From Paenibacillus sp. Soil750 (GTDB taxonomy: Bacteria; Bacillota; Bacilli; Paenibacillales; NBRC-103111), in assembly GCF_001428045.1 (NCBI RefSeq), contig NZ_LMSD01000001.1, forward strand, positions 496,001-560,000: a stretch of DNA of 64,000 nt. Direction: 5' to 3'. The notes below the pieces were generated by a model that made no database searches, was not told where the DNA came from, and was given only the letters and a program-made list of their open reading frames with translations. Positions 1 to 64,000 of this stretch are shown here, in pieces; the stretch's first letter is position 1, and the number at the start of each line of letters is the position of its first letter. Both the position numbers and the translations under genes were made by a program.

Positions 1-2154
1 ACTTCCGGTGCAACTGGATGGTCTCCGAATGAGAATAAATTCAGTGTGGCAGACTCTATGTTCGGTCCATGGTCAACGCCGATGAATCCATTTGTAAGGA
101 CATCGACATCAGATCCAGACCCCATGACAGCATTTAAATCACAATCGACATTTGTGATCCCAGTTGACCCCGCGAAAGGAAAATTCATTTATGTGGGTGA
201 CGATTGGAATGGCGGACAGTTTACGACAAATGGCGGTGCCAAATATGTATGGCTGCCCATTGAATTTGGGCAAGGTACGGATATCTCGATCAGATGGTAT
301 AGCACTTGGAATAAAGATGTATTGAACAGTATGGGCAAAATGGACATTAATCTGAAATTGCCTGAAGTTGTTGCTACGGGAGCAGTACTGAATTTACCGA
401 CTCAGGTAGCAGTACTCCCAAGTGGTGCAACGGTTGCAACGACAACCGCAGTAACATGGTCAGTAAATTCACAGCCTATAACGGCGAATACATTTGCACT
501 TCCAGGTGTGTATACCTTACAGGCTGTTCTTCCACAGTTTAATAATAAAGCGTTACGGTTTAAAATGTACGCCATTCCTGATAAGACCATCTATTTCGTA
601 AACAGCGGTGGTTATGCGACAAGTGATTACAGCCAGCTAACCTCATATCTGCAAGATACACTTGTTAATAAGGACGTAGTTGAACAGGCGTATAACGCTG
701 CCGATCCAGCTCCTTGGGGCTATGTAGGAACGAATTCGAATTCAGCAGGGTCAGCTAGTGGAGATATTTTCTCAACACTCCGATATCTGAATGGCGGCAA
801 TGTTAGTAATTCCCCTGCGGGTACGGACCTGACCTACAAGTTCAATGTGAAAAATGGTTCCTACACCGTGTACACAGGCTTCAACGATATATGGAATAAT
901 GCCTCTAGGAAAGCTGACTTATATATCAATGGGGTTAAAAAGAATGCGATCACTTATATTTCCAATACAGTCTATGGAAATTCTGTTGATGTGACGGATG
1001 GCACGATCACGGTTACGGTGAGAAATACAGCCTCACAGGATCCGTTGATCAACTGGCTGATGATTGTTGATCAAACACAGACACATGATCCTTTAAGGGG
1101 ACTTCAGGTTGATTCGACAACATCCCATTCTGCGGAGCTTTCCTGGAACAAAGCGATCGGAGCAACCTCCTATACACTGTATAGATCAACCAGTGCAGGT
1201 GGCACCTATGCGCCTATTTATCAGGGAGGAGCAGCAAGCTTCACGGACAGTGGAGTTGATCCTGCAGTACGTTATTACTATAAGGTTACATCTACCAGCG
1301 TATCTGTCGAATCGCCAATGTCAGATTCAGTCTCGATCCTTTTAGATCAAACGAAGCCAGTTACCGAATTTGCTATGGCAGGAGTGGCTAACAGGGGCTG
1401 GTACACGTCGAATGTCGTATCGTTACATGCTGCCGATGAGTTATCTGGAGTAGCCAAGACGGAATACACACTTGGTGATTCGACGAATTGGACGGCGTAT
1501 TCGGGACCGTTTACACTACCGCAAGACGGTTCTTATTCAATCCAGTACCACTCCGTGGATAAGGCAGGCAATGTGGAAGAAGTGAAACAGCAGACCGTGC
1601 ATGTTGATGTAACACTGCCTAGTTATAAGTTTTTGATCAATGGCAATGAGTTAAGGGAGGGAGACTCCTTTGATGATCATCTGCCTCTAACTTTCCAAGT
1701 ATCCGATAATTTATCTGGATTAGCCTCTGCACAAATCACGGTTAGTGGCTCGGTCTATGCGTTAGATCTGACACGGGGCTCAAGCGTAGTTTTCGATTTA
1801 GCGGGAAAAGTTGGAAGTAATAACGTATCTATCATGGTTGAAGATATAGCAGGGAATAAATTGCTTAAAAATGTCCAAATCCATGTGACAACCAGCATTG
1901 AAGCCATGGATCAGCTGCTTACTCGCTATAGTGCTTCTTTAAGCCAATCATTAACATCTCAGTTGAACAACGCCCTCAAGCAGGCGCAGCATAAAATGGA
2001 GATGAATCGACCGGATCAGGCTGCAAAGCATATGGAGGACTTTGTGAAGCATCTGAATAAAGCAGAAATTGGGAAAGATATGGATAACAGCGGAGTAAAA
2101 GCTATCTTTCTTGCGGATGCCAATAATTTGATTGTGAAATGGTCATCTCAGTGA
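1..2154 (+). CDS. Secreted GH43-like multidomain glycosidase, C-terminal part (5' end outside window)
   Basis: The reading frame is open from base 1, so the gene starts upstream of the window; the GTG at 46 is only an internal codon. The first ~120 residues (FVIPV, FIYVGDDWNGG, KYVWLPIEF) resemble the end of GH43 galactosidase-type five-bladed propellers, followed by a short Ig-like stretch. A malectin/CBM-like beta domain (nt ~595-1075, TYKFNVKNGSYTVYTGF), a fibronectin type III domain (nt ~1087-1350), an OmpL47-like domain (nt ~1351-1620, GVAKTEYTLGD) and another Ig-like domain come next. A helical FIMAH-type tail (nt ~1895-2150) ends the protein. This is the architecture of secreted Paenibacillus polysaccharide hydrolases, where the added domains bind glycan or cell wall. 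The catalytic residues lie outside the window, so the exact substrate cannot be given. The gene ends at a strong hairpin. Confidence 0.75.
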   Translation, partial: TSGATGWSPNENKFSVADSMFGPWSTPMNPFVRTSTSDPDPMTAFKSQSTFVIPVDPAKGKFIYVGDDWNGGQFTTNGGAKYVWLPIEFGQGTDISIRWYSTWNKDVLNSMGKMDINLKLPEVVATGAVLNLPTQVAVLPSGATVATTTAVTWSVNSQPITANTFALPGVYTLQAVLPQFNNKALRFKMYAIPDKTIYFVNSGGYATSDYSQLTSYLQDTLVNKDVVEQAYNAADPAPWGYVGTNSNSAGSASGDIFSTLRYLNGGNVSNSPAGTDLTYKFNVKNGSYTVYTGFNDIWNNASRKADLYINGVKKNAITYISNTVYGNSVDVTDGTITVTVRNTASQDPLINWLMIVDQTQTHDPLRGLQVDSTTSHSAELSWNKAIGATSYTLYRSTSAGGTYAPIYQGGAASFTDSGVDPAVRYYYKVTSTSVSVESPMSDSVSILLDQTKPVTEFAMAGVANRGWYTSNVVSLHAADELSGVAKTEYTLGDSTNWTAYSGPFTLPQDGSYSIQYHSVDKAGNVEEVKQQTVHVDVTLPSYKFLINGNELREGDSFDDHLPLTFQVSDNLSGLASAQITVSGSVYALDLTRGSSVVFDLAGKVGSNNVSIMVEDIAGNKLLKNVQIHVTTSIEAMDQLLTRYSASLSQSLTSQLNNALKQAQHKMEMNRPDQAAKHMEDFVKHLNKAEIGKDMDNSGVKAIFLADANNLIVKWSSQ

Positions 2155-2194
2155 AATTAGGAGTTAATCTTAGAATGAGGTCGTAACACCAAAT

Positions 2195-2244
2195 AAAGGC
2201 TGATCCCTAAAGTAGCATTCTACTTTAGGGATCAGCCTTTTCAC
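2195..2244. terminator. Bidirectional terminator between GH43-like gene and gcvPB
   Basis: A perfect 21-bp stem (2195-2215 with 2220-2240) closes on a 4-nt loop. It is flanked by A and T runs and lies between two convergent genes, so it can stop transcription from both sides. Confidence 0.85.
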
Positions 2245-2272
2245 ATATTGTCGCGTAAGTTTGATGTGCGTG

Positions 2273-3730
2273 TTACCCGCAGGTACAGTTCAGAACCGGC
2301 TTCCGAGCGGCCAACGCCTCATCCATCCGACTGACAACAGTTGTGTATGGGGCATTTTTAACCAACTCTGGATTCTCTTCTGCTTCTTTGGCAATGGCGA
2401 TCATCGTATCGATAAAGCTATCGAGCGTTTGCTTGCTTTCCGTTTCCGTCGGCTCGATCATGATGCATTCTTCCACGCTGAGCGGGAAGTAGATCGTTGG
2501 CGGGTGGTAGCCGAAGTCGAGCAATCTTTTGGCAATATCGAGTGTACGTACGCCCAGCTTCTTCTGGCGATTCCCAGATAGCACGAATTCATGCTTACAG
2601 AAGCGGGGATGCGGTACGTCGAAATACGGCGTTAACCGAGCTAGCATATAGTTGGCGTTCAACACAGCGTATTCGGATACTTTGCGCAAGCCCTCCGGAC
2701 CCAGCGTACGAATATACGTGTAGGCACGAACAAGGATGCCGAAGTTGCCGTAGTAGCCTTTGACGCGACCGATGGACTGCGGATAGTTGTAGTCGAAATA
2801 GAAGCTGTTATCTTCGCGCTTGGCTACGAGCGGCGTAGGCAGAAAAGGAATCAGCCGCTCTTTAACGCCGACAGGGCCAGCGCCTGGGCCGCCGCCACCG
2901 TGCGGTGTGCTCATGGTTTTGTGCAGGTTGAGATGGACGACATCGAAGCCCATGTCCCCTGGTCGCGTGATGCCCATAATGGCATTCGCGTTCGCGCCAT
3001 CATAGTAAAGCAGTCCGCCCGCGGCATGCACGATTTCGGCGATCTCGACGATTTGTTCTTCGAACAAACCGAGTGTGTTCGGGTTCGTGAGCATGAGCGC
3101 GGCCGTATCTGAACCGACGGCACGGCGCAATTCGTCGAGATTGACGAGGCCGCGATCATCGGATTTGATCGTTACGGTTTGGAACCCAGCAACCGTTGCA
3201 CTGGCTGGATTCGTGCCATGCGCCGAATCTGGACAAATGACCTTGGTACGATGCTCGCCGCGGCTTTCGTGATAAGCACGAATCATCATGAGCCCCGTCC
3301 ATTCACCATGTGCGCCAGCCGCAGGCTGCAAGGTTACGCGATCCATGCCTGTGATCGCTTCGAGATCATGCTGGAGATTGTACAATAGCTCCATCGCGCC
3401 TTGTATCGATTCTTCCGGCTGATATGGGTGAATATGGGCGAAGCCGGGGAAGCGGGCGACGTCTTCGTTGATTTTGGGATTATATTTCATCGTACACGAG
3501 CCTAGCGGATAGAAACCATTATCTACGCCAAAGTTGCGACGAGAAAGCGCCGTGTAGTGGCGGATGACATCGACTTCATATACTTCGGGTAGGTCAGGTT
3601 CGAGCTGCCGCCGAAACTTGGCAGGAAGCAGTTCAGCGATATTCACGTCGGGAACATCCGATTCAGGTAAGGAATACGCGACGCGTCCAGGATGGCTCAT
3701 TTCGAAAATAAGGGCTTTTTCGTTGTTCAT
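2273..3730 (-). CDS. gcvPB: Glycine dehydrogenase (decarboxylating) subunit 2, P-protein beta
   Basis: PLP-dependent half of the split P-protein of the glycine cleavage system. With GcvPA it decarboxylates glycine and transfers the aminomethyl group to lipoylated GcvH. At 485 aa the length is normal for the two-subunit Firmicute type. The PLP lysine is K271 in [17 protein letters not shown], and the glycine-rich loop after it is intact; the [12 protein letters not shown] segment (~168-179) is also typical. The ATG overlaps the gcvPA stop as ATGA, which indicates translational coupling. It is the last gene of gcvT-gcvPA-gcvPB, transcribed leftwards from the glycine riboswitch. The C-terminus LNCTCG adds two cysteines. 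Confidence 0.97.
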
Positions 3731-5079
3731 ACGAGTTCCTCCAATGCGGCTGCGAAGGCATCGATATCTTCGCGTGTTCGTTGCTCGGTGACGGCGATTA
3801 ACATATGGCTGGCTAGCTCTGGATAGTCGCGGCCAAGATCGTAGCCGCCGATGAAGCCCTTGTGAAGGAGCTGACGATTCAGCTCCTCGATGTTCGTGCC
3901 GTCCGGCAGCTTGACGGCAAATTCATTGAAGTAGCTGCCTTTGAACGGCAGCTCCAGACCTGACGCGGCAAGGCGATTCGCCGCGTAATGGGCTTTGCGG
4001 ACGTTGAGCGTGCCAACGTCCTGAATGCCTTGCTTGCCCATCGTGGACAAGTACACGGATGCGCAAAGCGCGAGAAGCGCCTGGTTGGAGCAGATGTTCG
4101 ACGTGGCTTTCTCACGTCGTATATGCTGCTCCCGCGCTTGCAGCGTAAGCACGAAACCGCGCTTGCCATCGCGGTCCACGGTTTGGCCCACGATGCGCCC
4201 CGGCATACGGCGCATCCAGCTCTCCGCGACGGCGAAGTAGCCGCAGCTCGGCCCTCCCAGCGCAGCTGGGATGCCGAGTGGCTGGCAATCGCCGACGACG
4301 ATGTCAGCGCCGAGCTTGCCCGGCGCTTCGAGCAGCCCGAGCGTGAGCGGATTCGCGCTCACGACGAGCAGTGCGCCCGCGCCGTGCGCGAGCGGCTCCA
4401 CAGCCGCGATATCCTCCAAGCAGCCGAAGAAATTCGGCGATTGGAGGATGACGGCGGCAGCGTCGCTCTCGAGCTTGGACGCGAGATCGCCCAGATCGGT
4501 GACACCTTCGGGTGTAACCGCGATCTCGACGACGTCCAAGTTCAGCCCGCGGGCGGACGTGCGCAAGACAGCGCGCGCCTCTGGGTGCACCGCGCGGGAC
4601 ACGAGCAGACGGCTGCGCTTCGTCGCACCGCTGGCTAGCGCGCCTGCTTCGGCCAGCGCGGTTGCGCCATCGTACATCGAGGCGTTCGCAACGGCCATGC
4701 CGGTGAGCTCACAGATGTACGACTGAAATTCAAAAATCGCCTGCAATTCCCCCTGGCTAATCTCCGGTTGGTAAGGCGTGTACGCGGTATAGAACTCGGA
4801 CCGCGAGATGACATGATTGATCACCACTGGAAGGTGATGATCGTAGATGCCAGCGCCAAGGAAGCTAGCGTAGCGCTGGAAATCCGCGTTGCGCCCTGCC
4901 AACTCGCGCATATATCGGAGTAATCCCTGCTCACTGAGGGCATTCCCCACTTGCAGTTCACCCTGAAACCGCACCTGCTGGGGGATATCGCTAAACATCT
5001 CTTCCATGGAGGAGATGCCGATGGTTTCCAACATTTCCTTTTGATCCTGCTCCGTAATAGGTAAATAACGATGTTTCAT
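3727..5079 (-). CDS. gcvPA: Glycine dehydrogenase (decarboxylating) subunit 1, P-protein alpha
   Basis: Partner subunit of the split glycine decarboxylase P-protein (450 aa). The N-terminus [21 protein letters not shown] is the family hallmark. I chose the ATG at 5079 because the longer frame from a TTG at 5100 begins inside the GGAAGGAG ribosome binding site. [22 protein letters not shown] and the [10 protein letters not shown] region are typical of the family. The gene lies 35 bp after gcvT and overlaps gcvPB by 4 bp. Its central part (~4190-4640) is visibly more GC-rich than gcvT. Confidence 0.97.
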
Positions 5080-5114
5080 GTCAAAGGATGCTCCTTCCAA
5101 CCCGGATTCGGGAA

Positions 5115-6203
5115 TTATTTCTTTTTGTGAAAAGGGGTAGTAACGACTGAAGCTTTCACTTGCGCGCCTCTAATTTCTACAAAGACTTCCGTACCTAGGG
5201 CGCTATACGCGGAATCAATCAGAGCTAAGCCGACATTCGTTTTGTACGTTGGAGACTGCGTACCTGTTGTTACCTCACCAATCTGTTTACCTTCAGCGTA
5301 TACGGCATAATGAGGACGCGGAATGCCGCGTTCTTGCATTTCAATGCCAACAAGTTTACGGGGCACACCATTTGTTTTTTGCTCGAGCAGGGCATCCCGC
5401 CCTATGAAATCACCTTTATCTAGTTTTACAAAAAAGGAAAGTCCCGCCTCCAAGGGCGAAATCTCCGAGGATAGCTCCTGCCCGTAAAGGGGGAGTCGCG
5501 CTTCAAAGCGAAGCGTATCTCGAGCACCCAAACCAGTCGGGATGAGCCCATGCTCCTCACCTGCTTTAAGCAGTGACCGCCATAATGTGATGGCATCCTT
5601 TTGATCGACATACAGTTCAAAGCCATCTTCACCTGTGTAACCGGTGCGGGATACCAACGTTGTTACTCCGGCAACTTTCACATCTGAGAGGAAATGGAAG
5701 GTCTTCAATGCGTGAATCGGTGCGTCGGTCAATTTAGCTAAAATGTTTAAAGCCTTCGGACCTTGCAATGCCAGCAAGGCAGTTTCATCAGAAATGTTGC
5801 GCAGCTGGACCTGACCTGTCAGGTGCTGCTGCAGCCAAGCGATATCTTTCTCAATATTGGAGGCATTGATAACGAGCATGTAATCATCGTCGCTGTACTT
5901 GTAAACGAGCAGATCATCAACCACACCGCCATTCGGGTAGCATAGGAGGCTGTACTGGCACTGGCCTTCCACCAGTTTGGACACATCATTCGTCGTAACG
6001 CGTTGTAAAAATGCGAAAGCATCCGGGCCTTGAATACGTACTTCGCCCATATGCGATACATCAAAAAGCCCCGCCTGCCCCCTGACAGCATCATGCTCCT
6101 TTTGAATGCCAGTGAACTGAACGGGCAGCTCCCAGCCGCCAAAATCAATGATTCGCGCGCCATATTCCGCGTAAATCGGGAAGAGCGGTGTTCGTTTCAG
6201 CAT
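5115..6203 (-). CDS. gcvT: Aminomethyltransferase, T-protein of glycine cleavage
   Basis: Transfers the methylene group from aminomethyl-lipoyl GcvH to tetrahydrofolate and releases ammonia. The 362-aa length is standard. Family segments are [16 protein letters not shown] (~46-61), [14 protein letters not shown] (~185-198) and [21 protein letters not shown] (~225-245), with the folate-binding GcvT_C barrel at the C-terminus. ATG at 6203 follows a GTGAGG site. First gene of the gcv operon, directly downstream of the tandem glycine riboswitch and its terminator hairpin, so it should be induced by glycine. Confidence 0.97.
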
Positions 6204-6257
6204 GCAAATAACCTCACTTTCATTCGCTTATTTACCGTTGGTTATATGTCGGAAACA

Positions 6258-6299
6258 CAAAAAGGAGCAAAAGGTATGCAACACAAACATACCTTTTGC
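6258..6299 (-). terminator. Riboswitch-controlled intrinsic terminator upstream of gcvT
   Basis: On the minus strand a 12-bp stem (6299-6288 with 6278-6267) with a 9-nt loop is followed by a U-rich tract (6263-6258). It sits between the second glycine aptamer and the gcvT start, where the expression platform of the known gcvT switch lies. Confidence 0.8.
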
Positions 6300-6301
6300 C
6301 C

Positions 6302-6512
6302 CTGTCCTTTATACCTGAGAGTTGCCTAGAACGGAAGAATCTATGCATTCCACCGTTAAGTTTCCCCTTGGGTGTCCGATTTCCCGTGTTTAACGAGTGC
6401 TCGAAGCTCTCCAGAGTCGCGTCCGATACAGGTCCTTTTGCCTGAGAGATTCACCGCTTTGGGCTTACTCCTTCGGCGCCGCCATCGTGCTCGGCAGTCT
6501 CTCCCTGTATCC
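6302..6512 (-). ncRNA. Tandem glycine riboswitch
   Basis: Two consecutive glycine aptamers on the minus strand. Aptamer 1 spans about 6511-6425, closed by the P1 pairing of GATACAGG and CCTGTATC. Aptamer 2 spans about 6424-6302. Both contain the conserved CTCTCAGG-type J3/3a segment and GGAGAG-type P1/P2 sequences. The location in front of gcvT matches the well-known cooperative glycine ON switch of Bacillus. A terminator hairpin follows immediately. Confidence 0.93.
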
Positions 6513-6547
6513 TCATTCGCCAATATTTAATTAGTCTACTTAACTTC

Positions 6548-6578
6548 ATTATGTGTCTAAATTGGTGTAGATTGTCAA
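6548..6578 (-). promoter_or_regulatory. Candidate sigma-A promoter of the gcvT riboswitch transcript
   Basis: A perfect TTGACA -35 (6578-6573) is followed, after a long 19-bp spacer, by CATAAT (6553-6548). The predicted start lies ~30 bp before aptamer 1. The spacing is 1-2 bp longer than ideal. Confidence 0.55.
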
Positions 6579-6714
6579 CAATAACTTTTGATTTAGAGGG
6601 TCAGGGGAGGTTCAGCATGGTCCTTTCACAGCTTCTCGTACAGCCGTCTTGACTTTGATGTTCACAGTAGATTAAGCTAAAAGCAAAATTTGTAAGTAAG
6701 TGAGGCGTGGACTG

Positions 6715-7104
6715 ATGAGTAACGTACAAGCCAATTTGTTATACACCAAAGAGCACGAGTGGGTAGAGAAGCTATCGGATACGGTGGTTCGCATAGGGAT
6801 TACCGATTTTGCACAAGATCAATTGGGAGATATTGTATTCGTAGAGCTTCCGAAAGTTGGCGCTTCTGTAACTGCGAATGAGAGCATTGGGAGTGTGGAA
6901 TCGGTCAAAACGGTTTCGGATATTTTCTGCCCGGTATCAGGTAAAGTAACGGCTGTGAACAGCACATTGGAAGGCTCGCCAGAGCTAGTTAATAATGCGT
7001 CTTTCGGTGAAGGCTGGATGGTTGAGGTTGAAATCTCAGGACCGGAAGCATTGGAAGGCTTATTAAGCGCTGCGGAATACGGCTCCTATATCGGTAACGA
7101 CTAA
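6715..7104 (+). CDS. gcvH: Glycine cleavage system H protein
   Basis: Lipoyl carrier that shuttles the aminomethyl intermediate between P-, T- and L-proteins. The lipoylated lysine is K65 in SIGSVESVKTVSDIF. The protein is 129 aa. ATG 6715 is preferred to the GTG at 6700 because the family begins shortly before the LLYTKEHEW segment and the GTGAGG at ~6700 acts as ribosome binding site. It is divergent from the gcvT operon, so it has a separate promoter outside riboswitch control. Confidence 0.95.
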   Translation: MSNVQANLLYTKEHEWVEKLSDTVVRIGITDFAQDQLGDIVFVELPKVGASVTANESIGSVESVKTVSDIFCPVSGKVTAVNSTLEGSPELVNNASFGEGWMVEVEISGPEALEGLLSAAEYGSYIGND

Positions 7105-7148
7105 GTTATTTTGATTTCGATGCAAGTAGAACGGATGGAGGTTTTTCC

Positions 7149-7745
7149 ATGCAATTTGGGCAAAAGCTGCCGCAGGATCCGAATGATCGTGTTCCTCCTG
7201 GGCAAACGCTGACACAAGGCTGGCCTGTGCTGCACTATGGGTCCGTGCCCTACTACAACGACATGAGCAAATGGGATTTGCGTTTGTTCGGTTTGGTGGA
7301 AGAAGAGTTCAGCATTTCGTACAAGGATTTCATGGCGCTGCCGCGCAAGGAATTTGCTAACGATATACATTGTGTCACGACATGGTCCAAGCTGGACAAT
7401 ATATGGGAAGGCATTGCCGTCTCAGAGCTCATGAGCAAGGTGAAGTTGAAATCAGAAGCAACTCATGTTATGTTGCACGCGGAACATGGGTGGACGACAA
7501 ATCTTCCACTGGAAGATTTCCTGTTGGAGACGTCTTTTCTAGGCATCCGACATAATGGTGTGCTGCTAACACCTGACCATGGAGCACCTGTACGTATGGT
7601 GGTTCCGCATCTTTATTTCTGGAAAAGCGCCAAATGGCTGCGAGGCATCGAGTTCATGGCGAAGGATAAGCCAGGCTTCTGGGAACGGAATGGCTATCAT
7701 ATGTATGGAAATCCGTGGAAAGAGGAACGCTACGATTTTGATTAA
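7149..7745 (+). CDS. YuiH-like molybdopterin-dependent oxidoreductase (sulfite oxidase-like)
   Basis: 198-aa protein with the oxidoreductase molybdopterin-binding (SUOX-type) fold. The cysteine that should ligate molybdenum is C75 in NDIHCVTTWSKLDN, and the later motifs HGWTTNLPLEDF and HGAPVRMVVPHLYFWKSAKW are typical. There is no N-terminal Tat signal, so it should be cytoplasmic like YuiH. It lies 44 bp after gcvH on the same strand and may be cotranscribed with it. The natural substrate of this subfamily is not known to me. Confidence 0.85.
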   Translation: MQFGQKLPQDPNDRVPPGQTLTQGWPVLHYGSVPYYNDMSKWDLRLFGLVEEEFSISYKDFMALPRKEFANDIHCVTTWSKLDNIWEGIAVSELMSKVKLKSEATHVMLHAEHGWTTNLPLEDFLLETSFLGIRHNGVLLTPDHGAPVRMVVPHLYFWKSAKWLRGIEFMAKDKPGFWERNGYHMYGNPWKEERYDFD

Positions 7746-7779
7746 CGGTTCAAAAACTTAAGTGGCATTTAATAATTAT

Positions 7780-7808
7780 TTGCGGGTATGAATAGAGTAT
7801 GTTAGAGT
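7780..7808 (+). promoter_or_regulatory. Promoter of the antisense antitoxin RNA
   Basis: TTGCGG (7780-7785), exactly 17 bp, then TAGAGT (7803-7808). The predicted start is near 7815 and there is no open reading frame behind it. Confidence 0.6.
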
Positions 7809-7814
7809 AAATAT

Positions 7815-7936
7815 AACCAAAGAGACGGATTCGCGGTCCGTCTCCTGCACAACACTTGGATGGAGACACTCCGAGTGACATACCGGAAATGAATAACCCC
7901 TACCCTATGGCGCTAACCTGAGTGGGGTTATTTTCT
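7815..7936 (+). ncRNA. Candidate RatA-like antisense antitoxin RNA
   Basis: A ~120-nt RNA is predicted from the promoter at 7780-7808 to a hairpin (7892-7900 with 7924-7932, AATAACCCC/GGGGTTATT) followed by T-rich sequence. It begins with a stable stem (7822-7829 with 7837-7844). Its 3' end overlaps the 3' end of the convergent holin-like toxin gene, the geometry of txpA/RatA and related Firmicute type I systems. Inferred from sequence alone. Confidence 0.65.
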
Positions 7937-8005
7937 TTTCACATAGGTTAAAAGTGCGAGAATAAACATCCCGAACAGCATTAACTCATGAAATGAAAAT
8001 GACAT
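7928..8005 (-). CDS. Small holin-like toxin peptide (type I toxin-antitoxin)
   Basis: A 25-residue hydrophobic peptide that starts MSFSFHELM and ends LTYVKRK. It has one membrane segment (roughly residues 8-22) and a basic tail, as in the putative holin-like toxin family (TxpA/YonT/BsrG-like). A very strong AAAGGAGGT site lies 7 nt before the ATG at 8005; another in-frame ATG at 8011 is too close to that site. Its likely promoter has a TATAAT -10 at 8068-8063 (minus). It faces an antisense RNA. Such peptides insert into the membrane and halt growth unless the RNA blocks them. Confidence 0.75.
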   Translation of the reverse strand: MSFSFHELMLFGMFILALLTYVKRK

Positions 8006-8116
8006 AGGCATTACCTCCTTTCTGGAGGATGCCGACCACCCAAGTTCAGTTGTACGAGAGATATTATACCATTTGAAGCCTATCATCGATAGGCTTCTTT
8101 ACATTTTTAGGAAAAA

Positions 8117-8956
8117 TCAAGAAGTTTCATAGGAAGTAGTTCCGCTCTCCAATTTGGCCTTTTCCCTGTATGCTGTTGGTGAAAGACCAATGGTCCGTTT
8201 AAACATGCGTGAAAACATGAGGGGGTCTTGGTAGCCCACGGATTGGGCAATTTCGGCGATGCCGAGAAGCTGCCTTCGGAGAAGACGGCAAGCTTTTCTC
8301 ATTCGAACATCGGTCAAATATCGGTAGGGTGACATGGACAGGCGCTGCTGGAAGAGACGGCACAAGTATTTGGTGTCTAGTCCTACATGCTCAGCGATCT
8401 CGTTTAGACCGATGCGATCGGCATAGCGGGTGTTCATATAGGAAACCGCATTGCGTACGTGGTGTCCGACATCAGCTCTAAGGGGAGGTGCATCGTCCGG
8501 TATGGCCAGCGTACCGAATATCTGATACAACAGAGCGGTCAGAAATAGCTCCTTCGCTGGTTCATTACGCAGGCTCATTAAATTACCAAAAAGAGATTCA
8601 ATGGACAGTAACGAGTCAGCAGTTCGAACAGGTGACAGGACAGAAAATCCGGCCAGTTCGACCAGACGGGGGGCTAACGTCCCGACAAAGCCGAACCACG
8701 AGTAGTGCCAGGGCTCATCCGGATCAGCACGATACGAGTGGACGGTGTCCGGCATAACGAGGAACAGTTCACCAGGGCTAAGCGTTTCCGTTCGGCCTCC
8801 TGTGGAGTAAGTGCCGTATCCGATGTGAATGTAATGAAGGATGTACATATCTCTTACGCTAGGCCCGAATGACATGTCAGGCAGGCAATTTTCTGTGCCG
8901 ACCTCGAGCACTGCCAGATCGGTTAATCCGATCGGTTCCGTATAAATAAATTCCAT
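8117..8956 (-). CDS. AraC-family transcriptional regulator (cupin plus double HTH)
   Basis: The N-terminal half is an AraC-type sugar-binding cupin (YILHYIHIGYGTYS, GELFLVMPDTVHSYRADPDEPWHYSWFGF). The C-terminal ~100 residues are an AraC DNA-binding domain (GLDTKYLCRLFQQRLSMSPYRYL and VGYQDPLMFSRMFKRTIGLSPTAYR). A longer frame reaches a GTG at 9040, but a TATAAT (9028-9023, minus) lies inside it. ATG 8956 leaves a 112-bp divergent promoter region and fits the family start, so I prefer it. It is divergent from the aldo/keto reductase operon, which it probably controls in response to a sugar. Confidence 0.85.
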   Translation of the reverse strand: MEFIYTEPIGLTDLAVLEVGTENCLPDMSFGPSVRDMYILHYIHIGYGTYSTGGRTETLSPGELFLVMPDTVHSYRADPDEPWHYSWFGFVGTLAPRLVELAGFSVLSPVRTADSLLSIESLFGNLMSLRNEPAKELFLTALLYQIFGTLAIPDDAPPLRADVGHHVRNAVSYMNTRYADRIGLNEIAEHVGLDTKYLCRLFQQRLSMSPYRYLTDVRMRKACRLLRRQLLGIAEIAQSVGYQDPLMFSRMFKRTIGLSPTAYREKAKLESGTTSYETS

Positions 8957-9068
8957 GCCTGCTTTCGCCTCTTCCTCAAGTAGAGAAGATATGCCATAAG
9001 ATGGGGAACTCTGGCTATTTTGATTATAAAGGATGAACACTACAATTTACAGTAGGAGGGATAGACAA

Positions 9069-9986
9069 ATGGAGTATACTACATTCGGCCGCACCGGTCT
9101 TCGTGTATCGAAACTCGGGCTAGGCGGCGCACCCCTTGGAGGGGTTTTTGGACCTGCGGATGAACGCGACGTCGAGAAGATGATCCATGAGGCGTTGGAT
9201 AGCGGCATCAATTTTATCGACACGGCACCGAGCTACGGCAGAGGTGAGTCGGAACGCCGAATCGGCAAGGCGCTGAACGGCGGCAGAAGAAACGAGGTCG
9301 TGTTGGCATCGAAGGCAGTAGGTCCGGGAGAATCGTTCGATTATGCGACAACGATTCGCTCAGTTGAGCATAGTTTGGTACGGCTTCAAACGGATTGGAT
9401 TGATCTACTACAAATTCACGATGTGGAGCAGGTTCCATATGAAACGATTGTGAACGAGACACTTCCAGCCCTAGAGAAGCTGCGGGAAGATGGAAAAATC
9501 CGGTATATCGGCGTTTCAACAAGGATATTATCACTTCTGGAGCGTTATGTCCGGCTAAATCGCTTTGACAGCATCCAGTTTTATACGAGATATATGCTGA
9601 TTGATCATACGGCGAAGGACGAACTGCTCCCGCTCGCAGCAGAGCAGAAAATCGGTGTTATCAACGGCAGCGTGCTCGGACTCGGCTTGCTTGCCGATAC
9701 GCCGGCACCATTTTTGAGGCCTAACCTCATCGATGAGGCAGCAAAGCGGATGGAACAGCTCGCGTTTTTACGCAAAACAGCGCCGCACGGTCTCGTCGAG
9801 CCAGCTATGCGTTTTAGTCTGTCGAATCCGGGCATTCATGTTACCTTGACGGGAGCCGCCACACCGGATGTGCTGCGCACGAACTTGGCATTTTGTGATG
9901 GGCATGGACTGGATCCAGATGAGCTGCAACAGGTATATGCTTTATTTCAGGGCAAATGTTTATTTCCGGCTGAGAAGGAGGAATAG
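9069..9986 (+). CDS. Aldo/keto reductase, candidate L-fucose/aldose 1-dehydrogenase
   Basis: 305-aa TIM-barrel NAD(P)H oxidoreductase of the aldo/keto reductase family. The catalytic tetrad is visible as D51 and Y56 (FIDTAPSYG), K82 (LASKAVG) and H117 (LLQIHDVE). A GGAGGG site precedes ATG 9069; the longer frame from 9033 lacks one. Family members with a similar SKLGLGGAPLGG start oxidise L-galactose, L-fucose or D-threo-aldoses at C1. The lactonase-type amidohydrolase two genes downstream supports a role as aldose dehydrogenase. First gene of a four-gene operon divergent from the AraC regulator. The substrate assignment is inference. Confidence 0.8.
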   Translation: MEYTTFGRTGLRVSKLGLGGAPLGGVFGPADERDVEKMIHEALDSGINFIDTAPSYGRGESERRIGKALNGGRRNEVVLASKAVGPGESFDYATTIRSVEHSLVRLQTDWIDLLQIHDVEQVPYETIVNETLPALEKLREDGKIRYIGVSTRILSLLERYVRLNRFDSIQFYTRYMLIDHTAKDELLPLAAEQKIGVINGSVLGLGLLADTPAPFLRPNLIDEAAKRMEQLAFLRKTAPHGLVEPAMRFSLSNPGIHVTLTGAATPDVLRTNLAFCDGHGLDPDELQQVYALFQGKCLFPAEKEE

Positions 9987-9988
9987 AA

Positions 9989-11941
9989 ATGAATACACAA
10001 GAGAGCATGTTGCCAAGGATTGTAGCGGAGGAGCGAATGGTTGCACCAGAGTGGGCGCTGCAGGAACAGTGGTTATTTGCTACGCTGAATCAGGCGGCAA
10101 AGGAGTTTGTAGAGCGCTACACACAACCGGATGGAAGCTTGATTTGGCAGAAGGAATGGCCGGGTATGGACGGCTCGGATGATCCCTATGAAGGGTTCAT
10201 GAATCTAGCACTGCTTTACGTGTTAGGGGGCAGTCGTGAACTCCATGAAGTATCGCGAAAGATTTGGGAAGGGATTACTTGGCAATGGACCGAGTATGGG
10301 CAAATTCACCGAGAATTTGATGCTTACTATGATTGGATGCATCATGGCGAAGGTTATTTGTTTCTCTACTTTCTCGGACTTGCTGGTCCCGTTACACGCA
10401 AGGACAAGCAGAGAGCAGTTCGTTTTGCCAGCATGTATATGGGAGACGATCCGGATGCTCCGAATTACGATAAAGAGCATAAGCTTATCCGATCACCATT
10501 GAACGGAAGTAAAGGTCCGCGGTTTACGGTGTCGGAAGAGGATTGGGTCACGCATCGCAGCATTCTCGACGATTATCCTGCACCGTATGAAGATATTCCA
10601 GGTGTTGATTTTGCGAGCGGCAAATGCCCTTGGTCTAACGATGACGTATATCAGAAGCTGATTGCGATGATGAATGAGCGAATGAACCGGGGCGATGTCC
10701 CGCTGAATTTGAATGCAACCGGATTGGTTGCGCATGCATTCATGCATAATGGCGACGCCGTCTATCGCGATTGGGTGGTCGATTATCTCGCAGCATGGGA
10801 AAAGCGTACTGGTAATAATGGAGGCATTATTCCCGACAATGTCGGTCTGTCCGATGTAATCGGCGAGTACAATGACGGCAAATGGTGGGGAGGCTACTAC
10901 GGCTGGAGATGGCCGCACGGCTTTATGACCATCATCGAGCCGCTGACGAACGCGTGTATGAACGCCGTTTTACTGACGGGAGACATGAACCAACTTGAGC
11001 TTGCCCGTTCTCAGCTGGATGCCAACTGGGCGCTGCGGCGGGAAGAGAATGGCCAGATACTCGTACCGAATAAGCACGGGGATAATGGCTGGTATGATTG
11101 GCGAAAGGCACTGCCGAAGTATCCGGTCTATTTGTGGACGATGTCCATGGCCGACGAGGATTTAGAGCGGCTAGAGCGGATTCCGAAGGATCATGACTGG
11201 AATGAAATAACTGTGCCTGTCGTATCGGGAAGGGACAGCCGGACAGGAAGGGAAACGAAGCACTATATCGGCAATACAGAACCTTGGTTCCAGTACATTC
11301 GAGGGCTAAACCCAGATTATCCGAAGCGGATATTGGACGCCAATATGGAGCTGGTCGGTCGACAACTCGAGCGAATGCGCTCGGATCAAGGCGACCCGCA
11401 CGGGTGGAAAAGCGGCTTTGCAGACGGTGACTTTTCTAACATTCATATCTGGCAGGAAATGTGCCCGATTTATTTCGAGTCGCTTGTACAGCTGACACTG
11501 GGAGGACCGATGCATATCTCGCACGGTGGTCTGCAGCATGCTAGAGTGCGCTACTTTGATTCGCAGGAGAAACGGCCAGGTCTTCCACATGGCGTATCAG
11601 CCTTAGTGGAATCGCTTACAACAGACAGCGTGACGTTGCAGTTATGCAACACCAGCTTATTTGACGAGCGAGAGGTCGTCATTCAGGCAGGGGGCTTTGG
11701 TGAGCACGAATTCACCGATGCCCAGCGAATTGACGCAGATGGGCACCCGCGAGGCTCGCTAGATGGGCTCAAAGGAAAATGGCTTGCAGTTCATCTGAAG
11801 CAAGGCTCTGGCATTAGGCTGAAGCTTGGCATGAAGCGATACGTTAATCCGCCGAGCTATGAGATGCCGTGGCCGAACCCCTATGCTGCTGATCTACTGG
11901 CAGGGCGTAAGGGAGAGGAAGGCGAAGCACCGTGTATATAG
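9989..11941 (+). CDS. Uncharacterised 650-aa protein, likely alpha-helical toroid, sugar operon
   Basis: I do not recognise the family with certainty. The protein is soluble, without a signal peptide, and rich in aromatic residues (WGGYYGWRWPHGFMTIIEP, DGSDDPYEGFMNLALLYVLGG, EFDAYYDWMHHGEGYLFLYFLG). The alternating helical pattern and W/Y/H/D-rich loops recall alpha/alpha-toroid glycosidases, lyases or epimerases. A C-terminal beta-rich part (from ~residue 540) is common in such enzymes. It starts 2 bp after the aldo/keto reductase stop with a GAAGGAGG site and overlaps the next gene by 10 bp, so it is tightly coupled to a sugar-oxidising pathway. It may process the oligosaccharide feeding that pathway. 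Confidence 0.7.
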   Translation: MNTQESMLPRIVAEERMVAPEWALQEQWLFATLNQAAKEFVERYTQPDGSLIWQKEWPGMDGSDDPYEGFMNLALLYVLGGSRELHEVSRKIWEGITWQWTEYGQIHREFDAYYDWMHHGEGYLFLYFLGLAGPVTRKDKQRAVRFASMYMGDDPDAPNYDKEHKLIRSPLNGSKGPRFTVSEEDWVTHRSILDDYPAPYEDIPGVDFASGKCPWSNDDVYQKLIAMMNERMNRGDVPLNLNATGLVAHAFMHNGDAVYRDWVVDYLAAWEKRTGNNGGIIPDNVGLSDVIGEYNDGKWWGGYYGWRWPHGFMTIIEPLTNACMNAVLLTGDMNQLELARSQLDANWALRREENGQILVPNKHGDNGWYDWRKALPKYPVYLWTMSMADEDLERLERIPKDHDWNEITVPVVSGRDSRTGRETKHYIGNTEPWFQYIRGLNPDYPKRILDANMELVGRQLERMRSDQGDPHGWKSGFADGDFSNIHIWQEMCPIYFESLVQLTLGGPMHISHGGLQHARVRYFDSQEKRPGLPHGVSALVESLTTDSVTLQLCNTSLFDEREVVIQAGGFGEHEFTDAQRIDADGHPRGSLDGLKGKWLAVHLKQGSGIRLKLGMKRYVNPPSYEMPWPNPYAADLLAGRKGEEGEAPCI

Positions 11942-12765
11942 ATAGCCATGTTCATTTTTGGAAGCCATCGCGTGGTGATTACGGTTGGTTGAAGCCCGAA
12001 AATGAGCTGCTCTATAAGGACTACTTGCCAGAGCAGCTGCTTCCGGAGCTGGGCGTTTTCGGTGTTAAGGGGCTTGTAGCCATACAGGCCGCCGTTAGTT
12101 CTGAGGAAGCGGCGTTTCTGTTGGAGCTGGCGCAGACCTGCCCGATTATATCCGGTGTGGGAGGAGGACTCGATCCGTTCGCGGATCTTTTTCACGAAGA
12201 GCTCGAGTCCTTGAAGGCCAACCCGCGCTTTACCGGCATTCGATTAAGTGGCAGCGCATTTCGCTCTGAACGGTCCGAGGCCGACCGGAACAAGCTGCGG
12301 TCGGCGCTCGCTGCGCTGCTGGAGGCTGATCTCACGCTGGATCTGCTCGTACAGCCTGATGACCTTTCAGATGTAGCGTCGTATTTAGAGGAGCTGCCGC
12401 TGTTAAAGGCGGTCGTCAACCATCTGGGCTGTCCGAATCTTCGGAAGCAGCGAAAGGAAACGTGGCAAACAGGCATGGAACGGCTAACCCAGCTTCCCTG
12501 CGTGGCGGTTAAATTGTCCGGTATGATCACGATGGCAGGCGGATTTCATCCTGAAAGGCTGCGGCCTTATATCGATCATTTGCTTCAGCTGTTTGGCAGC
12601 GACCGGCTATTATTCGGCAGTGATTGGCCGGTCGCCTTGCAGGCAGGTGGTTATATGGATGTTATCAATTTGTTCGAGGCAGTGCTTCCTGATACTCTTG
12701 CAGAGGAGGAGAAGGGAATGATTCGCGCGGGCAACGCCAACCGATTCTACCCGATACTGACATGA
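11932..12765 (+). CDS. Amidohydrolase family 2 protein, candidate sugar-1,5-lactonase
   Basis: 277-aa metal-dependent TIM-barrel hydrolase of the Amidohydro_2 family. The metal ligands are H6 and H8 (DSHVHFW), H164 (AVVNHLG) and D231 (LLFGSDWPV). The DSHVHFWKPSRGDYGWL start and length match L-fuconolactonase/L-rhamnonolactonase-type proteins, which open the lactone made by an aldose dehydrogenase. It begins at GTG 11932 after GGAGAGGAAGG, overlaps the previous gene by 10 bp and the next by 4 bp (ATGA). The pairing with the upstream aldo/keto reductase supports the lactonase role. Confidence 0.85.
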   Translation: MYIDSHVHFWKPSRGDYGWLKPENELLYKDYLPEQLLPELGVFGVKGLVAIQAAVSSEEAAFLLELAQTCPIISGVGGGLDPFADLFHEELESLKANPRFTGIRLSGSAFRSERSEADRNKLRSALAALLEADLTLDLLVQPDDLSDVASYLEELPLLKAVVNHLGCPNLRKQRKETWQTGMERLTQLPCVAVKLSGMITMAGGFHPERLRPYIDHLLQLFGSDRLLFGSDWPVALQAGGYMDVINLFEAVLPDTLAEEEKGMIRAGNANRFYPILT

Positions 12766-13406
12766 TGAGAAGGATGTATAGGTCGCAGGTGAAGGAAGGC
12801 TGCGAAGTGGGCTTCGCGCTCTCGTTAGCCCAAGAAGCCGCAAGCTGGCAGCGCCAACTTCGGGGGCAGGGTGTAGTGAACTGCTCGATTTTCACGAAGG
12901 GGAGCGGTGTATTTCTCTATTTTGAAACGACGAGTGAACGCTGCGAATGGGAATGGCCTACAACGTGTCTGCAGCTGCTGGAGACATGGCCGGGCGGTTT
13001 TGGAGGCGTGCAGCGGTATGCCGTTCCGATGCTCGATATATACCACGATGGTGAGCCGGAAATAAGGGGAGATCGATTACAATCCGGCCGTGAGCGAGTC
13101 GGTATGCTTGCGAGATTGAAACCGTCGAAGTACAGCAGCTATATCTTCTATCATTACGCTATGCAGGAGGAGAAACCGAGCTGCTTTAATCCGACTTATA
13201 TCATTGGAGCGCATGAGGAACTGATCTTCTCCTATCATGAGCGTCCGGCGCCCGCGTTCGAACACGGGGCGACGCGAATGAAATGGCCTGCACCGATTAC
13301 GCCAGAGAACTGGCACACGATCATGGAGCCGCATTTTATCCCCTGGTCGGAGAGTGAGCTAGGGCCAGTCTTGTGGGAAAAGTTGGACACCATCTTGTCA
13401 TTTTAA
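12762..13406 (+). CDS. Uncharacterised 214-aa protein, last gene of the sugar operon
   Basis: Not recognised. It is coupled to the lactonase by an ATGA overlap. Residues ~25-60 read like a beta-alpha-beta element (SWQRQLRGQGVVNCSIFTKGSGVFLYFETTSE), reminiscent of the dimeric alpha-beta barrel of L-rhamnose/L-fucose mutarotases. The rest (SYIFYHYAMQEEKP, YIIGAHEELIFSYHERP) has conserved-looking histidines and aromatic residues. A mutarotase or accessory role in the deoxysugar pathway would fit the context. Motif evidence is weak, so the call stays open. Confidence 0.65.
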   Translation: MMRRMYRSQVKEGCEVGFALSLAQEAASWQRQLRGQGVVNCSIFTKGSGVFLYFETTSERCEWEWPTTCLQLLETWPGGFGGVQRYAVPMLDIYHDGEPEIRGDRLQSGRERVGMLARLKPSKYSSYIFYHYAMQEEKPSCFNPTYIIGAHEELIFSYHERPAPAFEHGATRMKWPAPITPENWHTIMEPHFIPWSESELGPVLWEKLDTILSF

Positions 13407-13686
13407 TAACTGAACATATAGCGCATAAACATTCCTTCCAGAAGGGAACGTAGATGCGCTACGGCAAGTATCGGGGTGCAAGGGGGCGTGCTCCCTGCAT
13501 TCTTTATGGCTTGAAGTGACACACTAACGTTTACATTCCTTGACACGAAGGCAAATTGGGTTTGGCGCCGCGCTATAACTAAAATCCAGCCGTTAAACAA
13601 GTAATAACAGGATTGGCGGATGCGCATCACGTTATTTTGATGGTTAATGCCTCGAAAACTATAGCCTTCTTTATAATAAATACGAA

Positions 13687-13724
13687 GAAACGGCAGCCAT
13701 TTTTTTCTCAACTATCGGGCATAG
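13687..13724 (+). repeat. Repeat unit a (partial) of the TAACGGGCAG family
   Basis: CGGCAGCC, a T run, then CTCAACTATCGGGCATAG. It matches the hairpin base and right-hand core of the family, but the left core is missing. The 13407-13812 stretch holds only this fragment; I see no gene in it. Confidence 0.45.
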
Positions 13725-13812
13725 AAAAACACCCCATAGCAGACTTCGGTTGAACCAGAATGGTTATCCGATATCTCGACTACAGGGTGATTTTAATAAG
13801 TGGGAAAATCTG

Positions 13813-14034
13813 TTATTCTTGTGCGTTGGATTCGTCTCGTTTCTCTGCGATAAATCCATTGATGCTCTCTTTGCGGCGAGCATTTTTGGATTCGATGCTC
13901 TCTTTGTCTACAGCAGAAATTTCATCCGCATGTTCATCCAAGTATTCCTCAGCTTCGTTTAGATTTGCCATTGTATTATCGATGGCATTCTGAATACGGG
14001 CTGGATTATCTTCGCGATTGTCTGGCTTAGCCAT
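13813..14034 (-). CDS. tlp: Small acid-soluble spore protein Tlp
   Basis: 73-aa hydrophilic protein. MAKPDNREDNPARIQNAIDNT and NARRKESINGF match the Tlp (thioredoxin-like SASP) family made in the forespore and found in the spore core. A GGGAGGGAA site precedes the ATG at 14034. It stands alone and is divergent from sspH, as expected for sigma-G-controlled genes. No clear role beyond spore packing or outgrowth is known for the family. Confidence 0.9.
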   Translation of the reverse strand: MAKPDNREDNPARIQNAIDNTMANLNEAEEYLDEHADEISAVDKESIESKNARRKESINGFIAEKRDESNAQE

Positions 14035-14273
14035 TGTAGTTCCCTCCCTTTGTTGCGATAGATTAACATCCTGTTATACAATTCCAAATGATCAATCAAA
14101 TTATTCATTCAAACAAAAAAACGGCAACCCCGTCCCTTTAAGACGAAAGCGTTTAAATAGAAATATAACCGATAAAACGCCAAAATCTGGTTAGCGACCG
14201 ACTGAAGGCCAGACGAACTTGAAACAGTAGAACAGAGGATTGTCCTTGGGATTTTAACGTGAGTAACATACCA

Positions 14274-14303
14274 TGAATACATCCTTTCAAACGTACAAAT
14301 AAT
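14274..14303 (+). promoter_or_regulatory. Candidate sigma-G promoter of sspH-like gene
   Basis: TGAATA (14274-14279) and CAAATAAT (14296-14303) are separated by 16 bp and sit ~30 bp before the start of a spore protein gene. They resemble forespore sigma-G -35 (GAATA) and -10 (CATNNTA) elements. The rest of 14035-14332 holds nothing else that I recognise. Confidence 0.45.
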
Positions 14304-14332
14304 GTAACTAGTACGTGAAGGGAGGACAAAAA

Positions 14333-14563
14333 ATGAACATTCAACGCGCTCAAGAGATTGCAGTTTCACCAGCCATGGTTGATGTTACTTATAATGGGAC
14401 GCCAATCTACATCCAACATGTCGACGAAAAGAATGATACAGCCAGAATTTATCCTTTGGATCAACCTGAAAACGAGCAAAGCGTACCTTTAAGCAGTTTA
14501 GTCGAGAGCTCCCAAATGTTAGATATTGCAGACATTAAAATGATATGCCCATCACCTAAATGA
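14333..14563 (+). CDS. sspH: SspH-type small acid-soluble spore protein
   Basis: 76-aa protein. The N-terminal two thirds (MNIQRAQEIAVSPAMVDVTYNG, PIYIQHVDEKNDTARIYPLDQPENE) match the H-type SASP family closely. It is some 15 residues longer than the usual ~59 aa. ATG 14333 is chosen because GGGAGGA lies 8 bp before it; the frame also extends to 14315. A hairpin at 14721-14750 is the nearest terminator. Confidence 0.9.
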   Translation: MNIQRAQEIAVSPAMVDVTYNGTPIYIQHVDEKNDTARIYPLDQPENEQSVPLSSLVESSQMLDIADIKMICPSPK

Positions 14564-14720
14564 TAAGAAATATGTTAATCATGAATCAATGAGTGATTTC
14601 CATAATATTCCATGAGATGTTATGGATCAGATTATCCAGAAAATAATGAAAGTGAATCTAGGGATATTGATAAGCATGTGTTAGGCTTATGTGCTCCCAC
14701 TAAATACTTGAAATATTAAG

Positions 14721-14763
14721 AGCCGCGTAACTCACTTGAGAAACGCGGCTTTAGTCTTATTTT
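14721..14763 (+). terminator. Terminator-like hairpin after sspH
   Basis: 8-bp stem AGCCGCGT/ACGCGGCT (14721-14728 with 14743-14750) followed by a T-rich stretch. It lies about 160 bp after the stop of sspH. Confidence 0.55.
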
Positions 14764-14819
14764 CGTAAAAAAGCTTAGAGAGAGCGCTAATCCGATAAGC
14801 AGTAGACTGACCGTAACTT

Positions 14820-14842
14820 GCTAAACGAACGGGCAGTTTAGC
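14820..14842 (+). repeat. Repeat unit b (single core) of the TAACGGGCAG family
   Basis: GCTAAAC (14820-14826), the spacer gaacgggca, and GTTTAGC (14836-14842) form a perfect 7-bp inverted repeat around an AACGGGCAG core. The rest of 14564-14929 holds only the terminator-like hairpin at 14721. Confidence 0.6.
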
Positions 14843-14929
14843 ACAACATAATAGTAAAAATGTGGTAATATACTATACATCGAAACTATTTTATAGCGGA
14901 CATACCTACTGTAAAGGATGAGATACTTA

Positions 14930-15327
14930 GTGCAGTATTCTGAAGTTATCTTTCGATTGCATAAGCGGACTGATACAGAGAAAATTGTAACTTTGATTAA
15001 CCGCGATCCTTTTCACTTATTGAATGGTACCTCCGTTGGAGAGTTTGAGCTATCCTTGGATGAGCCAGGGAGAAGAACCTGAGAAAATACTTTTGTTATT
15101 GAGACTAATCAGACTATCATTGGCTTTTTTTCATTAAGCTTCTTAGAAAAGGATATGTACATAGTAGTCGACTGTTTTGGTACAGTAGATTTCGTTCGGA
15201 GAAAGATTTCGGAGTTTTGGAAGTTCGTCTAGCTGTAGATATCAAAAATGAAGCTGCTAAGTCGTTATATAAAAAATTAGGTTTTATCCATGAATCTAAA
15301 CGAACCAATCTCGTTATCACACTATAA
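14930..15327 (+). pseudogene. Decayed GNAT-family N-acetyltransferase
   Basis: The frame from GTG 14930 encodes VIFRLHKRTDTEKIVTLIN, then a TGA at 15080-15082 (codon 51). The same frame resumes with TFVIETNQTIIGFFSLSFLEKD. Between ~15180 and 15208 the frame shifts. The new frame encodes FGVLEVRLAVD followed by NEAAKSLYKKLGFIHES, the end of a GNAT acetyl-CoA fold, and stops at 15327. The normal motif A (R/Q-x-x-G-x-G) is lost. The gene is therefore broken by at least one stop and one frameshift with probable deletion. It is followed directly by repeat unit c. Confidence 0.75.
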
Positions 15328-15393
15328 ACAGGGAGCAGATTGCGTGGCAGCTGCTCCCTGTTTTCATTCAAGTAACGGGCAAGATAGTTCGAG
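15328..15393 (+). repeat. Repeat unit c: terminator-like hairpin plus right core
   Basis: An 11-bp stem ACAGGGAGCAG/CTGCTCCCTGT (15328-15338 with 15351-15361) and TTTT are followed by the right core AAGTAACGGGCAAGATAGTTCG (15370-15391). It is nearly identical to unit f 3.9 kb away, except that f also has the left core. Confidence 0.75.
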
Positions 15394-15446
15394 AAGTTGT
15401 TGCGCAAAAAATCTTTTATACTAATTTTATCTAAGGGGGTATATGT

Positions 15447-16037
15447 ATGCATGCTAAAATGTTGCAAGTACAAAACGTCAGGAAACCTGAAATAAGTGAA
15501 AACATTGCAATTGATGCAGAAGCGATGGGTTTCAAGATGTCCTGTGATTTAGAGACAGCTTCTTTACTACGAACGTTAGCAGGTTCGTGTAAAAATGGGA
15601 TGCTATTAGAATTGGGTACTGGTGCGGGGATATCGACAAGTTGGATATTAGATGGAATGGATAGAGAATCATCTTTATTGACTGTTGAACTGGATGAAAC
15701 TATCCAAAATATAGCCAAGAAACATTTAAGCTTTGATAATAGGGTTCAGTTTTACAACATGGATGGAGAAGAATTTATAAAACAAATAGCAAATCAAAAG
15801 TTTGATTTTATTTTTGCTGATACTTGGCCTGGGAAATTTTATGTACTAGATGAAGCTTTAGTCTTACTAAAGCCTGGAGGTCTATATATCATTGATGATT
15901 TATTACCGATTCCGTCCTGGCCTGATGAACATGCAACAAAGGTAGAGGAATTGATTGGTTATTTGGACAGTAGAGAAGATTTAATAATAACAAAGTTAAA
16001 TTGGTCCACTGGATTAATCATCGCAACAAAGAAGTGA
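15447..16037 (+). CDS. Class I SAM-dependent O-methyltransferase-like protein
   Basis: 196-aa Rossmann methyltransferase. SAM motif I is LLELGTGAG (53-61), the acidic loop LTVELDETI follows, and FDFIFADTWPGKFYVLDEALVLLKPGGLYIIDDL is the typical O-methyltransferase strand 4-5 region. The substrate is unknown. The ATG at 15447 follows AAGGGGG. It stands alone between repeat units c and d, like a cassette gene, and is clearly more AT-rich than the metabolic genes outside the accessory region. Confidence 0.85.
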   Translation: MHAKMLQVQNVRKPEISENIAIDAEAMGFKMSCDLETASLLRTLAGSCKNGMLLELGTGAGISTSWILDGMDRESSLLTVELDETIQNIAKKHLSFDNRVQFYNMDGEEFIKQIANQKFDFIFADTWPGKFYVLDEALVLLKPGGLYIIDDLLPIPSWPDEHATKVEELIGYLDSREDLIITKLNWSTGLIIATKK

Positions 16038-16080
16038 ATAATGATATTAAACAGTGAACAATTTTCATAATCAAATGCCA

Positions 16081-16124
16081 ACAGCGGCAGCTTTTCGTTT
16101 CGCTAACGGATAACAATAGTGGAA
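16081..16124 (+). repeat. Repeat unit d of the TAACGGGCAG family
   Basis: ACAGCGGCAGCTTTTCG followed by the core CGCTAACGGATAACAATAGTGG. The hairpin base is present, but the second core is absent. Confidence 0.6.
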
Positions 16125-16192
16125 AACGAGCTTTTATTGACTCTTGTGGATGATATAAAATGAAAATAGTTCAACCTAAAGGCGGGGAATTC

Positions 16193-16648
16193 ATGCGGTA
16201 CCAATGGCGAGTAACGAAATACAATCCTGATTATCGTGACGAAAAGGGAAACTATCAAAAAACCAATGAATGGACTTCATACAGTGATATAGGCAAAACT
16301 GTAACAAAGGAAGAGTATGAAACAGTAGCAAATGCATATGTGAATAGTGTTATCTCGCTAATGAATAAGCTGGAAGTTAAACATCTTAGAGTAACGAATC
16401 TCGAGGGAGAATCGCCACTGAAGGAAGGACAAATTATCTATATCTCTGATTTGAATACAGTTATTCAGGCTGTTCTTCGAGACGAGTATTGGTGCAAGCT
16501 GGAATCTAATGATATTTTTGTACACTTTGGGTTCGATTTTTATATGTATCTTGGATCCAATGACGATAGTTCGGAAGTACTTCACGAAATAAAATTGTCT
16601 GGGCTGTATGTGGAACTTTATGAATCACCATATTTATTTCCTAGTTAA
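16193..16648 (+). CDS. Hypothetical protein, 151 aa
   Basis: Soluble protein starting MRYQWRVTKYNPDYRDEKGNY, with no signal peptide or membrane segment. I recognise no catalytic motif. The pattern is of a small alpha/beta protein with a conserved-looking middle (EGQIIYISDLNTVIQAVLRDEYWCKLES). The ATG at 16193 is preferred because GGCGGGG precedes it; the frame extends to 16160. Single gene after repeat unit d. The following 150 bp contain nothing recognisable. Confidence 0.7.
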   Translation: MRYQWRVTKYNPDYRDEKGNYQKTNEWTSYSDIGKTVTKEEYETVANAYVNSVISLMNKLEVKHLRVTNLEGESPLKEGQIIYISDLNTVIQAVLRDEYWCKLESNDIFVHFGFDFYMYLGSNDDSSEVLHEIKLSGLYVELYESPYLFPS

Positions 16649-16800
16649 CATTGAAAAAGAGGTCAAGTATATAAGGTAACAATTTCCGAAATAGACGGCA
16701 TTTACATAAGAAAGTACGTGCGATATGATAATTTTGCATATTTATCCAATCATAGAGTTGGGGTTATATTGAGTGAGCCTTATTTGGGGAGGTCGTCGGC

Positions 16801-17610
16801 ATGGAGAAGAATACTGTTTATGGGAAAAGCATTATAGGCGGTAGTGAGGTTGGTATCATCTCGGTCGACGACATGGATACGAGTGTTGTTCATGAAACAA
16901 ACAGCTTGTTTTGGGATACAAAAGGAAATGATGTTTTAGGAGCAACCTCACTTCCTCTTTATGGAGCATTTGTTTCAGAAGAAAAATGCCAGCTTTTTGG
17001 CGATGTCTCAGGAAAAAAGATACTGGAAATAGGCTGTGGAAGCGGTCAATCTTTGCAATATCTGGGGGAACGCAAAGCATCTGAACTATGGGGTATGGAT
17101 ATATCAGAGAACCAACTCGAAAAGACAAAGCAACATCTGACGGAGTTCGGTCTTTCAGCAAAATTAATCTGTTCTCCTATGGAAGAAGAATGTGGCATAC
17201 CAGAGGATTATTTTGACTTTGTTTATTCGGTTTATGCAATAGGCTGGACAACTGACCTTGAGGGTACTTTTCGCCGGATTGCTTCTTACCTAAAAAAAGA
17301 CGGCGTATTTATTTTCAGCTGGTCTCACCCAATACACAAATGTGTTGCTGCGCAAGATAATATGCTTGTTTTCAAAAAAACTTATTTCGATGAATCTTGG
17401 TATTCGCTATCTCTTGGAGGAAGTACGCTAACATTATCGGACCGTAAACTATCAACCTATGTAAATGCGTTAGCAAAAGCGGGATTTGTCATTGAGCAAA
17501 TGATTGAGGAATCTGATGATGAAATTATGCAATCGGGGGCTAACAGCGCTTTCGCAAAAAAAGCAGAGATGCTTCCTGTGACTTTTGTATTCAAGGCAAG
17601 AAAACTATAG
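16801..17610 (+). CDS. Class I SAM-dependent methyltransferase
   Basis: 269-aa methyltransferase of the UbiE/Methyltransf_11 type. Motif I is ILEIGCGSGQS (~74-84), followed by ELWGMDISENQLEKTK and FDFVYSVYAIGWTTDLEGTFRRIASYLKKDGVFIFSWSHP. The first ~25 residues are dispensable, but ATG 16801 has a GGGGAGG site, so I keep it. The substrate is unknown. It is monocistronic and ends at a good terminator that is part of repeat unit e. Confidence 0.85.
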   Translation: MEKNTVYGKSIIGGSEVGIISVDDMDTSVVHETNSLFWDTKGNDVLGATSLPLYGAFVSEEKCQLFGDVSGKKILEIGCGSGQSLQYLGERKASELWGMDISENQLEKTKQHLTEFGLSAKLICSPMEEECGIPEDYFDFVYSVYAIGWTTDLEGTFRRIASYLKKDGVFIFSWSHPIHKCVAAQDNMLVFKKTYFDESWYSLSLGGSTLTLSDRKLSTYVNALAKAGFVIEQMIEESDDEIMQSGANSAFAKKAEMLPVTFVFKARKL

Positions 17611-17623
17611 AAAGACGATATTT

Positions 17624-17689
17624 GAGGAGCTTGCTTCGCGGCAGCTCCTCTTTTTTGTTTATTAAAGTAACGGGCAGGTTAGTGGAATA
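17624..17689 (+). repeat. Repeat unit e: terminator hairpin plus right core
   Basis: GAGGAGCT/AGCTCCTC stem (17624-17631 with 17643-17650) with a following T6 forms the terminator of the methyltransferase gene. The right core TTAAAGTAACGGGCAGGTTAGTGGAAT follows at 17662-17688. Confidence 0.7.
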
Positions 17690-17712
17690 AGAAATGGATA
17701 AATAAAATAAAG

Positions 17713-17740
17713 AAAACTCGCCAACACTGCGGCGAGTTTT
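17713..17740. terminator. Terminator of the SDR gene
   Basis: 10-bp stem AAAACTCGCC/GGCGAGTTTT with an 8-nt loop. On the minus strand it is followed by a U-rich tract and lies ~100 bp downstream of the SDR stop. Confidence 0.7.
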
Positions 17741-17841
17741 GCTTTGTTATATGCCAAGGCGAAGTCAAAACAACTGTCATTTTGATTTATGATTTCGGAA
17801 AAAGCACCAACACAATGGTAGTATCTATTTCATAAGTATAG

Positions 17842-18603
17842 TTAATCAATTGTGTCTTTCATGGCCATGTACATATTTTCCACATGTTCGTCGACTTCAT
17901 CTCGTGACATGCGTAAGCGATTCACAGAAGTACCATATCCAATTTCCTTTTTACCTTCTTCTAATCCTTTGAAAATTCCATCTGCGAAGGCATCTAATGG
18001 TTCAGCATGCGTATGCAACCCCGCCCCACCTAAATCTGTATTCACTGCCGGAGGAGCAACTTCAATTACTTCTACAGACGTATTCGAGAGTTGGTGTCTT
18101 AGACTCACTGTAAATGAATGAAGTGCCGCTTTTGTTGCTGAATAAATCGGAGCAATCGCAAACGGTGTAAAAGCTAGCCCAGATGTCACGTTAATGATAG
18201 TCGCCTCTTCTTTTGTTGCAAAAAATGGAGCGGACAGCATTGAGAGATGGAAAGGTGCTTCAATGTTGGTTGTGATTTCTTTATTGAAATAACTCCAATT
18301 GTTCTTCGGATCCGCTTTTAACACATTAAAGCGTTGTTGGATCCCTGCATTGTTAACTAACACATTCACTTCTGGATAGTTAGCGATTACCCAGTCAAAC
18401 AATGCTACACGCTCAGATTCAATATCCAAATTACATACACGAGTAATAAGGCTTGGGAATTTTTCTTTCGCATTTTGAAGTACATGTTCACGTCGTCCAC
18501 AAATAATAACTTTATTTCCAGCTTTTATAAAGCGCTCAGCAAAAGCTAATCCTATTCCAGCACTTCCGCCTGTAATAAGTATTGTATTTCCTGAAAGTTT
18601 CAT
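17842..18603 (-). CDS. Short-chain dehydrogenase/reductase
   Basis: 253-aa NAD(P)-dependent SDR. The cofactor motif TGGSAGIG is at 11-18, NNAG follows (LVNNAGI), and the catalytic YxxxK is YSATK near residue 150 with the upstream serine in NVTSGLAF. It belongs to the DltE/YdfG-like classical SDRs. ATG 18603 is chosen because GAGGAAC lies just upstream; the frame runs to 18624. It is 48 bp after the merR-type gene and is very likely in one operon with it. The substrate is unknown. Confidence 0.88.
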   Translation of the reverse strand: MKLSGNTILITGGSAGIGLAFAERFIKAGNKVIICGRREHVLQNAKEKFPSLITRVCNLDIESERVALFDWVIANYPEVNVLVNNAGIQQRFNVLKADPKNNWSYFNKEITTNIEAPFHLSMLSAPFFATKEEATIINVTSGLAFTPFAIAPIYSATKAALHSFTVSLRHQLSNTSVEVIEVAPPAVNTDLGGAGLHTHAEPLDAFADGIFKGLEEGKKEIGYGTSVNRLRMSRDEVDEHVENMYMAMKDTID

Positions 18604-18651
18604 TATAGTTCCTCTTCTCATCATTTTCTTAACTTAATAAAAACAAATTTA

Positions 18652-19083
18652 TTATGCCTTTTCTGAATTTGTATTAAAACCAGCGATAAGCAAACCGTCA
18701 AAGTCTTTTTCACTCTTTTCTTTCCTGAGTACGATAGTGTAACGTGTAATTTTTACATCAATTCCTTTTAAGGATTCTGTCATCAACAAAATCTCAGCTA
18801 GCACAGCTTGCTTGTGATTCTTCATCATTTCAAGTCGGAGTTCAATCGTGTTATCTCCTTCAACTATCCAATCAATATATTGCTTGATATCACTTATTGG
18901 CATGTGCGTGTTTTTTAAACAAATAACGGTTTCAAGGAGCGCCATTTGATCTTCTGAAAATAACCGCCTACCAGCATTATCACGCTCGATTAGTGGTAGT
19001 AATCCTTTTTTTTCATAATAACGTAACGTGGATTCTGGAATATTGAATTTGTCTGAAGCTTCGCTAATTAAACAATACTTCAT
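18652..19083 (-). CDS. MerR-family transcriptional regulator
   Basis: 143-aa regulator. The N-terminal MerR winged helix is clear (LISEASDKFNIPESTLRYYEKKGLLPLIERDNAGRRLFSED), followed by a coiled-coil dimer helix. There is no cysteine metal site, so it is of the drug/stress type. It lies upstream of the SDR gene and a textbook MerR operator-promoter precedes it, so it probably controls its own SDR operon. Confidence 0.9.
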   Translation of the reverse strand: MKYCLISEASDKFNIPESTLRYYEKKGLLPLIERDNAGRRLFSEDQMALLETVICLKNTHMPISDIKQYIDWIVEGDNTIELRLEMMKNHKQAVLAEILLMTESLKGIDVKITRYTIVLRKEKSEKDFDGLLIAGFNTNSEKA

Positions 19084-19124
19084 CTGGAGGCCTCCAAATT
19101 TTATCTTTCATTGTCGACAAGAAT

Positions 19125-19155
19125 ATGATACGACTTAAACCATAGTTTAAGTCAA
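19125..19155 (-). promoter_or_regulatory. MerR-type promoter with 19-bp spacer and palindromic operator
   Basis: On the minus strand TTGACT (19155-19150) and TATCAT (19130-19125) are separated by exactly 19 bp. The perfect inverted repeat GACTTAAAC-4-GTTTAAGTC (19153-19132) fills the spacer. Overlong spacers bridged by a dyad are the hallmark of MerR-activated promoters. Confidence 0.85.
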
Positions 19156-19230
19156 CAAAAAATATTTTGGTTTTTGTAGAAGGAATAAACTAATTAGAAC
19201 CCACTGGTGAAGAAAAATCTAAATGAAACT

Positions 19231-19325
19231 AAACTAAGGGGTAACGATAGCACAATAAACAGGGAGCAGATTGCCGCGCGGCAGCTGCTCCCTGTTTTCA
19301 TTAAAGTAACGGGCAGGATAGCGGA
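19231..19325 (+). repeat. Repeat unit f (complete) of the TAACGGGCAG family
   Basis: Left core AAACTAAGGGGTAACGATAG (19231-19250), then an 11-bp hairpin (19259-19269 with 19285-19295) and TTTT. The right core AAAGTAACGGGCAGGATAGCGG comes last (19302-19323). A complete ~95-bp unit. Confidence 0.8.
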
Positions 19326-19380
19326 ACTTTCCATGATTTGGAAACGTAATAAGACTATAAGACCAAAGGAGGAGCCTTTT

Positions 19381-19809
19381 ATGAAAAAGATATACTGCCA
19401 TATCATCCTTTTTATATCTATATTGTTTTTGAATAGTGGGTGTAGTGACCAAAACAAAAACCCATTGATAACAATTGAATATTTAAAAGACAATGCAAAA
19501 ATTGGAATGACTGAAAATGAAATTAAAAATAAGTTTGGACAAGAGGCATTTAGAGGTTACGGGGATGGAAGTGATGTATGGATATTTGATAAAACAAAGG
19601 AAAGCTTTAAATATACACCTGATATTCAGCGTGTAGCACATGGTGAAATTAAGAATGGGAACTTACAATATCAACTCTATATCAATGTGATTAAGAACAA
19701 AACAATTATGTTCTCTTATTTTTATAAAGGGGATAATGGTGAAATTTGGCAAATTGTTATAACCCCCGACGGAATACAAAAGGAAACACAAGTGAGTCAT
19801 AGTAATTAG
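19381..19809 (+). CDS. Small secreted lipoprotein, hypothetical
   Basis: 142 aa with a lipoprotein signal (MKKIYCHIILFISILFLNSGC, lipid-anchor Cys ~21), so it should be tethered outside the membrane. The mature part starts with IGMTENEIKNKFGQEAFRG, the motif of BamE/SmpA-like beta-lactamase-inhibitor-fold domains. Start at ATG 19381 behind AAGGAGGAG; the open frame runs further upstream but through repeat unit f. Function unknown. Confidence 0.75.
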   Translation: MKKIYCHIILFISILFLNSGCSDQNKNPLITIEYLKDNAKIGMTENEIKNKFGQEAFRGYGDGSDVWIFDKTKESFKYTPDIQRVAHGEIKNGNLQYQLYINVIKNKTIMFSYFYKGDNGEIWQIVITPDGIQKETQVSHSN

Positions 19810-19919
19810 GAGCAGCCTAAGTAGGTGTCATTATCAGATTTTTCTTCTATATATAGAAGTTTGGTTTAGATACATTAAATACATTACGGAGAACTGTATC
19901 ATGAATAAGACAGGTCACG

Positions 19920-20008
19920 TTATTAAGCTAACGGGTAACGTTAGTTAGTTGAATGCCAAAAGTGCTCTCGCCTGGTAGCCAATCGTTACGAATGGGCAGG
20001 ATAAGCAG
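19920..20008 (+). repeat. Repeat unit g (complete) of the TAACGGGCAG family
   Basis: Left core ATTAAGCTAACGGGTAACGTTAGTTAG (19922-19948) and right core CGTTACGAATGGGCAGGATAAGC (19984-20006), about 40 bp apart. The hairpin between them is weak in this copy. The 19810-20077 gap has no gene that I can see. Confidence 0.7.
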
Positions 20009-20077
20009 TTTTACTTCAAAGGATTTTTATGGAAAATACCGAATAAGATTAACAAGATGTTGACAGTGTAGTTATTC

Positions 20078-20623
20078 ATGAATCAAGTGGGATTGGAGAG
20101 GGTATTTTTGCAGGAAGCAATAGCGATTGATTTGGTTGAAGTGGCGCCTTTCAAGACATTGGCAGTAAGAACGGGAATGACACCAGACAAGAGCGGGACG
20201 CGGGTGGCCTGGAGCAAGCTTACCGCGCAGGTCCCACTTGATGATACGCGACTTACGGACTGGCCTTCAGCGTATGTGTTCATTCCACAGGAGCAATGGA
20301 GCAAAAAAGTCGATACGCTTTGGGTCGGATTGGCGGTTCGTGAGTTTGGGGATGTACCGGATGGCATCGAGACTTTGGAGGTAAGCGGAGGGCTTTGTGT
20401 GAGCGCCCGAGTCTACGGGAATGAGGCCCATATGTGGCGAGTATATGAAGCGATATTTGCGTGGCTCGAGCAGTCGCCTGATTATGAGATTGATCGGCGT
20501 CATGGCGTACTCGGGATGGAGACAGTTCCGCTTGAACCGTTGAACGCTCTCACAATCCCTTATTCTGAAATCGAAACATTTAACTTTAAAATGCTATACC
20601 CTATTCGTAAGAAGTCGTCGTAG
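20078..20623 (+). CDS. GyrI-like small-molecule-binding domain protein
   Basis: 181-aa stand-alone effector-binding domain of the GyrI/AraC-E type. Diagnostic parts are VEVAPFKTLAVRTGMT at the start of the first repeat, WPSAYVFIPQEQW, and the second repeat GLCVSARVYGNEAHMWRVYEAIFAWLEQSPDYEIDRRHG with an acidic pocket region. No DNA-binding domain is present. Relatives bind or hydrolyse small hydrophobic compounds or inhibit gyrase toxins; which applies here cannot be told. Single gene bounded by repeat units g and h; a terminator follows. Confidence 0.8.
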   Translation: MNQVGLERVFLQEAIAIDLVEVAPFKTLAVRTGMTPDKSGTRVAWSKLTAQVPLDDTRLTDWPSAYVFIPQEQWSKKVDTLWVGLAVREFGDVPDGIETLEVSGGLCVSARVYGNEAHMWRVYEAIFAWLEQSPDYEIDRRHGVLGMETVPLEPLNALTIPYSEIETFNFKMLYPIRKKSS

Positions 20624-20675
20624 ATTTGTACGAAGAACTTCTGTTCAGTAAATCCATGTTATCTACAAAGAAAGG

Positions 20676-20700
20676 GCCATCCTGCAAAGGATGGCTTTAA
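20676..20700 (+). terminator. Terminator of the GyrI-like gene
   Basis: 8-bp stem GCCATCCT/AGGATGGC (20676-20683 with 20688-20695), loop of 4 nt, followed by TTTAA. Confidence 0.6.
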
Positions 20701-20744
20701 AACTTGCCGTTACAGACAGTGCGGAAAACCTTATGACAGTAAAC

Positions 20745-20775
20745 CTCTACGCTAACGGGCAGGATACTTGAGTAA
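20745..20775 (+). repeat. Repeat unit h (right core) of the TAACGGGCAG family
   Basis: TCTACGCTAACGGGCAGGATACTTGAGTAAA, the right core alone. It ends immediately at the start codon of the next gene. Confidence 0.65.
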
Positions 20776-21213
20776 ATGCTATGCTATCTACAAAAGGAAT
20801 TGGAAGAAAAAAGTAAATGTAATCGGGGTGTCTTAGTGGTATTAGCATTAATTGGAAGTGTTACATTTTTAGCGATTGCTATTTTGTACATATTGTTAGC
20901 TATGGGTTTACCTTACGGAGAGTTTGCAATGGGCGGTAAGTACAAAGTAATGCCAAAACAAATGAGAGTTGCATGTGCAATTTCGGTATTAATTCAGTTG
21001 GTTGCAATTATCTTTTTACTTCAAGCAGGGAATGTAATCTCGATAGATGCTTTAACAACCATTGCGATAGGAGTATGTTATTTTTTTTCATTTTATTTAA
21101 TAGTAAATACCATAATAAATGCTTTGTCCAAAAGTAAAAAGGAAAAGTTTGTTATGACACCATTATCTTTTCTCACTGCAATTTGTTTCCTAATAACAGC
21201 GATGAATGGATAG
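20776..21213 (+). CDS. Small integral membrane protein, hypothetical
   Basis: 145 aa with four predicted membrane segments (about residues 19-44, 66-86, 91-113, 125-143) and a conserved-looking loop LPYGEFAMGGKYKVMPKQMR between the first two. ATG 20776 has no good ribosome binding site, so the true start could be a later codon near 20836. Function unknown. Single gene between repeat units h and i. Confidence 0.7.
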   Translation: MLCYLQKELEEKSKCNRGVLVVLALIGSVTFLAIAILYILLAMGLPYGEFAMGGKYKVMPKQMRVACAISVLIQLVAIIFLLQAGNVISIDALTTIAIGVCYFFSFYLIVNTIINALSKSKKEKFVMTPLSFLTAICFLITAMNG

Positions 21214-21313
21214 ATAACGGATAAACTATCTTCTGTTTGATTGGTCAGGCAGTTGCATTGAAGGAAAATAGTGGCAGCCCTTTGCTGCACTAACGGGCAG
21301 GATAGTTTAATCG
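21208..21313 (+). repeat. Repeat unit i (complete) of the TAACGGGCAG family
   Basis: Left core GATAGATAACGGATAAACTATC (21209-21230), a GGCAGC/GCTGC hairpin around 21273-21288, and right core CACTAACGGGCAGGATAGTTTAATC (21288-21312). The left end overlaps the stop codon of the membrane protein gene. Confidence 0.75.
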
Positions 21314-21335
21314 TTTTCCCGAATATAGATTCAAT

Positions 21336-21791
21336 ATGAATTATTATTTTTGGGTGGGATTATGGCAAACTCGATTTTTTATTGTTAAAGAAAGTAATAT
21401 AGTAATTGAAGAAGAACATGAGGAAGAAATGTTACTTTGGGGCGAATCGCCCCTTAATAGTGATTCATTATTAAGTATTTCTAAATCACTACATCAAGAA
21501 AAAAGTTGGTCTGATGAAAGAATTCAGTATGGAAAAATTGATGGGACTTGTTTGGAAATCAGCTATGATGGAAACATCATTTCGGAAATAACATGTAGGA
21601 TTGACGTTAGAAATATAAGTTTAGAAATACTAAGAGAAATTGTGGATTTCATGGTTATCAATAAAGCAAGAATATTAATAAGTGAAACCATTTATGATGC
21701 TTCATTAGATTCAATAGCTCTAACAATAAAACAATCGAATGCTTATAGATTTTGCAAAGATCCATTAGCTTTTCTAAATGATTTATGCTGA
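21336..21791 (+). CDS. Hypothetical protein, 151 aa
   Basis: AT-rich, acidic, soluble protein (MNYYFWVGLWQTRFFIVKES; IEEEHEEEMLLWGESPLNSDSL). No recognised motif. Its size, acidity and position as a single gene between repeat units i and j resemble orphan immunity-type or cassette genes, but that is inference. ATG 21336 lacks a strong ribosome binding site. Confidence 0.6.
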   Translation: MNYYFWVGLWQTRFFIVKESNIVIEEEHEEEMLLWGESPLNSDSLLSISKSLHQEKSWSDERIQYGKIDGTCLEISYDGNIISEITCRIDVRNISLEILREIVDFMVINKARILISETIYDASLDSIALTIKQSNAYRFCKDPLAFLNDLC

Positions 21792-21803
21792 AATTTGAAA
21801 AAA

Positions 21804-21837
21804 GCATTAAGCTAACGGATAACGATAGCTCAATGAT
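21804..21837 (+). repeat. Repeat unit j (left core) of the TAACGGGCAG family
   Basis: GCATTAAGCTAACGGATAACGATAGCTCAATGAT. AGCTAACG and CGATAGCT form an 8-bp imperfect inverted repeat around GATAA. Confidence 0.7.
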
Positions 21838-21868
21838 AGAAACGGTATTTTGAAAGGAGTTAGGGGAT

Positions 21869-22048
21869 TTGGCACAATGTCAGTCTTGTGGTGACAAAAA
21901 GCAAGATTCAGAACTGATACTTTTTGATGGCACTCCCCATCCAAATTTAGTCGATCAATTCAAAAAGAAACTTACTGCTCCTATCTTAATCTTACCTAGG
22001 CAATCGGGGAAATTACGACTCCCTACTTTGAAAAGTCTAAAGGAATAA
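21869..22048 (+). CDS. Small CxxC protein, 59 aa
   Basis: A short frame with a TTG start behind AAAGGAG (9-nt spacing) encodes AQCQSCGDKKQDSELILFDGT, ending in TLKSLKE. It carries one C-x-x-C pair, as in half a zinc ribbon or a thioredoxin-like site, then a region with VDQFKKKLTAPILILPR. It lies between repeat unit j and the peptidase E gene. The good ribosome binding site and uninterrupted frame support it; function unknown. Confidence 0.55.
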   Translation: MAQCQSCGDKKQDSELILFDGTPHPNLVDQFKKKLTAPILILPRQSGKLRLPTLKSLKE

Positions 22049-22082
22049 ATGACAAACACACACAACGACAAGGAGTGAAGTT

Positions 22083-22766
22083 ATGAAATTATTGCTCACA
22101 TCTGCAGGCATTAATAACAAAAGCATACAAGACGCGTTAGTTGACATGCTGGGCAAGCCGATCGCCGACTCCAACGCCTTGTGCATCCCCACAGCGATGT
22201 ACGGACACCCCTGGGTCGGCCCCGGTGTCAAAGCCTGGCATTTCATCAGCGGGAATTCCGAGAATCCCATCTACAAGAATCCCATGGTCGACCTGGGCTG
22301 GAAGTCCGTCGGCGTGCTGGAGCTCACAGCGCTGCCAAGCATCAACAAAGACCGCTGGGTGCCGCTGGTCCGGGAGACGGACGTCCTGCTGGTGGCGGGC
22401 GGGGACGCCCTCTACCTGTGCCACTGGATGCGGCAGTCGGGAATGGCAGACCTCTTGCCGTCGCTGAAGGCAGTTTATGTGGGAATGAGCGCCGGGAGTA
22501 TGGTGATGGCACCTAACATTGGGGAATTCTTCGTTGGCTGGACTCCACCCACCGGTGGTGATGAAACACTGAGTCTGGTTGATTTCGCAATATTTCCGCA
22601 TCTGGACCACGAGATGCTGCCTAGTAACACTATGGCTGCTGCAGAGAGATGGGCCGCTGGGATGCAAGGGCCGACGTATGCGATTGATGATCAGACCGCC
22701 ATTAAAGTAATCGACGGGGCAGTCGAAGTTGTTTCCGAAGGGAATTGGAAGCATTTTTCACCCTGA
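22083..22766 (+). CDS. Peptidase E (S51) family protein
   Basis: 227-aa class I glutamine-amidotransferase-like serine hydrolase. The nucleophile is S136 in YVGMSAGSMVMAP, and VLLVAGGDALYL (102-112) is the other family signature. Relatives are alpha-aspartyl dipeptidases or cyanophycinase-like peptidases. AGGAGTGAAG precedes ATG 22083. Base composition is uneven: the first ~55 bases are AT-rich, ~22140-22480 is very GC-rich, and the end returns to average, which suggests a mosaic origin. Single gene before repeat unit k. Confidence 0.85.
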   Translation: MKLLLTSAGINNKSIQDALVDMLGKPIADSNALCIPTAMYGHPWVGPGVKAWHFISGNSENPIYKNPMVDLGWKSVGVLELTALPSINKDRWVPLVRETDVLLVAGGDALYLCHWMRQSGMADLLPSLKAVYVGMSAGSMVMAPNIGEFFVGWTPPTGGDETLSLVDFAIFPHLDHEMLPSNTMAAAERWAAGMQGPTYAIDDQTAIKVIDGAVEVVSEGNWKHFSP

Positions 22767-22886
22767 TATACTCCGTTGTAGAGTCAATGGTGGAGAATTG
22801 CATATAGTTCCAATATAATTGGTGCAAATCCCAAAGGAATACATTAAGGGGGATGATTGTTGGATACGTTCAGCCATAAACATCAT

Positions 22887-22987
22887 TTATTAAACTAACG
22901 AATAACGATAGTTCAATTACGACATGACGGCAGCTGGTATTTGACCGGCTGCCGTTTTCTATTGAGTAACTGGCATTGTTAGTTCAT
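22887..22987 (+). repeat. Repeat unit k (complete, most symmetrical copy)
   Basis: Left core TTAAACTAACGAATAACGATAGTTCAA (22890-22916), a 12-bp hairpin ACGGCAGCTGGT/ACCGGCTGCCGT with one mismatched pair (22927-22938 with 22944-22955), and right core ATTGAGTAACTGGCATTGTTAGTTCA. The outer AACTAAC and GTTAGTT boxes are exact complements, so the whole ~100 bp can fold into one long imperfect hairpin. Nothing else was seen in 22767-23105. Confidence 0.8.
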
Positions 22988-23105
22988 ATTAAATACACAA
23001 CGAGGCTGCCACGGAAACGATCGACGGCCTCGTTGAACCGTAAAGATTTGATCATTGCTCAATTTCCCCACTCATACGTTTGGTGTGATCTATCTTGCAG
23101 CCGTT

Positions 23106-23615
23106 TTAATGACCAATCGCATAGTGCAATTGAACGACGCCGCTGCCGAGTGATTTGAAGTTCAACAATTCCACTTCCTTGTATTGGTACTTCTCCGTAT
23201 CAATCAATAGATTGAGTCCCTTCCCTTCCAATACCGGCGCGACATTGAATATGAGCTCGTCAACAAGCCCTTGACCCAGAAAAGCATTGTGAAGGTCCGC
23301 GCCTCCCGAGATGAGGGCGGTTTGATAGCCTTTATCCTGCAGGTAGCTCAGGGCTTCGAGCGGGGAGCCGACAACCGTTACACCGGGAATTTCTTTCACG
23401 TTTGCTGATACGACAACGATATCCATGCCGGTAAAAGCTCCCCCGCCTCCGCTCGCCTGCATCCCTTCAAATGTGCGTCTTCCGACAATGAAATTACCAG
23501 CTACTTGAGCATGTGCCGCAAAATCGCCGAGAGCTTCCTTTTTTGGGGGATTATTCGGACTCGATTGTGCGTAGTTGCCATTGCCTGTTAGTGTTGCCCA
23601 TAGAATTGTTTTCAT
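23106..23615 (-). CDS. Dihydrofolate reductase-like (RibD C-terminal domain) protein
   Basis: 169-aa protein with the DHFR/RibD_C fold: MKTILWATLTGNGNYA at the start, VAGNFIVGRRTFEGM (the NADPH-binding G-R-x-T-F motif) and LISGGADLHNAFLGQGLVDELIFNVAPVLEGKGLNLL. Such stand-alone proteins are usually pteridine or riboflavin-type reductases of unknown substrate, not the folate enzyme. A GGAGG site precedes the ATG at 23615. It lies 45 bp downstream of the dehalogenase gene on the same strand. Confidence 0.85.
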   Translation of the reverse strand: MKTILWATLTGNGNYAQSSPNNPPKKEALGDFAAHAQVAGNFIVGRRTFEGMQASGGGGAFTGMDIVVVSANVKEIPGVTVVGSPLEALSYLQDKGYQTALISGGADLHNAFLGQGLVDELIFNVAPVLEGKGLNLLIDTEKYQYKEVELLNFKSLGSGVVQLHYAIGH

Positions 23616-23660
23616 TGGATAGCCTCCTAATAGTCGATGATAATAAACGGTGATTATAGT

Positions 23661-24557
23661 TCAGCATAGCTTACTTGATTGTCGCGATGTCCGTTCAAGG
23701 ACTCTGCGGATGGATGCGACCACTCGGTCCGGCCGATCTTCCTGCACGTAGTGGGAGGCATCGTCTAACGACTCGGTTTCGTTCAATTTCAAATAACCTT
23801 GCCATTTTGCCATCTCTTCGGGTGGAAAGCCCGCGCTATCCTTCATCCCCCACAGAATCTGTGCTGGTAAATTGGATAGAACCGGAAGTTTCGCCTCTAT
23901 TTCCTCGAGCCACGGACGCGCTTTTCGGATCTGCCTTGGGAATACCCATGTCGGTTTACGGGATTTTGGGGTTGGGAATGGATCGGTGTAGGCTTTTCTC
24001 AAGTCATCCGTGATTTTCTCGGAATGATAGATCCCATGTGGGACAATCTTCTTGGCGAAGAAGTTTCGCCTTGTCTGCAGCCAATATCCGAAGGGCCATC
24101 CGCCTATGGCAAACGAGAATAGCTTCATCGCAGGGAGCGTGGCCGGCCATGCCCAGGTATTCATCACGACAACTCCGCGCAGGTTCTCATGGTGCCTTAC
24201 AGCGTAGTTGAATCCGATCGGGCCTCCCCAATCTTGGACGACTAGTACGAAGTCCTTGAGATCCAGTCGCCGGATGAATTCAGTGACAGCCTCAGAATGC
24301 TCTTTCGGCGTATAGCCATAATCGGAAGGAGCTCGTGACATTCCGAGTCCCGGGAAATCTAATGCAATCAGACGGCATTCGCCGCTCAATTCTTTGATGA
24401 CGTTCCGGTAAAGATACGACCAGGTGGGGTTTCCGTGTAGGAGAAGAATGACAGGCCCGTGACCCTCATCAACGTAATGAATCATGCCATCGCGATAAGA
24501 CATCCAGTGGTCCCTGAACGGATACTCCGATGCATCTACATCAAACGGTCTTTGCAT
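23661..24557 (-). CDS. Haloalkane dehalogenase-like alpha/beta hydrolase
   Basis: 298-aa alpha/beta hydrolase. The nucleophile is D109 in VVQDWGGPIG (Asp instead of Ser), with the halide-stabilising pair N43 (HGNPTW) and W110 next to it and the catalytic His in DDASHYVQED near residue 270. This set is the haloalkane dehalogenase signature. ATG 24557 follows TTGGAGG; the frame extends to a TTG inside that site. It is divergent from an HxlR regulator. True dehalogenase activity is likely from the residues but not certain, as the natural substrate is unknown. Confidence 0.85.
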   Translation of the reverse strand: MQRPFDVDASEYPFRDHWMSYRDGMIHYVDEGHGPVILLLHGNPTWSYLYRNVIKELSGECRLIALDFPGLGMSRAPSDYGYTPKEHSEAVTEFIRRLDLKDFVLVVQDWGGPIGFNYAVRHHENLRGVVVMNTWAWPATLPAMKLFSFAIGGWPFGYWLQTRRNFFAKKIVPHGIYHSEKITDDLRKAYTDPFPTPKSRKPTWVFPRQIRKARPWLEEIEAKLPVLSNLPAQILWGMKDSAGFPPEEMAKWQGYLKLNETESLDDASHYVQEDRPDRVVASIRRVLERTSRQSSKLC

Positions 24558-24823
24558 TTTTTCCTCCAATCTGCCAATTGTTTCAAGCAGCGTTTAAATA
24601 GTATGGACTATCAGTCTGAATATTCTGATTATTAAAGTGATTCAAAGTCCTGTTAATATCGATTGAGCGCCCCGGTTGCGCGCACCACACAGGGATTGGT
24701 ATCGATATGAAGTAGAATTTTGTGTTTCGGCTCTTCAATAAGACTACAGCACTGTGGTATATTTGAAAAGTACTTACAATAAAGTGCAGTAGTTTCAAAA
24801 AATGAACTACGGAGGAATCGTCA

Positions 24824-25165
24824 ATGTTGGATCGTTCTTGTATCGAAGCCATTGATCCTTTGCTGGAAATCTTGGATGGTAAGTGGACCCTGCCTCTTCT
24901 GCTAGAGTTGTTTGTCGGAACCAAACGATTTGGAGAGCTGCGGCGAAAGCTACACCCGATTAGCCCGAAGACGTTAACGGATCGACTGCGGGTGCTGGAG
25001 GAGAAGGGGATTATAACGCGCACGCAGTACCCCGGTGTGCCCTTGCACATCGAATATGAGCTGACTGAGCGAGGGTGGAATCTGCAGCCTATTTTTGCGG
25101 CTATGTGGACATGGGTTCAGGAAAATGGCTTAAGTACCGAGCGAGGGACGGAAGAGATGGCATAG
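24824..25165 (+). CDS. HxlR-family winged-helix regulator
   Basis: 113-aa regulator: CIEAIDPLLEILDGKWTLPLLLELFVGTKRFGELRRKL and ISPKTLTDRLRVLEEKGIITRTQYP are the classical HxlR winged helix. Such proteins sense reactive or toxic small molecules and often regulate a divergent oxidoreductase or hydrolase gene, which fits the divergent dehalogenase/DHFR-like pair. The intergenic 24558-24823 must hold both promoters; I could not define the operator. Confidence 0.9.
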   Translation: MLDRSCIEAIDPLLEILDGKWTLPLLLELFVGTKRFGELRRKLHPISPKTLTDRLRVLEEKGIITRTQYPGVPLHIEYELTERGWNLQPIFAAMWTWVQENGLSTERGTEEMA

Positions 25166-25263
25166 GTGTGAATGTAACGAAGCACGGGAGCGCAGACGGT
25201 TGGGAGCGGAACAAATGATTGACACGATAGTCTCCGTTCATCTCGAAAATGCGGTAGGCTCTT

Positions 25264-25378
25264 TCAATTAAGTTAACACTTGAAGAAGTTGCGTTTCTGG
25301 AAGAGCGCGGCGATGGAATCGATCCATCGCTTGTTTTCGTTTCTTTCGATAAGCTTAACTATCGGGCAGATTTGTTTA
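25264..25378 (+). repeat. Repeat unit l (diverged) of the TAACGGGCAG family
   Basis: TCAATTAAGTTAACACTTGAAG as a degenerate left end, an 8-bp hairpin GCGATGGA/TCCATCGC (25310-25317 with 25323-25330) with TTGTTTT after it, and the right core AACTATCGGGCAGATTTG. It fills most of the 25166-25476 gap. Confidence 0.55.
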
Positions 25379-25476
25379 ATGTTACAAATTTCCTTATTAA
25401 GCCAACAAAATTCCATTACTATTCAATATTACATATGTTAGTCTTCTTAAAAAAGGAGCTAGCATGGAGGGGAAAT

Positions 25477-25947
25477 ATGGCTGAAAATAAAAATTATATT
25501 CGTTTTATTCGAGAAAAGGTTGGAAAGGATTTAATATTTCTTAATTTTTCCGGAGGTATTATTTACAACGAAAAGAATGAAGTGTTATTGCAAAAACGAG
25601 GAGATAGAAATGCATGGGGATTCCCAGGCGGTGCAATGGAACTTGGGGAATCAGCTGAGGAAACAGCAATACGCGAAATTTTTGAAGAAACTGGTCTAAC
25701 AGTGAACGTTGAACATCTAATCGGTATATATACAAAATATTTCGAAACTTATCCTAACGGCGGAAAAGCTCAGACTATTTCTTTCTTTTTTCAGTGTAAA
25801 TCAGTTAGTGGCGAGCTAACTGCTGACGGGACAGAAACATTAGAAGTAAGATATTTCTCTATTGAGGATTTACCACCCCTTTTTAACAAACAACATGAAG
25901 ATGCTTTGAAGGACTGGCTACTCAATAAAATAGGCACTTATAGATAG
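25477..25947 (+). CDS. NUDIX hydrolase
   Basis: 156-aa protein with a complete Nudix box: G52, E58, R66-E67, E70-E71, G73 in GGAMELGESAEETAIREIFEETGL. It hydrolyses a nucleoside diphosphate linked to another group, with Mg2+; the substrate cannot be read from sequence. ATG 25477 behind GGAGGGG is used; the open frame continues to 25372 but overlaps the end of repeat unit l. Single gene between units l and m. Confidence 0.92.
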   Translation: MAENKNYIRFIREKVGKDLIFLNFSGGIIYNEKNEVLLQKRGDRNAWGFPGGAMELGESAEETAIREIFEETGLTVNVEHLIGIYTKYFETYPNGGKAQTISFFFQCKSVSGELTADGTETLEVRYFSIEDLPPLFNKQHEDALKDWLLNKIGTYR

Positions 25948-26039
25948 GTTCGTTCTACACTAGGATGAGAGGAATTTCTTTTTGATTTATCAGGCGTCGA
26001 GCGGAAAGGTCAATAAAAGACTAGGTAGAATGGCTTTTG

Positions 26040-26118
26040 TTGAACTAACTGGGAACGTTAGTTCAATAGCACAGCGGCAGTCTAAGACTTTATTTTCAAG
26101 TCCTAGTCTGTCGCTGTT
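26040..26118 (+). repeat. Repeat unit m: perfect core palindrome plus hairpin
   Basis: TTGAACTAAC (26040-26049), spacer tgggaac, GTTAGTTCAA (26057-26066): a perfect 10-bp inverted repeat, the best core in the window. It is followed by a long imperfect hairpin ACAGCGGCAG...TGTCGCTGT (26071-26118) and TTTAATTTTT. There is no right core. It marks the end of the repeat region. No gene was seen in 25948-26259. Confidence 0.75.
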
Positions 26119-26259
26119 TAATTTTTATGTCCAGAATAATTCTTGATTTTATAAACTGACAACATTTCAATACACAAATCCCGTAACATCAAGGGGGCCA
26201 GTCTAACACTATATCTTCTCATGACAGTTGTCTTTGAAGACAGCTTCTTCTTAGCATTA

Positions 26260-28593
26260 CTACTCCGAGTGTTCCAAGCCTCCCACCGGGTTCTGATCTA
26301 CCGTTTGCAGTAGCCGATATTGTCCAGGCGTACTCCCCATGCGGGATTTGAACAGCTTGCTGAAGTAGCTGACGTTGGCATAGCCGATTTCACGGCATAT
26401 GTCCTCGAGCGAATATTTTGGCTGTCGCAGCAGCTCACAAGCTCGTTTGATCCGCAAATGAATCAAATGGTCGTTGATCGTTGTACCTGTAGCTTCCTTG
26501 AAGATACGGCTCAAAAAGGACGTGCTTCGCTGCACGTGACCGGCAACCGTCTCGATTGTAATGTTGTTATTATAGTTCTTCTCCATAAATTCGGTAGCAA
26601 GCTGCAAGGTCATATCATTGAGCTTCAACCGCTTCTCCCGATTATGCGCAATGATTTGGGTGCACATCTCCATCAAGCGTGCTTCCATATCACGAAGCGT
26701 CTGGATATCGGACAGCACGAACGGACGATCGCCGAGTACGGCGGTCATATCTCCGCCGGTTTGTACCAGCGTCTTTACAATCTCTCCGCTTAATTGAAAA
26801 AAGAGCTGCTGCACGTTGGCTTTCCCCAGTCTGCGGGCGGTCACCTCTTTCGTGATACGACTAATCGTCTCCGCACATTCCTCTTCGTTCAGCTGAAGCA
26901 GCGCTTGAAGCAGCTTTGTCTCTAGCTCGTATGGGTAAAAATAGGTCTCTTCATCCTGCTTCCAAGAGCTAACGATCGTATAGGGCACGATTTCGCCTTT
27001 GCCGACATACATTTTCAGGCTGAGCGCTTCGACCGATTCTTCGTAGGCGGTTTGGGCCGAAAACACACCCGTATGGATGCGGCTCAGGCCGATCGTTGCA
27101 AGGATGTTGTAGCGGCTCTCCATATTTCGTTGTAGTTTTCTCGCAAGCTCAATTGGGAAATCATCCTGGTTGGCAGGCACAGCAACAATGATGATGATGG
27201 TGCGTTCATCATCCCTAGCGAAGATTTCACCGTTGATTTCGGGTCCAAGCTCTTCAATTAAGCCATATTGAAATAGATGAAAATGGAGATTGCCAGTTGA
27301 ATCATTCAGTAGGGATTGTTCCTCCAACTCGATTGTCAGGAGGGCAAATCGTTCGAAATCCAGTTTAAGTCCCAAAAGCTCCGCTGCATCCTTCTCCTGC
27401 CCACTGTTCTGCTTAGAAATCGCCCGCCCCTTGATGAGATCACTCAAATATTTCTCCTTAATCGCTGAACGGTTGTCGCCAAGCAAAGTTTCTACTCTTT
27501 CCTTCTCGCTAAGGATTGTTTCCCGGCTATGACGAAGCCGTTCGAATGCCTGCTGAATGAAGCTCGCTTCGTCGGCGGCCGGCAGGGAGGTTTCTGAGCT
27601 TGCTCGTTCTCCCCCACTAATATAGGTGAGAACGCTTTTGAGCGGCCGGTATAGTCTTTGTGAGATATAAAACAGCAGCAAAATGGCAACGGTGACGTAA
27701 AGAACGGAAACGGCAGCGACGATCAGTTTAATCCGGCTCAAGCCCTCAAGCAGGACGGATCGCTTAGTCAAATTGACAAACTTCCAGCCTGTCACATTAG
27801 ACGTGGTGTAGGTCACGATCCACCGTCGATCGTCGACGTATGAGCCGCTTCCCGGAGCGGACAGCACGCTTTGATCAAACTTCCCGATTAGGGCTGCCGC
27901 TTCTTCCGTTTCACTATAGAGAGGCTCGCCTTGTGATCCGAGGACAAGCGTCAGCCCCTTCTTATTATGGTAATGGCTCAAATATTCTTTAAAGAGCAGG
28001 TCGAGCTTCAAATTGATCACAATGGCCCCATCAACTGGACCAATGAGCGGCATTTTCTGCATTAAGCTGGTGGCAAGTGTCCCTTTTATCGTATTGCCAG
28101 GACGATTGGTAAGCCACAAGGTCCGGTTCGCGGTGTCTTCATTCATTGCCGTCAGCCAAGAACGGTCGGTGAAGGAAGATAAAGGGGACATTTTCATATC
28201 GGAACGTGAGGTCAGAATGAGATCGAGTTTATTGTATACGAGATAAATGGAGTCGATATAAGGACTCAGTTTCTGCTGCTCCTCCAGAAATCGTGTCAAG
28301 TCAATGAGGGAAGACACACTTAGTTTATCGTTTATTTTGTGATACAGGTAAGATTGGGTCATGACCATGCTGGAGGCGATATTCTGTATCGCATTCAGTT
28401 CTTTATGAATCAGTTCCCGCTGCTGCTCCATGATGGATTGATTATATTCAATCGAATTCTGAATGCTCGTATCGGCAGAAATTGTATAGGTAACCGAAGA
28501 AATGAGGATGACAGTGACGATGACGATCGCCGTCATGGATAACAGTAGTTTGACGAAGAGAGATCGGTTGCGAATCACTTGAAGACTAGGCAT
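26260..28593 (-). CDS. Membrane-bound AraC-family regulator with extracellular sensor domain
   Basis: 777 aa. Transmembrane segment 1 (~15-37), an extracellular Cache-like domain (~40-285), transmembrane segment 2 (~288-308), a short HAMP-like linker, a central region, and a C-terminal AraC double HTH (residues ~670-765: HVQRSTSFLSRIFKEATGTTINDHL, IGYANVSYFSKLFKSRMGSTPGQYR). It is a one-component sensor: no kinase or receiver is present. An AAAGGAGGG site precedes the ATG. It is divergent from the sugar ABC/lyase operon at 28.9-41.1 kb and most likely activates it on sensing an extracellular oligosaccharide. A strong direct repeat in the shared promoter region is a candidate binding site. Confidence 0.9.
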   Translation of the reverse strand: MPSLQVIRNRSLFVKLLLSMTAIVIVTVILISSVTYTISADTSIQNSIEYNQSIMEQQRELIHKELNAIQNIASSMVMTQSYLYHKINDKLSVSSLIDLTRFLEEQQKLSPYIDSIYLVYNKLDLILTSRSDMKMSPLSSFTDRSWLTAMNEDTANRTLWLTNRPGNTIKGTLATSLMQKMPLIGPVDGAIVINLKLDLLFKEYLSHYHNKKGLTLVLGSQGEPLYSETEEAAALIGKFDQSVLSAPGSGSYVDDRRWIVTYTTSNVTGWKFVNLTKRSVLLEGLSRIKLIVAAVSVLYVTVAILLLFYISQRLYRPLKSVLTYISGGERASSETSLPAADEASFIQQAFERLRHSRETILSEKERVETLLGDNRSAIKEKYLSDLIKGRAISKQNSGQEKDAAELLGLKLDFERFALLTIELEEQSLLNDSTGNLHFHLFQYGLIEELGPEINGEIFARDDERTIIIIVAVPANQDDFPIELARKLQRNMESRYNILATIGLSRIHTGVFSAQTAYEESVEALSLKMYVGKGEIVPYTIVSSWKQDEETYFYPYELETKLLQALLQLNEEECAETISRITKEVTARRLGKANVQQLFFQLSGEIVKTLVQTGGDMTAVLGDRPFVLSDIQTLRDMEARLMEMCTQIIAHNREKRLKLNDMTLQLATEFMEKNYNNNITIETVAGHVQRSTSFLSRIFKEATGTTINDHLIHLRIKRACELLRQPKYSLEDICREIGYANVSYFSKLFKSRMGSTPGQYRLLQTVDQNPVGGLEHSE

Positions 28594-28698
28594 CCAGACC
28601 CTCCTTTCGTAGTGTTAGCGTTTTCAATATCAGGTGGATGTCATACTCAGCACCAAGCAAATTATAGCACAGAATGAAATAAGGGGAAGGCGAGAGGC

Positions 28699-28773
28699 GA
28701 AAAACATACGAAAAATCGGATAACATAATGCTATACAAACAGCCACGGAAAGGAAAAACATAACAAAAATCGA
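28699..28773. promoter_or_regulatory. Two direct-repeat candidate operators between AraC regulator and ABC operon
   Basis: GAAAAACATACGAAAAATCG (28699-28718) and GAAAAACATAACAAAAATCG (28753-28772) are identical at 18 of 20 positions and start exactly 54 bp apart, about five helical turns. AraC-type regulators bind direct repeats, and this 303-bp gap separates the regulator from its probable target operon. Confidence 0.65.
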
Positions 28774-28896
28774 ATGAGATGATTGTGTAGTTGTGTGCCA
28801 ACGGATATCGTAAAGGATGTAACCGTTCCCAATTCCCGGCCGGGGTAGAGCGAGTTAAGGAACGGAATTCATGATGTGAAGCAGGGGGAGATTATA

Positions 28897-30456
28897 TTGC
28901 CTATCTATAAAATGAAACCAGTCGCACTCACCGTCTTAGCAGCTAGCATGGCCGCAAGCGTACTTAGCGGATGTTCCGCAGAAAAGAAAACAACTTCCGA
29001 ATCGAGTCAACCGAGTAGTACTGCTGCTGCAAAGCCAATTGAAATTACGTGGGGCATTCAATTCCAAGCGCCGGCGGTCGTTGCCGATACGCCTGTGCAG
29101 AAATGGCTTGAACAGAAATTCAATATCAAAATCAAACCGGTCAAAGTGACCGATGCCAGTATCGCTTCCGGTGACGTACCGGATGTGTTCATGCTGGGTG
29201 ATCCATCCAATGTCTCTGCCTACCAAGCGCAAGGTGTTCTGATGGACCTGGATACCAATATGGTGAAAGAGAAAATGCCTGAATACTATAAAGATGTTGA
29301 ACAGTCGAAGGCGCTGTTCCAGACGGTAACGTTTAGCAACAAGCTATGGGCAGTCCCGATGTTTATCGATTTGAAACCTTATGACCTTACCATGTTATGG
29401 CGCAAAGACTGGCTAGACAAAGTCGGTATCACGAAGCTTCCAGAGACACTGGATGAATTCGAGCAGGCGGCTTATGCTTTCGCGAAGAAAGACCCAGATG
29501 GCAACGGTAAGAACGATACCTACGGCTTGACCGGTACGGCGACGTCGACTTGGTCAACGGGCTTTTACTCCATATTTGGCGCTTTTGGTGTACAACCAAC
29601 CATGTGGCATGAAAAACAAGGACAGATTATGAACGGTTCCATTATGCCAGAAGCAAAGGCTGCTCTTGAGAAATTGCGCAAATGGTATGCAGACGGCGTG
29701 ATCGATCCTGAATATATTACGGATACACAAGATTCGTACCGCAAGAAACTGTATAACAGTCGGATTGGTGTGATTGAGGAGCAAGTCGGAAAAGCAGCGC
29801 TCGCCGATGGTGCGACAATTATTGCGATGAAAGACATCAATCCGAGTGCAAAGCTCCAACTGGGTAAAAATCCGAAAGGACCTGGCGGCAGCGGCAGCTG
29901 GGATTGGGGAGTAAAAAGTAATTACATTGTGCTTGGCAACAAGGTGAAGAATGACCCAGCTAAACTAAACAAAATTTTTGAAATATTGCGTGCAGAAAGC
30001 AATGACGAAGAAACGATCAACATGACGAGCTTGGGTGTCAAAGGTACCCAATGGGATTTTGTAGCAAGCGGAGCGACTTCTGGCGCAACGAAAGTCTTAA
30101 CGGGCTTTGAAAAGCAGGAACAACGTGATGCTGTTGGCATTCGATTGTTCTCGCTTGGTAATATCACGACTCGGGCCTATCGAGATAAATATTCCAATCC
30201 GCAGATGAACGAAGCCGTTCGTACGTACTCTTCTGCGCCGAACCAGACGGATGCACTGTTGTTCGCTGCGCTTCCGTCAGATGGAAAGTATAAAAAAGAC
30301 TTGACGGCACTGACGCAGAAATATTTTGCTCAAATTATTAGTGGAGAATTGCCGCTTAGTGATTTCGATAAGTATGTGGCGGAGTGGAAAGCTAAGGGTG
30401 GAGACGAGCTGACCAAGGAAGCCAACGACATGTACCAGAAGCAATTTAAAAAATAA
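28897..30456 (+). CDS. Sugar ABC transporter substrate-binding lipoprotein
   Basis: 519-aa extracellular binding protein of the LplA/YtcQ type. Signal peptide with lipobox VLSGC (Cys ~27). The body has the DPDGNGKNDTYGL motif shared by this family. The TTG at 28897 is chosen because GGGGGAG lies 6 nt before it; the frame also opens at GTG 28876 and has an ATG at 28912. First gene of an operon with two permeases and three polysaccharide enzymes; it should bind the oligosaccharide those enzymes produce. A GC-rich hairpin follows the stop. Confidence 0.9.
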   Translation: MPIYKMKPVALTVLAASMAASVLSGCSAEKKTTSESSQPSSTAAAKPIEITWGIQFQAPAVVADTPVQKWLEQKFNIKIKPVKVTDASIASGDVPDVFMLGDPSNVSAYQAQGVLMDLDTNMVKEKMPEYYKDVEQSKALFQTVTFSNKLWAVPMFIDLKPYDLTMLWRKDWLDKVGITKLPETLDEFEQAAYAFAKKDPDGNGKNDTYGLTGTATSTWSTGFYSIFGAFGVQPTMWHEKQGQIMNGSIMPEAKAALEKLRKWYADGVIDPEYITDTQDSYRKKLYNSRIGVIEEQVGKAALADGATIIAMKDINPSAKLQLGKNPKGPGGSGSWDWGVKSNYIVLGNKVKNDPAKLNKIFEILRAESNDEETINMTSLGVKGTQWDFVASGATSGATKVLTGFEKQEQRDAVGIRLFSLGNITTRAYRDKYSNPQMNEAVRTYSSAPNQTDALLFAALPSDGKYKKDLTALTQKYFAQIISGELPLSDFDKYVAEWKAKGGDELTKEANDMYQKQFKK

Positions 30457-30480
30457 TCAGCTTGAGAAGCGAATCCGCAT

Positions 30481-30513
30481 CCCCGGTAAGCAAGCCGTTT
30501 GCCGCTGCCGGGG
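30481..30513 (+). promoter_or_regulatory. Intercistronic hairpin after the binding-protein gene
   Basis: CCCCGG (30481-30486) pairs with CCGGGG (30508-30513), enclosing a smaller GCAA/TTTGC stem, with no U run. Such hairpins behind binding-protein genes usually stabilise the upstream mRNA or lower permease expression. Confidence 0.5.
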
Positions 30514-30549
30514 GAGGAGACGCAACTGGCCCTGAGGAAGTGCAAAGAC

Positions 30550-31449
30550 ATGAAGATGATTTTGAAGAATAGGGAGCTATTTGCGCTCTATCTGTTTGCT
30601 TTTGCCTTTTTTCTCGTATTCAAATATGGCCCGATCTACGGGGTACTCATCGCATTCAAGGATTTTCGCGTTATCGATGGGATATGGGGCAGTCCTTGGG
30701 TAGGCTTTAAGCATTTCGAGGCGCTGTTTCATTCAGCCGATTTCTATCGGTTGCTGAGTAATACGCTGCTGCTGAATCTGTACTTGCTGCTGTTCGCCTT
30801 TCCCGCACCGATCGTGCTGGCGCTTCTGCTTAATGAGATCAGATCCCGCTTTTTTCAGCGCTTCGTGCAGATGACGATGTATTTGCCGCATTTCGTTTCG
30901 TGGGTCATCATGTCCGGTCTCGTCATCTATTTCCTGTCGCCGACAACGGGCGTCGTGGCTGAGATCGTCGGTTGGTTCGGTGGCAAACCGGTATTTTACA
31001 TGGGCCATAAGGAATATTTTCGCTCCATTGTGGTGGGTTCGGCCATTTTGAAGGATATCGGCTGGGGCTCCATTATTTACTTTGCTGCACTGTCGGGTAT
31101 TAATCCGGAACTGCATGAGTCGGCAACCATGGATGGCGCGAATCGCTGGCAGCGTTTGTTTCATATTAATATTCCGTCGATTATGCCAACGATAGCGATA
31201 ATGTTTATTCTCAGCCTAGGCGGCTTCTTGAGCGCGAACTTTGAACAAATTATCAACTTGCTTAATCCTGTCACTTTTGATACTGGCGATGTGATTGATA
31301 CTTACGTCTATCGCGTAGGACTACAGCAATTTCAATACAGTTATACGGCTGCGATTGGCTTGTTCAAGTCGCTGGTAGGATTGCTGCTAATTCTGGGGGC
31401 TAACTTCACGGTGCGCAGATTAAGCAAGGGAGAGAGCGGCTTATGGTAG
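30550..31449 (+). CDS. Sugar ABC transporter permease, LplB type
   Basis: 299-aa inner-membrane permease with six membrane segments and the EAA loop ESATMDGANRWQRLFHINIPSIMP, which docks the ATPase. KYGPIYGVLIAFKDF near the start is typical of LplB-type proteins. ATG 30550 behind GAGGAAG is preferred over the frame opening at 30499. No ATPase gene is nearby; a shared MsmX-like ATPase is expected elsewhere. Confidence 0.93.
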   Translation: MKMILKNRELFALYLFAFAFFLVFKYGPIYGVLIAFKDFRVIDGIWGSPWVGFKHFEALFHSADFYRLLSNTLLLNLYLLLFAFPAPIVLALLLNEIRSRFFQRFVQMTMYLPHFVSWVIMSGLVIYFLSPTTGVVAEIVGWFGGKPVFYMGHKEYFRSIVVGSAILKDIGWGSIIYFAALSGINPELHESATMDGANRWQRLFHINIPSIMPTIAIMFILSLGGFLSANFEQIINLLNPVTFDTGDVIDTYVYRVGLQQFQYSYTAAIGLFKSLVGLLLILGANFTVRRLSKGESGLW

Positions 31450-31462
31450 GAGGATTCGCAAC

Positions 31463-32332
31463 ATGAGAAATAGAAACTGGCAGGATCGCTTAAGCGTCAG
31501 CATCATTTATATCATACTTGGCGTGCTCGCCATTATTGTCGTCTACCCCTTTATTCACGTGCTTTCAGTATCGCTAAGCGGGAGGGGAGAGGCGCTCCGC
31601 AATGGCTTTCACTGGTTTCCGAGGGATCTGACCTTGACACCATACAAGGAATTACTGACCTATCCGTTCATCTGGAAAGGGTACAGCAATACGTTGTTTC
31701 GGATGGTTGTCGGCACAGCGCTTACCCTAATCGTAACCGTTTGTGCAGCCTATCCGCTGTCTCGCAATGAAATGCCATGGAAGCGGGTACTGGTATTGCT
31801 TCTGCTTTTCACAATGATCTTCGATGGTGGGATCGTGCCGAACTATCTCCTTATAAAGGAGCTGCATTTGCTGAATACGCGGTGGGTTTACGTGCTGCCG
31901 CATGCGGCGAACGCGTTTCAAGTGCTAGTCATGATTTCATTCTTCCGCTCGATTCCGGATGCGCTGATTGAGGCGGCACGGATTGACGGAGCACGTGATC
32001 TGCGTATTCTTACTCGCATTATTTTGCCACTGTCAGTCCCTGTTTTGGTTACGATTGGCCTCTGGTCGCTTGTGTATCACATTAATGCCTTTATGGACAA
32101 TTTGCTGTATGTGACCGATCAATCCAAATTCGTGTTGCAGCAGATTGTCCGGCAAATTCTGATTGAGAACAGGCTCGATCCGTTTACGACGGCTGTGAAT
32201 GAAATTCCGCCTGCGCCAGAGAGTTTGAAGATGGCAGCGGTCATCGTATCCGCCCTTCCAGTGTTGGTGATGTATCCTTTCCTGCTTCGTTATTTCGAGA
32301 AAGGTACAATGATTGGTTCGGTGAAAGGATAG
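31463..32332 (+). CDS. Sugar ABC transporter permease, YtcP/AraQ type
   Basis: 289-aa second permease with the EAA loop EAARIDGARDLRILTRIILPLSVP and the C-terminal GSVKG ending of the family. It starts 13 bp after the first permease behind GGAGG and pairs with it to form the membrane channel. Confidence 0.93.
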   Translation: MRNRNWQDRLSVSIIYIILGVLAIIVVYPFIHVLSVSLSGRGEALRNGFHWFPRDLTLTPYKELLTYPFIWKGYSNTLFRMVVGTALTLIVTVCAAYPLSRNEMPWKRVLVLLLLFTMIFDGGIVPNYLLIKELHLLNTRWVYVLPHAANAFQVLVMISFFRSIPDALIEAARIDGARDLRILTRIILPLSVPVLVTIGLWSLVYHINAFMDNLLYVTDQSKFVLQQIVRQILIENRLDPFTTAVNEIPPAPESLKMAAVIVSALPVLVMYPFLLRYFEKGTMIGSVKG

Positions 32333-32395
32333 CGCAGTCCTGAATACGTCTCTCCAGTGACAAGTAAAATTTATTTTGTGAAGGGATGTAGAGAT

Positions 32396-35300
32396 ATGCT
32401 TAGAAAAAAAGCAATTATTCTCGCGATCACTGCCATGATGTTGAATCTGTTCGTTTTACCTGCCGTTCAGGCCGAATCCGGATTACCGGAAACGGCCTTC
32501 TATGTGGCCACAGATGGAAGCGATTCCAATGGGGGCGGAATCGATGAGCCTTTTCAAACACTAGAAAAGGCTCGAGATGCAGTTCGTCAGTTGAAGAGCA
32601 CTTCCGGCTTGCCGGATGGCGGTGTGACCGTTTATTTGCGGGGCGGCACGTATAATCGAACATCCAGCTTCCAGATCGAGCAGCAGGACTCCGGTACGGC
32701 TGACAGTCCGATCACGTACAAAGCCTATCCGAACGAGAAGGTAAGTCTGTCCGGTGGTCAATCGCTCGACAAGATTTGGTTTACGCAAGTTACCAACCCG
32801 GCGATTCTGCAGCGGATCATTAGTGCCGATGCCCGTACCAAAGTACTGCAGGTTGATCTGAGTAGTCACGGCATTTCGGATTACGGCGTGATGAGCCGAC
32901 ACGGTTACTATAAGGCCAACGATGTCAGTCAGGTTCCACCGATGGAGCTGTACGTGGCAGGTGAAGGTATGACACTTGCGCGCTGGCCGAATAGCGGCAC
33001 GGTGCAAATGGGTGACATTATTGATGCAGGGCCGACACGCAAGGATTCTGATCTGCAGGATCGAGGAGGGACGTTCAGTTACACGTACGACAGGCCGCAA
33101 TACTGGACGAATGCCGACGACATTTGGCTGGATGGTATTTTCGGTTACAGCTGGGAATGGTCGTATAACAAAATCGCTTCGATTGATACATTAAATAAGC
33201 AGATTACATTGCGCTACGGTGAAATGAGCGGCCTGTTCAAGAACTGGTATCCGGATTTCCATTTCGCGCAAAATTTGCTCGAGGAGATCGATATGCCCGG
33301 CGAATACTACATTGACCGTACGCAGGGGGTCTTGTACTTCATGCCGACAGCATCGTTTGAAGAGGAGCATCCCGAGATAACCGTTACGATGCTGAAAACA
33401 CCGATGATTAATTCGGTAGGGGCATCTTATGTTACATTCGAGGATCTGACTTTGGAGAATGGGCGCGATTCGGCTGTGGTGATTATGGGTGGTGATCATG
33501 TGCTGCTATCCCATTGTGAAATCCGCAACTTTACAAACGGCGGTGTGCAGATTAATACGCCAAGCCGGTGGTTATACAATGATTTCGCGACAGCGACGGG
33601 GGTGAATCACGGAATAACAAACAGTCACATCCATCATATCGGCGGGACAGCGGTCACTTTGAACGGAGGCAGCCGTGTCACGCTGGAGCCGGGTAACAAC
33701 TATGTGGAAAATTCTCATATCCATGATTTTGCTTATTATCACAAGGCGTACAATCCTAGCGTCATTCTGACCGGTGTCGGCAACCGTGTGTCACACAATG
33801 AAATTCACGATGCGCCGCATCCCGGTATTCTAATCTTTGGCAACGACCACTTAGTGGATTCCAACAACATTTATGATGTATGTAAAATGTTCTCCGACCT
33901 CGGAGCCATTTATATGAACGCAGGCGAGACACCGCAACAGCGAGGGACCGTCATTCGAGGGAATTATTTTCATAATATTGGTGAATCCAAAGCTGGGGTA
34001 GAAGGCGTTTATCCAGACAATTTCACAATGGGGCTGACGATTGAAGATAATATTTTCTACAAAATGGGCAATTCCGCAATTAAAAATAACGGTGGGGCGC
34101 ACATCAAGACTCGGAATAATCTGTTTATCGATAGTGAAGTACCTTATGATTATGCCGACATCTATCTAGGTGACGCACCAGATAAGCAGATCCCGAAGAA
34201 CTACATGCCGAAATGGCAGACGTTGTTTGCCCAAAATAATAATTTTGTAGGGACGCCGTATTTGGTCAAATATCCGGAGCTCGCGGACTTCTTTACGGAA
34301 AATCGCTATTATCCGACAACGAATACCTTACAGAACAATGTGATATATAACCCTACCAGGGCCCGCAGCAGCATAACTAATGCGCAAGGGGCTTACGATA
34401 AGTTTAATCTGCTGCAGTATGCGAATAACTGGGTGACGAACAGCGATCCTGGCTTTGTGAATCTGGCGGCTGGCGATCTCAATCTAAAAAGCGATGCCGC
34501 AGTTTTCCAACAAATACCTGGCTTCCATCCGATTCCTTTTGACGACATAGGGATTATTGGCAAAGCGGGACCGTATCTGGCGCCAGATACCATTCCAGTA
34601 CAAGGTGTTCGTGCCTATGATGCAAACGTGACGATTGGAATTGGTAAAGCATATGAGCTGCACACGGCCGTGTTACCTTGGGACGCCACGAATCCAAAGC
34701 TGTTATTTACGTCCAGCGATCCGAGTGTTGTCAAAGTGGACAGCAAAGGAACGATGAAGGGGGCGGCTATCGGCCAAGCAGTCATCACAGTCACTTCAGC
34801 AGAAAACCCGCTGCTTCAAGATGAAGTCATGATTAACGTCGAGATCGGAGACGGTATTTATGAATATACCGATTTTGAGACGGGGCGAAATAGCTGGCCG
34901 GTGGATCCGAATCGGTCCGTCATAGAAATGGCTGGCAATCATATGTATAAAGTGCTGAAAGGCGCAACGGCAGTTTCGCCGAACGAATATACCAATTACG
35001 AACTGACATTCAAGATGAAGACGCCACCAACCATGCCAAGCCTAGGCACGATTTATTTCTTCGACAGGCTAGGTTCGAACGGCGGGGGCCGCATCGGTTA
35101 CCGCAAGCTTGAAGACGGTACGTCCAAATGGCTTCTCTATAATAAGGCCTGGGGGACCGTTAAGGAAGTGAACCTGCCATACTCAGATTTGGCACCGGAT
35201 ACCGAGTATAGCGTCAAGTTGCTTGTAAAAGGTGCTGACATCAGCCTCTATGTGGGTGGCGTGCTGAAGCTGAAGGCGACGGATGCGACGTATAATCCAT

Positions 35301-37165
35301 CCGGTACGGTCGGCTTTTATGCAGGCGGCTTTGATTATCTATTGTTCGACGACATCAAGCTGTCGGTGCCAAACACGAAGGTTGCTGGGTTGCTGCTGAA
35401 TCGAACCAGCGCGAATATCGGAGCGGATGAACAGCTGAATCTACAAGTGAGCTTTGATCCTTCAGATAGCGTTAATCACGATGTTATATGGACATCGAGC
35501 AATCCAGAGGTAGCCGTTGTCGATGGAAACGGCTTGGTTACCGCCGTCGGATCTGGTGAGACGGACATTACCGTAACGTCGGTCGAGACGCCTGAAGCGT
35601 CAGCGACAAGTCACATCATCGTGTCGGATGTTCTGCTGAAGACGGATTTTGAATCCGGCGGAGGCGGCTGGCCAGTAGATCCGAATCGTAGCATTATAAC
35701 CGTGAATGGCGACCATAAGTATCGGCTTTTGAAAGGGGCGTCTGCCACATCTCCGCGTTCGTTCACGAACTACGATTTGACGTTCAAACTGAAGACACCG
35801 GCCACGATCCCGAGTGCAGCGACGTTTTATATATTTGATCGCTTGGTTTCCGGCAGCGGAGACCGAATCGGGTACCGTAAGACGGTGGACGGAGCGTCGC
35901 AATGGATTCTTTATAACGGTTCATGGGCGACTGTGAAACAGTCCAACTTGAACTATGAGGATTTGGCTCCGAATACGGAGTATACCCTTGAGCTAATCGT
36001 GAACGGCGCGAATATCTCTCTATTCGTCAATGGGGTGCTCAAGTTAAAAGCTTCCGATCCAGCGCACAATTTGACCGGAACGATTGGGTTCTATGCAGGC
36101 GGTTTCGATAATCTGCAGTTTGACGACATCGTGGTCACGCAGCTTCGCAAACCGATCACGGAAGCAACTATCGCTCCTACTCAGCCAGATGGAGCCAATA
36201 ACTGGTTCGTGCATCCGATTACGATTCAGTTGGGTCGAGGCGAAGGATCGTCCACTTTGTCACAAACGAACTACAGTCTGGACGGTGGAGCGAATTGGAG
36301 CGTGTATACATCGCCACTTACGCTTGACCAGGATAACGGAGCGATTGAGTTCCGATACCGTTCAACCGATCTGGCAGCAAATATGGAGACTGCGAAGGCG
36401 ATCACGCTTCATCTTGACCAGACAGCGCCAATAACAACGTCTGTGCTGTCACCGGCGCAGCCGGACGGACCGAATGGATGGTACGTCCATCCGGTTACCC
36501 TGACATTGTCAGCGTCTGACGCGACTTCTGGCGTGACGAGTACTGTGTATAGTGAAAATGGAGGAGCGACTTGGCAGCCCTATCTGACTCCGATTGTAAT
36601 CAACACGGATGGCATCCACGCTATTTCTTATCGTTCTACCGATCAAGCAGGGAACGAGGAGGCCGTTCAAACGGTAAGTGTTCAGCTAGATATGTCGGCT
36701 CCGGTTATCGCCGTTTCTACGCCAAGCGCGAATCAGGCGTTGAGTGCCAGTGAAGTGCTTATACCTCAACTTACGCTTACCGACTCCTTGTCCGGTGTAG
36801 ATCAGTCCAAGACGAAGTTATGGCTTGACGATCAGCAAGTCTATGAGGGGAATCAGATTCCACTGTATACGCTCCCTCTTGGGATGCATGCGCTTCTCGT
36901 GAAGGGGGTTGATACAGTAGGGAACGAACGGAGTGTTACTGTCACGTTCCAAACCTATGCTGACATCCAATCGCTGCAGTCGCTAATTACTAAGTTTACA
37001 GCCATGTCATGGATTGATAATAAGGGAATCGAGAACAGTCTGGTAGAAAAGCTGCAGCATAGCAAGTTGAATGCATTTCTTCACGAAGTAGAAGCACAAA
37101 GTGGCAAGCATATCACATCCGTTGCTGCGCAGATACTCCTCAGGGTTGCGAGTGTCTTGCAGTAG
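32396..37165 (+). CDS. Secreted parallel beta-helix glycoside hydrolase (GH141-like), multidomain
   Basis: 1589 aa with a signal peptide cut near QAES. Residues ~28-730 form a right-handed parallel beta-helix; FYVATDGSDSNGGG, FQTLEKARDAVRQLK and GVTVYLRGGTYN resemble GH141, a family with alpha-L-fucosidase and xylanase members. Then: BIG2-like domain (~735-818), concanavalin-like domain (~820-992), second BIG2-like domain (~995-1076), second concanavalin-like domain (~1080-1248), two OmpL47-like domains (~1255-1435), an Ig-like domain, and a FIMAH-like helical tail (~1523-1589). The two concanavalin-like domains are clear duplicates. ATG 32396 behind AAGGGATG is used. It acts outside the cell next to the importer. 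The GH family is a recognition from memory, so the substrate is inferred. Confidence 0.8.
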   Translation: MLRKKAIILAITAMMLNLFVLPAVQAESGLPETAFYVATDGSDSNGGGIDEPFQTLEKARDAVRQLKSTSGLPDGGVTVYLRGGTYNRTSSFQIEQQDSGTADSPITYKAYPNEKVSLSGGQSLDKIWFTQVTNPAILQRIISADARTKVLQVDLSSHGISDYGVMSRHGYYKANDVSQVPPMELYVAGEGMTLARWPNSGTVQMGDIIDAGPTRKDSDLQDRGGTFSYTYDRPQYWTNADDIWLDGIFGYSWEWSYNKIASIDTLNKQITLRYGEMSGLFKNWYPDFHFAQNLLEEIDMPGEYYIDRTQGVLYFMPTASFEEEHPEITVTMLKTPMINSVGASYVTFEDLTLENGRDSAVVIMGGDHVLLSHCEIRNFTNGGVQINTPSRWLYNDFATATGVNHGITNSHIHHIGGTAVTLNGGSRVTLEPGNNYVENSHIHDFAYYHKAYNPSVILTGVGNRVSHNEIHDAPHPGILIFGNDHLVDSNNIYDVCKMFSDLGAIYMNAGETPQQRGTVIRGNYFHNIGESKAGVEGVYPDNFTMGLTIEDNIFYKMGNSAIKNNGGAHIKTRNNLFIDSEVPYDYADIYLGDAPDKQIPKNYMPKWQTLFAQNNNFVGTPYLVKYPELADFFTENRYYPTTNTLQNNVIYNPTRARSSITNAQGAYDKFNLLQYANNWVTNSDPGFVNLAAGDLNLKSDAAVFQQIPGFHPIPFDDIGIIGKAGPYLAPDTIPVQGVRAYDANVTIGIGKAYELHTAVLPWDATNPKLLFTSSDPSVVKVDSKGTMKGAAIGQAVITVTSAENPLLQDEVMINVEIGDGIYEYTDFETGRNSWPVDPNRSVIEMAGNHMYKVLKGATAVSPNEYTNYELTFKMKTPPTMPSLGTIYFFDRLGSNGGGRIGYRKLEDGTSKWLLYNKAWGTVKEVNLPYSDLAPDTEYSVKLLVKGADISLYVGGVLKLKATDATYNPSGTVGFYAGGFDYLLFDDIKLSVPNTKVAGLLLNRTSANIGADEQLNLQVSFDPSDSVNHDVIWTSSNPEVAVVDGNGLVTAVGSGETDITVTSVETPEASATSHIIVSDVLLKTDFESGGGGWPVDPNRSIITVNGDHKYRLLKGASATSPRSFTNYDLTFKLKTPATIPSAATFYIFDRLVSGSGDRIGYRKTVDGASQWILYNGSWATVKQSNLNYEDLAPNTEYTLELIVNGANISLFVNGVLKLKASDPAHNLTGTIGFYAGGFDNLQFDDIVVTQLRKPITEATIAPTQPDGANNWFVHPITIQLGRGEGSSTLSQTNYSLDGGANWSVYTSPLTLDQDNGAIEFRYRSTDLAANMETAKAITLHLDQTAPITTSVLSPAQPDGPNGWYVHPVTLTLSASDATSGVTSTVYSENGGATWQPYLTPIVINTDGIHAISYRSTDQAGNEEAVQTVSVQLDMSAPVIAVSTPSANQALSASEVLIPQLTLTDSLSGVDQSKTKLWLDDQQVYEGNQIPLYTLPLGMHALLVKGVDTVGNERSVTVTFQTYADIQSLQSLITKFTAMSWIDNKGIENSLVEKLQHSKLNAFLHEVEAQSGKHITSVAAQILLRVASVLQ

Positions 37166-37190
37166 ACGTTAAGCCAAGAAGGAGAACAAC

Positions 37191-39041
37191 ATGATTTCGT
37201 TCCATCAGTTAAGAGAAGCGATATTAGCCGTGCAAGAAAGGCCAACAACGCTGATAGGCGGGGCTTGGACACCGGCGAAAAGAAAGGAATTGCTGGAAGC
37301 TCCGCACTTAGCAGGATTGATAGAGGAAATGTATGAGGAAGCGGAGAGGGCCAGGCGTGAGCCTGTTCCTCTCCTGTCTTTTGCGGATTTCCAGGCATTT
37401 CATTCATCAGGAACTCGTAAGGAATTCGAAAAGCCGTATTTTGAGCGAAGAGGGCGCTTGCTTGCTCTTGCCTTGACGATGGCACTTGATAATAGCGATA
37501 CGTATAAAATGACGTTGGAAAATCTAATCTGGGAAATTTGTAATGAATATGCCTGGGCTGTACCAGCGCATCTACCAGATACAATAGAGAAAGTGTTGAC
37601 GGCGCGTGTTCCTCCGAACCGCTATGTGGACTTGTTCGCCGCTGAAACGGCGCATGCTTTGGCAGAGGTGTTGTATCTCGTCGGGAACCGCTTGAATGAC
37701 TGGGTAACGATCCGGGTGAAGCAAGAAATTGAGCATCGTGTGTTCCAGCCCGTGTTTGAAAGTGCTCATCATTTCATTTGGACTTCAAAGACGAACAATT
37801 GGTCGGCCGTATGCAGCGGTGCTGTCGGTATGGCGGCGCTGTTGCTGATCGATGATCAGGAGCGGCTCGCAGGTATGCAGGACAGGGTAGTGAGCGCCAT
37901 GGAAAGCTTCCTTGCGGGATATGGAAATGACGGCTGCTGTCCGGAGGGGCTCGGATACTGGCGGTACGGTTTTGGTTATTTTGTTTATTGGGTTGAGATG
38001 CTTTATGAGTTTACTAACGGGACGATAGATTTGTTAAATCAGGACAAGATCAAAAGGATTGCCGAATTCCCGGCAGCCGTTTCACTCAGCGATTCTTCCT
38101 GCATCAATTATTCGGATTGCAGGCCAACCTTCAGACCGGCTACTGGACTGATCAGTCGTTTGTGCCGCAGACTCGGCATCGCTCCACCGAAAATGACGTG
38201 TGTGCCTTCGTTTCATGAAGATCATTGCTATCGCTGGCCGTTCACTTTCCGCAACATGATGTGGACAGAGACGCAATGGCTGCATGCTCCAGGAGCGGAT
38301 GGGACCTTTTACTTTGCCAGTACAGATTGGCTGGTGGATAAGCGCGAAACCTCGAAGGGTTTGCTTGCCTTCTCGGCCAAAGGAGGTCATAACAACGAGC
38401 CTCACAACCATAATGACCTCGGGCATTTTATCATCCATATCGCGGGCGATACGCTGTTGGCAGATCTCGGAATGGGGGTGTACACCCGCGAATACTTCGG
38501 GAAAGAACGCTATGACCACCTGCACGCATCTTCAGGGGGTCACTCGGTTCCTATTATCAATGGAGAACAACAGGCAGCTGGTGAAGCATACAGGGCAATC
38601 GTCACGAGAAACGAAATGGATCATGGCTCCGTCAGGTTTGAACTGGATTTGACGCATGCCTATAGACCCGAGGCACGGATCCATCTGTTCCACCGGTCCT
38701 TCGAGTGGAAGGTTTGCCAAGAAGAGGCCAGCGCAAGGTTAACGTTAACGGATCATTTCGTGTTTAATGAGGGGACTGTAGAGTCAGAACGGAGCATAAC
38801 GGAGCATTTCATCAGTTTCCATAAACCTGATATCAGCGGTGGCGAGGTAACCTGGCTGGGAGAGAAGGGAAACGTCGTTTTACGATTTGAACCGCTAGAG
38901 CTGTCGGCGCATGTGGAAACCGTAGAGATACCAAGTCGTGATACTCATCCATTGACGGTATATCGCTTATATCTTCACGCTGGGCAGTTAGCCCAGACGT
39001 ATACATGCAGGTTAGTCCTGTCATGTTGTTGTATACACTGA
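37191..39041 (+). CDS. Heparinase II/III family lyase-like protein
   Basis: 616 aa without a signal peptide, so probably cytoplasmic. An alpha-helical toroid (to ~residue 370) is followed by a beta-sheet domain with the Hepar_II_III signature KGGHNNEPHNHNDLGHFIIHIAGDTLLADLGMG (~395-430) and HLHASSGGHSVPIING. The histidines in this segment are metal or catalytic residues in the family. Relatives cleave uronate-containing glycans (heparin, alginate oligomers). GAAGGAG precedes the ATG. Same operon as the importer and beta-helix enzyme, which suits breakdown of imported uronate oligosaccharides. Confidence 0.85.
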   Translation: MISFHQLREAILAVQERPTTLIGGAWTPAKRKELLEAPHLAGLIEEMYEEAERARREPVPLLSFADFQAFHSSGTRKEFEKPYFERRGRLLALALTMALDNSDTYKMTLENLIWEICNEYAWAVPAHLPDTIEKVLTARVPPNRYVDLFAAETAHALAEVLYLVGNRLNDWVTIRVKQEIEHRVFQPVFESAHHFIWTSKTNNWSAVCSGAVGMAALLLIDDQERLAGMQDRVVSAMESFLAGYGNDGCCPEGLGYWRYGFGYFVYWVEMLYEFTNGTIDLLNQDKIKRIAEFPAAVSLSDSSCINYSDCRPTFRPATGLISRLCRRLGIAPPKMTCVPSFHEDHCYRWPFTFRNMMWTETQWLHAPGADGTFYFASTDWLVDKRETSKGLLAFSAKGGHNNEPHNHNDLGHFIIHIAGDTLLADLGMGVYTREYFGKERYDHLHASSGGHSVPIINGEQQAAGEAYRAIVTRNEMDHGSVRFELDLTHAYRPEARIHLFHRSFEWKVCQEEASARLTLTDHFVFNEGTVESERSITEHFISFHKPDISGGEVTWLGEKGNVVLRFEPLELSAHVETVEIPSRDTHPLTVYRLYLHAGQLAQTYTCRLVLSCCCIH

Positions 39042-39099
39042 ACCCGTTCAATTAAGCGTTGCACATCGTGTAAGTATGAAATAGAAAGGAAGAGAACAC

Positions 39100-41094
39100 A
39101 TGCGATTTCGTCAGGTGCATCTTGATTTTCACACCTCCGAAGCCATAGCGCCGATCGGAGAACGTTTTGATAAGGGACAGTTTCAGGAAATGCTTAAGCT
39201 TGGCCATGTGGATTCCGTTACGATTTTCGCCAAATGTCATCACGGCTGGGCTTACCATCCGTCAGAGGCGAATGAAACTCATCCTGGGCTGAGTTTCGAT
39301 TTACTTGCCGCCATGATTGAGGCTGCACATGACATTCATGTGAAAACACCTGTATACCTATCGGCTGGCTTGGATGAAAAACTGGCAAGACGACACCCGG
39401 AATGGCTTATCCGTGATGCGAACGACCAAACGAATTGGGTCAAAGGCTTTATGCTGCCGGGCTATCACCAGTTTTGCTTAAACTCTCCCTATTTGGAAAT
39501 CTTGATCGATCAGATCCGGGAAGTCGTGTCCCGATATGATTTGGACGGCCTATTTTTAGACATAATTGGCATACGCAAGTGCTACTGTCATAGCTGTGTA
39601 GAGAATGTTCGCCAGGAAGGCAAGGATCCACGTGATGAGAAGGCTATGCAAAGGTTATGGGAGAAAACTTACGCGAATTATACGACGAGGGTGAAGGAAA
39701 CGGTTCAATCGATCAAACCAGGGCTGCCAATCTTCCACAATGGCGGACACATTGCGCGAGGTCGACGCGATTTGATAGATATGAACACACATTTAGAGCT
39801 GGAATCGCTGCCGACGGGTGGTTGGGGTTATGACCACTTCCCGCTATCGGCTAGGTACGCGCAAACGCTTGGCGTTGATTTTCTAGGTATGACGGGGAAA
39901 TTCCATACGTCTTGGGGGGAATTCGGCGGCTATAAGCACCCGAACGCACTCCGTTACGAAACTGCGCTCAGTATCGCCAATGGTGCCCGTTGTTCGATAG
40001 GCGATCAGCTGCACCCTGACGGTTATATGGATGCAGCGACCTATGCACTGATTGGCGCGGCGTATCGCGAGATCGAGGCCAAAGAGGCATGGTGCGTGAA
40101 GACGACGAATGTTGCCGATGTGGCGCTGCTAACGTTGGAAGCAACCGGCTTGCATCCGAAGGCTAATGTGATCACGTCAGATTCCGACGCAGGGGCTGTG
40201 CGCATGCTGCTTGAGGGCAAATTCCTGTTCGATGTCATTGATCAGGAGAATGATTTTACAGCTTATAAGGTGCTCATATTACCGGATTATGTAGCGATGG
40301 AGGATGAGCTTCAGAGCAAATTGGAGCATTTCTTACTCCAGGGTGGCAAAATTCTCGCGACGGGCTGGTCCTGCCTTAATCCGGAGGGCACCCGATTTAC
40401 AATCGACCTCGGGGTACGGCATGTAGGGATAAATCCCTACCGCCCCGACTATTTCCGCCCACTGTTCAATCTTGGAAGCTGTAGAGAAGCCTCCTACATT
40501 TTCTATTCACAAGGACAAAAAATCGAACTCGCAGGCGGAACCGAGCTTGCACACCGTGAGAACCCTTATTTTAACCGGGATCTGTTTACGTTCTGTTCGC
40601 ACCAGCATACGCCAAGCAGCTATGTTTATGGAGGACCGGGTATGGTGGAAAGCGAAAGAGGTGTATATATCGCATGGAACATATTTGAAGATTATGCGAC
40701 CAAAGGAAGCCTCATATTGAAGGAAGCGGTCCTGCATGCGTTGGATCGTTTGCTCCCTGACAAGACGCTGCAAACCAATCTTCCGGCACAAGGCGTCGTC
40801 ACACTGCAGGACCAAAAAGAAGAGAATCGTCTGGTTAATCACTTGCTGTACGCAACCCCAATCCGTCGAGGGAAAAACATCGAAGTCATCGAAGATATTG
40901 TTCCTATGTATGAGGTTCAGGTTTCTGTGCGAACTTCCAATCACGTGAAGAACGTATATATGGCACCGCAGATGACAGAGCTCCCCTTTACGTACGAAGA
41001 ACAGACGGTTTTCTATACAGTACCTAAGCTGGACTGCCATCAGATGGTTGTCATCGCGTATGAATGTTCCACGAAAGAAGAACAGGTTCATTAG
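39100..41094 (+). CDS. GHL6-type glycoside hydrolase (GH151-like, candidate alpha-L-fucosidase)
   Basis: 664 aa, no signal peptide. A TIM barrel opens with FRQVHLDFHTSEAIAPIGERFD; the catalytic nucleophile region is probably YDLDGLFLDIIG (~146-157). A flavodoxin-like middle domain (VLILPDYVAMEDELQSKLEHFLLQGGKILATG, ~390-425) matches the beta-galactosidase trimerisation domain. This is the architecture of hypothetical glycosyl hydrolase 6 proteins, among which GH151 alpha-L-fucosidases are known. It is the last gene of the operon; its stop lies in the loop of the terminator. Fucosidase activity is inferred. Confidence 0.78.
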   Translation: MRFRQVHLDFHTSEAIAPIGERFDKGQFQEMLKLGHVDSVTIFAKCHHGWAYHPSEANETHPGLSFDLLAAMIEAAHDIHVKTPVYLSAGLDEKLARRHPEWLIRDANDQTNWVKGFMLPGYHQFCLNSPYLEILIDQIREVVSRYDLDGLFLDIIGIRKCYCHSCVENVRQEGKDPRDEKAMQRLWEKTYANYTTRVKETVQSIKPGLPIFHNGGHIARGRRDLIDMNTHLELESLPTGGWGYDHFPLSARYAQTLGVDFLGMTGKFHTSWGEFGGYKHPNALRYETALSIANGARCSIGDQLHPDGYMDAATYALIGAAYREIEAKEAWCVKTTNVADVALLTLEATGLHPKANVITSDSDAGAVRMLLEGKFLFDVIDQENDFTAYKVLILPDYVAMEDELQSKLEHFLLQGGKILATGWSCLNPEGTRFTIDLGVRHVGINPYRPDYFRPLFNLGSCREASYIFYSQGQKIELAGGTELAHRENPYFNRDLFTFCSHQHTPSSYVYGGPGMVESERGVYIAWNIFEDYATKGSLILKEAVLHALDRLLPDKTLQTNLPAQGVVTLQDQKEENRLVNHLLYATPIRRGKNIEVIEDIVPMYEVQVSVRTSNHVKNVYMAPQMTELPFTYEEQTVFYTVPKLDCHQMVVIAYECSTKEEQVH

Positions 41095-41108
41095 GACCTG
41101 TTCTTCTT
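41075..41108 (+). terminator. Terminator hairpin enclosing the stop codon of the GH151-like gene
   Basis: Perfect 13-bp stem (41075-41087 with 41096-41108) with an 8-nt loop that contains the TAG (41092-41094). The 5' arm is coding sequence. The 3' arm is itself TTCTTCTT-rich and no long U run follows. Confidence 0.65.
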
Positions 41109-41200
41109 CATACTCATACGGTTATCCATCCAACCAACAAGTGACCAATAGGCACCTGAACACATACAATGGTTAAGAGTTGGAAGGGAGTGGCCGGAGC

Positions 41201-41428
41201 ATGCCTGCAATTATTAACGGTGGAATCAAAATCCTCAATGTCGCTCAGGGTTCCAATGTCCAGATTGGCGATACTTTGGCAATTAACCTTACCAGCAGCT
41301 CCAAAATCTTTGCGGGAGCCAACTCGTTTTCGCCAGGGGATAGCTTTGGAAGTGTTCAGAATGTGCTTAATGGGAGCACGAATACGGTCGATCCTGATAT
41401 CGTGGATACGCCGAATAATACGATTTAA
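41201..41428 (+). CDS. GerPA/GerPF-family spore germination protein
   Basis: 75-aa protein with MPAIINGGIKILNVAQGSNVQIGDTLAINLTSSSKIFAG..., the GerPF/GerPA pattern of small hydrophobic proteins near the spore coat that let germinants reach their receptors. Here it stands alone rather than in the usual six-gene gerP operon. ATG 41201 is used because homologues start at MPAI/MPSI; a GGAAGGGAG site precedes it. Confidence 0.88.
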   Translation: MPAIINGGIKILNVAQGSNVQIGDTLAINLTSSSKIFAGANSFSPGDSFGSVQNVLNGSTNTVDPDIVDTPNNTI

Positions 41429-41547
41429 TTTGGTTCTATTTACTTCCATAAATTGGACGACTGCTAATCGAAAGTTGACGGTCCTAAAGTGATAGGGTGC
41501 TGCGAAAGATATACGGAACGCGAATCCATTTTAGGGGATAGAGAAGC

Positions 41548-41793
41548 TTGTTAAAACGAAAAGTGATTCGGATATATATTGGAAACCTAATGTGGTTTCT
41601 TCCAGTCCTTATTTTGATCATGGGGGTCAATCCATCTGTCACAGGCAGTTTTTGGTGGAAGGCGCTGGGGGTTCTACTCCTTGCTGGCATTGTTGTCGTA
41701 TGTATCAGTTCCTGGCTTCAGGTACACCGTGAACAACGTGAACTTGATAAAAAACGACTTGATTATGAATCTGTTGTATACCGTCAATTCTAA
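41548..41793 (+). CDS. Small two-helix membrane protein, hypothetical
   Basis: 81 aa with a TTG start behind AGGGGAT. Two membrane segments (~10-28 and ~36-57) and a charged C-terminal helix (QVHREQRELDKKRLDYES). Not recognised. It sits between the GerP-like gene and two-component system 1; a weak hairpin with T7 follows. Confidence 0.6.
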   Translation: MLKRKVIRIYIGNLMWFLPVLILIMGVNPSVTGSFWWKALGVLLLAGIVVVCISSWLQVHREQRELDKKRLDYESVVYRQF

Positions 41794-41806
41794 TAAGACT
41801 GACCGA

Positions 41807-41837
41807 CCGTCGATGCGATACGCATGGGCGTTTTTTT
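41807..41837 (+). terminator. Weak terminator after the small membrane protein
   Basis: ATGCG/CGCAT stem (41813-41817 with 41821-41825), poorly extended, followed by seven Ts (41831-41837). Confidence 0.45.
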
Positions 41838-41859
41838 CGTTTTTTTCGTACACCTAAAG

Positions 41860-41892
41860 ATCATATCCGTTTTTCGATAATAAATAGATGTC
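41860..41892 (+). promoter_or_regulatory. Shared element upstream of YesM-type kinase 1
   Basis: GATCATATCCGTTTTTCG followed 7 bp later by ATAGATGTC. The same two blocks recur upstream of the binding-protein gene at 45503 (45430-45463). A candidate binding site of the cognate YesN-type regulator. Confidence 0.6.
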
Positions 41893-41970
41893 AGCCCGTA
41901 GGGGATGTATTACACTAGTAAGTAGTATAGCAGTGGAATGATTTGGCACAATTCAGGAGGCCATCTGTAG

Positions 41971-43809
41971 ATGAAGCATCGGCAAGTGCTACAGTACATT
42001 AATCAGCATTTTAAAGTGAAATTAATTTTGACACTGTCGATTATCATCATTCTGTGTTCCCTCATTACGGGGTACATTTCGTATCGTATTTATTTAAATT
42101 TGTTTGAGAGTGAGATCAGTAAGCAGTATTTAACGACCAGTGAGCAGACGATGGAGCAAATTGGTTATAAAATACAAGATATGTATCGGATTACCGATTT
42201 TATTATTTTTCACCCCCGTGTTGAGCAAATTGTGCAAGGGATTCGTGCAGAGCCGCCAGAGGGTGAGACAAAAGCGTATCGCAGATTTATTTTGGAACGT
42301 GAATTGTCGGAAATTTTGTTGCCTTTGAAAAATGAAACACCGCAAATACGTGCGTTATATATCGTGGATTTGGAAGGGAATAATTACTACTTCAGTCATA
42401 CGAACCCATCGATGCAGATTACATTTCCTGACTTTTACAATAAGGTGAAAACGGGTGTGAACCAGACCTCAGCAGAGATCGTATGGCAGCGATTAAATAT
42501 TCCTGATTCCTCCGATCCTTCCGGGGAGAAAAGCAATCTGGTCGCAACCCGCTTGCTCAAATCGACGAAGCAGCAAGCAGCTTACGGGACGCTGGTTATG
42601 ATTATTGATGAGTCTTTTCTGACAAGCCCCCTAGACAAGCTGATGGCTGGCAGGACAACGGGAGCGTATATTTTCGACCAATATAATAAATTGCTGTATA
42701 GTCGAGTGCCGCAGGGCAGGGTTGGGATTATTCCTGCATGGGAGAATCAGGAGCGGTCATTTATCGAGCGGAATGAAAATGAGGATTATTTGTTTGTGAA
42801 AAGCACGTACGAAGCCCGCTCTTTCAAGCTGGTTAGTGGTATTTCCTTAGCGGATATTGAGGAAAAAGGCAGGATGGTCTATCAGGTCGCCGTCATTTCT
42901 GGTCTCGTCAGTGTTCTGCTGATGGCAGTCTGTGTCTCGATTTTCAGCGGCAGGATGTTGAAGCCTTTACATGGACTAGTGTCTGCCATGCATCAATTGC
43001 GCAGAGGTAATTTGGAGGTTGAAATTCCCAAAACGTCGAATGATGAGTTTGCTTTTCTAGCGGAAAGTTTCAATCGGATGGTCGAGAACATTCAATCGTT
43101 GATCAAAGAAGTGTACGTCAGCAAGCTGAGTGAACAGGAAGCGGAGCTTAAAGCGCTGCAGGCACAGTTGAATCCGCACTTTTTATACAACGCACTGAAT
43201 TCAATTTATTGGAAAATCATGCTGCTGTACGACGATGTGGAGACGGCTTCCTTAGTAACAAGTTTATCTGATTTATTGCGGTATTCTTTGGAATCGGTAT
43301 CTACGCCAAGTACTTTGCAAGAAGAACTTACGCAAATTCGCAATTATATGACGATCCAAGAGGCACGGCACGGTGAAGGGCTGCATGTTTCCATTGAAGC
43401 AGAGGAAGAGTTATTGGCTTGTGGCATGCAAAGGCTTATCCTTCAGCCATTAGTTGAGAATGTATTCGTTCATGCGTTTCGTGATCAGCCGGACAACAAG
43501 CGGTTATGGATTCGCGCTTTCCGCCAAGACGCTGATTTACAGATTGAAATCGAGGATAATGGGAGCGGCATCGATGAGGAGACGTTTGTTCGTCTGACGG
43601 AAGAGCAGTCGGTGTATGATCATCAGAGGGAACGGGAGAGTATTGGTGTTCGGAATGTTGTACGTCGTATTTACTTGGTCTATGGCGATCCCTATCGCTT
43701 AGAAATCGAACGCTTGCCGCAGGGCACGCGAATGCGTTTGATTTTACCGTGTGAACAGATGAAGTCATTCGAAGGGGGAATGGTCAATGAACCACATCTT
43801 ATTAGTTGA
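41971..43809 (+). CDS. YesM-type sensor histidine kinase
   Basis: 612-aa membrane kinase: transmembrane segment (~18-40), extracellular Cache-like sensor, second transmembrane segment (~300-325), HAMP (~326-378), His_kinase domain with the phosphorylated histidine in LNPHFLYNALNSIYW (~400), and HATPase (QPLVENVFVHAF N-box, EDNGSGI G-box). AGGAGG precedes ATG 41971. It overlaps the response regulator gene by 23 bp. It should sense an extracellular sugar for the adjacent ABC operon. Confidence 0.95.
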   Translation: MKHRQVLQYINQHFKVKLILTLSIIIILCSLITGYISYRIYLNLFESEISKQYLTTSEQTMEQIGYKIQDMYRITDFIIFHPRVEQIVQGIRAEPPEGETKAYRRFILERELSEILLPLKNETPQIRALYIVDLEGNNYYFSHTNPSMQITFPDFYNKVKTGVNQTSAEIVWQRLNIPDSSDPSGEKSNLVATRLLKSTKQQAAYGTLVMIIDESFLTSPLDKLMAGRTTGAYIFDQYNKLLYSRVPQGRVGIIPAWENQERSFIERNENEDYLFVKSTYEARSFKLVSGISLADIEEKGRMVYQVAVISGLVSVLLMAVCVSIFSGRMLKPLHGLVSAMHQLRRGNLEVEIPKTSNDEFAFLAESFNRMVENIQSLIKEVYVSKLSEQEAELKALQAQLNPHFLYNALNSIYWKIMLLYDDVETASLVTSLSDLLRYSLESVSTPSTLQEELTQIRNYMTIQEARHGEGLHVSIEAEEELLACGMQRLILQPLVENVFVHAFRDQPDNKRLWIRAFRQDADLQIEIEDNGSGIDEETFVRLTEEQSVYDHQRERESIGVRNVVRRIYLVYGDPYRLEIERLPQGTRMRLILPCEQMKSFEGGMVNEPHLIS

Positions 43810-45355
43810 GGATGAGCCTTTATTTCGAAAAGGACTTGCCAAAATGATTACGGGCTCTGAAACCAACTGGCATGTTTGCGGTGAGGCAGAGAACGGGCAG
43901 GAGGCAGAGATCCTCATAGCTGAGAGGCTGCCAGACCTCGTTATTACGGACATTCGGATGCCATTGATGGATGGCTTAGAGCTTCTCAAACGAAGTAAGG
44001 CTAAATTTCCACATGTTGAGTTCATTGTCATTACGGGATTTCAAGATTTCCAATATGCCCAGGCCGCATTGCGGTACGGTGCCTTGGATTTGCTCATCAA
44101 ACCGTGCGGTAAACAGGATATATATGATGCATTAGATAAAGCGGAGGTCCGTGTATTGGAGAAGCAAGCGAATCTTCGTAAAGCGGAAACTGAGCACGCC
44201 CTATTACTGGAGAACACGCTGAGAGGACTCTTGTTGCGCTTCCCCTATCGGGCAGAATTAGCAGCGGAGTTAGAAGTGAGCTTAGCTGAGTACAAATTGA
44301 TCTTATTCCAGATCACGGACTTTATGCCGTCACACAAACTGTATATGAAGCGGGATATGCCGTTGCTGCAGTTTGCGGTGCTAAATATGATCGGCGAATT
44401 GCTTGATATATATCACAGCGATGGAAAATTGTTATTGATCGAAAATGGGCAGTTTGCCTTGCTTTGTCAGGATTCGTTCGAGGAGAAGCTTCTTTGTGAA
44501 GCGGCTTGTGAAACAGTGGAACGGTTACTTGGCTTACAGATGTCCTCCTATTGTGCAGGGGCAGCATCTGGTGTACAGGATCTTGCCGATCTATATGAGG
44601 CGGGGCGCAGGAAGTTAGGTACCACAATGGGTGCGGTAGAGGGCCAAAATGATGTGCAGGTCGATAAACAGTTATCGACGAATCGTGCGCAGCAGCAGCT
44701 GATTAGCACACAGACAATTGCGTTTATTTTAGCTGGACAAATCGAGTCGATGAAGCTATATCTAGCCCAATTGATGAAGGACATCTATGGATTGTCCGTA
44801 GAAAATGGGAAAGTTGAGGCTTTGTCGTTCAGTTTTGCTTTACAGGATACAGCGCGTAAGCAGTTTGAGCTGGCGTATGACCCGCAGTTATTGACAGAGC
44901 GCATCGCGTTGCTGCACGCCTGTGGCACGAATGATGAGGTGTCCCATTGGACGGGGATGGAATTGGACCGTTTCATGAGTAGTTTTATCGCGTGGCAGGA
45001 GAAATATAGCGAGAATGTCGTGTGGAAGGCAGCTCGATACATGGAGGAGCATTATGCGGAGCAGCTGCCGCTTCAATTGGTGGCCTCGCAGGTGCATTTG
45101 AATGCAACATACTTCAGTCATTTGTTTAAAAAAGAAACAGGGCGCAGCTTTGTTGATTATTTAATTGAACTGCGGATGGAGAAAGCGAAGGGCCTGCTGG
45201 CCAACACGGATATGAAAATCACCGAGGTGTCGGGCGTCGTCGGGTACGATTTGCCGAACTATTTTGCTAAACTATTCAAGCAAACTACGGGCCTGTCGCC
45301 GAAGGATTACCGCAAGATGGTTCGACCTGATCCGATGAGCAGTACACGGAATTAA
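43787..45355 (+). CDS. YesN-type response regulator, AraC output
   Basis: 522 aa. Receiver domain with acidic pocket E8-D9 and phosphorylated D55 (LVITDIRMPLMDG), a long middle region, and a C-terminal AraC double HTH (VHLNATYFSHLFKKETGRSFVDYL, VGYDLPNYFAKLFKQTTGLSPKDYR). It is translated from within the end of the kinase gene. A strong terminator separates it from the ABC operon that it presumably activates through the element shared at 41860 and 45430. Confidence 0.95.
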   Translation: MNHILLVEDEPLFRKGLAKMITGSETNWHVCGEAENGQEAEILIAERLPDLVITDIRMPLMDGLELLKRSKAKFPHVEFIVITGFQDFQYAQAALRYGALDLLIKPCGKQDIYDALDKAEVRVLEKQANLRKAETEHALLLENTLRGLLLRFPYRAELAAELEVSLAEYKLILFQITDFMPSHKLYMKRDMPLLQFAVLNMIGELLDIYHSDGKLLLIENGQFALLCQDSFEEKLLCEAACETVERLLGLQMSSYCAGAASGVQDLADLYEAGRRKLGTTMGAVEGQNDVQVDKQLSTNRAQQQLISTQTIAFILAGQIESMKLYLAQLMKDIYGLSVENGKVEALSFSFALQDTARKQFELAYDPQLLTERIALLHACGTNDEVSHWTGMELDRFMSSFIAWQEKYSENVVWKAARYMEEHYAEQLPLQLVASQVHLNATYFSHLFKKETGRSFVDYLIELRMEKAKGLLANTDMKITEVSGVVGYDLPNYFAKLFKQTTGLSPKDYRKMVRPDPMSSTRN

Positions 45356-45363
45356 CTTGATAG

Positions 45364-45403
45364 CGTCCCCATCGTCTGGGTTAGATGATGGGGACGTTTT
45401 TTT
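45364..45403 (+). terminator. Terminator of two-component system 1
   Basis: 10-bp stem CGTCCCCATC/GATGGGGACG (45364-45373 with 45387-45396) followed by T7. Confidence 0.85.
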
Positions 45404-45429
45404 GTGTTCCCAATCCTCCACAATCTAAA

Positions 45430-45463
45430 AATCGTATCCGTTTTCCCATAAATCGTAGATGTC
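45430..45463 (+). promoter_or_regulatory. Shared element upstream of ABC operon 2
   Basis: AATCGTATCCGTTTTCCCATAA and GTAGATGTC. It differs from the copy at 41860-41892 by a few bases and lies 40 bp before the first ATG of the operon. Putative -10 sequences (CATAAT 45494, TATGAT 45502) follow. Confidence 0.6.
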
Positions 45464-45502
45464 GCACCGTTCCAATTTTCTTACAATTAACTACATAATG
45501 GT

Positions 45503-47209
45503 ATGATAAACACAATGACACCGAGAGGGGGAAGTACGCTGCGTAATCCAATCCAACGAGCTTGCCTTCCAATATTGATAACCACTGTGGCAATCATATC
45601 CATTATGACAGGCTGCTCTACCCATACGAAGAATGCACAAGAATCAGACACGCAGAAGTCAGCGAAACGGGGCAAGGTTACCGTCACGATTTATGATCGT
45701 GGCAACATTCCTTCGGGCCAAGGAACGGTTGAAAATAATCTCATGACAAAATGGATTAACCAAGCAGGTCCCGTAGATGTCACCTTCATTCCTTTACCAA
45801 GGACGCAATCCGATCAGAAGCTGAACACGCTATTCGCAGGTGGAGGCGCGCCAGATCTCATTCTGGAGTATGCGCCGCATGTCAAGAATCCGTTGATCGA
45901 TCAGGGACAGCTTCGTCCCATCGACGATATGATTGAGAGCTACAGCACGACATACAAGGCACTCTTGGCGAAATTTCCGGCATTGCGCAAAGCAGGGAAG
46001 GGCACGGATGGCAAGTTGTACCAATTTGGCCGCATTAACGAAACGATTCCTCAGCGCGGTGTTTTTATTCGCAAGGATTGGCTCGAGAAGCTGCATCTGA
46101 ACATTCCGCAAACGACCGAGGAGATGTATCAGGTTGCCAAAGCATTTACGGAGCAGGACCCTGATGGGAACGGGAAAAAGGATACCTATGGACTTGCTCT
46201 TGCCTATAACGCCGTCGCAACATTGAACGAAATGTTCGGCGTTACGTATCCGGGGTTCGTTGTGCAAGACAATCAGCTCATTCATGGCTGGGAGAATATC
46301 CAAGCTGTGACGGCTTTCAAGAAGCGACTGTACGCAGAGGGATTGGTGGACAAGGATTTTTACACCGATAAAAATGGATCTAAAGCGAAGCAGGATTTTT
46401 TAAACGGGAAAATCGGCATTTATATGGACCAGTTCAATGTCCCAATTACCTTCTATAACGACTTTTATGTGGGCTTGAAAAAGAATGTGCCTGATGCCGA
46501 GCTGGCTATTATGCCCTTTCCAAAAACTCCTGTGGGACGGTTTAATCCGATTTTCGTGAATCCGATCCAAATGACGGGTGTCGTCAACGCCGAGGCGAAA
46601 GATCCGGAAGCGGTGATGAAGTATGTTGATTTTGCAGCTTCCGAGACGTTTATGAAAACAATGTACTATGGGTTCGAAGGTGTGCACAGTAAGACACTGC
46701 CAGGTCAATGTCCGCAGATGACAGACTTGAATAAATGGCAGAAGGAATTCAACTATGCGTCTGGCGATTTCGGGATGTTAGCCTCACCCACACTTGCCGG
46801 TAAATGCTATTTCGGTGTGGAGAAAATGGACACGAAAGACTCTTTGCAGCAGGAAGTTACGAAGATGTTCGAAGCCAATTCTTCCTTCATCGATTTTAAT
46901 TTACAAATGGCAGGTCCCACGCATTCTGAGCAAATGCCACAGCTGCCGAAAGATCTTCAGCAGATTCTCACAGATACGATGAAGCAAGTGGATGTAGGTG
47001 ATGGGGACATCTGGATGAAGGCCATTCTGACACCGAATTATTCGCCAGAGCAAGCGAAGATGGATGCCATCACTGCTTGGGAGAAAGCGGGAGGCACACA
47101 AGTGGACGCTTGGTACAAAGCCTTTTATGAGAAGGACAAGGATACGATTATTTTGAGCAAAGATATTTATGATATTTTCAAGCAACAACGTGCGCTTCAG
47201 AACAAATGA
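45503..47209 (+). CDS. Sugar ABC transporter substrate-binding lipoprotein
   Basis: 568-aa LplA-type binding protein. Lipobox SIMTGC near residue 38, then VTVTIYDRGNIPSGQGTVENN and EQDPDGNGKKDTYGL. The start is uncertain: ATGs at 45503 and 45515 have no ribosome binding site. A CTG at 45539 has AGGGGG 7 nt upstream and would give a normal signal peptide MRNPIQRACLPILITT. Operon: this gene, two permeases, then a second unlike binding protein. Confidence 0.88.
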   Translation: MINTMTPRGGSTLRNPIQRACLPILITTVAIISIMTGCSTHTKNAQESDTQKSAKRGKVTVTIYDRGNIPSGQGTVENNLMTKWINQAGPVDVTFIPLPRTQSDQKLNTLFAGGGAPDLILEYAPHVKNPLIDQGQLRPIDDMIESYSTTYKALLAKFPALRKAGKGTDGKLYQFGRINETIPQRGVFIRKDWLEKLHLNIPQTTEEMYQVAKAFTEQDPDGNGKKDTYGLALAYNAVATLNEMFGVTYPGFVVQDNQLIHGWENIQAVTAFKKRLYAEGLVDKDFYTDKNGSKAKQDFLNGKIGIYMDQFNVPITFYNDFYVGLKKNVPDAELAIMPFPKTPVGRFNPIFVNPIQMTGVVNAEAKDPEAVMKYVDFAASETFMKTMYYGFEGVHSKTLPGQCPQMTDLNKWQKEFNYASGDFGMLASPTLAGKCYFGVEKMDTKDSLQQEVTKMFEANSSFIDFNLQMAGPTHSEQMPQLPKDLQQILTDTMKQVDVGDGDIWMKAILTPNYSPEQAKMDAITAWEKAGGTQVDAWYKAFYEKDKDTIILSKDIYDIFKQQRALQNK

Positions 47210-47249
47210 GAGGCGTATCTGACACTCAGTTAGGTGGTGACGAATCGGT

Positions 47250-48182
47250 ATGGCATCTGAGATGGCTAGGAGTAAGACGCAACTTGCCTTGCGCTACATC
47301 AATAAGAAGAAATATTTGTACATCCTATTGATTCCAGCTGTTGTGTACTTTCTCATTTTCAATTATGTGCCGATGTACGGCATTATCATTGCGTTTAAGG
47401 ATTTTAATTTCTCCAAAGGGATTGTCGGAAGTCCATGGATTGGTTTTGAGAATTTCAAGTACATGTTCGGACTCAGTGATTTCTACACGGTGTTCTGGAA
47501 CTCGTTGTACTTAAGCTTTCTACGACTTGTATTTGGGTTTCCGTTCCCCATTCTACTGGCATTGCTGCTCAATGAGATGCGTAACCGTACCTATCAACGT
47601 ATTACGCAGACGATTATCTATCTGCCGCATTTTATTTCTTGGGTGGTCATTGGGGGCATTCTGGTCAACTTCTTATCCCCGTCATGGGGCGTCGTAAATA
47701 TTTTCTTGAAGCAGTTTGGCTTTGAGCCAGTGTTCTTCCTAGCGGATACGAATTATTTCCGACCTTTGGTGATCCTAAGCAGCATGTGGAAAGAATCGGG
47801 TTGGGAAAGCATTTTGTACTTAGCCGCGATGGTAGGTATCAATACGGAACTGTACGAGGCCGCTAGTATCGATGGCGCGAACCGCTTCCAAAGAATTCGA
47901 TACGTCACGCTGCCAGGAATCAAGTCGACGATTATTATCCTGCTGATTCTAAGGTTGGGTCAAATTATGGGTAATGGCTTTGAACAGATTTTTGTATTGC
48001 AAAATCCGTTGAACCTCAGTGTTTCCGAAGTGTTTGAGACCTATGTGTACCGCGTCGGTTTGATTGGCGGAAGGTTCTCTTTCGGTACAACCGTTGGGCT
48101 GTTCACCTCTGTGATTGGGTTGATATTCCTGCTAGCCAGCAACCAGATCGCAAAGTGGATGAAAGAAGATGGGATTTGGTAA
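47250..48182 (+). CDS. Sugar ABC transporter permease, LplB type
   Basis: 310-aa permease, six membrane segments, EAA loop EAASIDGANRFQRIRYVTLPGIKS, and the typical YVPMYGIIIAFKDFNF segment. An AGGTGG site precedes ATG 47250. First permease of ABC operon 2. Confidence 0.94.
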   Translation: MASEMARSKTQLALRYINKKKYLYILLIPAVVYFLIFNYVPMYGIIIAFKDFNFSKGIVGSPWIGFENFKYMFGLSDFYTVFWNSLYLSFLRLVFGFPFPILLALLLNEMRNRTYQRITQTIIYLPHFISWVVIGGILVNFLSPSWGVVNIFLKQFGFEPVFFLADTNYFRPLVILSSMWKESGWESILYLAAMVGINTELYEAASIDGANRFQRIRYVTLPGIKSTIIILLILRLGQIMGNGFEQIFVLQNPLNLSVSEVFETYVYRVGLIGGRFSFGTTVGLFTSVIGLIFLLASNQIAKWMKEDGIW

Positions 48183-48197
48183 GAGGAGGTTACAGTT

Positions 48198-49070
48198 GTG
48201 GGTATTCGATCGTTTGGTGATAAAGTTTTTGATGGTTTGAATTATGGCATTGTGACGCTGTTCGCAATCGTTTGCTTATTTCCATTTTTCTATGTGGCTG
48301 CATTCTCGATTACACCGTACTCTGAGTATTTGGCGAATCCCTTAAAGCTCATTCCTTATCACATTGAGCTAGCGGCGTATAAGCAGATTTTGCAGATGCC
48401 GCTCATGTGGACCGGGTATAAGAATACGCTGCTCATCACGATTATAGGTGTAGCTCTCAATATTTTCCTGCTCCTGATCTCAGCTTATCCGCTATCCAAA
48501 ACGGACTTAAAGGGCAGAAATATCATTATGATTCTCATTACCTTCACGATGTTCTTCAATGGTGGCTTGATTCCTAACTTTTACTTAATCAAAACGTTGC
48601 ATATATACAACACTTTATGGGCAATGATCTTACCTGGCGTCTTGGGCGCCTACAATTTGATCTTAATGAAGAACTTTGTAAGCGCTATACCGGCGAGCTT
48701 GGAGGAGTCGGCTTTTATCGATGGGGCCAATGAAATCAAGGTTTTATATAAAATTATTGTGCCACTTTCTAAGCCGGCTATTGCGACCTTCGTTATTTTC
48801 CATGCGGTGACGCAGTGGAACACGTTCTTCTCCGCGATTATTTACACCTCCAAGCGAAGTCTATGGCCTTTGATGTTGATTTTGCGGGAGATGGTCGTCG
48901 ATGACGGCGGCATTGCCAAAGATGCCATGGATATGAACAACAGCGGTATTACGGTATTTACGATCAAAATGGCGATCATCATTTTTGCGACACTCCCGAT
49001 TCTGCTTGTGTATCCTTTCCTGCAAAAGTATTTCATGAAGGGTGTACTGGTAGGTTCGATTAAAGGGTAA
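48198..49070 (+). CDS. Sugar ABC transporter permease, YtcP type
   Basis: 290-aa permease with the EAA loop EESAFIDGANEIKVLYKIIVPLSKP and C-terminal GSIKG. It has a GTG start behind GAGGAGG, 15 bp after the previous gene. Partner of the LplB-type permease. Confidence 0.94.
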   Translation: MGIRSFGDKVFDGLNYGIVTLFAIVCLFPFFYVAAFSITPYSEYLANPLKLIPYHIELAAYKQILQMPLMWTGYKNTLLITIIGVALNIFLLLISAYPLSKTDLKGRNIIMILITFTMFFNGGLIPNFYLIKTLHIYNTLWAMILPGVLGAYNLILMKNFVSAIPASLEESAFIDGANEIKVLYKIIVPLSKPAIATFVIFHAVTQWNTFFSAIIYTSKRSLWPLMLILREMVVDDGGIAKDAMDMNNSGITVFTIKMAIIIFATLPILLVYPFLQKYFMKGVLVGSIKG

Positions 49071-49161
49071 TTTCGAATTTCGTTATTTCGTAGTGCCATG
49101 CCTTCGATTAAATCTGCCATCCCGCAGTTTAATAATAGCAATTATAAAGGAGTTGTTGGTA

Positions 49162-50757
49162 TTGAAAGGGTCAGTCAAAAGCATCGCAAGCAGTCTAATT
49201 TGCATCGGATTATTGTCTTCCATCGTTATGGCTTGTAGTTCTAACACAGATACTCCAGCTAGCACAACTGCTGCTACGACAGCACCGGGTACAAGCACAG
49301 CGTCAACAGCACCAGCCAAAGCAGCGCCTGTCAGCATCAAAATGTTTAACCGGGTCAATGCGAACGTCGTCATTGATAACAATCCCGTGATTGCAGAAGC
49401 TGAGAAGTTGGCCAATGTGAAGCTGTCGGTTGAGGCACCTCCAATTAACAACTATGTCGAGAAGCTTCAGGTGATGATGGCATCCGGTGATCTGCCAGAT
49501 CTCGTATACAACTGGGGTGGTGCTGACGCGAATTTGGAGAAATGGTCCAAGGATGGTCTTCTGACGCCGCTTGATGACAAGATTGCGAAGTATCCGAATT
49601 TGACGAAAAACATTACGAAAGAAATGTGGGACGCTGTTAAATCCATCAATGATGGGAAAACGTACATTATTCCTAGAACGAATGTTGTGAATCACTGGGG
49701 GTACATGGTCAACCAGCAATGGCTGAATAAGTTGAATTTAAAAGCGCCTACAACACTGGATGAGTTTACGAATGTGTGTAAAGCTTTTACCAATAATGAC
49801 CCAGATGGCAATGGTAAAGCCGATACCTACTGCTTGAGCTTGTCCAATCCTAGCCTTGGCAGCAACACAGTGTGGAATTCCACTTTCTTCTTGGCTTCTG
49901 CTTTTAATCTTCCGATCATCAATGGCGTCAAAGATACCGATGGTGCTTATAAAATCAGAGAGAAAATGTCCGGCTATATTCCTTTCTTGACGTATCTTAA
50001 AGGCCTAAATGAACAAAAACTCATCGATCCTGAGTACCTGATTAACAAGATTTATGTGGATCAAGAGAAACTGAATCAGAATCGCGTCGGCATCATTTAT
50101 TCCCATCAATACGCGGTTATGGCTAACTTAGCCAAGGATAAGGAATCTGACAAAAAGTACTCGTATCAACCTGTATTAAAAGATAGCAAGGGTGTAGCCA
50201 TGGATCTCGTTACGCCGGCAGTATGGGGCGGCTGGATGATTCCGAAATCGTCCAAAAATGTGGATGGCGTGTTGAAATTTCTAGATTGGGGCAATACAAC
50301 AGAAGCGAACACATTGTTCCAATTAGGTACGAAAGGGTTAACGTTTGATAGCTATGATCCTGCCACGAAAAATATTTCTCGTACAGCCGACCAAGCAACC
50401 AAACTTGCTTCCACAACGAGCACGTATATGACGCTTGCTAACGCGATTGATGGCAACCCTGCTATTATCGAGGGTGCGGATACGGTAGAGAGATTGAATA
50501 CGTATAAAGCGCAATTGGATGCGGCGATGAAGCAAGTGACTGTAGTCAACGTGCCTGCCGTTCGCTCACCTAAAATCTTGAACCTGAATACAGCCATTCC
50601 GGATCTCGTGAAGAAAAAAGACGATCAAGAATTAAAATACTTGATGGGCACACTTACGCTCCAACAGTTTAAGGACTTCTTGGAGAAAGAATGGTATCCA
50701 GCTACAGCGGATGCAGAGAAAGAATATGTGGACTACATGAATAAGCAAGGGAAATAA
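49162..50757 (+). CDS. Second sugar ABC substrate-binding lipoprotein of the operon
   Basis: 531-aa binding protein. The TTG at 49162 is chosen because AAAGGAG lies 9 nt upstream and gives the signal peptide KGSVKSIASSLICIGLLSS with lipobox IVMAC; the open frame continues to 49093 through a non-coding stretch. The body has the family motif NNDPDGNGKADTY. It differs strongly from the first binding protein of the operon, so the two probably recognise different ligands or serve sensing and transport separately. It ends at a strong terminator. Confidence 0.9.
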   Translation: MKGSVKSIASSLICIGLLSSIVMACSSNTDTPASTTAATTAPGTSTASTAPAKAAPVSIKMFNRVNANVVIDNNPVIAEAEKLANVKLSVEAPPINNYVEKLQVMMASGDLPDLVYNWGGADANLEKWSKDGLLTPLDDKIAKYPNLTKNITKEMWDAVKSINDGKTYIIPRTNVVNHWGYMVNQQWLNKLNLKAPTTLDEFTNVCKAFTNNDPDGNGKADTYCLSLSNPSLGSNTVWNSTFFLASAFNLPIINGVKDTDGAYKIREKMSGYIPFLTYLKGLNEQKLIDPEYLINKIYVDQEKLNQNRVGIIYSHQYAVMANLAKDKESDKKYSYQPVLKDSKGVAMDLVTPAVWGGWMIPKSSKNVDGVLKFLDWGNTTEANTLFQLGTKGLTFDSYDPATKNISRTADQATKLASTTSTYMTLANAIDGNPAIIEGADTVERLNTYKAQLDAAMKQVTVVNVPAVRSPKILNLNTAIPDLVKKKDDQELKYLMGTLTLQQFKDFLEKEWYPATADAEKEYVDYMNKQGK

Positions 50758-50764
50758 AAAGCAT

Positions 50765-50803
50765 GAAGTACCCTGACATAATGCTGTCAGGGTACTTCTT
50801 TTA
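50765..50803 (+). terminator. Terminator of ABC operon 2
   Basis: Perfect 14-bp stem (50765-50778 with 50785-50798), loop of 6 nt, then a T-rich tract. Confidence 0.88.
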
Positions 50804-50858
50804 TAATAAGGGTATAACTGGAAATAAGGATGAAACCAATTAAAGGAGTGAATTTTAA

Positions 50859-51377
50859 ATGACACAAACGGCTGAACGCATGTATGACTATCATGTATGG
50901 GCGAATCAAACGCTGATAAACAGGTTGAAGGAACTTCCACAGGAGGTGTACCGCCAGGAGATTCAGAGTGTATTTCCGACAGTCTCGAAAGTGATTGCTC
51001 ATATCTACCTGACAGATCGCGTTTGGTTAGACATACTTGGTGGTAGGAGTATGAAGGCAGCTATGGAATCCTCTTGGCCGATAACTGAAGCAACAGAGCG
51101 CAAAAGCTTGGAGGAACTAGAGGCCATGTATACCGAGTTGTCGCTGCGATTTAAGGCATTTCTGAAGGAGCAGCCTGATTTGGAAAAGACGATCACGGTC
51201 GATAATCCCTATGCAGGCGTAAGGGAAACCAGTTTGTCTGAGATGGTCCTACAGGTCGTGAATCATGCCACATATCATCGGGGAAATGTCACGGCCATGC
51301 TGCGCCAAATGGGGCATGCTTCAGTGATGACGGAATACGCGTTGTTCTGGTATGCGGGTGCAGAGCAGACTGTTTAA
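50859..51377 (+). CDS. DinB-family metal-dependent four-helix protein
   Basis: 172 aa. The three metal-binding histidine motifs of the DinB/YfiT fold are visible: YDYHVWANQTLI (~10-21), SKVIAHIYLTDRVWLDIL (~46-63) and LQVVNHATYHRGNVTAMLRQMG (~130-151). Relatives include bacillithiol-dependent transferases and damage-inducible proteins of unknown function. AAGGAGTG precedes the ATG. Monocistronic, just after the operon terminator. Confidence 0.88.
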   Translation: MTQTAERMYDYHVWANQTLINRLKELPQEVYRQEIQSVFPTVSKVIAHIYLTDRVWLDILGGRSMKAAMESSWPITEATERKSLEELEAMYTELSLRFKAFLKEQPDLEKTITVDNPYAGVRETSLSEMVLQVVNHATYHRGNVTAMLRQMGHASVMTEYALFWYAGAEQTV

Positions 51378-51454
51378 ACGCGTTGAAGCTAAGGATTTGT
51401 TACGCGGTAACTTGCTCTCGCGTTGTAACCTATTCAGGAGGCTTTAAAACTTTA

Positions 51455-51720
51455 CCGCACCTTCCAGAACTGCTCAACCATCAAAAATTTGCCACACCTA
51501 CGGGCACATCCCAGCGCATCCACATAATAGATGGATTTTCTGATGTTAATTTGAGCGAAATCAGCTGAAAAATTGGTTTAGATGGATTTTATGTAGCTAA
51601 TTTTGGGAATTTCATATGAGTTTGCGAAAAGTGGGGATATTAACTGTAGGTAGTCCATCTAATCCGCACATTTACGTAAAATGCGCTGAAATAGATGGAT
51701 AATTTCCATTTATTCTGTGA
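51455..51720. repeat. Candidate interspersed intergenic element with TAGATGGA boxes
   Basis: Within the 420-bp gap between the DinB-like and VOC genes the octamer TAGATGGA occurs at 51528, 51579 and 51692, and inverted (TCCATCTA) at 51654. The AT-rich sequence between them has no credible ORF. It resembles from memory a common Paenibacillus intergenic repeat; copy number cannot be tested in one window. Confidence 0.45.
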
Positions 51721-51753
51721 GGTGACCAATTGGTGAGTCGTTTGGGTAAACAA

Positions 51754-51795
51754 AACGGCCCTGTCGCAATCATGCGAACAAGGCCGTTCTTTCAC
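51754..51795. terminator. Terminator of the VOC gene
   Basis: AACGGCC/GGCCGTT outer stem (51754-51760 with 51782-51788), imperfectly extended inward to ~21-nt loop. On the minus strand it ends in GGCCGTTTTG, 10 bp after the stop. Confidence 0.7.
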
Positions 51796-51797
51796 GT

Positions 51798-52229
51798 TTA
51801 ATTTATTGCTGCGCCTTCGGTGAACAGATGGAAAGTCACGCCAAACTTATCCTTCACTTGTCCGTATGCTGGGCTGAAGAATGCTTCATGCAGGTCCATA
51901 ATCACCGTGCCGCCTTCTTTCAGTGCTTCAAAAAATTGCTTGGATTTGCTGGCATCCTTCGTTGTAATACAGATCGTCACGTGATCTCCCTCTTGGACGG
52001 GTTTACCTGAGTCGGAGTCCGAAAACATCAATTGACTTTCGCCGACTTGCAGCATGGCATGGGCAATAAGCTCTTTCTGTTCATCAGCAAGCGGGTAATC
52101 AGGATTGGCAGGCATTTCACCAAAGCTTTGCTTAAATAGGACTTGCGCATCCAACGCTTTCTCATAAAAGGCAATAGCTTCACCAGCAGTACCAGGCAAT
52201 ACTAAATACGGAGTTAAACGAACGGACAT
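51798..52229 (-). CDS. PhnB-like VOC/glyoxalase-fold protein
   Basis: 143-aa protein of the PhnB/YjdN group (vicinal oxygen chelate fold): SVRLTPYLVLPGTAGEAIAFYEKALDA at the start, GDHVTICITTKDASKSKQFFEALKEGG, and AYGQVKDKFGVTFHLF at the end. Most members lack a proven substrate. ATG 52229 follows AAGGAG; an in-frame TTG at 52232 is an alternative. A LexA-box-like palindrome lies ~85 bp upstream. Confidence 0.88.
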   Translation of the reverse strand: MSVRLTPYLVLPGTAGEAIAFYEKALDAQVLFKQSFGEMPANPDYPLADEQKELIAHAMLQVGESQLMFSDSDSGKPVQEGDHVTICITTKDASKSKQFFEALKEGGTVIMDLHEAFFSPAYGQVKDKFGVTFHLFTEGAAIN

Positions 52230-52311
52230 CAATAAACAGCTCCTTAGATTGAAGTAATTGAAAGGTAAAAAGTCTACCTCTTATTATTACCACATTTATC
52301 CGAAAAAATAA

Positions 52312-52325
52312 AGAACATATGTTCT
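52312..52325. promoter_or_regulatory. LexA/DinR-box-like palindrome
   Basis: AGAACATATGTTCT, a perfect 14-bp palindrome whose core GAAC-4-GTTC fits the Gram-positive SOS box. It lies between the divergent VOC gene and two-component system 2. Confidence 0.4.
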
Positions 52326-52344
52326 ATTTATTGAGCTATATAAC

Positions 52345-52363
52345 GAAATAGCTGCCCTCGATC
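52345..52363 (+). promoter_or_regulatory. Shared CTGCCCTC element upstream of YesM-type kinase 2
   Basis: GAAATAGCTGCCCTCGATC, identical at 16 of 19 positions to a copy upstream of the binding-protein gene at 56026. A TATAAT (52401-52406) begins 38 bp after its end; no good -35 is present, as expected for an activator-dependent promoter. Confidence 0.65.
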
Positions 52364-52457
52364 TTGAATTTCCCCCATGCCTTCGGAAAGTGACCTATAC
52401 TATAATATAGTAGATAAAGACTATCCTCTCACATACAGGAAGGTGCAAACGTCGCCT

Positions 52458-54281
52458 ATGAATAAGCTTGCTATCTGGTCGTGGCTGTCACGCCTGTTCC
52501 ATTCCTTTTCACTCAAACAACGCATCTGGTTTACTTTTGTCATCTTCATTACAGTAGGTCTTGTGGCTACAGGCAGCATTGCCTATCTGATCGCCTCGAA
52601 GGAAATTCAGCGCAATGCGATGCAATCGAGCCAAGATACCGTGAATCAATCCGCGCAAATTGTGAATGAAAGACTGAAAAATATCGGTACCGCGGTGCGG
52701 GCATTAATGTTCAGCGACGCCTTCAAGCAGCTGATGAAAGATGTTCAGAACAAGGATAACTCAAGCTACTATAAGTCATTAACGGCTTTACAGTATGTTT
52801 TCAACCAGGTGAAATTCAATGATTCCATGATCGATAGTATATTGATTGCCACGCCAATTGGGGATTTCTATCCCACCTCCAGTGCACGAAATATTTCGAA
52901 TTCCTTTTTTGAATCTGATATGTTTAATCAATTCCAGCTTTTAAAGCGCGGCTTTTGGAGCACGGGACATGTGGATCCGTTTTTTACGGGGAAACAGCGG
53001 GTCCTATCGCTTGTCGCAGAAGGTGTAAGTGAAGATTCGTATATGCAAAATGAGTCAACTAATGTGTATGTGGTCATCAATGTGAAGGAAGACGATTTAC
53101 GTGATCTCTTCATGGACAATTTGTCGGACCCGAATAAGCACTACTACTTCGTGGATTCGCAAGGGGCAGATATTAATTATTCCGAGCGTATTCAGGATAA
53201 TGGGTTTATTCAACGTCCTGATTTTGTTAAGCAACTTACCAATGATAGTAAAGGATCGTTTTTTTTCGAGGATAAGGATCGGAATAACTATCTTGTTAAT
53301 TATGCGCGGCTGGATATCAAGGAAGATTGGATGATTGTTGGCGTTCAAGTCAAAGATAAATTGTTGGCCAAATTGAATGGGATTAAGCAAGCCACCATGC
53401 TTGTTACGATTGGATTTGTGCTCGTGTCGTTGTTGATTACGAACAATTTGACGCTCTTACTGCTCAAGCCGTTGTATAGACTCCAAAAACTCATGAAACG
53501 AGTAGAGGAGAATGATCTGGAAGTGCGTTTTGAGAGTGCGTATAAGGATGAAGTTTCCCAGGTTGGGTTCCGTTTCAACCGGATGTTGGACGAGATTAAG
53601 CAGCTCATCGCGGATGTCACCAATCGAGAACGTGATAAACGGAAAGCGGAGATTAAAGCTTTGACAGCGCAAATGGACCCGCATTTTTTCTATAACACGC
53701 TCAATACGATTTATTGTAAATCGGTACTTGGTGAAAATGAGGATGTCAATGAAATGATTCTGGCCTTATCCAATATGTTTCAATTGAGCCTTAGTGGAGG
53801 ACGTGATTTGATTCCACTCGCAGATGAGCTAGATCATGTTCGTCAATATTTGGCTATTCAACAAAGGTCGTATGAGAATTTATTCGTCTGCCGGATGGAA
53901 GTCGAGCCTGAGCTAAATGCCTGCCTCGTTCCCAAAATCATTATTCAGCCGCTGATTGAAAATAGTATTTTGCACGGTTTTAAGGATATGAAATCGGGCG
54001 GTGAAATCCAACTGACAGCTCGAACAGATGGCGAATGGCTCCATATCATGGTGGAAGACAATGGGCTAGGGCTGATACCGGATAAGCTGTTGCAAAGCAT
54101 GATGCATCCAACTACCTCGAAGCATGGCTATGCCCTGCGAAATATCTATACCCGACTAGAGTTGTATTACGGGACAGAGCAACGGATGGAGATTACGACG
54201 AATGAATGGGGCGGTGCCCGCATTGAACTGTGGCTGCCACGATATGAGACGGAGGAGGATTTCCATGGACCGACTAATTAA
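52458..54281 (+). CDS. YesM-type sensor histidine kinase
   Basis: 607-aa membrane kinase: transmembrane segments at ~25-47 and ~300-322, extracellular Cache-like domain between, HAMP, phosphorylated histidine in MDPHFFYNTLNTIY (~407), HATPase boxes QPLIENSILHGF and VEDNGLGL. ATG 52458 behind AGGAAGGTG is preferred; the longer frame from 52377 would start before the predicted promoter's transcript. It overlaps the response regulator by 17 bp. Confidence 0.94.
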   Translation: MNKLAIWSWLSRLFHSFSLKQRIWFTFVIFITVGLVATGSIAYLIASKEIQRNAMQSSQDTVNQSAQIVNERLKNIGTAVRALMFSDAFKQLMKDVQNKDNSSYYKSLTALQYVFNQVKFNDSMIDSILIATPIGDFYPTSSARNISNSFFESDMFNQFQLLKRGFWSTGHVDPFFTGKQRVLSLVAEGVSEDSYMQNESTNVYVVINVKEDDLRDLFMDNLSDPNKHYYFVDSQGADINYSERIQDNGFIQRPDFVKQLTNDSKGSFFFEDKDRNNYLVNYARLDIKEDWMIVGVQVKDKLLAKLNGIKQATMLVTIGFVLVSLLITNNLTLLLLKPLYRLQKLMKRVEENDLEVRFESAYKDEVSQVGFRFNRMLDEIKQLIADVTNRERDKRKAEIKALTAQMDPHFFYNTLNTIYCKSVLGENEDVNEMILALSNMFQLSLSGGRDLIPLADELDHVRQYLAIQQRSYENLFVCRMEVEPELNACLVPKIIIQPLIENSILHGFKDMKSGGEIQLTARTDGEWLHIMVEDNGLGLIPDKLLQSMMHPTTSKHGYALRNIYTRLELYYGTEQRMEITTNEWGGARIELWLPRYETEEDFHGPTN

Positions 54282-55887
54282 GCTATGTGTGGTAGATGAC
54301 ATTCGAAGTGTTGTTGATATGATTACGAAGAAAATCCCTTGGCATGAGCACGGCATCGAAATTGTAGGCAGCGCAACCGATGGGGAGGAAGGTTTTGCCG
54401 TTATTCGAGAAACGAAACCTGATCTTATTCTAACGGACATTCGGATGCCCAAAATGGATGGTTTAGAAATGACCCGCAACATTATGGAGATTCTTCCGAC
54501 GAGTAAAGTTGTCATTTTGAGTGCCTATACCGATTTCGATTATGCGCAAAAAGCGATTCAATATGGCGCCTTAGATTATGTGAAGAAGCCATTTTCTATC
54601 GATCAAATTGTGAAAGCAGTCGTCAAAGCCAAAGAAGTCTGGGAGCAAGAGAATCGTAACCGCACACAGCTGATCGGTCTCCAACAGAAGATTAAAGAGA
54701 GCATGCCGGCGCTTCGGCAGGAATATCTCTCCTTACTCGTCTACCATCAAACAAATGAAGCCGAATTAGCGCGATTATCGGACTTTCTAGACATTAATGA
54801 ATTGAAAGCACCCTTTGCGGTGATGACGATTCAGATTGATCAATTTACGGACAAATATGGCGAAGTTCCTGTGAAGGAGCTCGAGCTAGTCCGTTTTTCT
54901 TTGCAAAATATCGTTGAAGAAACGATAGCCTTTTACGGGGCAGCGGTCGTGTTTCGAGAGGGGTTCAATCGCTATATTTGTATTCTCAATGTCGCGGATC
55001 AAGAGTCACCTATAGCGGTCGCAGACCAATGCTGTGCGAACATTGCCAGGCATACCAAATTTACGATTTCCATCGGCATCGGACAATGCGTAGAGACTGT
55101 GCAAGAGCTGCCTAAGAGCTATCAGCAGTCGCTTAGTGCCTTATCGTATCATTTTTACACGGGAGGCAATGGTGCGTTCAGTTACAATACGGATGCAGCC
55201 GCTCAGCCTGTAGAGTGGATTTATACAGAGGATAGCGAGAATGAGTTTCTGTTCGCTTTCCGCTCAGGTAATCGGGATGCTTGTGTGGAGTGGGCGAATA
55301 CGATTTTTAATGAGATGGGGAAAGTGTCTGTACTGCCGGAACCGGGTGTCGTAGAGCGCTTGCTGCAAGGTCTTGTTCTGCGCATGCTGCGAGTGCTGAT
55401 GGAGAAATTCCCACGCCCTAGCCTGGCAGAATTTGAGTCGAAAAATCAAGTCATTCGAACTAGTGGAGCCGATATGCAGGAGTATCGCTCGTGGTTCATT
55501 GAGCTGTGTGAGATCGGTTGTCGGATGATCCATCAGGAGCGGGCCAGTGAGTCTCAGAAGATCATTCTTCGTTCAGCAGAGTATATCAAAGCGAATTTAG
55601 ATATGGAGTTGACGTTGGAGCACTGTGCGAAGCAAGTGAACTTAAGCTGGGGCTACTATTCGAATTTATTCAAAAAAGTAACCGGGTCTACCTTCCAACA
55701 GTTCGTTACCCATGCCAAAATGGATCGAGCGAAGTCGATGCTAATCGAAGATTTTCAAGTACAGGAAATCGCACAGCAGCTAGGCTATGAGCATCGGCGT
55801 TATTTCAGTGAGGTGTTTAAAAAACAGACCGGTCTTACACCGACGGAATTTAAAGAAATGTCGCTGGGCAAGTCCTCCAAGCTGTGA
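54265..55887 (+). CDS. YesN-type response regulator, AraC output
   Basis: 540 aa. Receiver with D11-D12 acidic pair and phosphorylated D58 (LILTDIRMPKMDG), a central domain, and a C-terminal AraC double HTH (VNLSWGYYSNLFKKVTGSTFQQFV, LGYEHRRYFSEVFKKQTGLTPTEFK). ATG 54265 behind GGAGGAGG is used instead of the ORF start at 54202 inside the kinase gene. The likely target is the ABC/lyase operon that starts at 56026. Confidence 0.94.
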   Translation: MDRLIKLCVVDDIRSVVDMITKKIPWHEHGIEIVGSATDGEEGFAVIRETKPDLILTDIRMPKMDGLEMTRNIMEILPTSKVVILSAYTDFDYAQKAIQYGALDYVKKPFSIDQIVKAVVKAKEVWEQENRNRTQLIGLQQKIKESMPALRQEYLSLLVYHQTNEAELARLSDFLDINELKAPFAVMTIQIDQFTDKYGEVPVKELELVRFSLQNIVEETIAFYGAAVVFREGFNRYICILNVADQESPIAVADQCCANIARHTKFTISIGIGQCVETVQELPKSYQQSLSALSYHFYTGGNGAFSYNTDAAAQPVEWIYTEDSENEFLFAFRSGNRDACVEWANTIFNEMGKVSVLPEPGVVERLLQGLVLRMLRVLMEKFPRPSLAEFESKNQVIRTSGADMQEYRSWFIELCEIGCRMIHQERASESQKIILRSAEYIKANLDMELTLEHCAKQVNLSWGYYSNLFKKVTGSTFQQFVTHAKMDRAKSMLIEDFQVQEIAQQLGYEHRRYFSEVFKKQTGLTPTEFKEMSLGKSSKL

Positions 55888-55926
55888 GGGCTTGCCTGTT
55901 TTTTGGGAAGGGAAGGGCAACATATA

Positions 55927-55945
55927 GAAATATCTGCCCTCATTC
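55927..55945 (+). promoter_or_regulatory. Shared CTGCCCTC element upstream of ABC operon 3
   Basis: GAAATATCTGCCCTCATTC, 16 of 19 positions as in 52345-52363. The putative -10 TACTAT (55983-55988) begins 38 bp after its end, the same distance as in the kinase promoter. Confidence 0.65.
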
Positions 55946-56025
55946 AAGAGTTGACCTCATTATCAGGACATGGGAATTCTTTTACTATTAGAGATGTAAA
56001 CAACAGATTCAAGGGAGGCTTACAC

Positions 56026-57420
56026 ATGATTAAAAAATTAGGGACGGTCACATTAACAGTCGCACTCGCAGGCAGCTTAGCAGCTTGTAGCTCCACCAAA
56101 ACCGATACAGCAGCAAGCCCAGCGGCGTCCGCGAAAGCATCAACTGCACCGAGTAGTGCAGCTCCTGCCAAGGCCAAAACGAAGCTCTCCTACTGGACGG
56201 GTGACCGTCATGATATGGATTATATCAAGAGCGTTGTACAGAAATTTAACGAGACGAATGGCGAGAATATTGAAGTTGAAATGGTTGTAAAGACGGAAGA
56301 CTTTAACCAAGCCATTGACCTAGCATTTGCTTCCGGTCAGGCGCCTGATATTATCCGCGTTAAGGAAAATACGATCCAGCCTTTTGCAGCGAAAGGTTAC
56401 CTCAAACCAATCGATTCCTACCTGACGGATGCGATTAAGAAGGAATTCCCAGTCATTGATGATTTCAACCGCATCGGCGGCAAAATGTACAGCCTCCCGA
56501 ACTATGGCTCGACACTGCGCCTTGTTTACAATAAAGAGCTTTTTGCCAAAGCTGGCATTGCCGCACCTCCGAAGACGTTGAAAGAAATGGTTGAAGATGC
56601 AAAGAAAATTACTGCTGTAGGTAAAGCGAATGGTTCTTACGGATTTGCTCAAAACTTCAAGAGCCCAGAGAGTGCACTAGGCCGTTCAGCACGGGTTATT
56701 GCAGAAGCAAGCGGCTACGGCGGGCTTGGTTTTGATTTCAAAACAGCAAAGTTCGACTTTACTAGCTACAAAGAAGTCATTCAATCGTTCAAGCAAATGG
56801 TAGACGACGGCAGCACATTGCCAGGTATGGAGTCCTTGGATATTGATCCGCTGCGTGCACAATTCGCAGAAGGCAAAATCGGGATGTACATCTCCTTCTC
56901 CTCAGAGCCAGGCGTGTACGCGAATCAGTTCCCAGCGAAGATCGAATGGGCAGCAGCACCTGTTCCAACGATTGACGGTACGATCAAAGGGGCAACATCC
57001 TTCTTGGGCGGACAATGGTTAGCGATCAGCAACACGACGAAAAATGCCGATCAAGCATGGAAATTCATGAATTTCATGTATCAGGATGAAGTGTTGAAAA
57101 CGTATCATGAAAAAGGCTTTGGCTTATCCATGGTACCAGCAGTATCTTCCGTTGCGAAAAAACCAGAGATCAAAGGGATTGATGGGTTCTTGCCAATTGG
57201 AAATGACGGCACATGGCCGCTTCAACCAACCGTTACTGTGGAAGGTATGAAATTCAATGACGCCTTCTTCAAATATATGATCAGTGGCGGCAACTTGGAT
57301 CAAATTATCCAAGATTTGAACAAACGCTATAATGATGCATTAGATAAAGCAGTGACAAAGGGCGACGTTAAAGTAACGCCGAACCCAAGCTTCGATCCAA
57401 TGAAATTAATGATGAAATAA
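56026..57420 (+). CDS. Sugar ABC transporter substrate-binding lipoprotein
   Basis: 464-aa binding protein of the UgpB/MalE-like class. Signal peptide MIKKLGTVTLTVALAG with lipobox SLAAC (Cys ~21), an A/S/T-rich linker, then KLSYWTGDRHDMDYIKSVVQKFNETNGENIEV. ATG 56026 behind AAGGGAGG is used; the frame opens 120 bp earlier through the promoter. First gene of operon 3. It belongs to a different class from the LplA-type proteins in the other two operons. Confidence 0.93.
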   Translation: MIKKLGTVTLTVALAGSLAACSSTKTDTAASPAASAKASTAPSSAAPAKAKTKLSYWTGDRHDMDYIKSVVQKFNETNGENIEVEMVVKTEDFNQAIDLAFASGQAPDIIRVKENTIQPFAAKGYLKPIDSYLTDAIKKEFPVIDDFNRIGGKMYSLPNYGSTLRLVYNKELFAKAGIAAPPKTLKEMVEDAKKITAVGKANGSYGFAQNFKSPESALGRSARVIAEASGYGGLGFDFKTAKFDFTSYKEVIQSFKQMVDDGSTLPGMESLDIDPLRAQFAEGKIGMYISFSSEPGVYANQFPAKIEWAAAPVPTIDGTIKGATSFLGGQWLAISNTTKNADQAWKFMNFMYQDEVLKTYHEKGFGLSMVPAVSSVAKKPEIKGIDGFLPIGNDGTWPLQPTVTVEGMKFNDAFFKYMISGGNLDQIIQDLNKRYNDALDKAVTKGDVKVTPNPSFDPMKLMMK

Positions 57421-57442
57421 GAGCTAATTGAAGAGGTTCAAA

Positions 57443-57472
57443 GCGAGAGTGGAGCTGAAACTCCACTCTCGC
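57443..57472 (+). promoter_or_regulatory. Intercistronic hairpin after the third binding-protein gene
   Basis: Perfect 12-bp stem GCGAGAGTGGAG/CTCCACTCTCGC (57443-57454 with 57461-57472), loop ctgaaa. No U run follows, only GTTCTTCTT, so it is more likely an mRNA-stabilising or partial-termination element than a full terminator. Confidence 0.6.
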
Positions 57473-57517
57473 GTTCTTCTTAGCTTCACTTTTTGGGGTA
57501 CTTTAGGAGGGAATGGG

Positions 57518-58414
57518 ATGAACAGGACACGCCAGATCGGTTTTTCATACTTATTTTTATTTCCAAGCTTTCTACTGACCATGGTGCTGGGCGTCTATCC
57601 GATTGCTTGGGCGATTCGTTATATGTTTTATGACTACAAAGGCTTCGGGGCACCGGATTTTATTGGGATTGATAATTTCAGACGACTCTTTCAGGATACG
57701 GAGTACTGGCATTCTGTCATAAATACATTCGTCTATGCAGGTGGCAAGCTTATCATAACCCTTCCGTTATGCTTAGTACTTGCCGTTATATTAAATTCCA
57801 AGCTGCGTGGACGCAACTGGTTAAGAGCCATCTATTTCATGCCTACGATCATTAGTTCAGCGGTTATGGCTGTCGTATTTTTTATCATTTTTAACTCGTA
57901 TAACGGTATTCTTAATCAGTATTTATTAAAGTTTCATATCATCTCTGAAAGAATCGATTGGCTCGGACCCAAGCATGCGATGCTGACCACGATCATCATT
58001 GCGGTATGGGGAGCGGTAGGGAACTACATGCTGTTATTTCTAGCTGGTCTTCAAAATATCCCGAATGATGTGTACGAAAGCTCCTCCTTAGACGGTGCGA
58101 ATAAATGGCAGCAGTTCTGGTATCTAACGATTCCGATGCTAGGTCCGGTACTGCAAATCGTCATTATGCTGGCGATCATCAATTCTCTCAAAGGATATGA
58201 GAGCATCATGGTTCTCACCGAAGGTGGACCGGTTGGTAAGACAGAAGTCATGTATCTGTATGTCTACAAGCTCTTTTTCCCAACACCATCAGGATCCGTT
58301 ACGGATCAACAATTTGGCTACGGCAGTGCTGTTGGCTTCGTGACCGCTGTCATTGTCGGCATCATTACGCTTGTTTATCATCTGATGTCGAAACGCCTAA
58401 ACAAACTACAATAA
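57518..58414 (+). CDS. Sugar ABC transporter permease, UgpA/MalF type
   Basis: 298-aa permease, six membrane segments, EAA loop ESSSLDGANKWQQFWYLTIPMLGP. ATG 57518 behind TAGGAGG is chosen; the frame from 57428 would run through the intercistronic hairpin. First permease of operon 3. Confidence 0.93.
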   Translation: MNRTRQIGFSYLFLFPSFLLTMVLGVYPIAWAIRYMFYDYKGFGAPDFIGIDNFRRLFQDTEYWHSVINTFVYAGGKLIITLPLCLVLAVILNSKLRGRNWLRAIYFMPTIISSAVMAVVFFIIFNSYNGILNQYLLKFHIISERIDWLGPKHAMLTTIIIAVWGAVGNYMLLFLAGLQNIPNDVYESSSLDGANKWQQFWYLTIPMLGPVLQIVIMLAIINSLKGYESIMVLTEGGPVGKTEVMYLYVYKLFFPTPSGSVTDQQFGYGSAVGFVTAVIVGIITLVYHLMSKRLNKLQ

Positions 58415-58432
58415 GGAGGAGACCTCAGAATC

Positions 58433-59323
58433 ATGGAAGTGACAGAAGCGATACCTGCTGTTCATATGAAGAAAAAAACGCAGTCGTTTTCAGTGGGGAG
58501 ATTGGGTGGAAAAACACTGCTCTGGGTGTTTTTACTGATAACCGCACTACTCATCGTGTTCCCAGTCGTTGTGACTTTTTTAGGCTCCTTTATGTCTAAT
58601 TTGGAGATTACCAAGGGGGGCAAGATATTCCCGTCTTCCTGGCATTTTGAAAATTATAAGGAAGCCTGGGTACAGGCCAACTTCGCGAGATTTACTTGGA
58701 ATAGCTTGTTTCTGAGTGGCGCAACGACGATCGGCGTACTGATCGTAGCTTCCATGGCAGCTTATGTGGTTGACCGCATCAAGTTCCCAGGGAAAGCCAT
58801 TTATGTGGCGATTCAAGCGTCTACGATGTTTATCTCCATCGGCGCAGTCGTGATTAGACCGCAGTTCGAGCTGATGGTTAAGCTGCACTTGAACACGAGT
58901 TTATGGGGCGTTGTCCTCATTCTGATCAGCGGGCACGCGTACATCTTCTTTATTCTACTAAGCTTTCTGCAGGGTATTTCCCGGGAGTTGGACGAGGCCG
59001 CGCGCATTGATGGCTGCTCCAACGGAGGCATTTTCTGGCGAATTATTCTGCCTCTAATGCGACCAGGACTTGGGGTTGGCGCCTTGTTTACCTTTTGCGG
59101 GGCTTGGAATGAGTACCTGCGGCCGCTCGTATTTACGATGACGAATCCGAAGCTTCAAACATTAACAGTCGGGCTATCCTACCTGCGTTATGGCTCCTCA
59201 GCTGCCGTTCAAACGCACTATATGCTGGCGGGAGCGTGCCTATCGATTCTTCCGTTGTTGCTGGTTTATATGATTGCGAATCGTTCATTCATGCAAATGA
59301 CGGCGGGTTCATTGAAAGGCTAG
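58433..59323 (+). CDS. Sugar ABC transporter permease, UgpE/MalG type
   Basis: 296-aa permease with the EAA loop EAARIDGCSNGGIFWRIILPLMRP and C-terminal GSLKG. AAGGAGGAG precedes ATG 58433. Pairs with the preceding permease. Confidence 0.93.
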   Translation: MEVTEAIPAVHMKKKTQSFSVGRLGGKTLLWVFLLITALLIVFPVVVTFLGSFMSNLEITKGGKIFPSSWHFENYKEAWVQANFARFTWNSLFLSGATTIGVLIVASMAAYVVDRIKFPGKAIYVAIQASTMFISIGAVVIRPQFELMVKLHLNTSLWGVVLILISGHAYIFFILLSFLQGISRELDEAARIDGCSNGGIFWRIILPLMRPGLGVGALFTFCGAWNEYLRPLVFTMTNPKLQTLTVGLSYLRYGSSAAVQTHYMLAGACLSILPLLLVYMIANRSFMQMTAGSLKG

Positions 59324-59337
59324 GAGGACTTCTGACC

Positions 59338-61440
59338 ATGGACTTTAAGCGTTTAGAGAGGCTGCGTGGAAACGCGGTCAACACAGAATTTCAATCAGCA
59401 ATGATGCTGTTACGACGGGATGCGGAAGAAGCGGCGAAGATCACCTTCGCCATTCGCTCCCATGAGCAAGGCGAATGGATGCATTATTATTATTGTGATG
59501 AAGATGGGGCTAGGCTCACTTTCGAGTGGCTTAAGCCTCATCTTCATCGCTGTCCTACCTGTGGGAAAGAGCGGCAACATGCACGGCTCGATGGGGGCTG
59601 GACGTCATTGGCACATAGTCAGATCGGTCGCGCTGTCTATCACATCGCTCTGTTATATGCGATTGAACCGGACGCTGAGCGATTACAATTCGTTAAATCC
59701 TATCTGATGGCGTATGCCGACCACTATGAAACGTATGCCATCCATGGGAATATTCCGTATAATGGGCCTGGGAAATTATTTGCCCAAACCTTAGATGAAG
59801 CCCATTGGATCACGGATTTAGCCCTTGGCTTTGACATGATTAAGGAGCATCTGACTCGAGATGAAATCACACATATACGTCGTGGTTTACTCGAGCCGTG
59901 TGCACGTTTCCTTATTGCACACAAGGAAGAACAGATTCATAATCATTCGGTGCTGATTACGTCTGCGATTTCCGCGCTGGGACTTTTACTCAATGATAGA
60001 GAAATTCTAGATGCTGGCCTAGAAGGGGAATATGGCTTGCGCGATCAGCTCGTGCGCGGGATATTCGAAGATGGCCAATGGTATGAGGGGAATGTACAGT
60101 ATCACTTCTATGCGTTTCAATCCTTGCTGCACTACGCGTTGATTGCCGAAGGAACAGAGAGGGACGTTTGGCAAATGAACGCGCTAAAAGCGATGTTCGA
60201 CTTTCCTTTGCACTTGGTTTTGCCAAATGGCGTGATGCCGACGCTCAATGATGCAGGGCTTGGCCATCATATCGGCACGTATGCACCGTATTATGAAATT
60301 GCTTACGATATTTATGGGGAAGCCAAATATCGTTCGCTGTTGCAGGCTGCCTATGGCATGGATGAAGCTGGTCCGAGTATGCAAGGCGTGAACTTATCCA
60401 AGAGAGATTCGGTCTATGCGTTGATGTTCGGCGGAGATTTGGCAGGCCAGCCTTCGGAGGCTCCGGACTCCCTTGGGGAGGAAGTACGGCGGACACGATC
60501 CTTGCCAGAGAGCGGGTTGACCAAAATAGTTAATCAAAACGGCTGGCATGTGATCGTGAAGCACAGCCGGTTCGGTGGCGAGCATGATCATATGGACCGA
60601 CTTGGCTTGTCTATTATGCACGGCGATATGCCGTTACTCGTCGATCCAGGCACCACGGCATACGGGATTCCAGTTCATTACGGGTGGTTTAAGCATACGT
60701 ATTCGCATAATACCGTAAGTATAGACGGGGCAGACCAGCCGCCACGGGATGGGCGATTGATTCAAATGCACGAAGAACCTTGGGGCGTATGGCAGGAAAC
60801 GGCAGTGGATTGGCTCTCAGAGGACTATGTGATGAAGGATCGCATTATTTTGCCTGCTGAACTTCATCCATGGGATGTAGACGCCTACCAAGGCGTTAGA
60901 ATTCGAAGATTAATTGTACTCGTCGAAAACCATTTGTTGGACATTGTACAGGTAATTGTTCCAGCAACACGCGAGGTTCATTTTAACAATCACATAAGTG
61001 GTGCGCTTGTAAATGATGATGATGCGATTGTTTGGTCGTCTACGGATGATAAGCTGAGCCGACTGGAGCAGCAATGGCTCAAAGATAAGAAGAGGCTCGT
61101 GCAGGGTGCGCCAGCATTCGCGTATGAGATGCGCAAAGGAACATTGGAGCAGCACATATGGTGCTCACAGCAAGCGGACCTATACAGCGCTTTGACACCA
61201 GATAATCCGCCGAGCGGGCAGCGGACGTCTTTGCTAGCCGTTGCATCTGTAGAGCAGAGCGTGATCTATGTTCAGACGCTCCACGTTGATGCGAAACAGC
61301 AAGGAGCACGTCAAGGTAAGCTTGAGGTGACCATGCTATCTTCGAACACGCTGCAAGTAGTGTGGAACAAGCAAGGTGATCAGCATACGTATGTTGTGAG
61401 TTTAGCCAGTGAGAAGGCGGAGCTTAATAAGTTAAGCTAG
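59338..61440 (+). CDS. Heparinase II/III family lyase-like protein
   Basis: 700 aa, no signal peptide. N-terminal helical toroid with the zinc-knuckle-like CPTCGKE near residue 74, LDEAHWITDLALGFDMIKEHLTRDEI, and the conserved NHSVLITSAISALG. The Hepar_II_III beta domain follows: RFGGEHDHMDRLGLSIMHGDMPLLVDPGT and HTYSHNTVSIDGADQPPRDGR. The second such enzyme in the window, only distantly similar to that at 37191. ATG 59338 behind GGAGGAC; 14 bp after the permease. It probably cleaves imported uronate oligosaccharides. Confidence 0.87.
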   Translation: MDFKRLERLRGNAVNTEFQSAMMLLRRDAEEAAKITFAIRSHEQGEWMHYYYCDEDGARLTFEWLKPHLHRCPTCGKERQHARLDGGWTSLAHSQIGRAVYHIALLYAIEPDAERLQFVKSYLMAYADHYETYAIHGNIPYNGPGKLFAQTLDEAHWITDLALGFDMIKEHLTRDEITHIRRGLLEPCARFLIAHKEEQIHNHSVLITSAISALGLLLNDREILDAGLEGEYGLRDQLVRGIFEDGQWYEGNVQYHFYAFQSLLHYALIAEGTERDVWQMNALKAMFDFPLHLVLPNGVMPTLNDAGLGHHIGTYAPYYEIAYDIYGEAKYRSLLQAAYGMDEAGPSMQGVNLSKRDSVYALMFGGDLAGQPSEAPDSLGEEVRRTRSLPESGLTKIVNQNGWHVIVKHSRFGGEHDHMDRLGLSIMHGDMPLLVDPGTTAYGIPVHYGWFKHTYSHNTVSIDGADQPPRDGRLIQMHEEPWGVWQETAVDWLSEDYVMKDRIILPAELHPWDVDAYQGVRIRRLIVLVENHLLDIVQVIVPATREVHFNNHISGALVNDDDAIVWSSTDDKLSRLEQQWLKDKKRLVQGAPAFAYEMRKGTLEQHIWCSQQADLYSALTPDNPPSGQRTSLLAVASVEQSVIYVQTLHVDAKQQGARQGKLEVTMLSSNTLQVVWNKQGDQHTYVVSLASEKAELNKLS

Positions 61441-61456
61441 GGAAAGGTGAGTTAAG

Positions 61457-63862
61457 ATGAGAAATCGATTGTCATTCCTCAGTTTATGGTCGATTAACGA
61501 TGCGTTGAATCTGGAACAGTTGAAAGAGGGGCTTGACGAACTTCGGTTAGCGGGACTTGAGGGAGTCATTTTTCATCCTCGGTTTTATCCCAATGAACCT
61601 GTTTACATGAGCGAAGAATATCTCCATATCCTATCGAACTTGATCCTGTACGCCAAATCTACAGGGATGATCTTCTGGATCTATGATGAGAACGGTTGGC
61701 CTTCAGGAACAGCAAGTGGTGAGGTTATCAAAAGGCTGCCAGACTCTTCATGCAAGTACGTCAACTGGATCTCCGACGAGGAGGGAGGACGGCTCGTTTT
61801 CGGGGAGAAAGCGGCTGTTTCTTCGTTGGATGCAGCAGCTACGCAAACGTTTATTGCGATTATTCATGAGGGCTACCGCAAGGGTTTGCTTCCAGAAGCC
61901 TTTGATTATGTGACAGGTTTCTTCTCGGATGAAGTCGCCTTCTTAGATGGACATGGTATAACTGTGAAAACAGGTGCGATACCTTGGGATGAGGGATTTG
62001 TACAACTGTATGAAGGTAAACACCATGAAGCCTTGCTTCCCAATCTTCCCCTACTGTTTACAACAGGCAAGGGCTATGAAACGTTCCGTGCACGATATTG
62101 GGAAATGTTGACGGATGCGATCATCGCGAGCTTCTACAAACCGATCGCTGATTGGTGCGAAAAGCACGGTAAGAAATTCACCGCACATTTGAAAGCGGAG
62201 GAAAGTCCATTTTTTCAGCTATCGTATAGCGGGTCTTGTTTTCAGGTTTTAAAATACGTAGAAACGCCGGCCATAGACGCTTTAGAACGCTTCCCCGGCA
62301 ATAACTTTTACCCCCGTATTGCTCACTCGATCGCGATGCAGCAAGGCAGAGATGGGGCGCTGGTTGAAGCGATGGGAGGCAGCGGCTGGGGTGTGTCGCC
62401 GGAATCCTTCACCAATTATGTCATGTGGCTGGCAGGTCACGGTGTGGAACATTTCGTGCTCCACTTGAACCAGCTGAAACTTACAACACAAGCTGTACAG
62501 GACTGGCCGCCTTCGATGCCGAGCCATCTGACATGGAAGGACGCATTCCCTGCTTTGCTTGCCTCGATCAAAGAGCAGGCGGCTCAGCTCCCGAATTTGC
62601 GAGCGAATCCGGAGGTGCTGATCGTGACCCCAACCCGCGGTATCATGGCGCATTTCGATACAACCGATGCGATGCAAATGAACGAGCACGATGGCTCGAA
62701 CATTCCTTCAAGCACGGCAGGGATTCTCAATGCCAAAATGCTGGCGCTCGTTGAGGCATGCCACGCGGAAGGACTTCATTATGAGTTAAGCGAGGAGCGG
62801 TTCATTGAGGAGTCTGGTCTCTTTATGGATGGTGCACTTCGGATTGGGATGCGGGACTATACGCATGTGCTGATTGCTGACGGCTGCCGATGGAAGGATC
62901 CTGCAATCGAAGAACGTCTTCGTTCTGTGGGAATTACCGTATGTCATCCGGAGGATTGGCGGGATATATTGCCGATAAAGGCTTCAGCCGCAGTCTCTGC
63001 AGCTGTGACTTCAGATTTGAAACAGACACCATGGGTGGCGGAATCACCGCAATGGAACCAAATCCTTGTGGAACTGCAGCAGCAAGAGTCTGGTAAGCTG
63101 CTAGTTGAATTAAACCTAGAGGAATCCGAGTCCTTCGGTGGAATGACGCTCTTACTTCTCGATGCTGTGAGTGAGGTTTGGGTGAATGGCAAGCCTATGG
63201 AGCTGTTACCGACGACTAGTGGGTACGAAGGTGACATCTCTGTTGCTCAAATCGACGGCAAATCGAAGCTGATGCTCGAGGTAACGCGTTTGCCAGAGGG
63301 AGAAGCTTTCCCAATCGCGTTCCTGCGCGGTAATTTCGCCGTTAAGAGCAAAGCAGCGTTGATCGAGAAGGATGAGCATCAATGGATGTTGGAGGGGCCT
63401 CTCGAGCTGTCGCCGATCTCAGATGTGATCGACAGTGCTAACTTGATTGAATCCGGATTTCCGTATGCAAGTTCACCGATAGCAATGAGGAAAATGGTAT
63501 TTCTGGATGCCTCGGAACGCGGTGCCATTCAGTTGACTGATCTATGGGCAGATGCTGCATTCGTCAAATTGGGTGGGCAAGAGCTTGGTTGGTGTTGGGG
63601 GCCTCATTGGTCCGTACCGCTTCCTCAATCCCTTCAAGGAGGATCTTATGAGCTTGAGGTGCTGTTATATCCAAGTACCTTCAACATGTACGGACCCCAT
63701 CACCATCTGGACGGAGATCGTTATTTAACGAGTCCTGACCAGTACAAAGGGATTAAAAATTTTGCAGATCGTCCCGATGCTCCTGAACAAACGCGAGTGA
63801 GCTGCGCTCATTTCGTCAAATGGGGCATGTCAGGCGACGTTCAGTTACTGCACTGGAAATGA
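61457..63862 (+). CDS. GH106-like glycoside hydrolase (alpha-L-rhamnosidase-like)
   Basis: 801 aa, no signal peptide. A TIM-barrel enzyme opens with FLSLWSINDALNLEQLKEGLDELRLAGLEGVIFHPR; MIFWIYDENGWPSGTASGEV (~74-93) is the signature seen in GH106-type proteins, followed by DYVTGFFSDEVAFLDGH and a C-terminal beta-sandwich (~540-800). GH106 members are alpha-L-rhamnosidases on rhamnogalacturonan or other plant glycans. AAAGGTGAG precedes ATG. Last gene of operon 3, ending at a convergent terminator. The exact sugar is uncertain. Confidence 0.75.
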   Translation: MRNRLSFLSLWSINDALNLEQLKEGLDELRLAGLEGVIFHPRFYPNEPVYMSEEYLHILSNLILYAKSTGMIFWIYDENGWPSGTASGEVIKRLPDSSCKYVNWISDEEGGRLVFGEKAAVSSLDAAATQTFIAIIHEGYRKGLLPEAFDYVTGFFSDEVAFLDGHGITVKTGAIPWDEGFVQLYEGKHHEALLPNLPLLFTTGKGYETFRARYWEMLTDAIIASFYKPIADWCEKHGKKFTAHLKAEESPFFQLSYSGSCFQVLKYVETPAIDALERFPGNNFYPRIAHSIAMQQGRDGALVEAMGGSGWGVSPESFTNYVMWLAGHGVEHFVLHLNQLKLTTQAVQDWPPSMPSHLTWKDAFPALLASIKEQAAQLPNLRANPEVLIVTPTRGIMAHFDTTDAMQMNEHDGSNIPSSTAGILNAKMLALVEACHAEGLHYELSEERFIEESGLFMDGALRIGMRDYTHVLIADGCRWKDPAIEERLRSVGITVCHPEDWRDILPIKASAAVSAAVTSDLKQTPWVAESPQWNQILVELQQQESGKLLVELNLEESESFGGMTLLLLDAVSEVWVNGKPMELLPTTSGYEGDISVAQIDGKSKLMLEVTRLPEGEAFPIAFLRGNFAVKSKAALIEKDEHQWMLEGPLELSPISDVIDSANLIESGFPYASSPIAMRKMVFLDASERGAIQLTDLWADAAFVKLGGQELGWCWGPHWSVPLPQSLQGGSYELEVLLYPSTFNMYGPHHHLDGDRYLTSPDQYKGIKNFADRPDAPEQTRVSCAHFVKWGMSGDVQLLHWK

Positions 63863-63891
63863 GTGTGCCTGAATACCACTAAGTTCGCAAG

Positions 63892-63946
63892 AAACCTGCC
63901 CTTGATATGGAAGTTGCCGCATTGTGGGAACGAGGGCAGGTTTTAT
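63892..63946. terminator. Bidirectional terminator after the GH106-like gene
   Basis: 11-bp stem AAACCTGCCCT/AGGGCAGGTTT (63892-63902 with 63933-63943) with T/A-rich flanks on both sides, between convergent genes. Confidence 0.8.
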
Positions 63947-63957
63947 AAGATATGAAA

Positions 63958-63971
63958 TGTAAGCGCTATTA
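63958..63971. promoter_or_regulatory. CRE-like catabolite response sequence
   Basis: TGTAAGCGCTATTA matches the CcpA consensus TGNAANCGNWNNCA at all fixed positions but one. It overlaps the stop codon of the putative minus-strand gene, so regulation of either neighbour is unclear. Confidence 0.3.
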
Positions 63972-64000
63972 ACCTTTGATAATATCGATATTGAGCGAGT
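63969..64000 (-). CDS. Partial 3' end of a minus-strand gene entering from the right
   Basis: On the minus strand the frame reads SLNIDIIKG and stops at TAA (63971-63969), 26 bp before a bidirectional terminator. The position behind a terminator shared with the convergent GH106-like gene supports a real gene end. Only ten codons are visible, so no product can be named. Confidence 0.35.
   Translation of the reverse strand, partial: SLNIDIIKG

Follow-up and report, generated by a model that had tools for sequence, protein, structure and literature searches.

The repeats in a 64-kb window of the Paenibacillus sp. Soil750 genome (the whole stretch of DNA that was analysed) very probably belong to a cassette system that resembles integrons without being one. 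The array would be a string of mobile cassettes, with a Xer-like tyrosine recombinase acting at short core sites, and our best reading is that this system is widespread in the Paenibacillus family examined here. At the level of sequence comparison, the cores are in direct orientation, the ends of shared blocks are in excess at cores, linkage switches within the core, hairpin and gene are independent of each other, the recombinase co-occurs with the sites, relatives have empty sites, and orientation follows the replichore.

Core sites and hairpins of the array

The core site is about 27 bp long and reads TTRAACTAAC, about 6-7 nt of spacer and GATAGTTCAA, with inverted 10-nt arms flanking the spacer. 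Between cores lie genes, hairpins or a 280-aa Xer-like recombinase, and each unit as first seen consists of two directly oriented cores with a hairpin between them (Table 1). The right core, TAACGGGCAGGATAG, has eight matches with at most three mismatches in the window, all on the + strand. Seven are inside the array, and the single one outside, at 31,474, has three mismatches; shuffled sequences gave a mean of 1.3 and reached eight in 0 of 100 cases. The left core has six matches, all + and within the array (shuffles: mean 0.2, largest 2). An nhmmer profile built on 29 units of the Soil750 genome finds 14 matches in the window, all +, from 13,688 to about 26,067 and none in the rest of the 64 kb. 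In a set of 61 loci it finds 411, against 0 in the reversed sequences. Thus, the repeat array proposed for this window in an earlier note is real. The units also point the same way, as that note had it, even though the spore-protein (Tlp), dehydrogenase plus MerR, DHFR-like and hydrolase genes lie on the - strand. The repeat is present at all 13 places it gave, but only one core is recognisable at 16.1, 20.75, 21.8, 25.35 and 26.05 kb. By the profile there are indeed no further copies in the window, but the repeat is not confined to it, as the Soil750 genome as a whole holds 132 matches at E<=0.01.

Table 1. Cores, hairpins and genes of the Soil750 array, in window coordinates.
Feature	Position	Strand	Basis
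Accessory array	13462..26232	.	limits from relatives' shared flanks
Degenerate core, right type, array left end	13703..13727	+	nhmmer match 13688, 12 bits; limits by reading
Core site, spacer 14831-14836	14821..14846	+	core scan
Core, right type, 3' of hairpin about 15326-15366 (by reading)	15367..15392	+	profile, core scan
Core, left type, single	16098..16124	+	left-core matching, core scan
Core, right type, 3' of hairpin about 17619-17661 (by reading)	17662..17687	+	profile, core scan
Core, left type, of best unit	19229..19255	+	profile 62 bits, core scan
Hairpin between two cores, terminator-like by reading	19256..19300	+	folding z of unit 19222-19330
Core, right type	19301..19326	+	right-core matching, core scan
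Core, left type	19923..19949	+	left-core matching, core scan
Degenerate core, right type	19984..20010	+	right-core matching, 3 mismatches
Core, right type	20747..20772	+	right-core matching, core scan
Core, right type	21285..21310	+	right-core matching, core scan
Core, left type, single	21807..21833	+	left-core matching, core scan
Core, left type	22890..22916	+	left-core matching, core scan
Weak core, right type, 3' of hairpin about 22917-22960 (by reading)	22961..22986	+	nhmmer 22972, 12 bits
Degenerate core, right type	25353..25380	+	4 mismatches
Core, left type, array right end; then hairpin about 26074-26116 (by reading)	26040..26066	+	left-core matching, profile, core scan
Spore protein Tlp gene	13813..14034	-	Pfam PF19824
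Spore protein SspH gene	14315..14563	+	Pfam PF08141
Methyltransferase gene	15447..16037	+	Pfam
Methyltransferase gene	16801..17610	+	Pfam
Short-chain dehydrogenase and MerR regulator genes	17842..19083	-	Pfam
GyrI-like protein gene	20078..20623	+	Pfam PF06445 over cut-off; PF14526 Cass2 under its cut-off
S51 peptidase gene	22083..22766	+	Pfam
RibD_C/DHFR-like and alpha/beta hydrolase genes (-), HxlR regulator gene (+)	23106..25165	.	Pfam
NUDIX hydrolase gene	25372..25947	+	Pfam

The unit at 19222-19330 folds with z of -4.3 on the + strand and -4.8 on the - strand; some units fold poorly, such as one in L107 (z -1.2 and -0.3). RNAalifold did not find a consensus base pair in the 29 units, and the profile model (R1) is therefore one of sequence only. 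The outer halves of one unit pair no better than outer halves taken from different units (z 0.2); for the inner halves z is -4.3. These results bear on whether the units are attC sites of a true integron or CALIN, with an integrase that is IntI or has been lost. The attC boxes R'' (RYYYAAC) and R' (GTTRRRY) are inverted and base-paired. Some features of our arrays suit this reading, namely one direction of mostly single-gene cassettes, site pairs flanking a hairpin, a tyrosine recombinase nearby, clusters lacking an integrase that look like CALINs, and AAC at the end of the left half in 299 of 354 units. Nevertheless we regard it as very unlikely, since the attC boxes are nearly absent (RYYYAAC in 14 and GTTRRRY in 1 of the 354, GTT alone in 30), covariation is absent between the outer halves and the hairpin shows no linkage to its gene. 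In its details, the analogy with attC drawn in the earlier note is thus not supported: the two arms of a unit repeat each other directly and show no stem-like covariation, and there is no linkage of the hairpin to adjoining genes. A comparison with Rfam gave one weak match, under its threshold. In the literature searched, which comprised few subscription papers and no preprints, neither these repeats nor these arrays are described, although an earlier description may exist.

Gene blocks, linkage and empty sites

The ends of blocks that two arrays have in common fall at cores about five times as often as expected by chance. Sixty of 235 distinct alignment ends lie no more than 25 nt from a core, where random placement gives a mean of 12.6 and a maximum of 21 (77 alignments, 200 random shifts; syntenic and recombinase loci excluded). 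The other 175 are more than 25 nt from any core, and decay and homologous exchange also act. In eight block pairs with 88-100% identity and differing surroundings, three or all four of the ends lie at cores; three of these pairs represent one cassette in genomes G005, G016 and G026. The block pair of G021 and G026 is 734 bp at 97%, and G016 arrays on opposite replichores share 446 bp at 100%.

Left-type cores were analysed with both core halves anchored, because spacers of 5-8 nt blurred the analysis anchored on one side. Here, agreement among the 55 pairs with the same upstream gene is 0.75-0.98 in the left half and near background in the right half, and the 343 pairs with the same hairpin show the reverse, agreeing in the right half. 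At right-type cores, agreement among 30 pairs with the same downstream gene starts at the base following GGGCAG and is not seen before TAAC, again with the reverse pattern in 190 same-hairpin pairs. The spacer of the left core is unlinked on both sides, where a simple conservative exchange predicts otherwise. Among 157 same-hairpin pairs, none has a common upstream flank and one a common downstream flank; a gene-plus-hairpin block in G016 (L105/L108) is an exception. Since the linked partner, gene or hairpin, changes within the core, these alignments indicate that recombination at cores is site-specific and that hairpin and gene move independently of each other.

RecA-mediated exchange, in which cores and hairpins act as patches of homology for gene swaps between arrays, would account for the many block ends away from cores, and arrays do have the approximately 27-bp cores and some hairpin families in common. 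We consider this highly improbable. This is because homology exchange should favour long shared hairpins and so link flank to hairpin, which are unlinked, and because the switch of linkage inside the core and the direction by replichore would be left unexplained.

The limits of the array were set by relatives, compared as one genome per species. Sequence common with G010 and G020 stops at 13,461, and sequence common with G013 and G015 begins at 26,233 and 26,239. The flanking genes are 12.8 kb apart in the window and 31 kb apart in G010, and in G020 they do not meet again over 37 kb. In G011, G013, G015 and G024 they are only 83-451 bp apart with no unit between them. The earlier note had proposed comparing this region in sister strains, and the array is missing at the same place in these four relatives. 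Its idea of a cassette-type capture system is supported by this absence, by the co-occurring recombinase described below, by the blocks cut at cores above chance and by the linkage switch inside the core. It had set against that idea an even scatter of units in both orientations with no polymorphism bounded by them, which is not the pattern found.

A Xer-like recombinase among the cores

A co-occurring tyrosine recombinase, which the earlier note had suggested looking for, was found as a family that accompanies the sites. Of 80 named recombinase loci (the best 80 of 290), 79 have units no more than 10 kb away, with 503 on the same strand, 5 on the opposite strand and 0 in the reversed control. 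Whole or broken, the recombinase is found in 35 of 48 genomes with at least 30 units, 7 of 46 with 1-29 units and 0 of 10 with none, the unit counts being capped near 39; the search covered 103 of the 104 genomes, the remaining one being counted as without it. More than half of the unit-bearing genomes do not have it, and at E<=1e-60 no copy was detected in the Soil750 genome or in G016, both core-rich. Soil750's own tyrosine recombinases were rejected as the enzyme, as they fall outside the co-occurring family and the arrays examined contain none of the eight strong ones. The integron-integrase model also has no match over its cut-off in that genome. The recombinase sits in or beside arrays, at up to six places per genome, and a shared primary site was not recognised.

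Residues R138, K162, H229, R232, H255 and Y264 are invariant in 20 copies; an AlphaFold model from a 20-row alignment was poor (mean pLDDT 54). The best models for the protein are of the XerA, XerC and XerD type, yet it falls under all three cut-offs, and for A3, with 36 members, the best E-values likewise come from the XerA/C/D models. The alignment to XerD is collinear over nearly the full length (17-276 to 17-289, small gaps), and the best stretch to IntI4 covers only 202-270 to 240-308. TIGR02249, the integron integrase, gives 91.3 bits against a cut-off of 265, in two stretches, the best of which ends at profile position 181 of 315. Both the low integrase score and the collinearity with XerD argue against a true integron. 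IntI is described, in the part of the source available to us, as having a specific catalytic-domain insertion, essential though not fully conserved in its subgroup (PMC8138268).

Upstream of the recombinase, a half-core, mostly left-type, is present in 34 of 62 full-length copies and unrecognised in 28; downstream, one that is mostly right-type is present in 29 of 60 and unrecognised in 31. The recombinase is thus often between a left-type and a right-type core, the position of the hairpin in the small units, and a plasmid with a Bacilli-type recombinase has the same layout. Core-hairpin-core could then be a MITE, a non-autonomous derivative of core-recombinase-core that the recombinase has scattered, with the genes as neighbours at a hot spot. 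The shared place between the cores, on a plasmid too, the ends common to both elements in part of the copies and the recurrence of hairpin types beside unrelated genes all speak for this. As the whole explanation it is unlikely, because hairpin-free gene blocks recur with both ends at cores, single cores without hairpins join two genes, and the entire 12.8-kb string is missing from the empty sites. The pure REP/MITE reading, the other option of the earlier note, would leave the gene blocks cut at cores unexplained. However, the hairpin cassettes may have originated as MITEs; this reading overlaps with the cassette system that we favor, so the probabilities of the two do not sum to one.

The proposed system is like integrons in its long one-direction arrays of small, mostly single-gene cassettes, its tyrosine recombinase, its arrays without an integrase and its tie to the replication strand. 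It differs in that the Xer-like enzyme is far under the integrase cut-off, a simple direct core replaces the paired attC, and the hairpin moves apart from the gene, whereas an integron cassette is an ORF with its own attC. Its arrays are also at many places on both replichores, with no attI recognised. Xer/dif is similar in its best-matching models and in the approximately 27-bp core with inverted 10-nt arms. In contrast to one dif near the terminus, however, there are tens to more than 100 sites per genome, in one direction per replichore, and the recombinase is encoded in accessory arrays and is below the XerA/XerC/XerD cut-offs. The pdif modules of Acinetobacter plasmids alternate in orientation and use the host XerCD, whereas our cores are uniform in direction within each array. 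IS200/IS605, REP-RAYT and MITE families are likewise short intergenic repeats bearing hairpins, and a replication strand bias is known for IS200/IS605. IS200/IS605 and REP-RAYT depend on a Y1 transposase; here, a tyrosine recombinase of the phage integrase family is present, and the sites bound and would move genes.

Direction, proposed mechanism and distribution

In nine chromosomes, the cores change direction a single time, close to the point opposite dnaA, and on Soil750 contig C43 they do so where the GC skew flips. A tenth chromosome has an exception, the G024 array at 1.55-1.60 Mb, which runs against the fork; close by, in L214, a single 37-bit unit points opposite to its neighbours. Further opposite matches are weak (L108, 12,954 and 14,083; one core on C11). 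Of 194 scored segments, 167 have their longest ORF in the array direction. Orientation could reflect a chromosome-level function (FtsK-orienting-like or terminator-like) or placement behind leading-strand genes instead of mobility. Such roles would fit the single switch per chromosome in nine genomes and a hairpin that, with its T run, reads as a terminator. We find this extremely improbable, since the other 27 of 194 ORFs oppose the array with the cores not turned, 10 of 104 genomes have no unit under strict filters, empty sites exist, and the sites are found in accessory islands and close to a recombinase.

For the favored cassette system, we suggest the following mechanism. A cassette would contain one or two genes, a short terminator-like hairpin (the unit of the earlier note, lying between two cores) or the recombinase gene. 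Each would start with the right half of a core (about GATAGTTCAA) and end with the left half (about TTRAACTAAC), so that every junction rebuilds a core and the array keeps one direction. The 280-aa recombinase, as the presumed enzyme, would swap partners by a crossover that falls in the 6-7-nt spacer or at its edge. A circle would be released between two direct cores, and a core meeting another core or a core-like target would give insertion. A one-strand exchange is suspected, because partner spacers differ in sequence and length. Orientation would arise if single-stranded DNA at the fork is the substrate of recombination or if replication completes the reaction. For integrons, the V. cholerae assays, as far as the source was accessible, favour attC folding from single-stranded DNA on the lagging-strand template (PMC8191803).

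We give an even chance to the wider proposal of a separate gene-capture system throughout the class Bacilli. Genes, terminators and the recombinase would be cassettes of one format, with one simple core in place of attI and attC. Insertion would occur at numerous chromosomal locations through single-stranded DNA of the fork and would give the cassettes a direction from origin to terminus. Integrons have been reported as very rare in Firmicutes, with one complete element and a few CALIN in the portion of the IntegronFinder 2.0 report that we could consult (PMC9024848). If true, the cassette system would be a second, differently built route for storing and shuffling single genes, and movable hairpins would be a new kind of cassette. 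It would be common in a large soil family and could explain part of the Paenibacillus accessory genome, and why cassettes follow the replication fork would become testable in a system without attC folding.

Units are present in 94 of 104 genomes of the family and 18 of its 22 genera, and five genomes have from 70 to at least 150 matches each. Those of Soil750 cluster on contigs C1, C10, C25, C27, C42, C43 and C44, each cluster being one-directional except that on C43 with its one switch. In other Bacilli, 36 of 398 genomes have relatives of the recombinase. A looser core pattern there gives 235 matches against 51 in reversed sequence, counts that include L312 twice on both sides and the window itself. 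The pattern is strong at L347 (41 to 5) and L354 (20 to 3) and not above control at L310, L313, L345, L355, L358 and L364. Because only some distant loci are enriched, an extension of the system beyond the family is suggestive. On viral contigs, an exact 15-mer occurs in 26 stretches, and the recombinase is not encoded by any of them at 1e-10. Lone weak matches make up most of the 26; L164, L169 and L175 contain arrays. Phage records contain five matches, at 33-37% identity.

Repeat anatomy and gene content of the array

The repeat described in the earlier note is real: both core words exceed chance, and a profile derived from 29 Soil750 units matches 14 places in the window. All 14 are on the + strand, in agreement with the common direction noted earlier. 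Confinement to the array holds for all profile matches and fails for one core-word match with three mismatches (Table). Across 61 loci, the profile gave 411 matches and none after each sequence was reversed. In the Soil750 genome, a pattern search gave 27 matches (reversed pattern, 0) and the profile search 132.

What was first read as one unit consists of a core present twice as a direct repeat, with a GC-rich hairpin between the copies; T often follows the hairpin. The left-type core is TTRARCTAAC-GGRDAAC-GATAGTTCAAT and the right-type core TTNARSTAAC-GGGCAG-NWTAGTT. Single-strand folding gave z of -4.3 and -4.8 for a window unit, -3.9 on both strands for a unit of locus L032, and merely -1.2 and -0.3 for one of locus L107. 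Within a unit, the inner halves of the two cores beside a hairpin show less complementarity than they do between units (z -4.3, 354 full units), which looks like avoidance of pairing. At the threshold used, the core scanner found 391 cores versus 27 in reversed sequence. Core-to-core segments of 22 arrays comprise 62 short ones (<150 bp) and 201 of gene size (median 777 bp). Among the latter, the longest ORF has the direction of the cores in 167, the opposite one in 27, and fewer than 50 aa in 7. One array of genome G016 has 56 matches on its strand within 60 kb.

Genes for two small acid-soluble spore proteins lie in the window array, whose cassettes may therefore include sporulation genes.

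Features and their coordinates
Sequence	Position	Feature
Window	12,762-13,406	left neighbour gene of array
Window	13,461	homology to relatives ends
Window	13,688 to about 26,067	14 profile matches
Window	13813-14563	Tlp and SspH genes
Window	14918-15330	apparent broken acetyltransferase gene, more than one frame (by eye); 54-aa first frame without Pfam match
Window	20078-20623	GyrI-like protein; sub-threshold match to Cass2 (integron-associated effector-binding family)
Window	26,233 or 26,239	homology resumes
Window	26,260-28,593	right neighbour, AraC-type regulator
Window	31,474	3-mismatch core-word match
Soil750 contig C10	164626-190320	within 26 kb, three tyrosine recombinases (300-365 aa) plus a fragment of another (L066, L067, L070, L073), <20 kb from a core array
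L097 (G027)	just above 2454	>20 G in a row adjoining core at cassette boundary; assembly or biology
L312	8001-8840 and neighbours	Bacilli-type recombinase with cassette array, on a plasmid listed under Arthrobacter citreus NEB 577
G024	1.55-1.60 Mb	array against the fork

Sequence evidence for exchange within cores

The earlier note proposed comparing this region in sister strains for gain or loss of whole blocks; here it was compared in relatives, with one genome per species. In four relatives (G011, G013, G015 and G024) the orthologues of both neighbour genes adjoin, with 83 to 451 bp between them and no unit in the 40 kb examined around each. In G010 the distance between the two genes is 31 kb, with two matches between, one of them weak; in G020 they are not rejoined within 37 kb, which holds 13 sites, and G029 was uninformative. 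The homology limits lie ~240 and ~170 bp beyond the outermost cores.

Blocks common to arrays (blastn, 77 alignments after removal of the syntenic backbone and of recombinase loci) end at cores more often than by chance: 60 of 235 distinct ends are within 25 nt of one, against a mean of 12.6 and a maximum of 21 for random shifts. In eight block pairs, at least three of the four ends lie at cores; three of these pairs represent one cassette in G005, G016 and G026. Another of the eight is a 446-bp block with 100% identity between two G016 arrays that lie on opposite replichores and both run in the fork direction.

Breakpoints were mapped with pairs of sites that have one neighbour in common. For left-type cores, the left half agrees and the right does not in 55 pairs with a common upstream gene; the reverse is true of 343 pairs with a common hairpin. 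The spacer tracks neither neighbour (identical in 0.11 and 0.07, background 0.04). For right-type cores, agreement starts at the first base after GGGCAG in 30 pairs with a common downstream gene. It extends to the base before TAAC, with none after GGGCAG, in 190 same-hairpin pairs, which like all these pairs are not independent (140 units, 25 hairpin clusters); TAACGGGCAG is too conserved to place a breakpoint inside it. Among 157 same-hairpin pairs, the upstream flank is common to 0 and the downstream flank to 1, and in 20 and 22 same-flank pairs the hairpin is common to 0 and 1. One gene-plus-hairpin block (L105/L108) is an exception. The linkage switch in the cores and the independence of hairpins and genes argue for an exchange point inside the core and for hairpins as cassettes that move separately.

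A co-occurring recombinase

A screen of ORFs from the examined loci against a profile of five Soil750 recombinases found a tyrosine recombinase adjoining a G005 array. The co-occurrence of a tyrosine recombinase, for which the earlier note proposed to look, is supported: of the best 80 of 290 relatives in named genomes, 79 lie within 10 kb of units, of which 503 share the strand of the recombinase and 5 are on the other. The enzyme is a short Xer-type protein with invariant putative catalytic residues, and it falls short of the cut-offs of all listed NCBIfam models, among them those for Xer proteins and for the integron integrase. The family (E<=1e-60) occurs in 42 of 103 genomes, at up to six places each and with many copies broken; Soil750 and G016 have no copy at this threshold. 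It is present in 35 of 48 genomes with at least 30 units, 7 of 46 with fewer and 0 of 10 with none, the one genome of 104 that was not searched counting as without (Fisher, 1e-8 for at least 30 versus fewer and 0.005 for none versus any, uncorrected for shared ancestry). Of 62 full-length copies, 34 are preceded by a half-core, usually of the left type, at a distance of 60-173 bp; 29 of 60 are followed by one, usually of the right type, within 150 bp. None was recognised there for the remaining full-length copies. Just before the start of most of 24 listed genes (L200-L223) is an inverted repeat, about AAACCTCCC...GGGAGGTTTT, possibly a transcription attenuator.

Relatives of up to 53% identity are on plasmids of Peribacillus, Sporosarcina, Cytobacillus and others (nine records), and an exact 15-mer occurs in 26 viral stretches, three with arrays. 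A relative (E<=1e-45) is present in 36 of 398 Bacilli genomes; 20 of these loci were examined, with arrays of similar cores at some and none above control at others. The NEB 577 plasmid, whose species label looks doubtful, has an array of the same layout with GGCAG in the right-type spacer, and its recombinase, again flanked by one left-type and one right-type core, reads against the array.

Replication direction and comparison with integrons

The dnaA position was found in eleven genomes. On nine chromosomes (229 matches listed) there is exactly one direction switch each, though matches are few for two of them (five in G076; nine in G069, one of which is on the far side). A simple antipode rule fits 213 of the 229 listed matches, and the other 16 lie close to the antipode, at a distance of at most 4% of the circle. 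One array of G024 is an exception (GC-skew terminus at 2.9-3.1 Mb), and there are a few weak opposite-strand matches elsewhere. In Soil750, cluster direction follows the GC skew sign, save for one opposite core on contig C11, and both flip at the same place on contig C43. The core direction bias is stronger than the gene-strand bias: with an assumed share of three quarters on the leading strand, 213 of 229 would have a P of 1e-12, and 27 of 194 ORFs oppose their cores.

Judged from sequence, the system works like an integron, yet the available tests do not class it as one. The earlier note likened the arrangement to integron attC arrays; the tests of integrase model, attC boxes, pairing and hairpin-gene linkage were all negative. 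A literature search, with preprints outside its reach, found no earlier account of these arrays. Single-strand exchange at the replication fork is described for attC (PMC8191803). We suggest that cores may recombine in the same way, which would explain both their direction and their unequal spacers.
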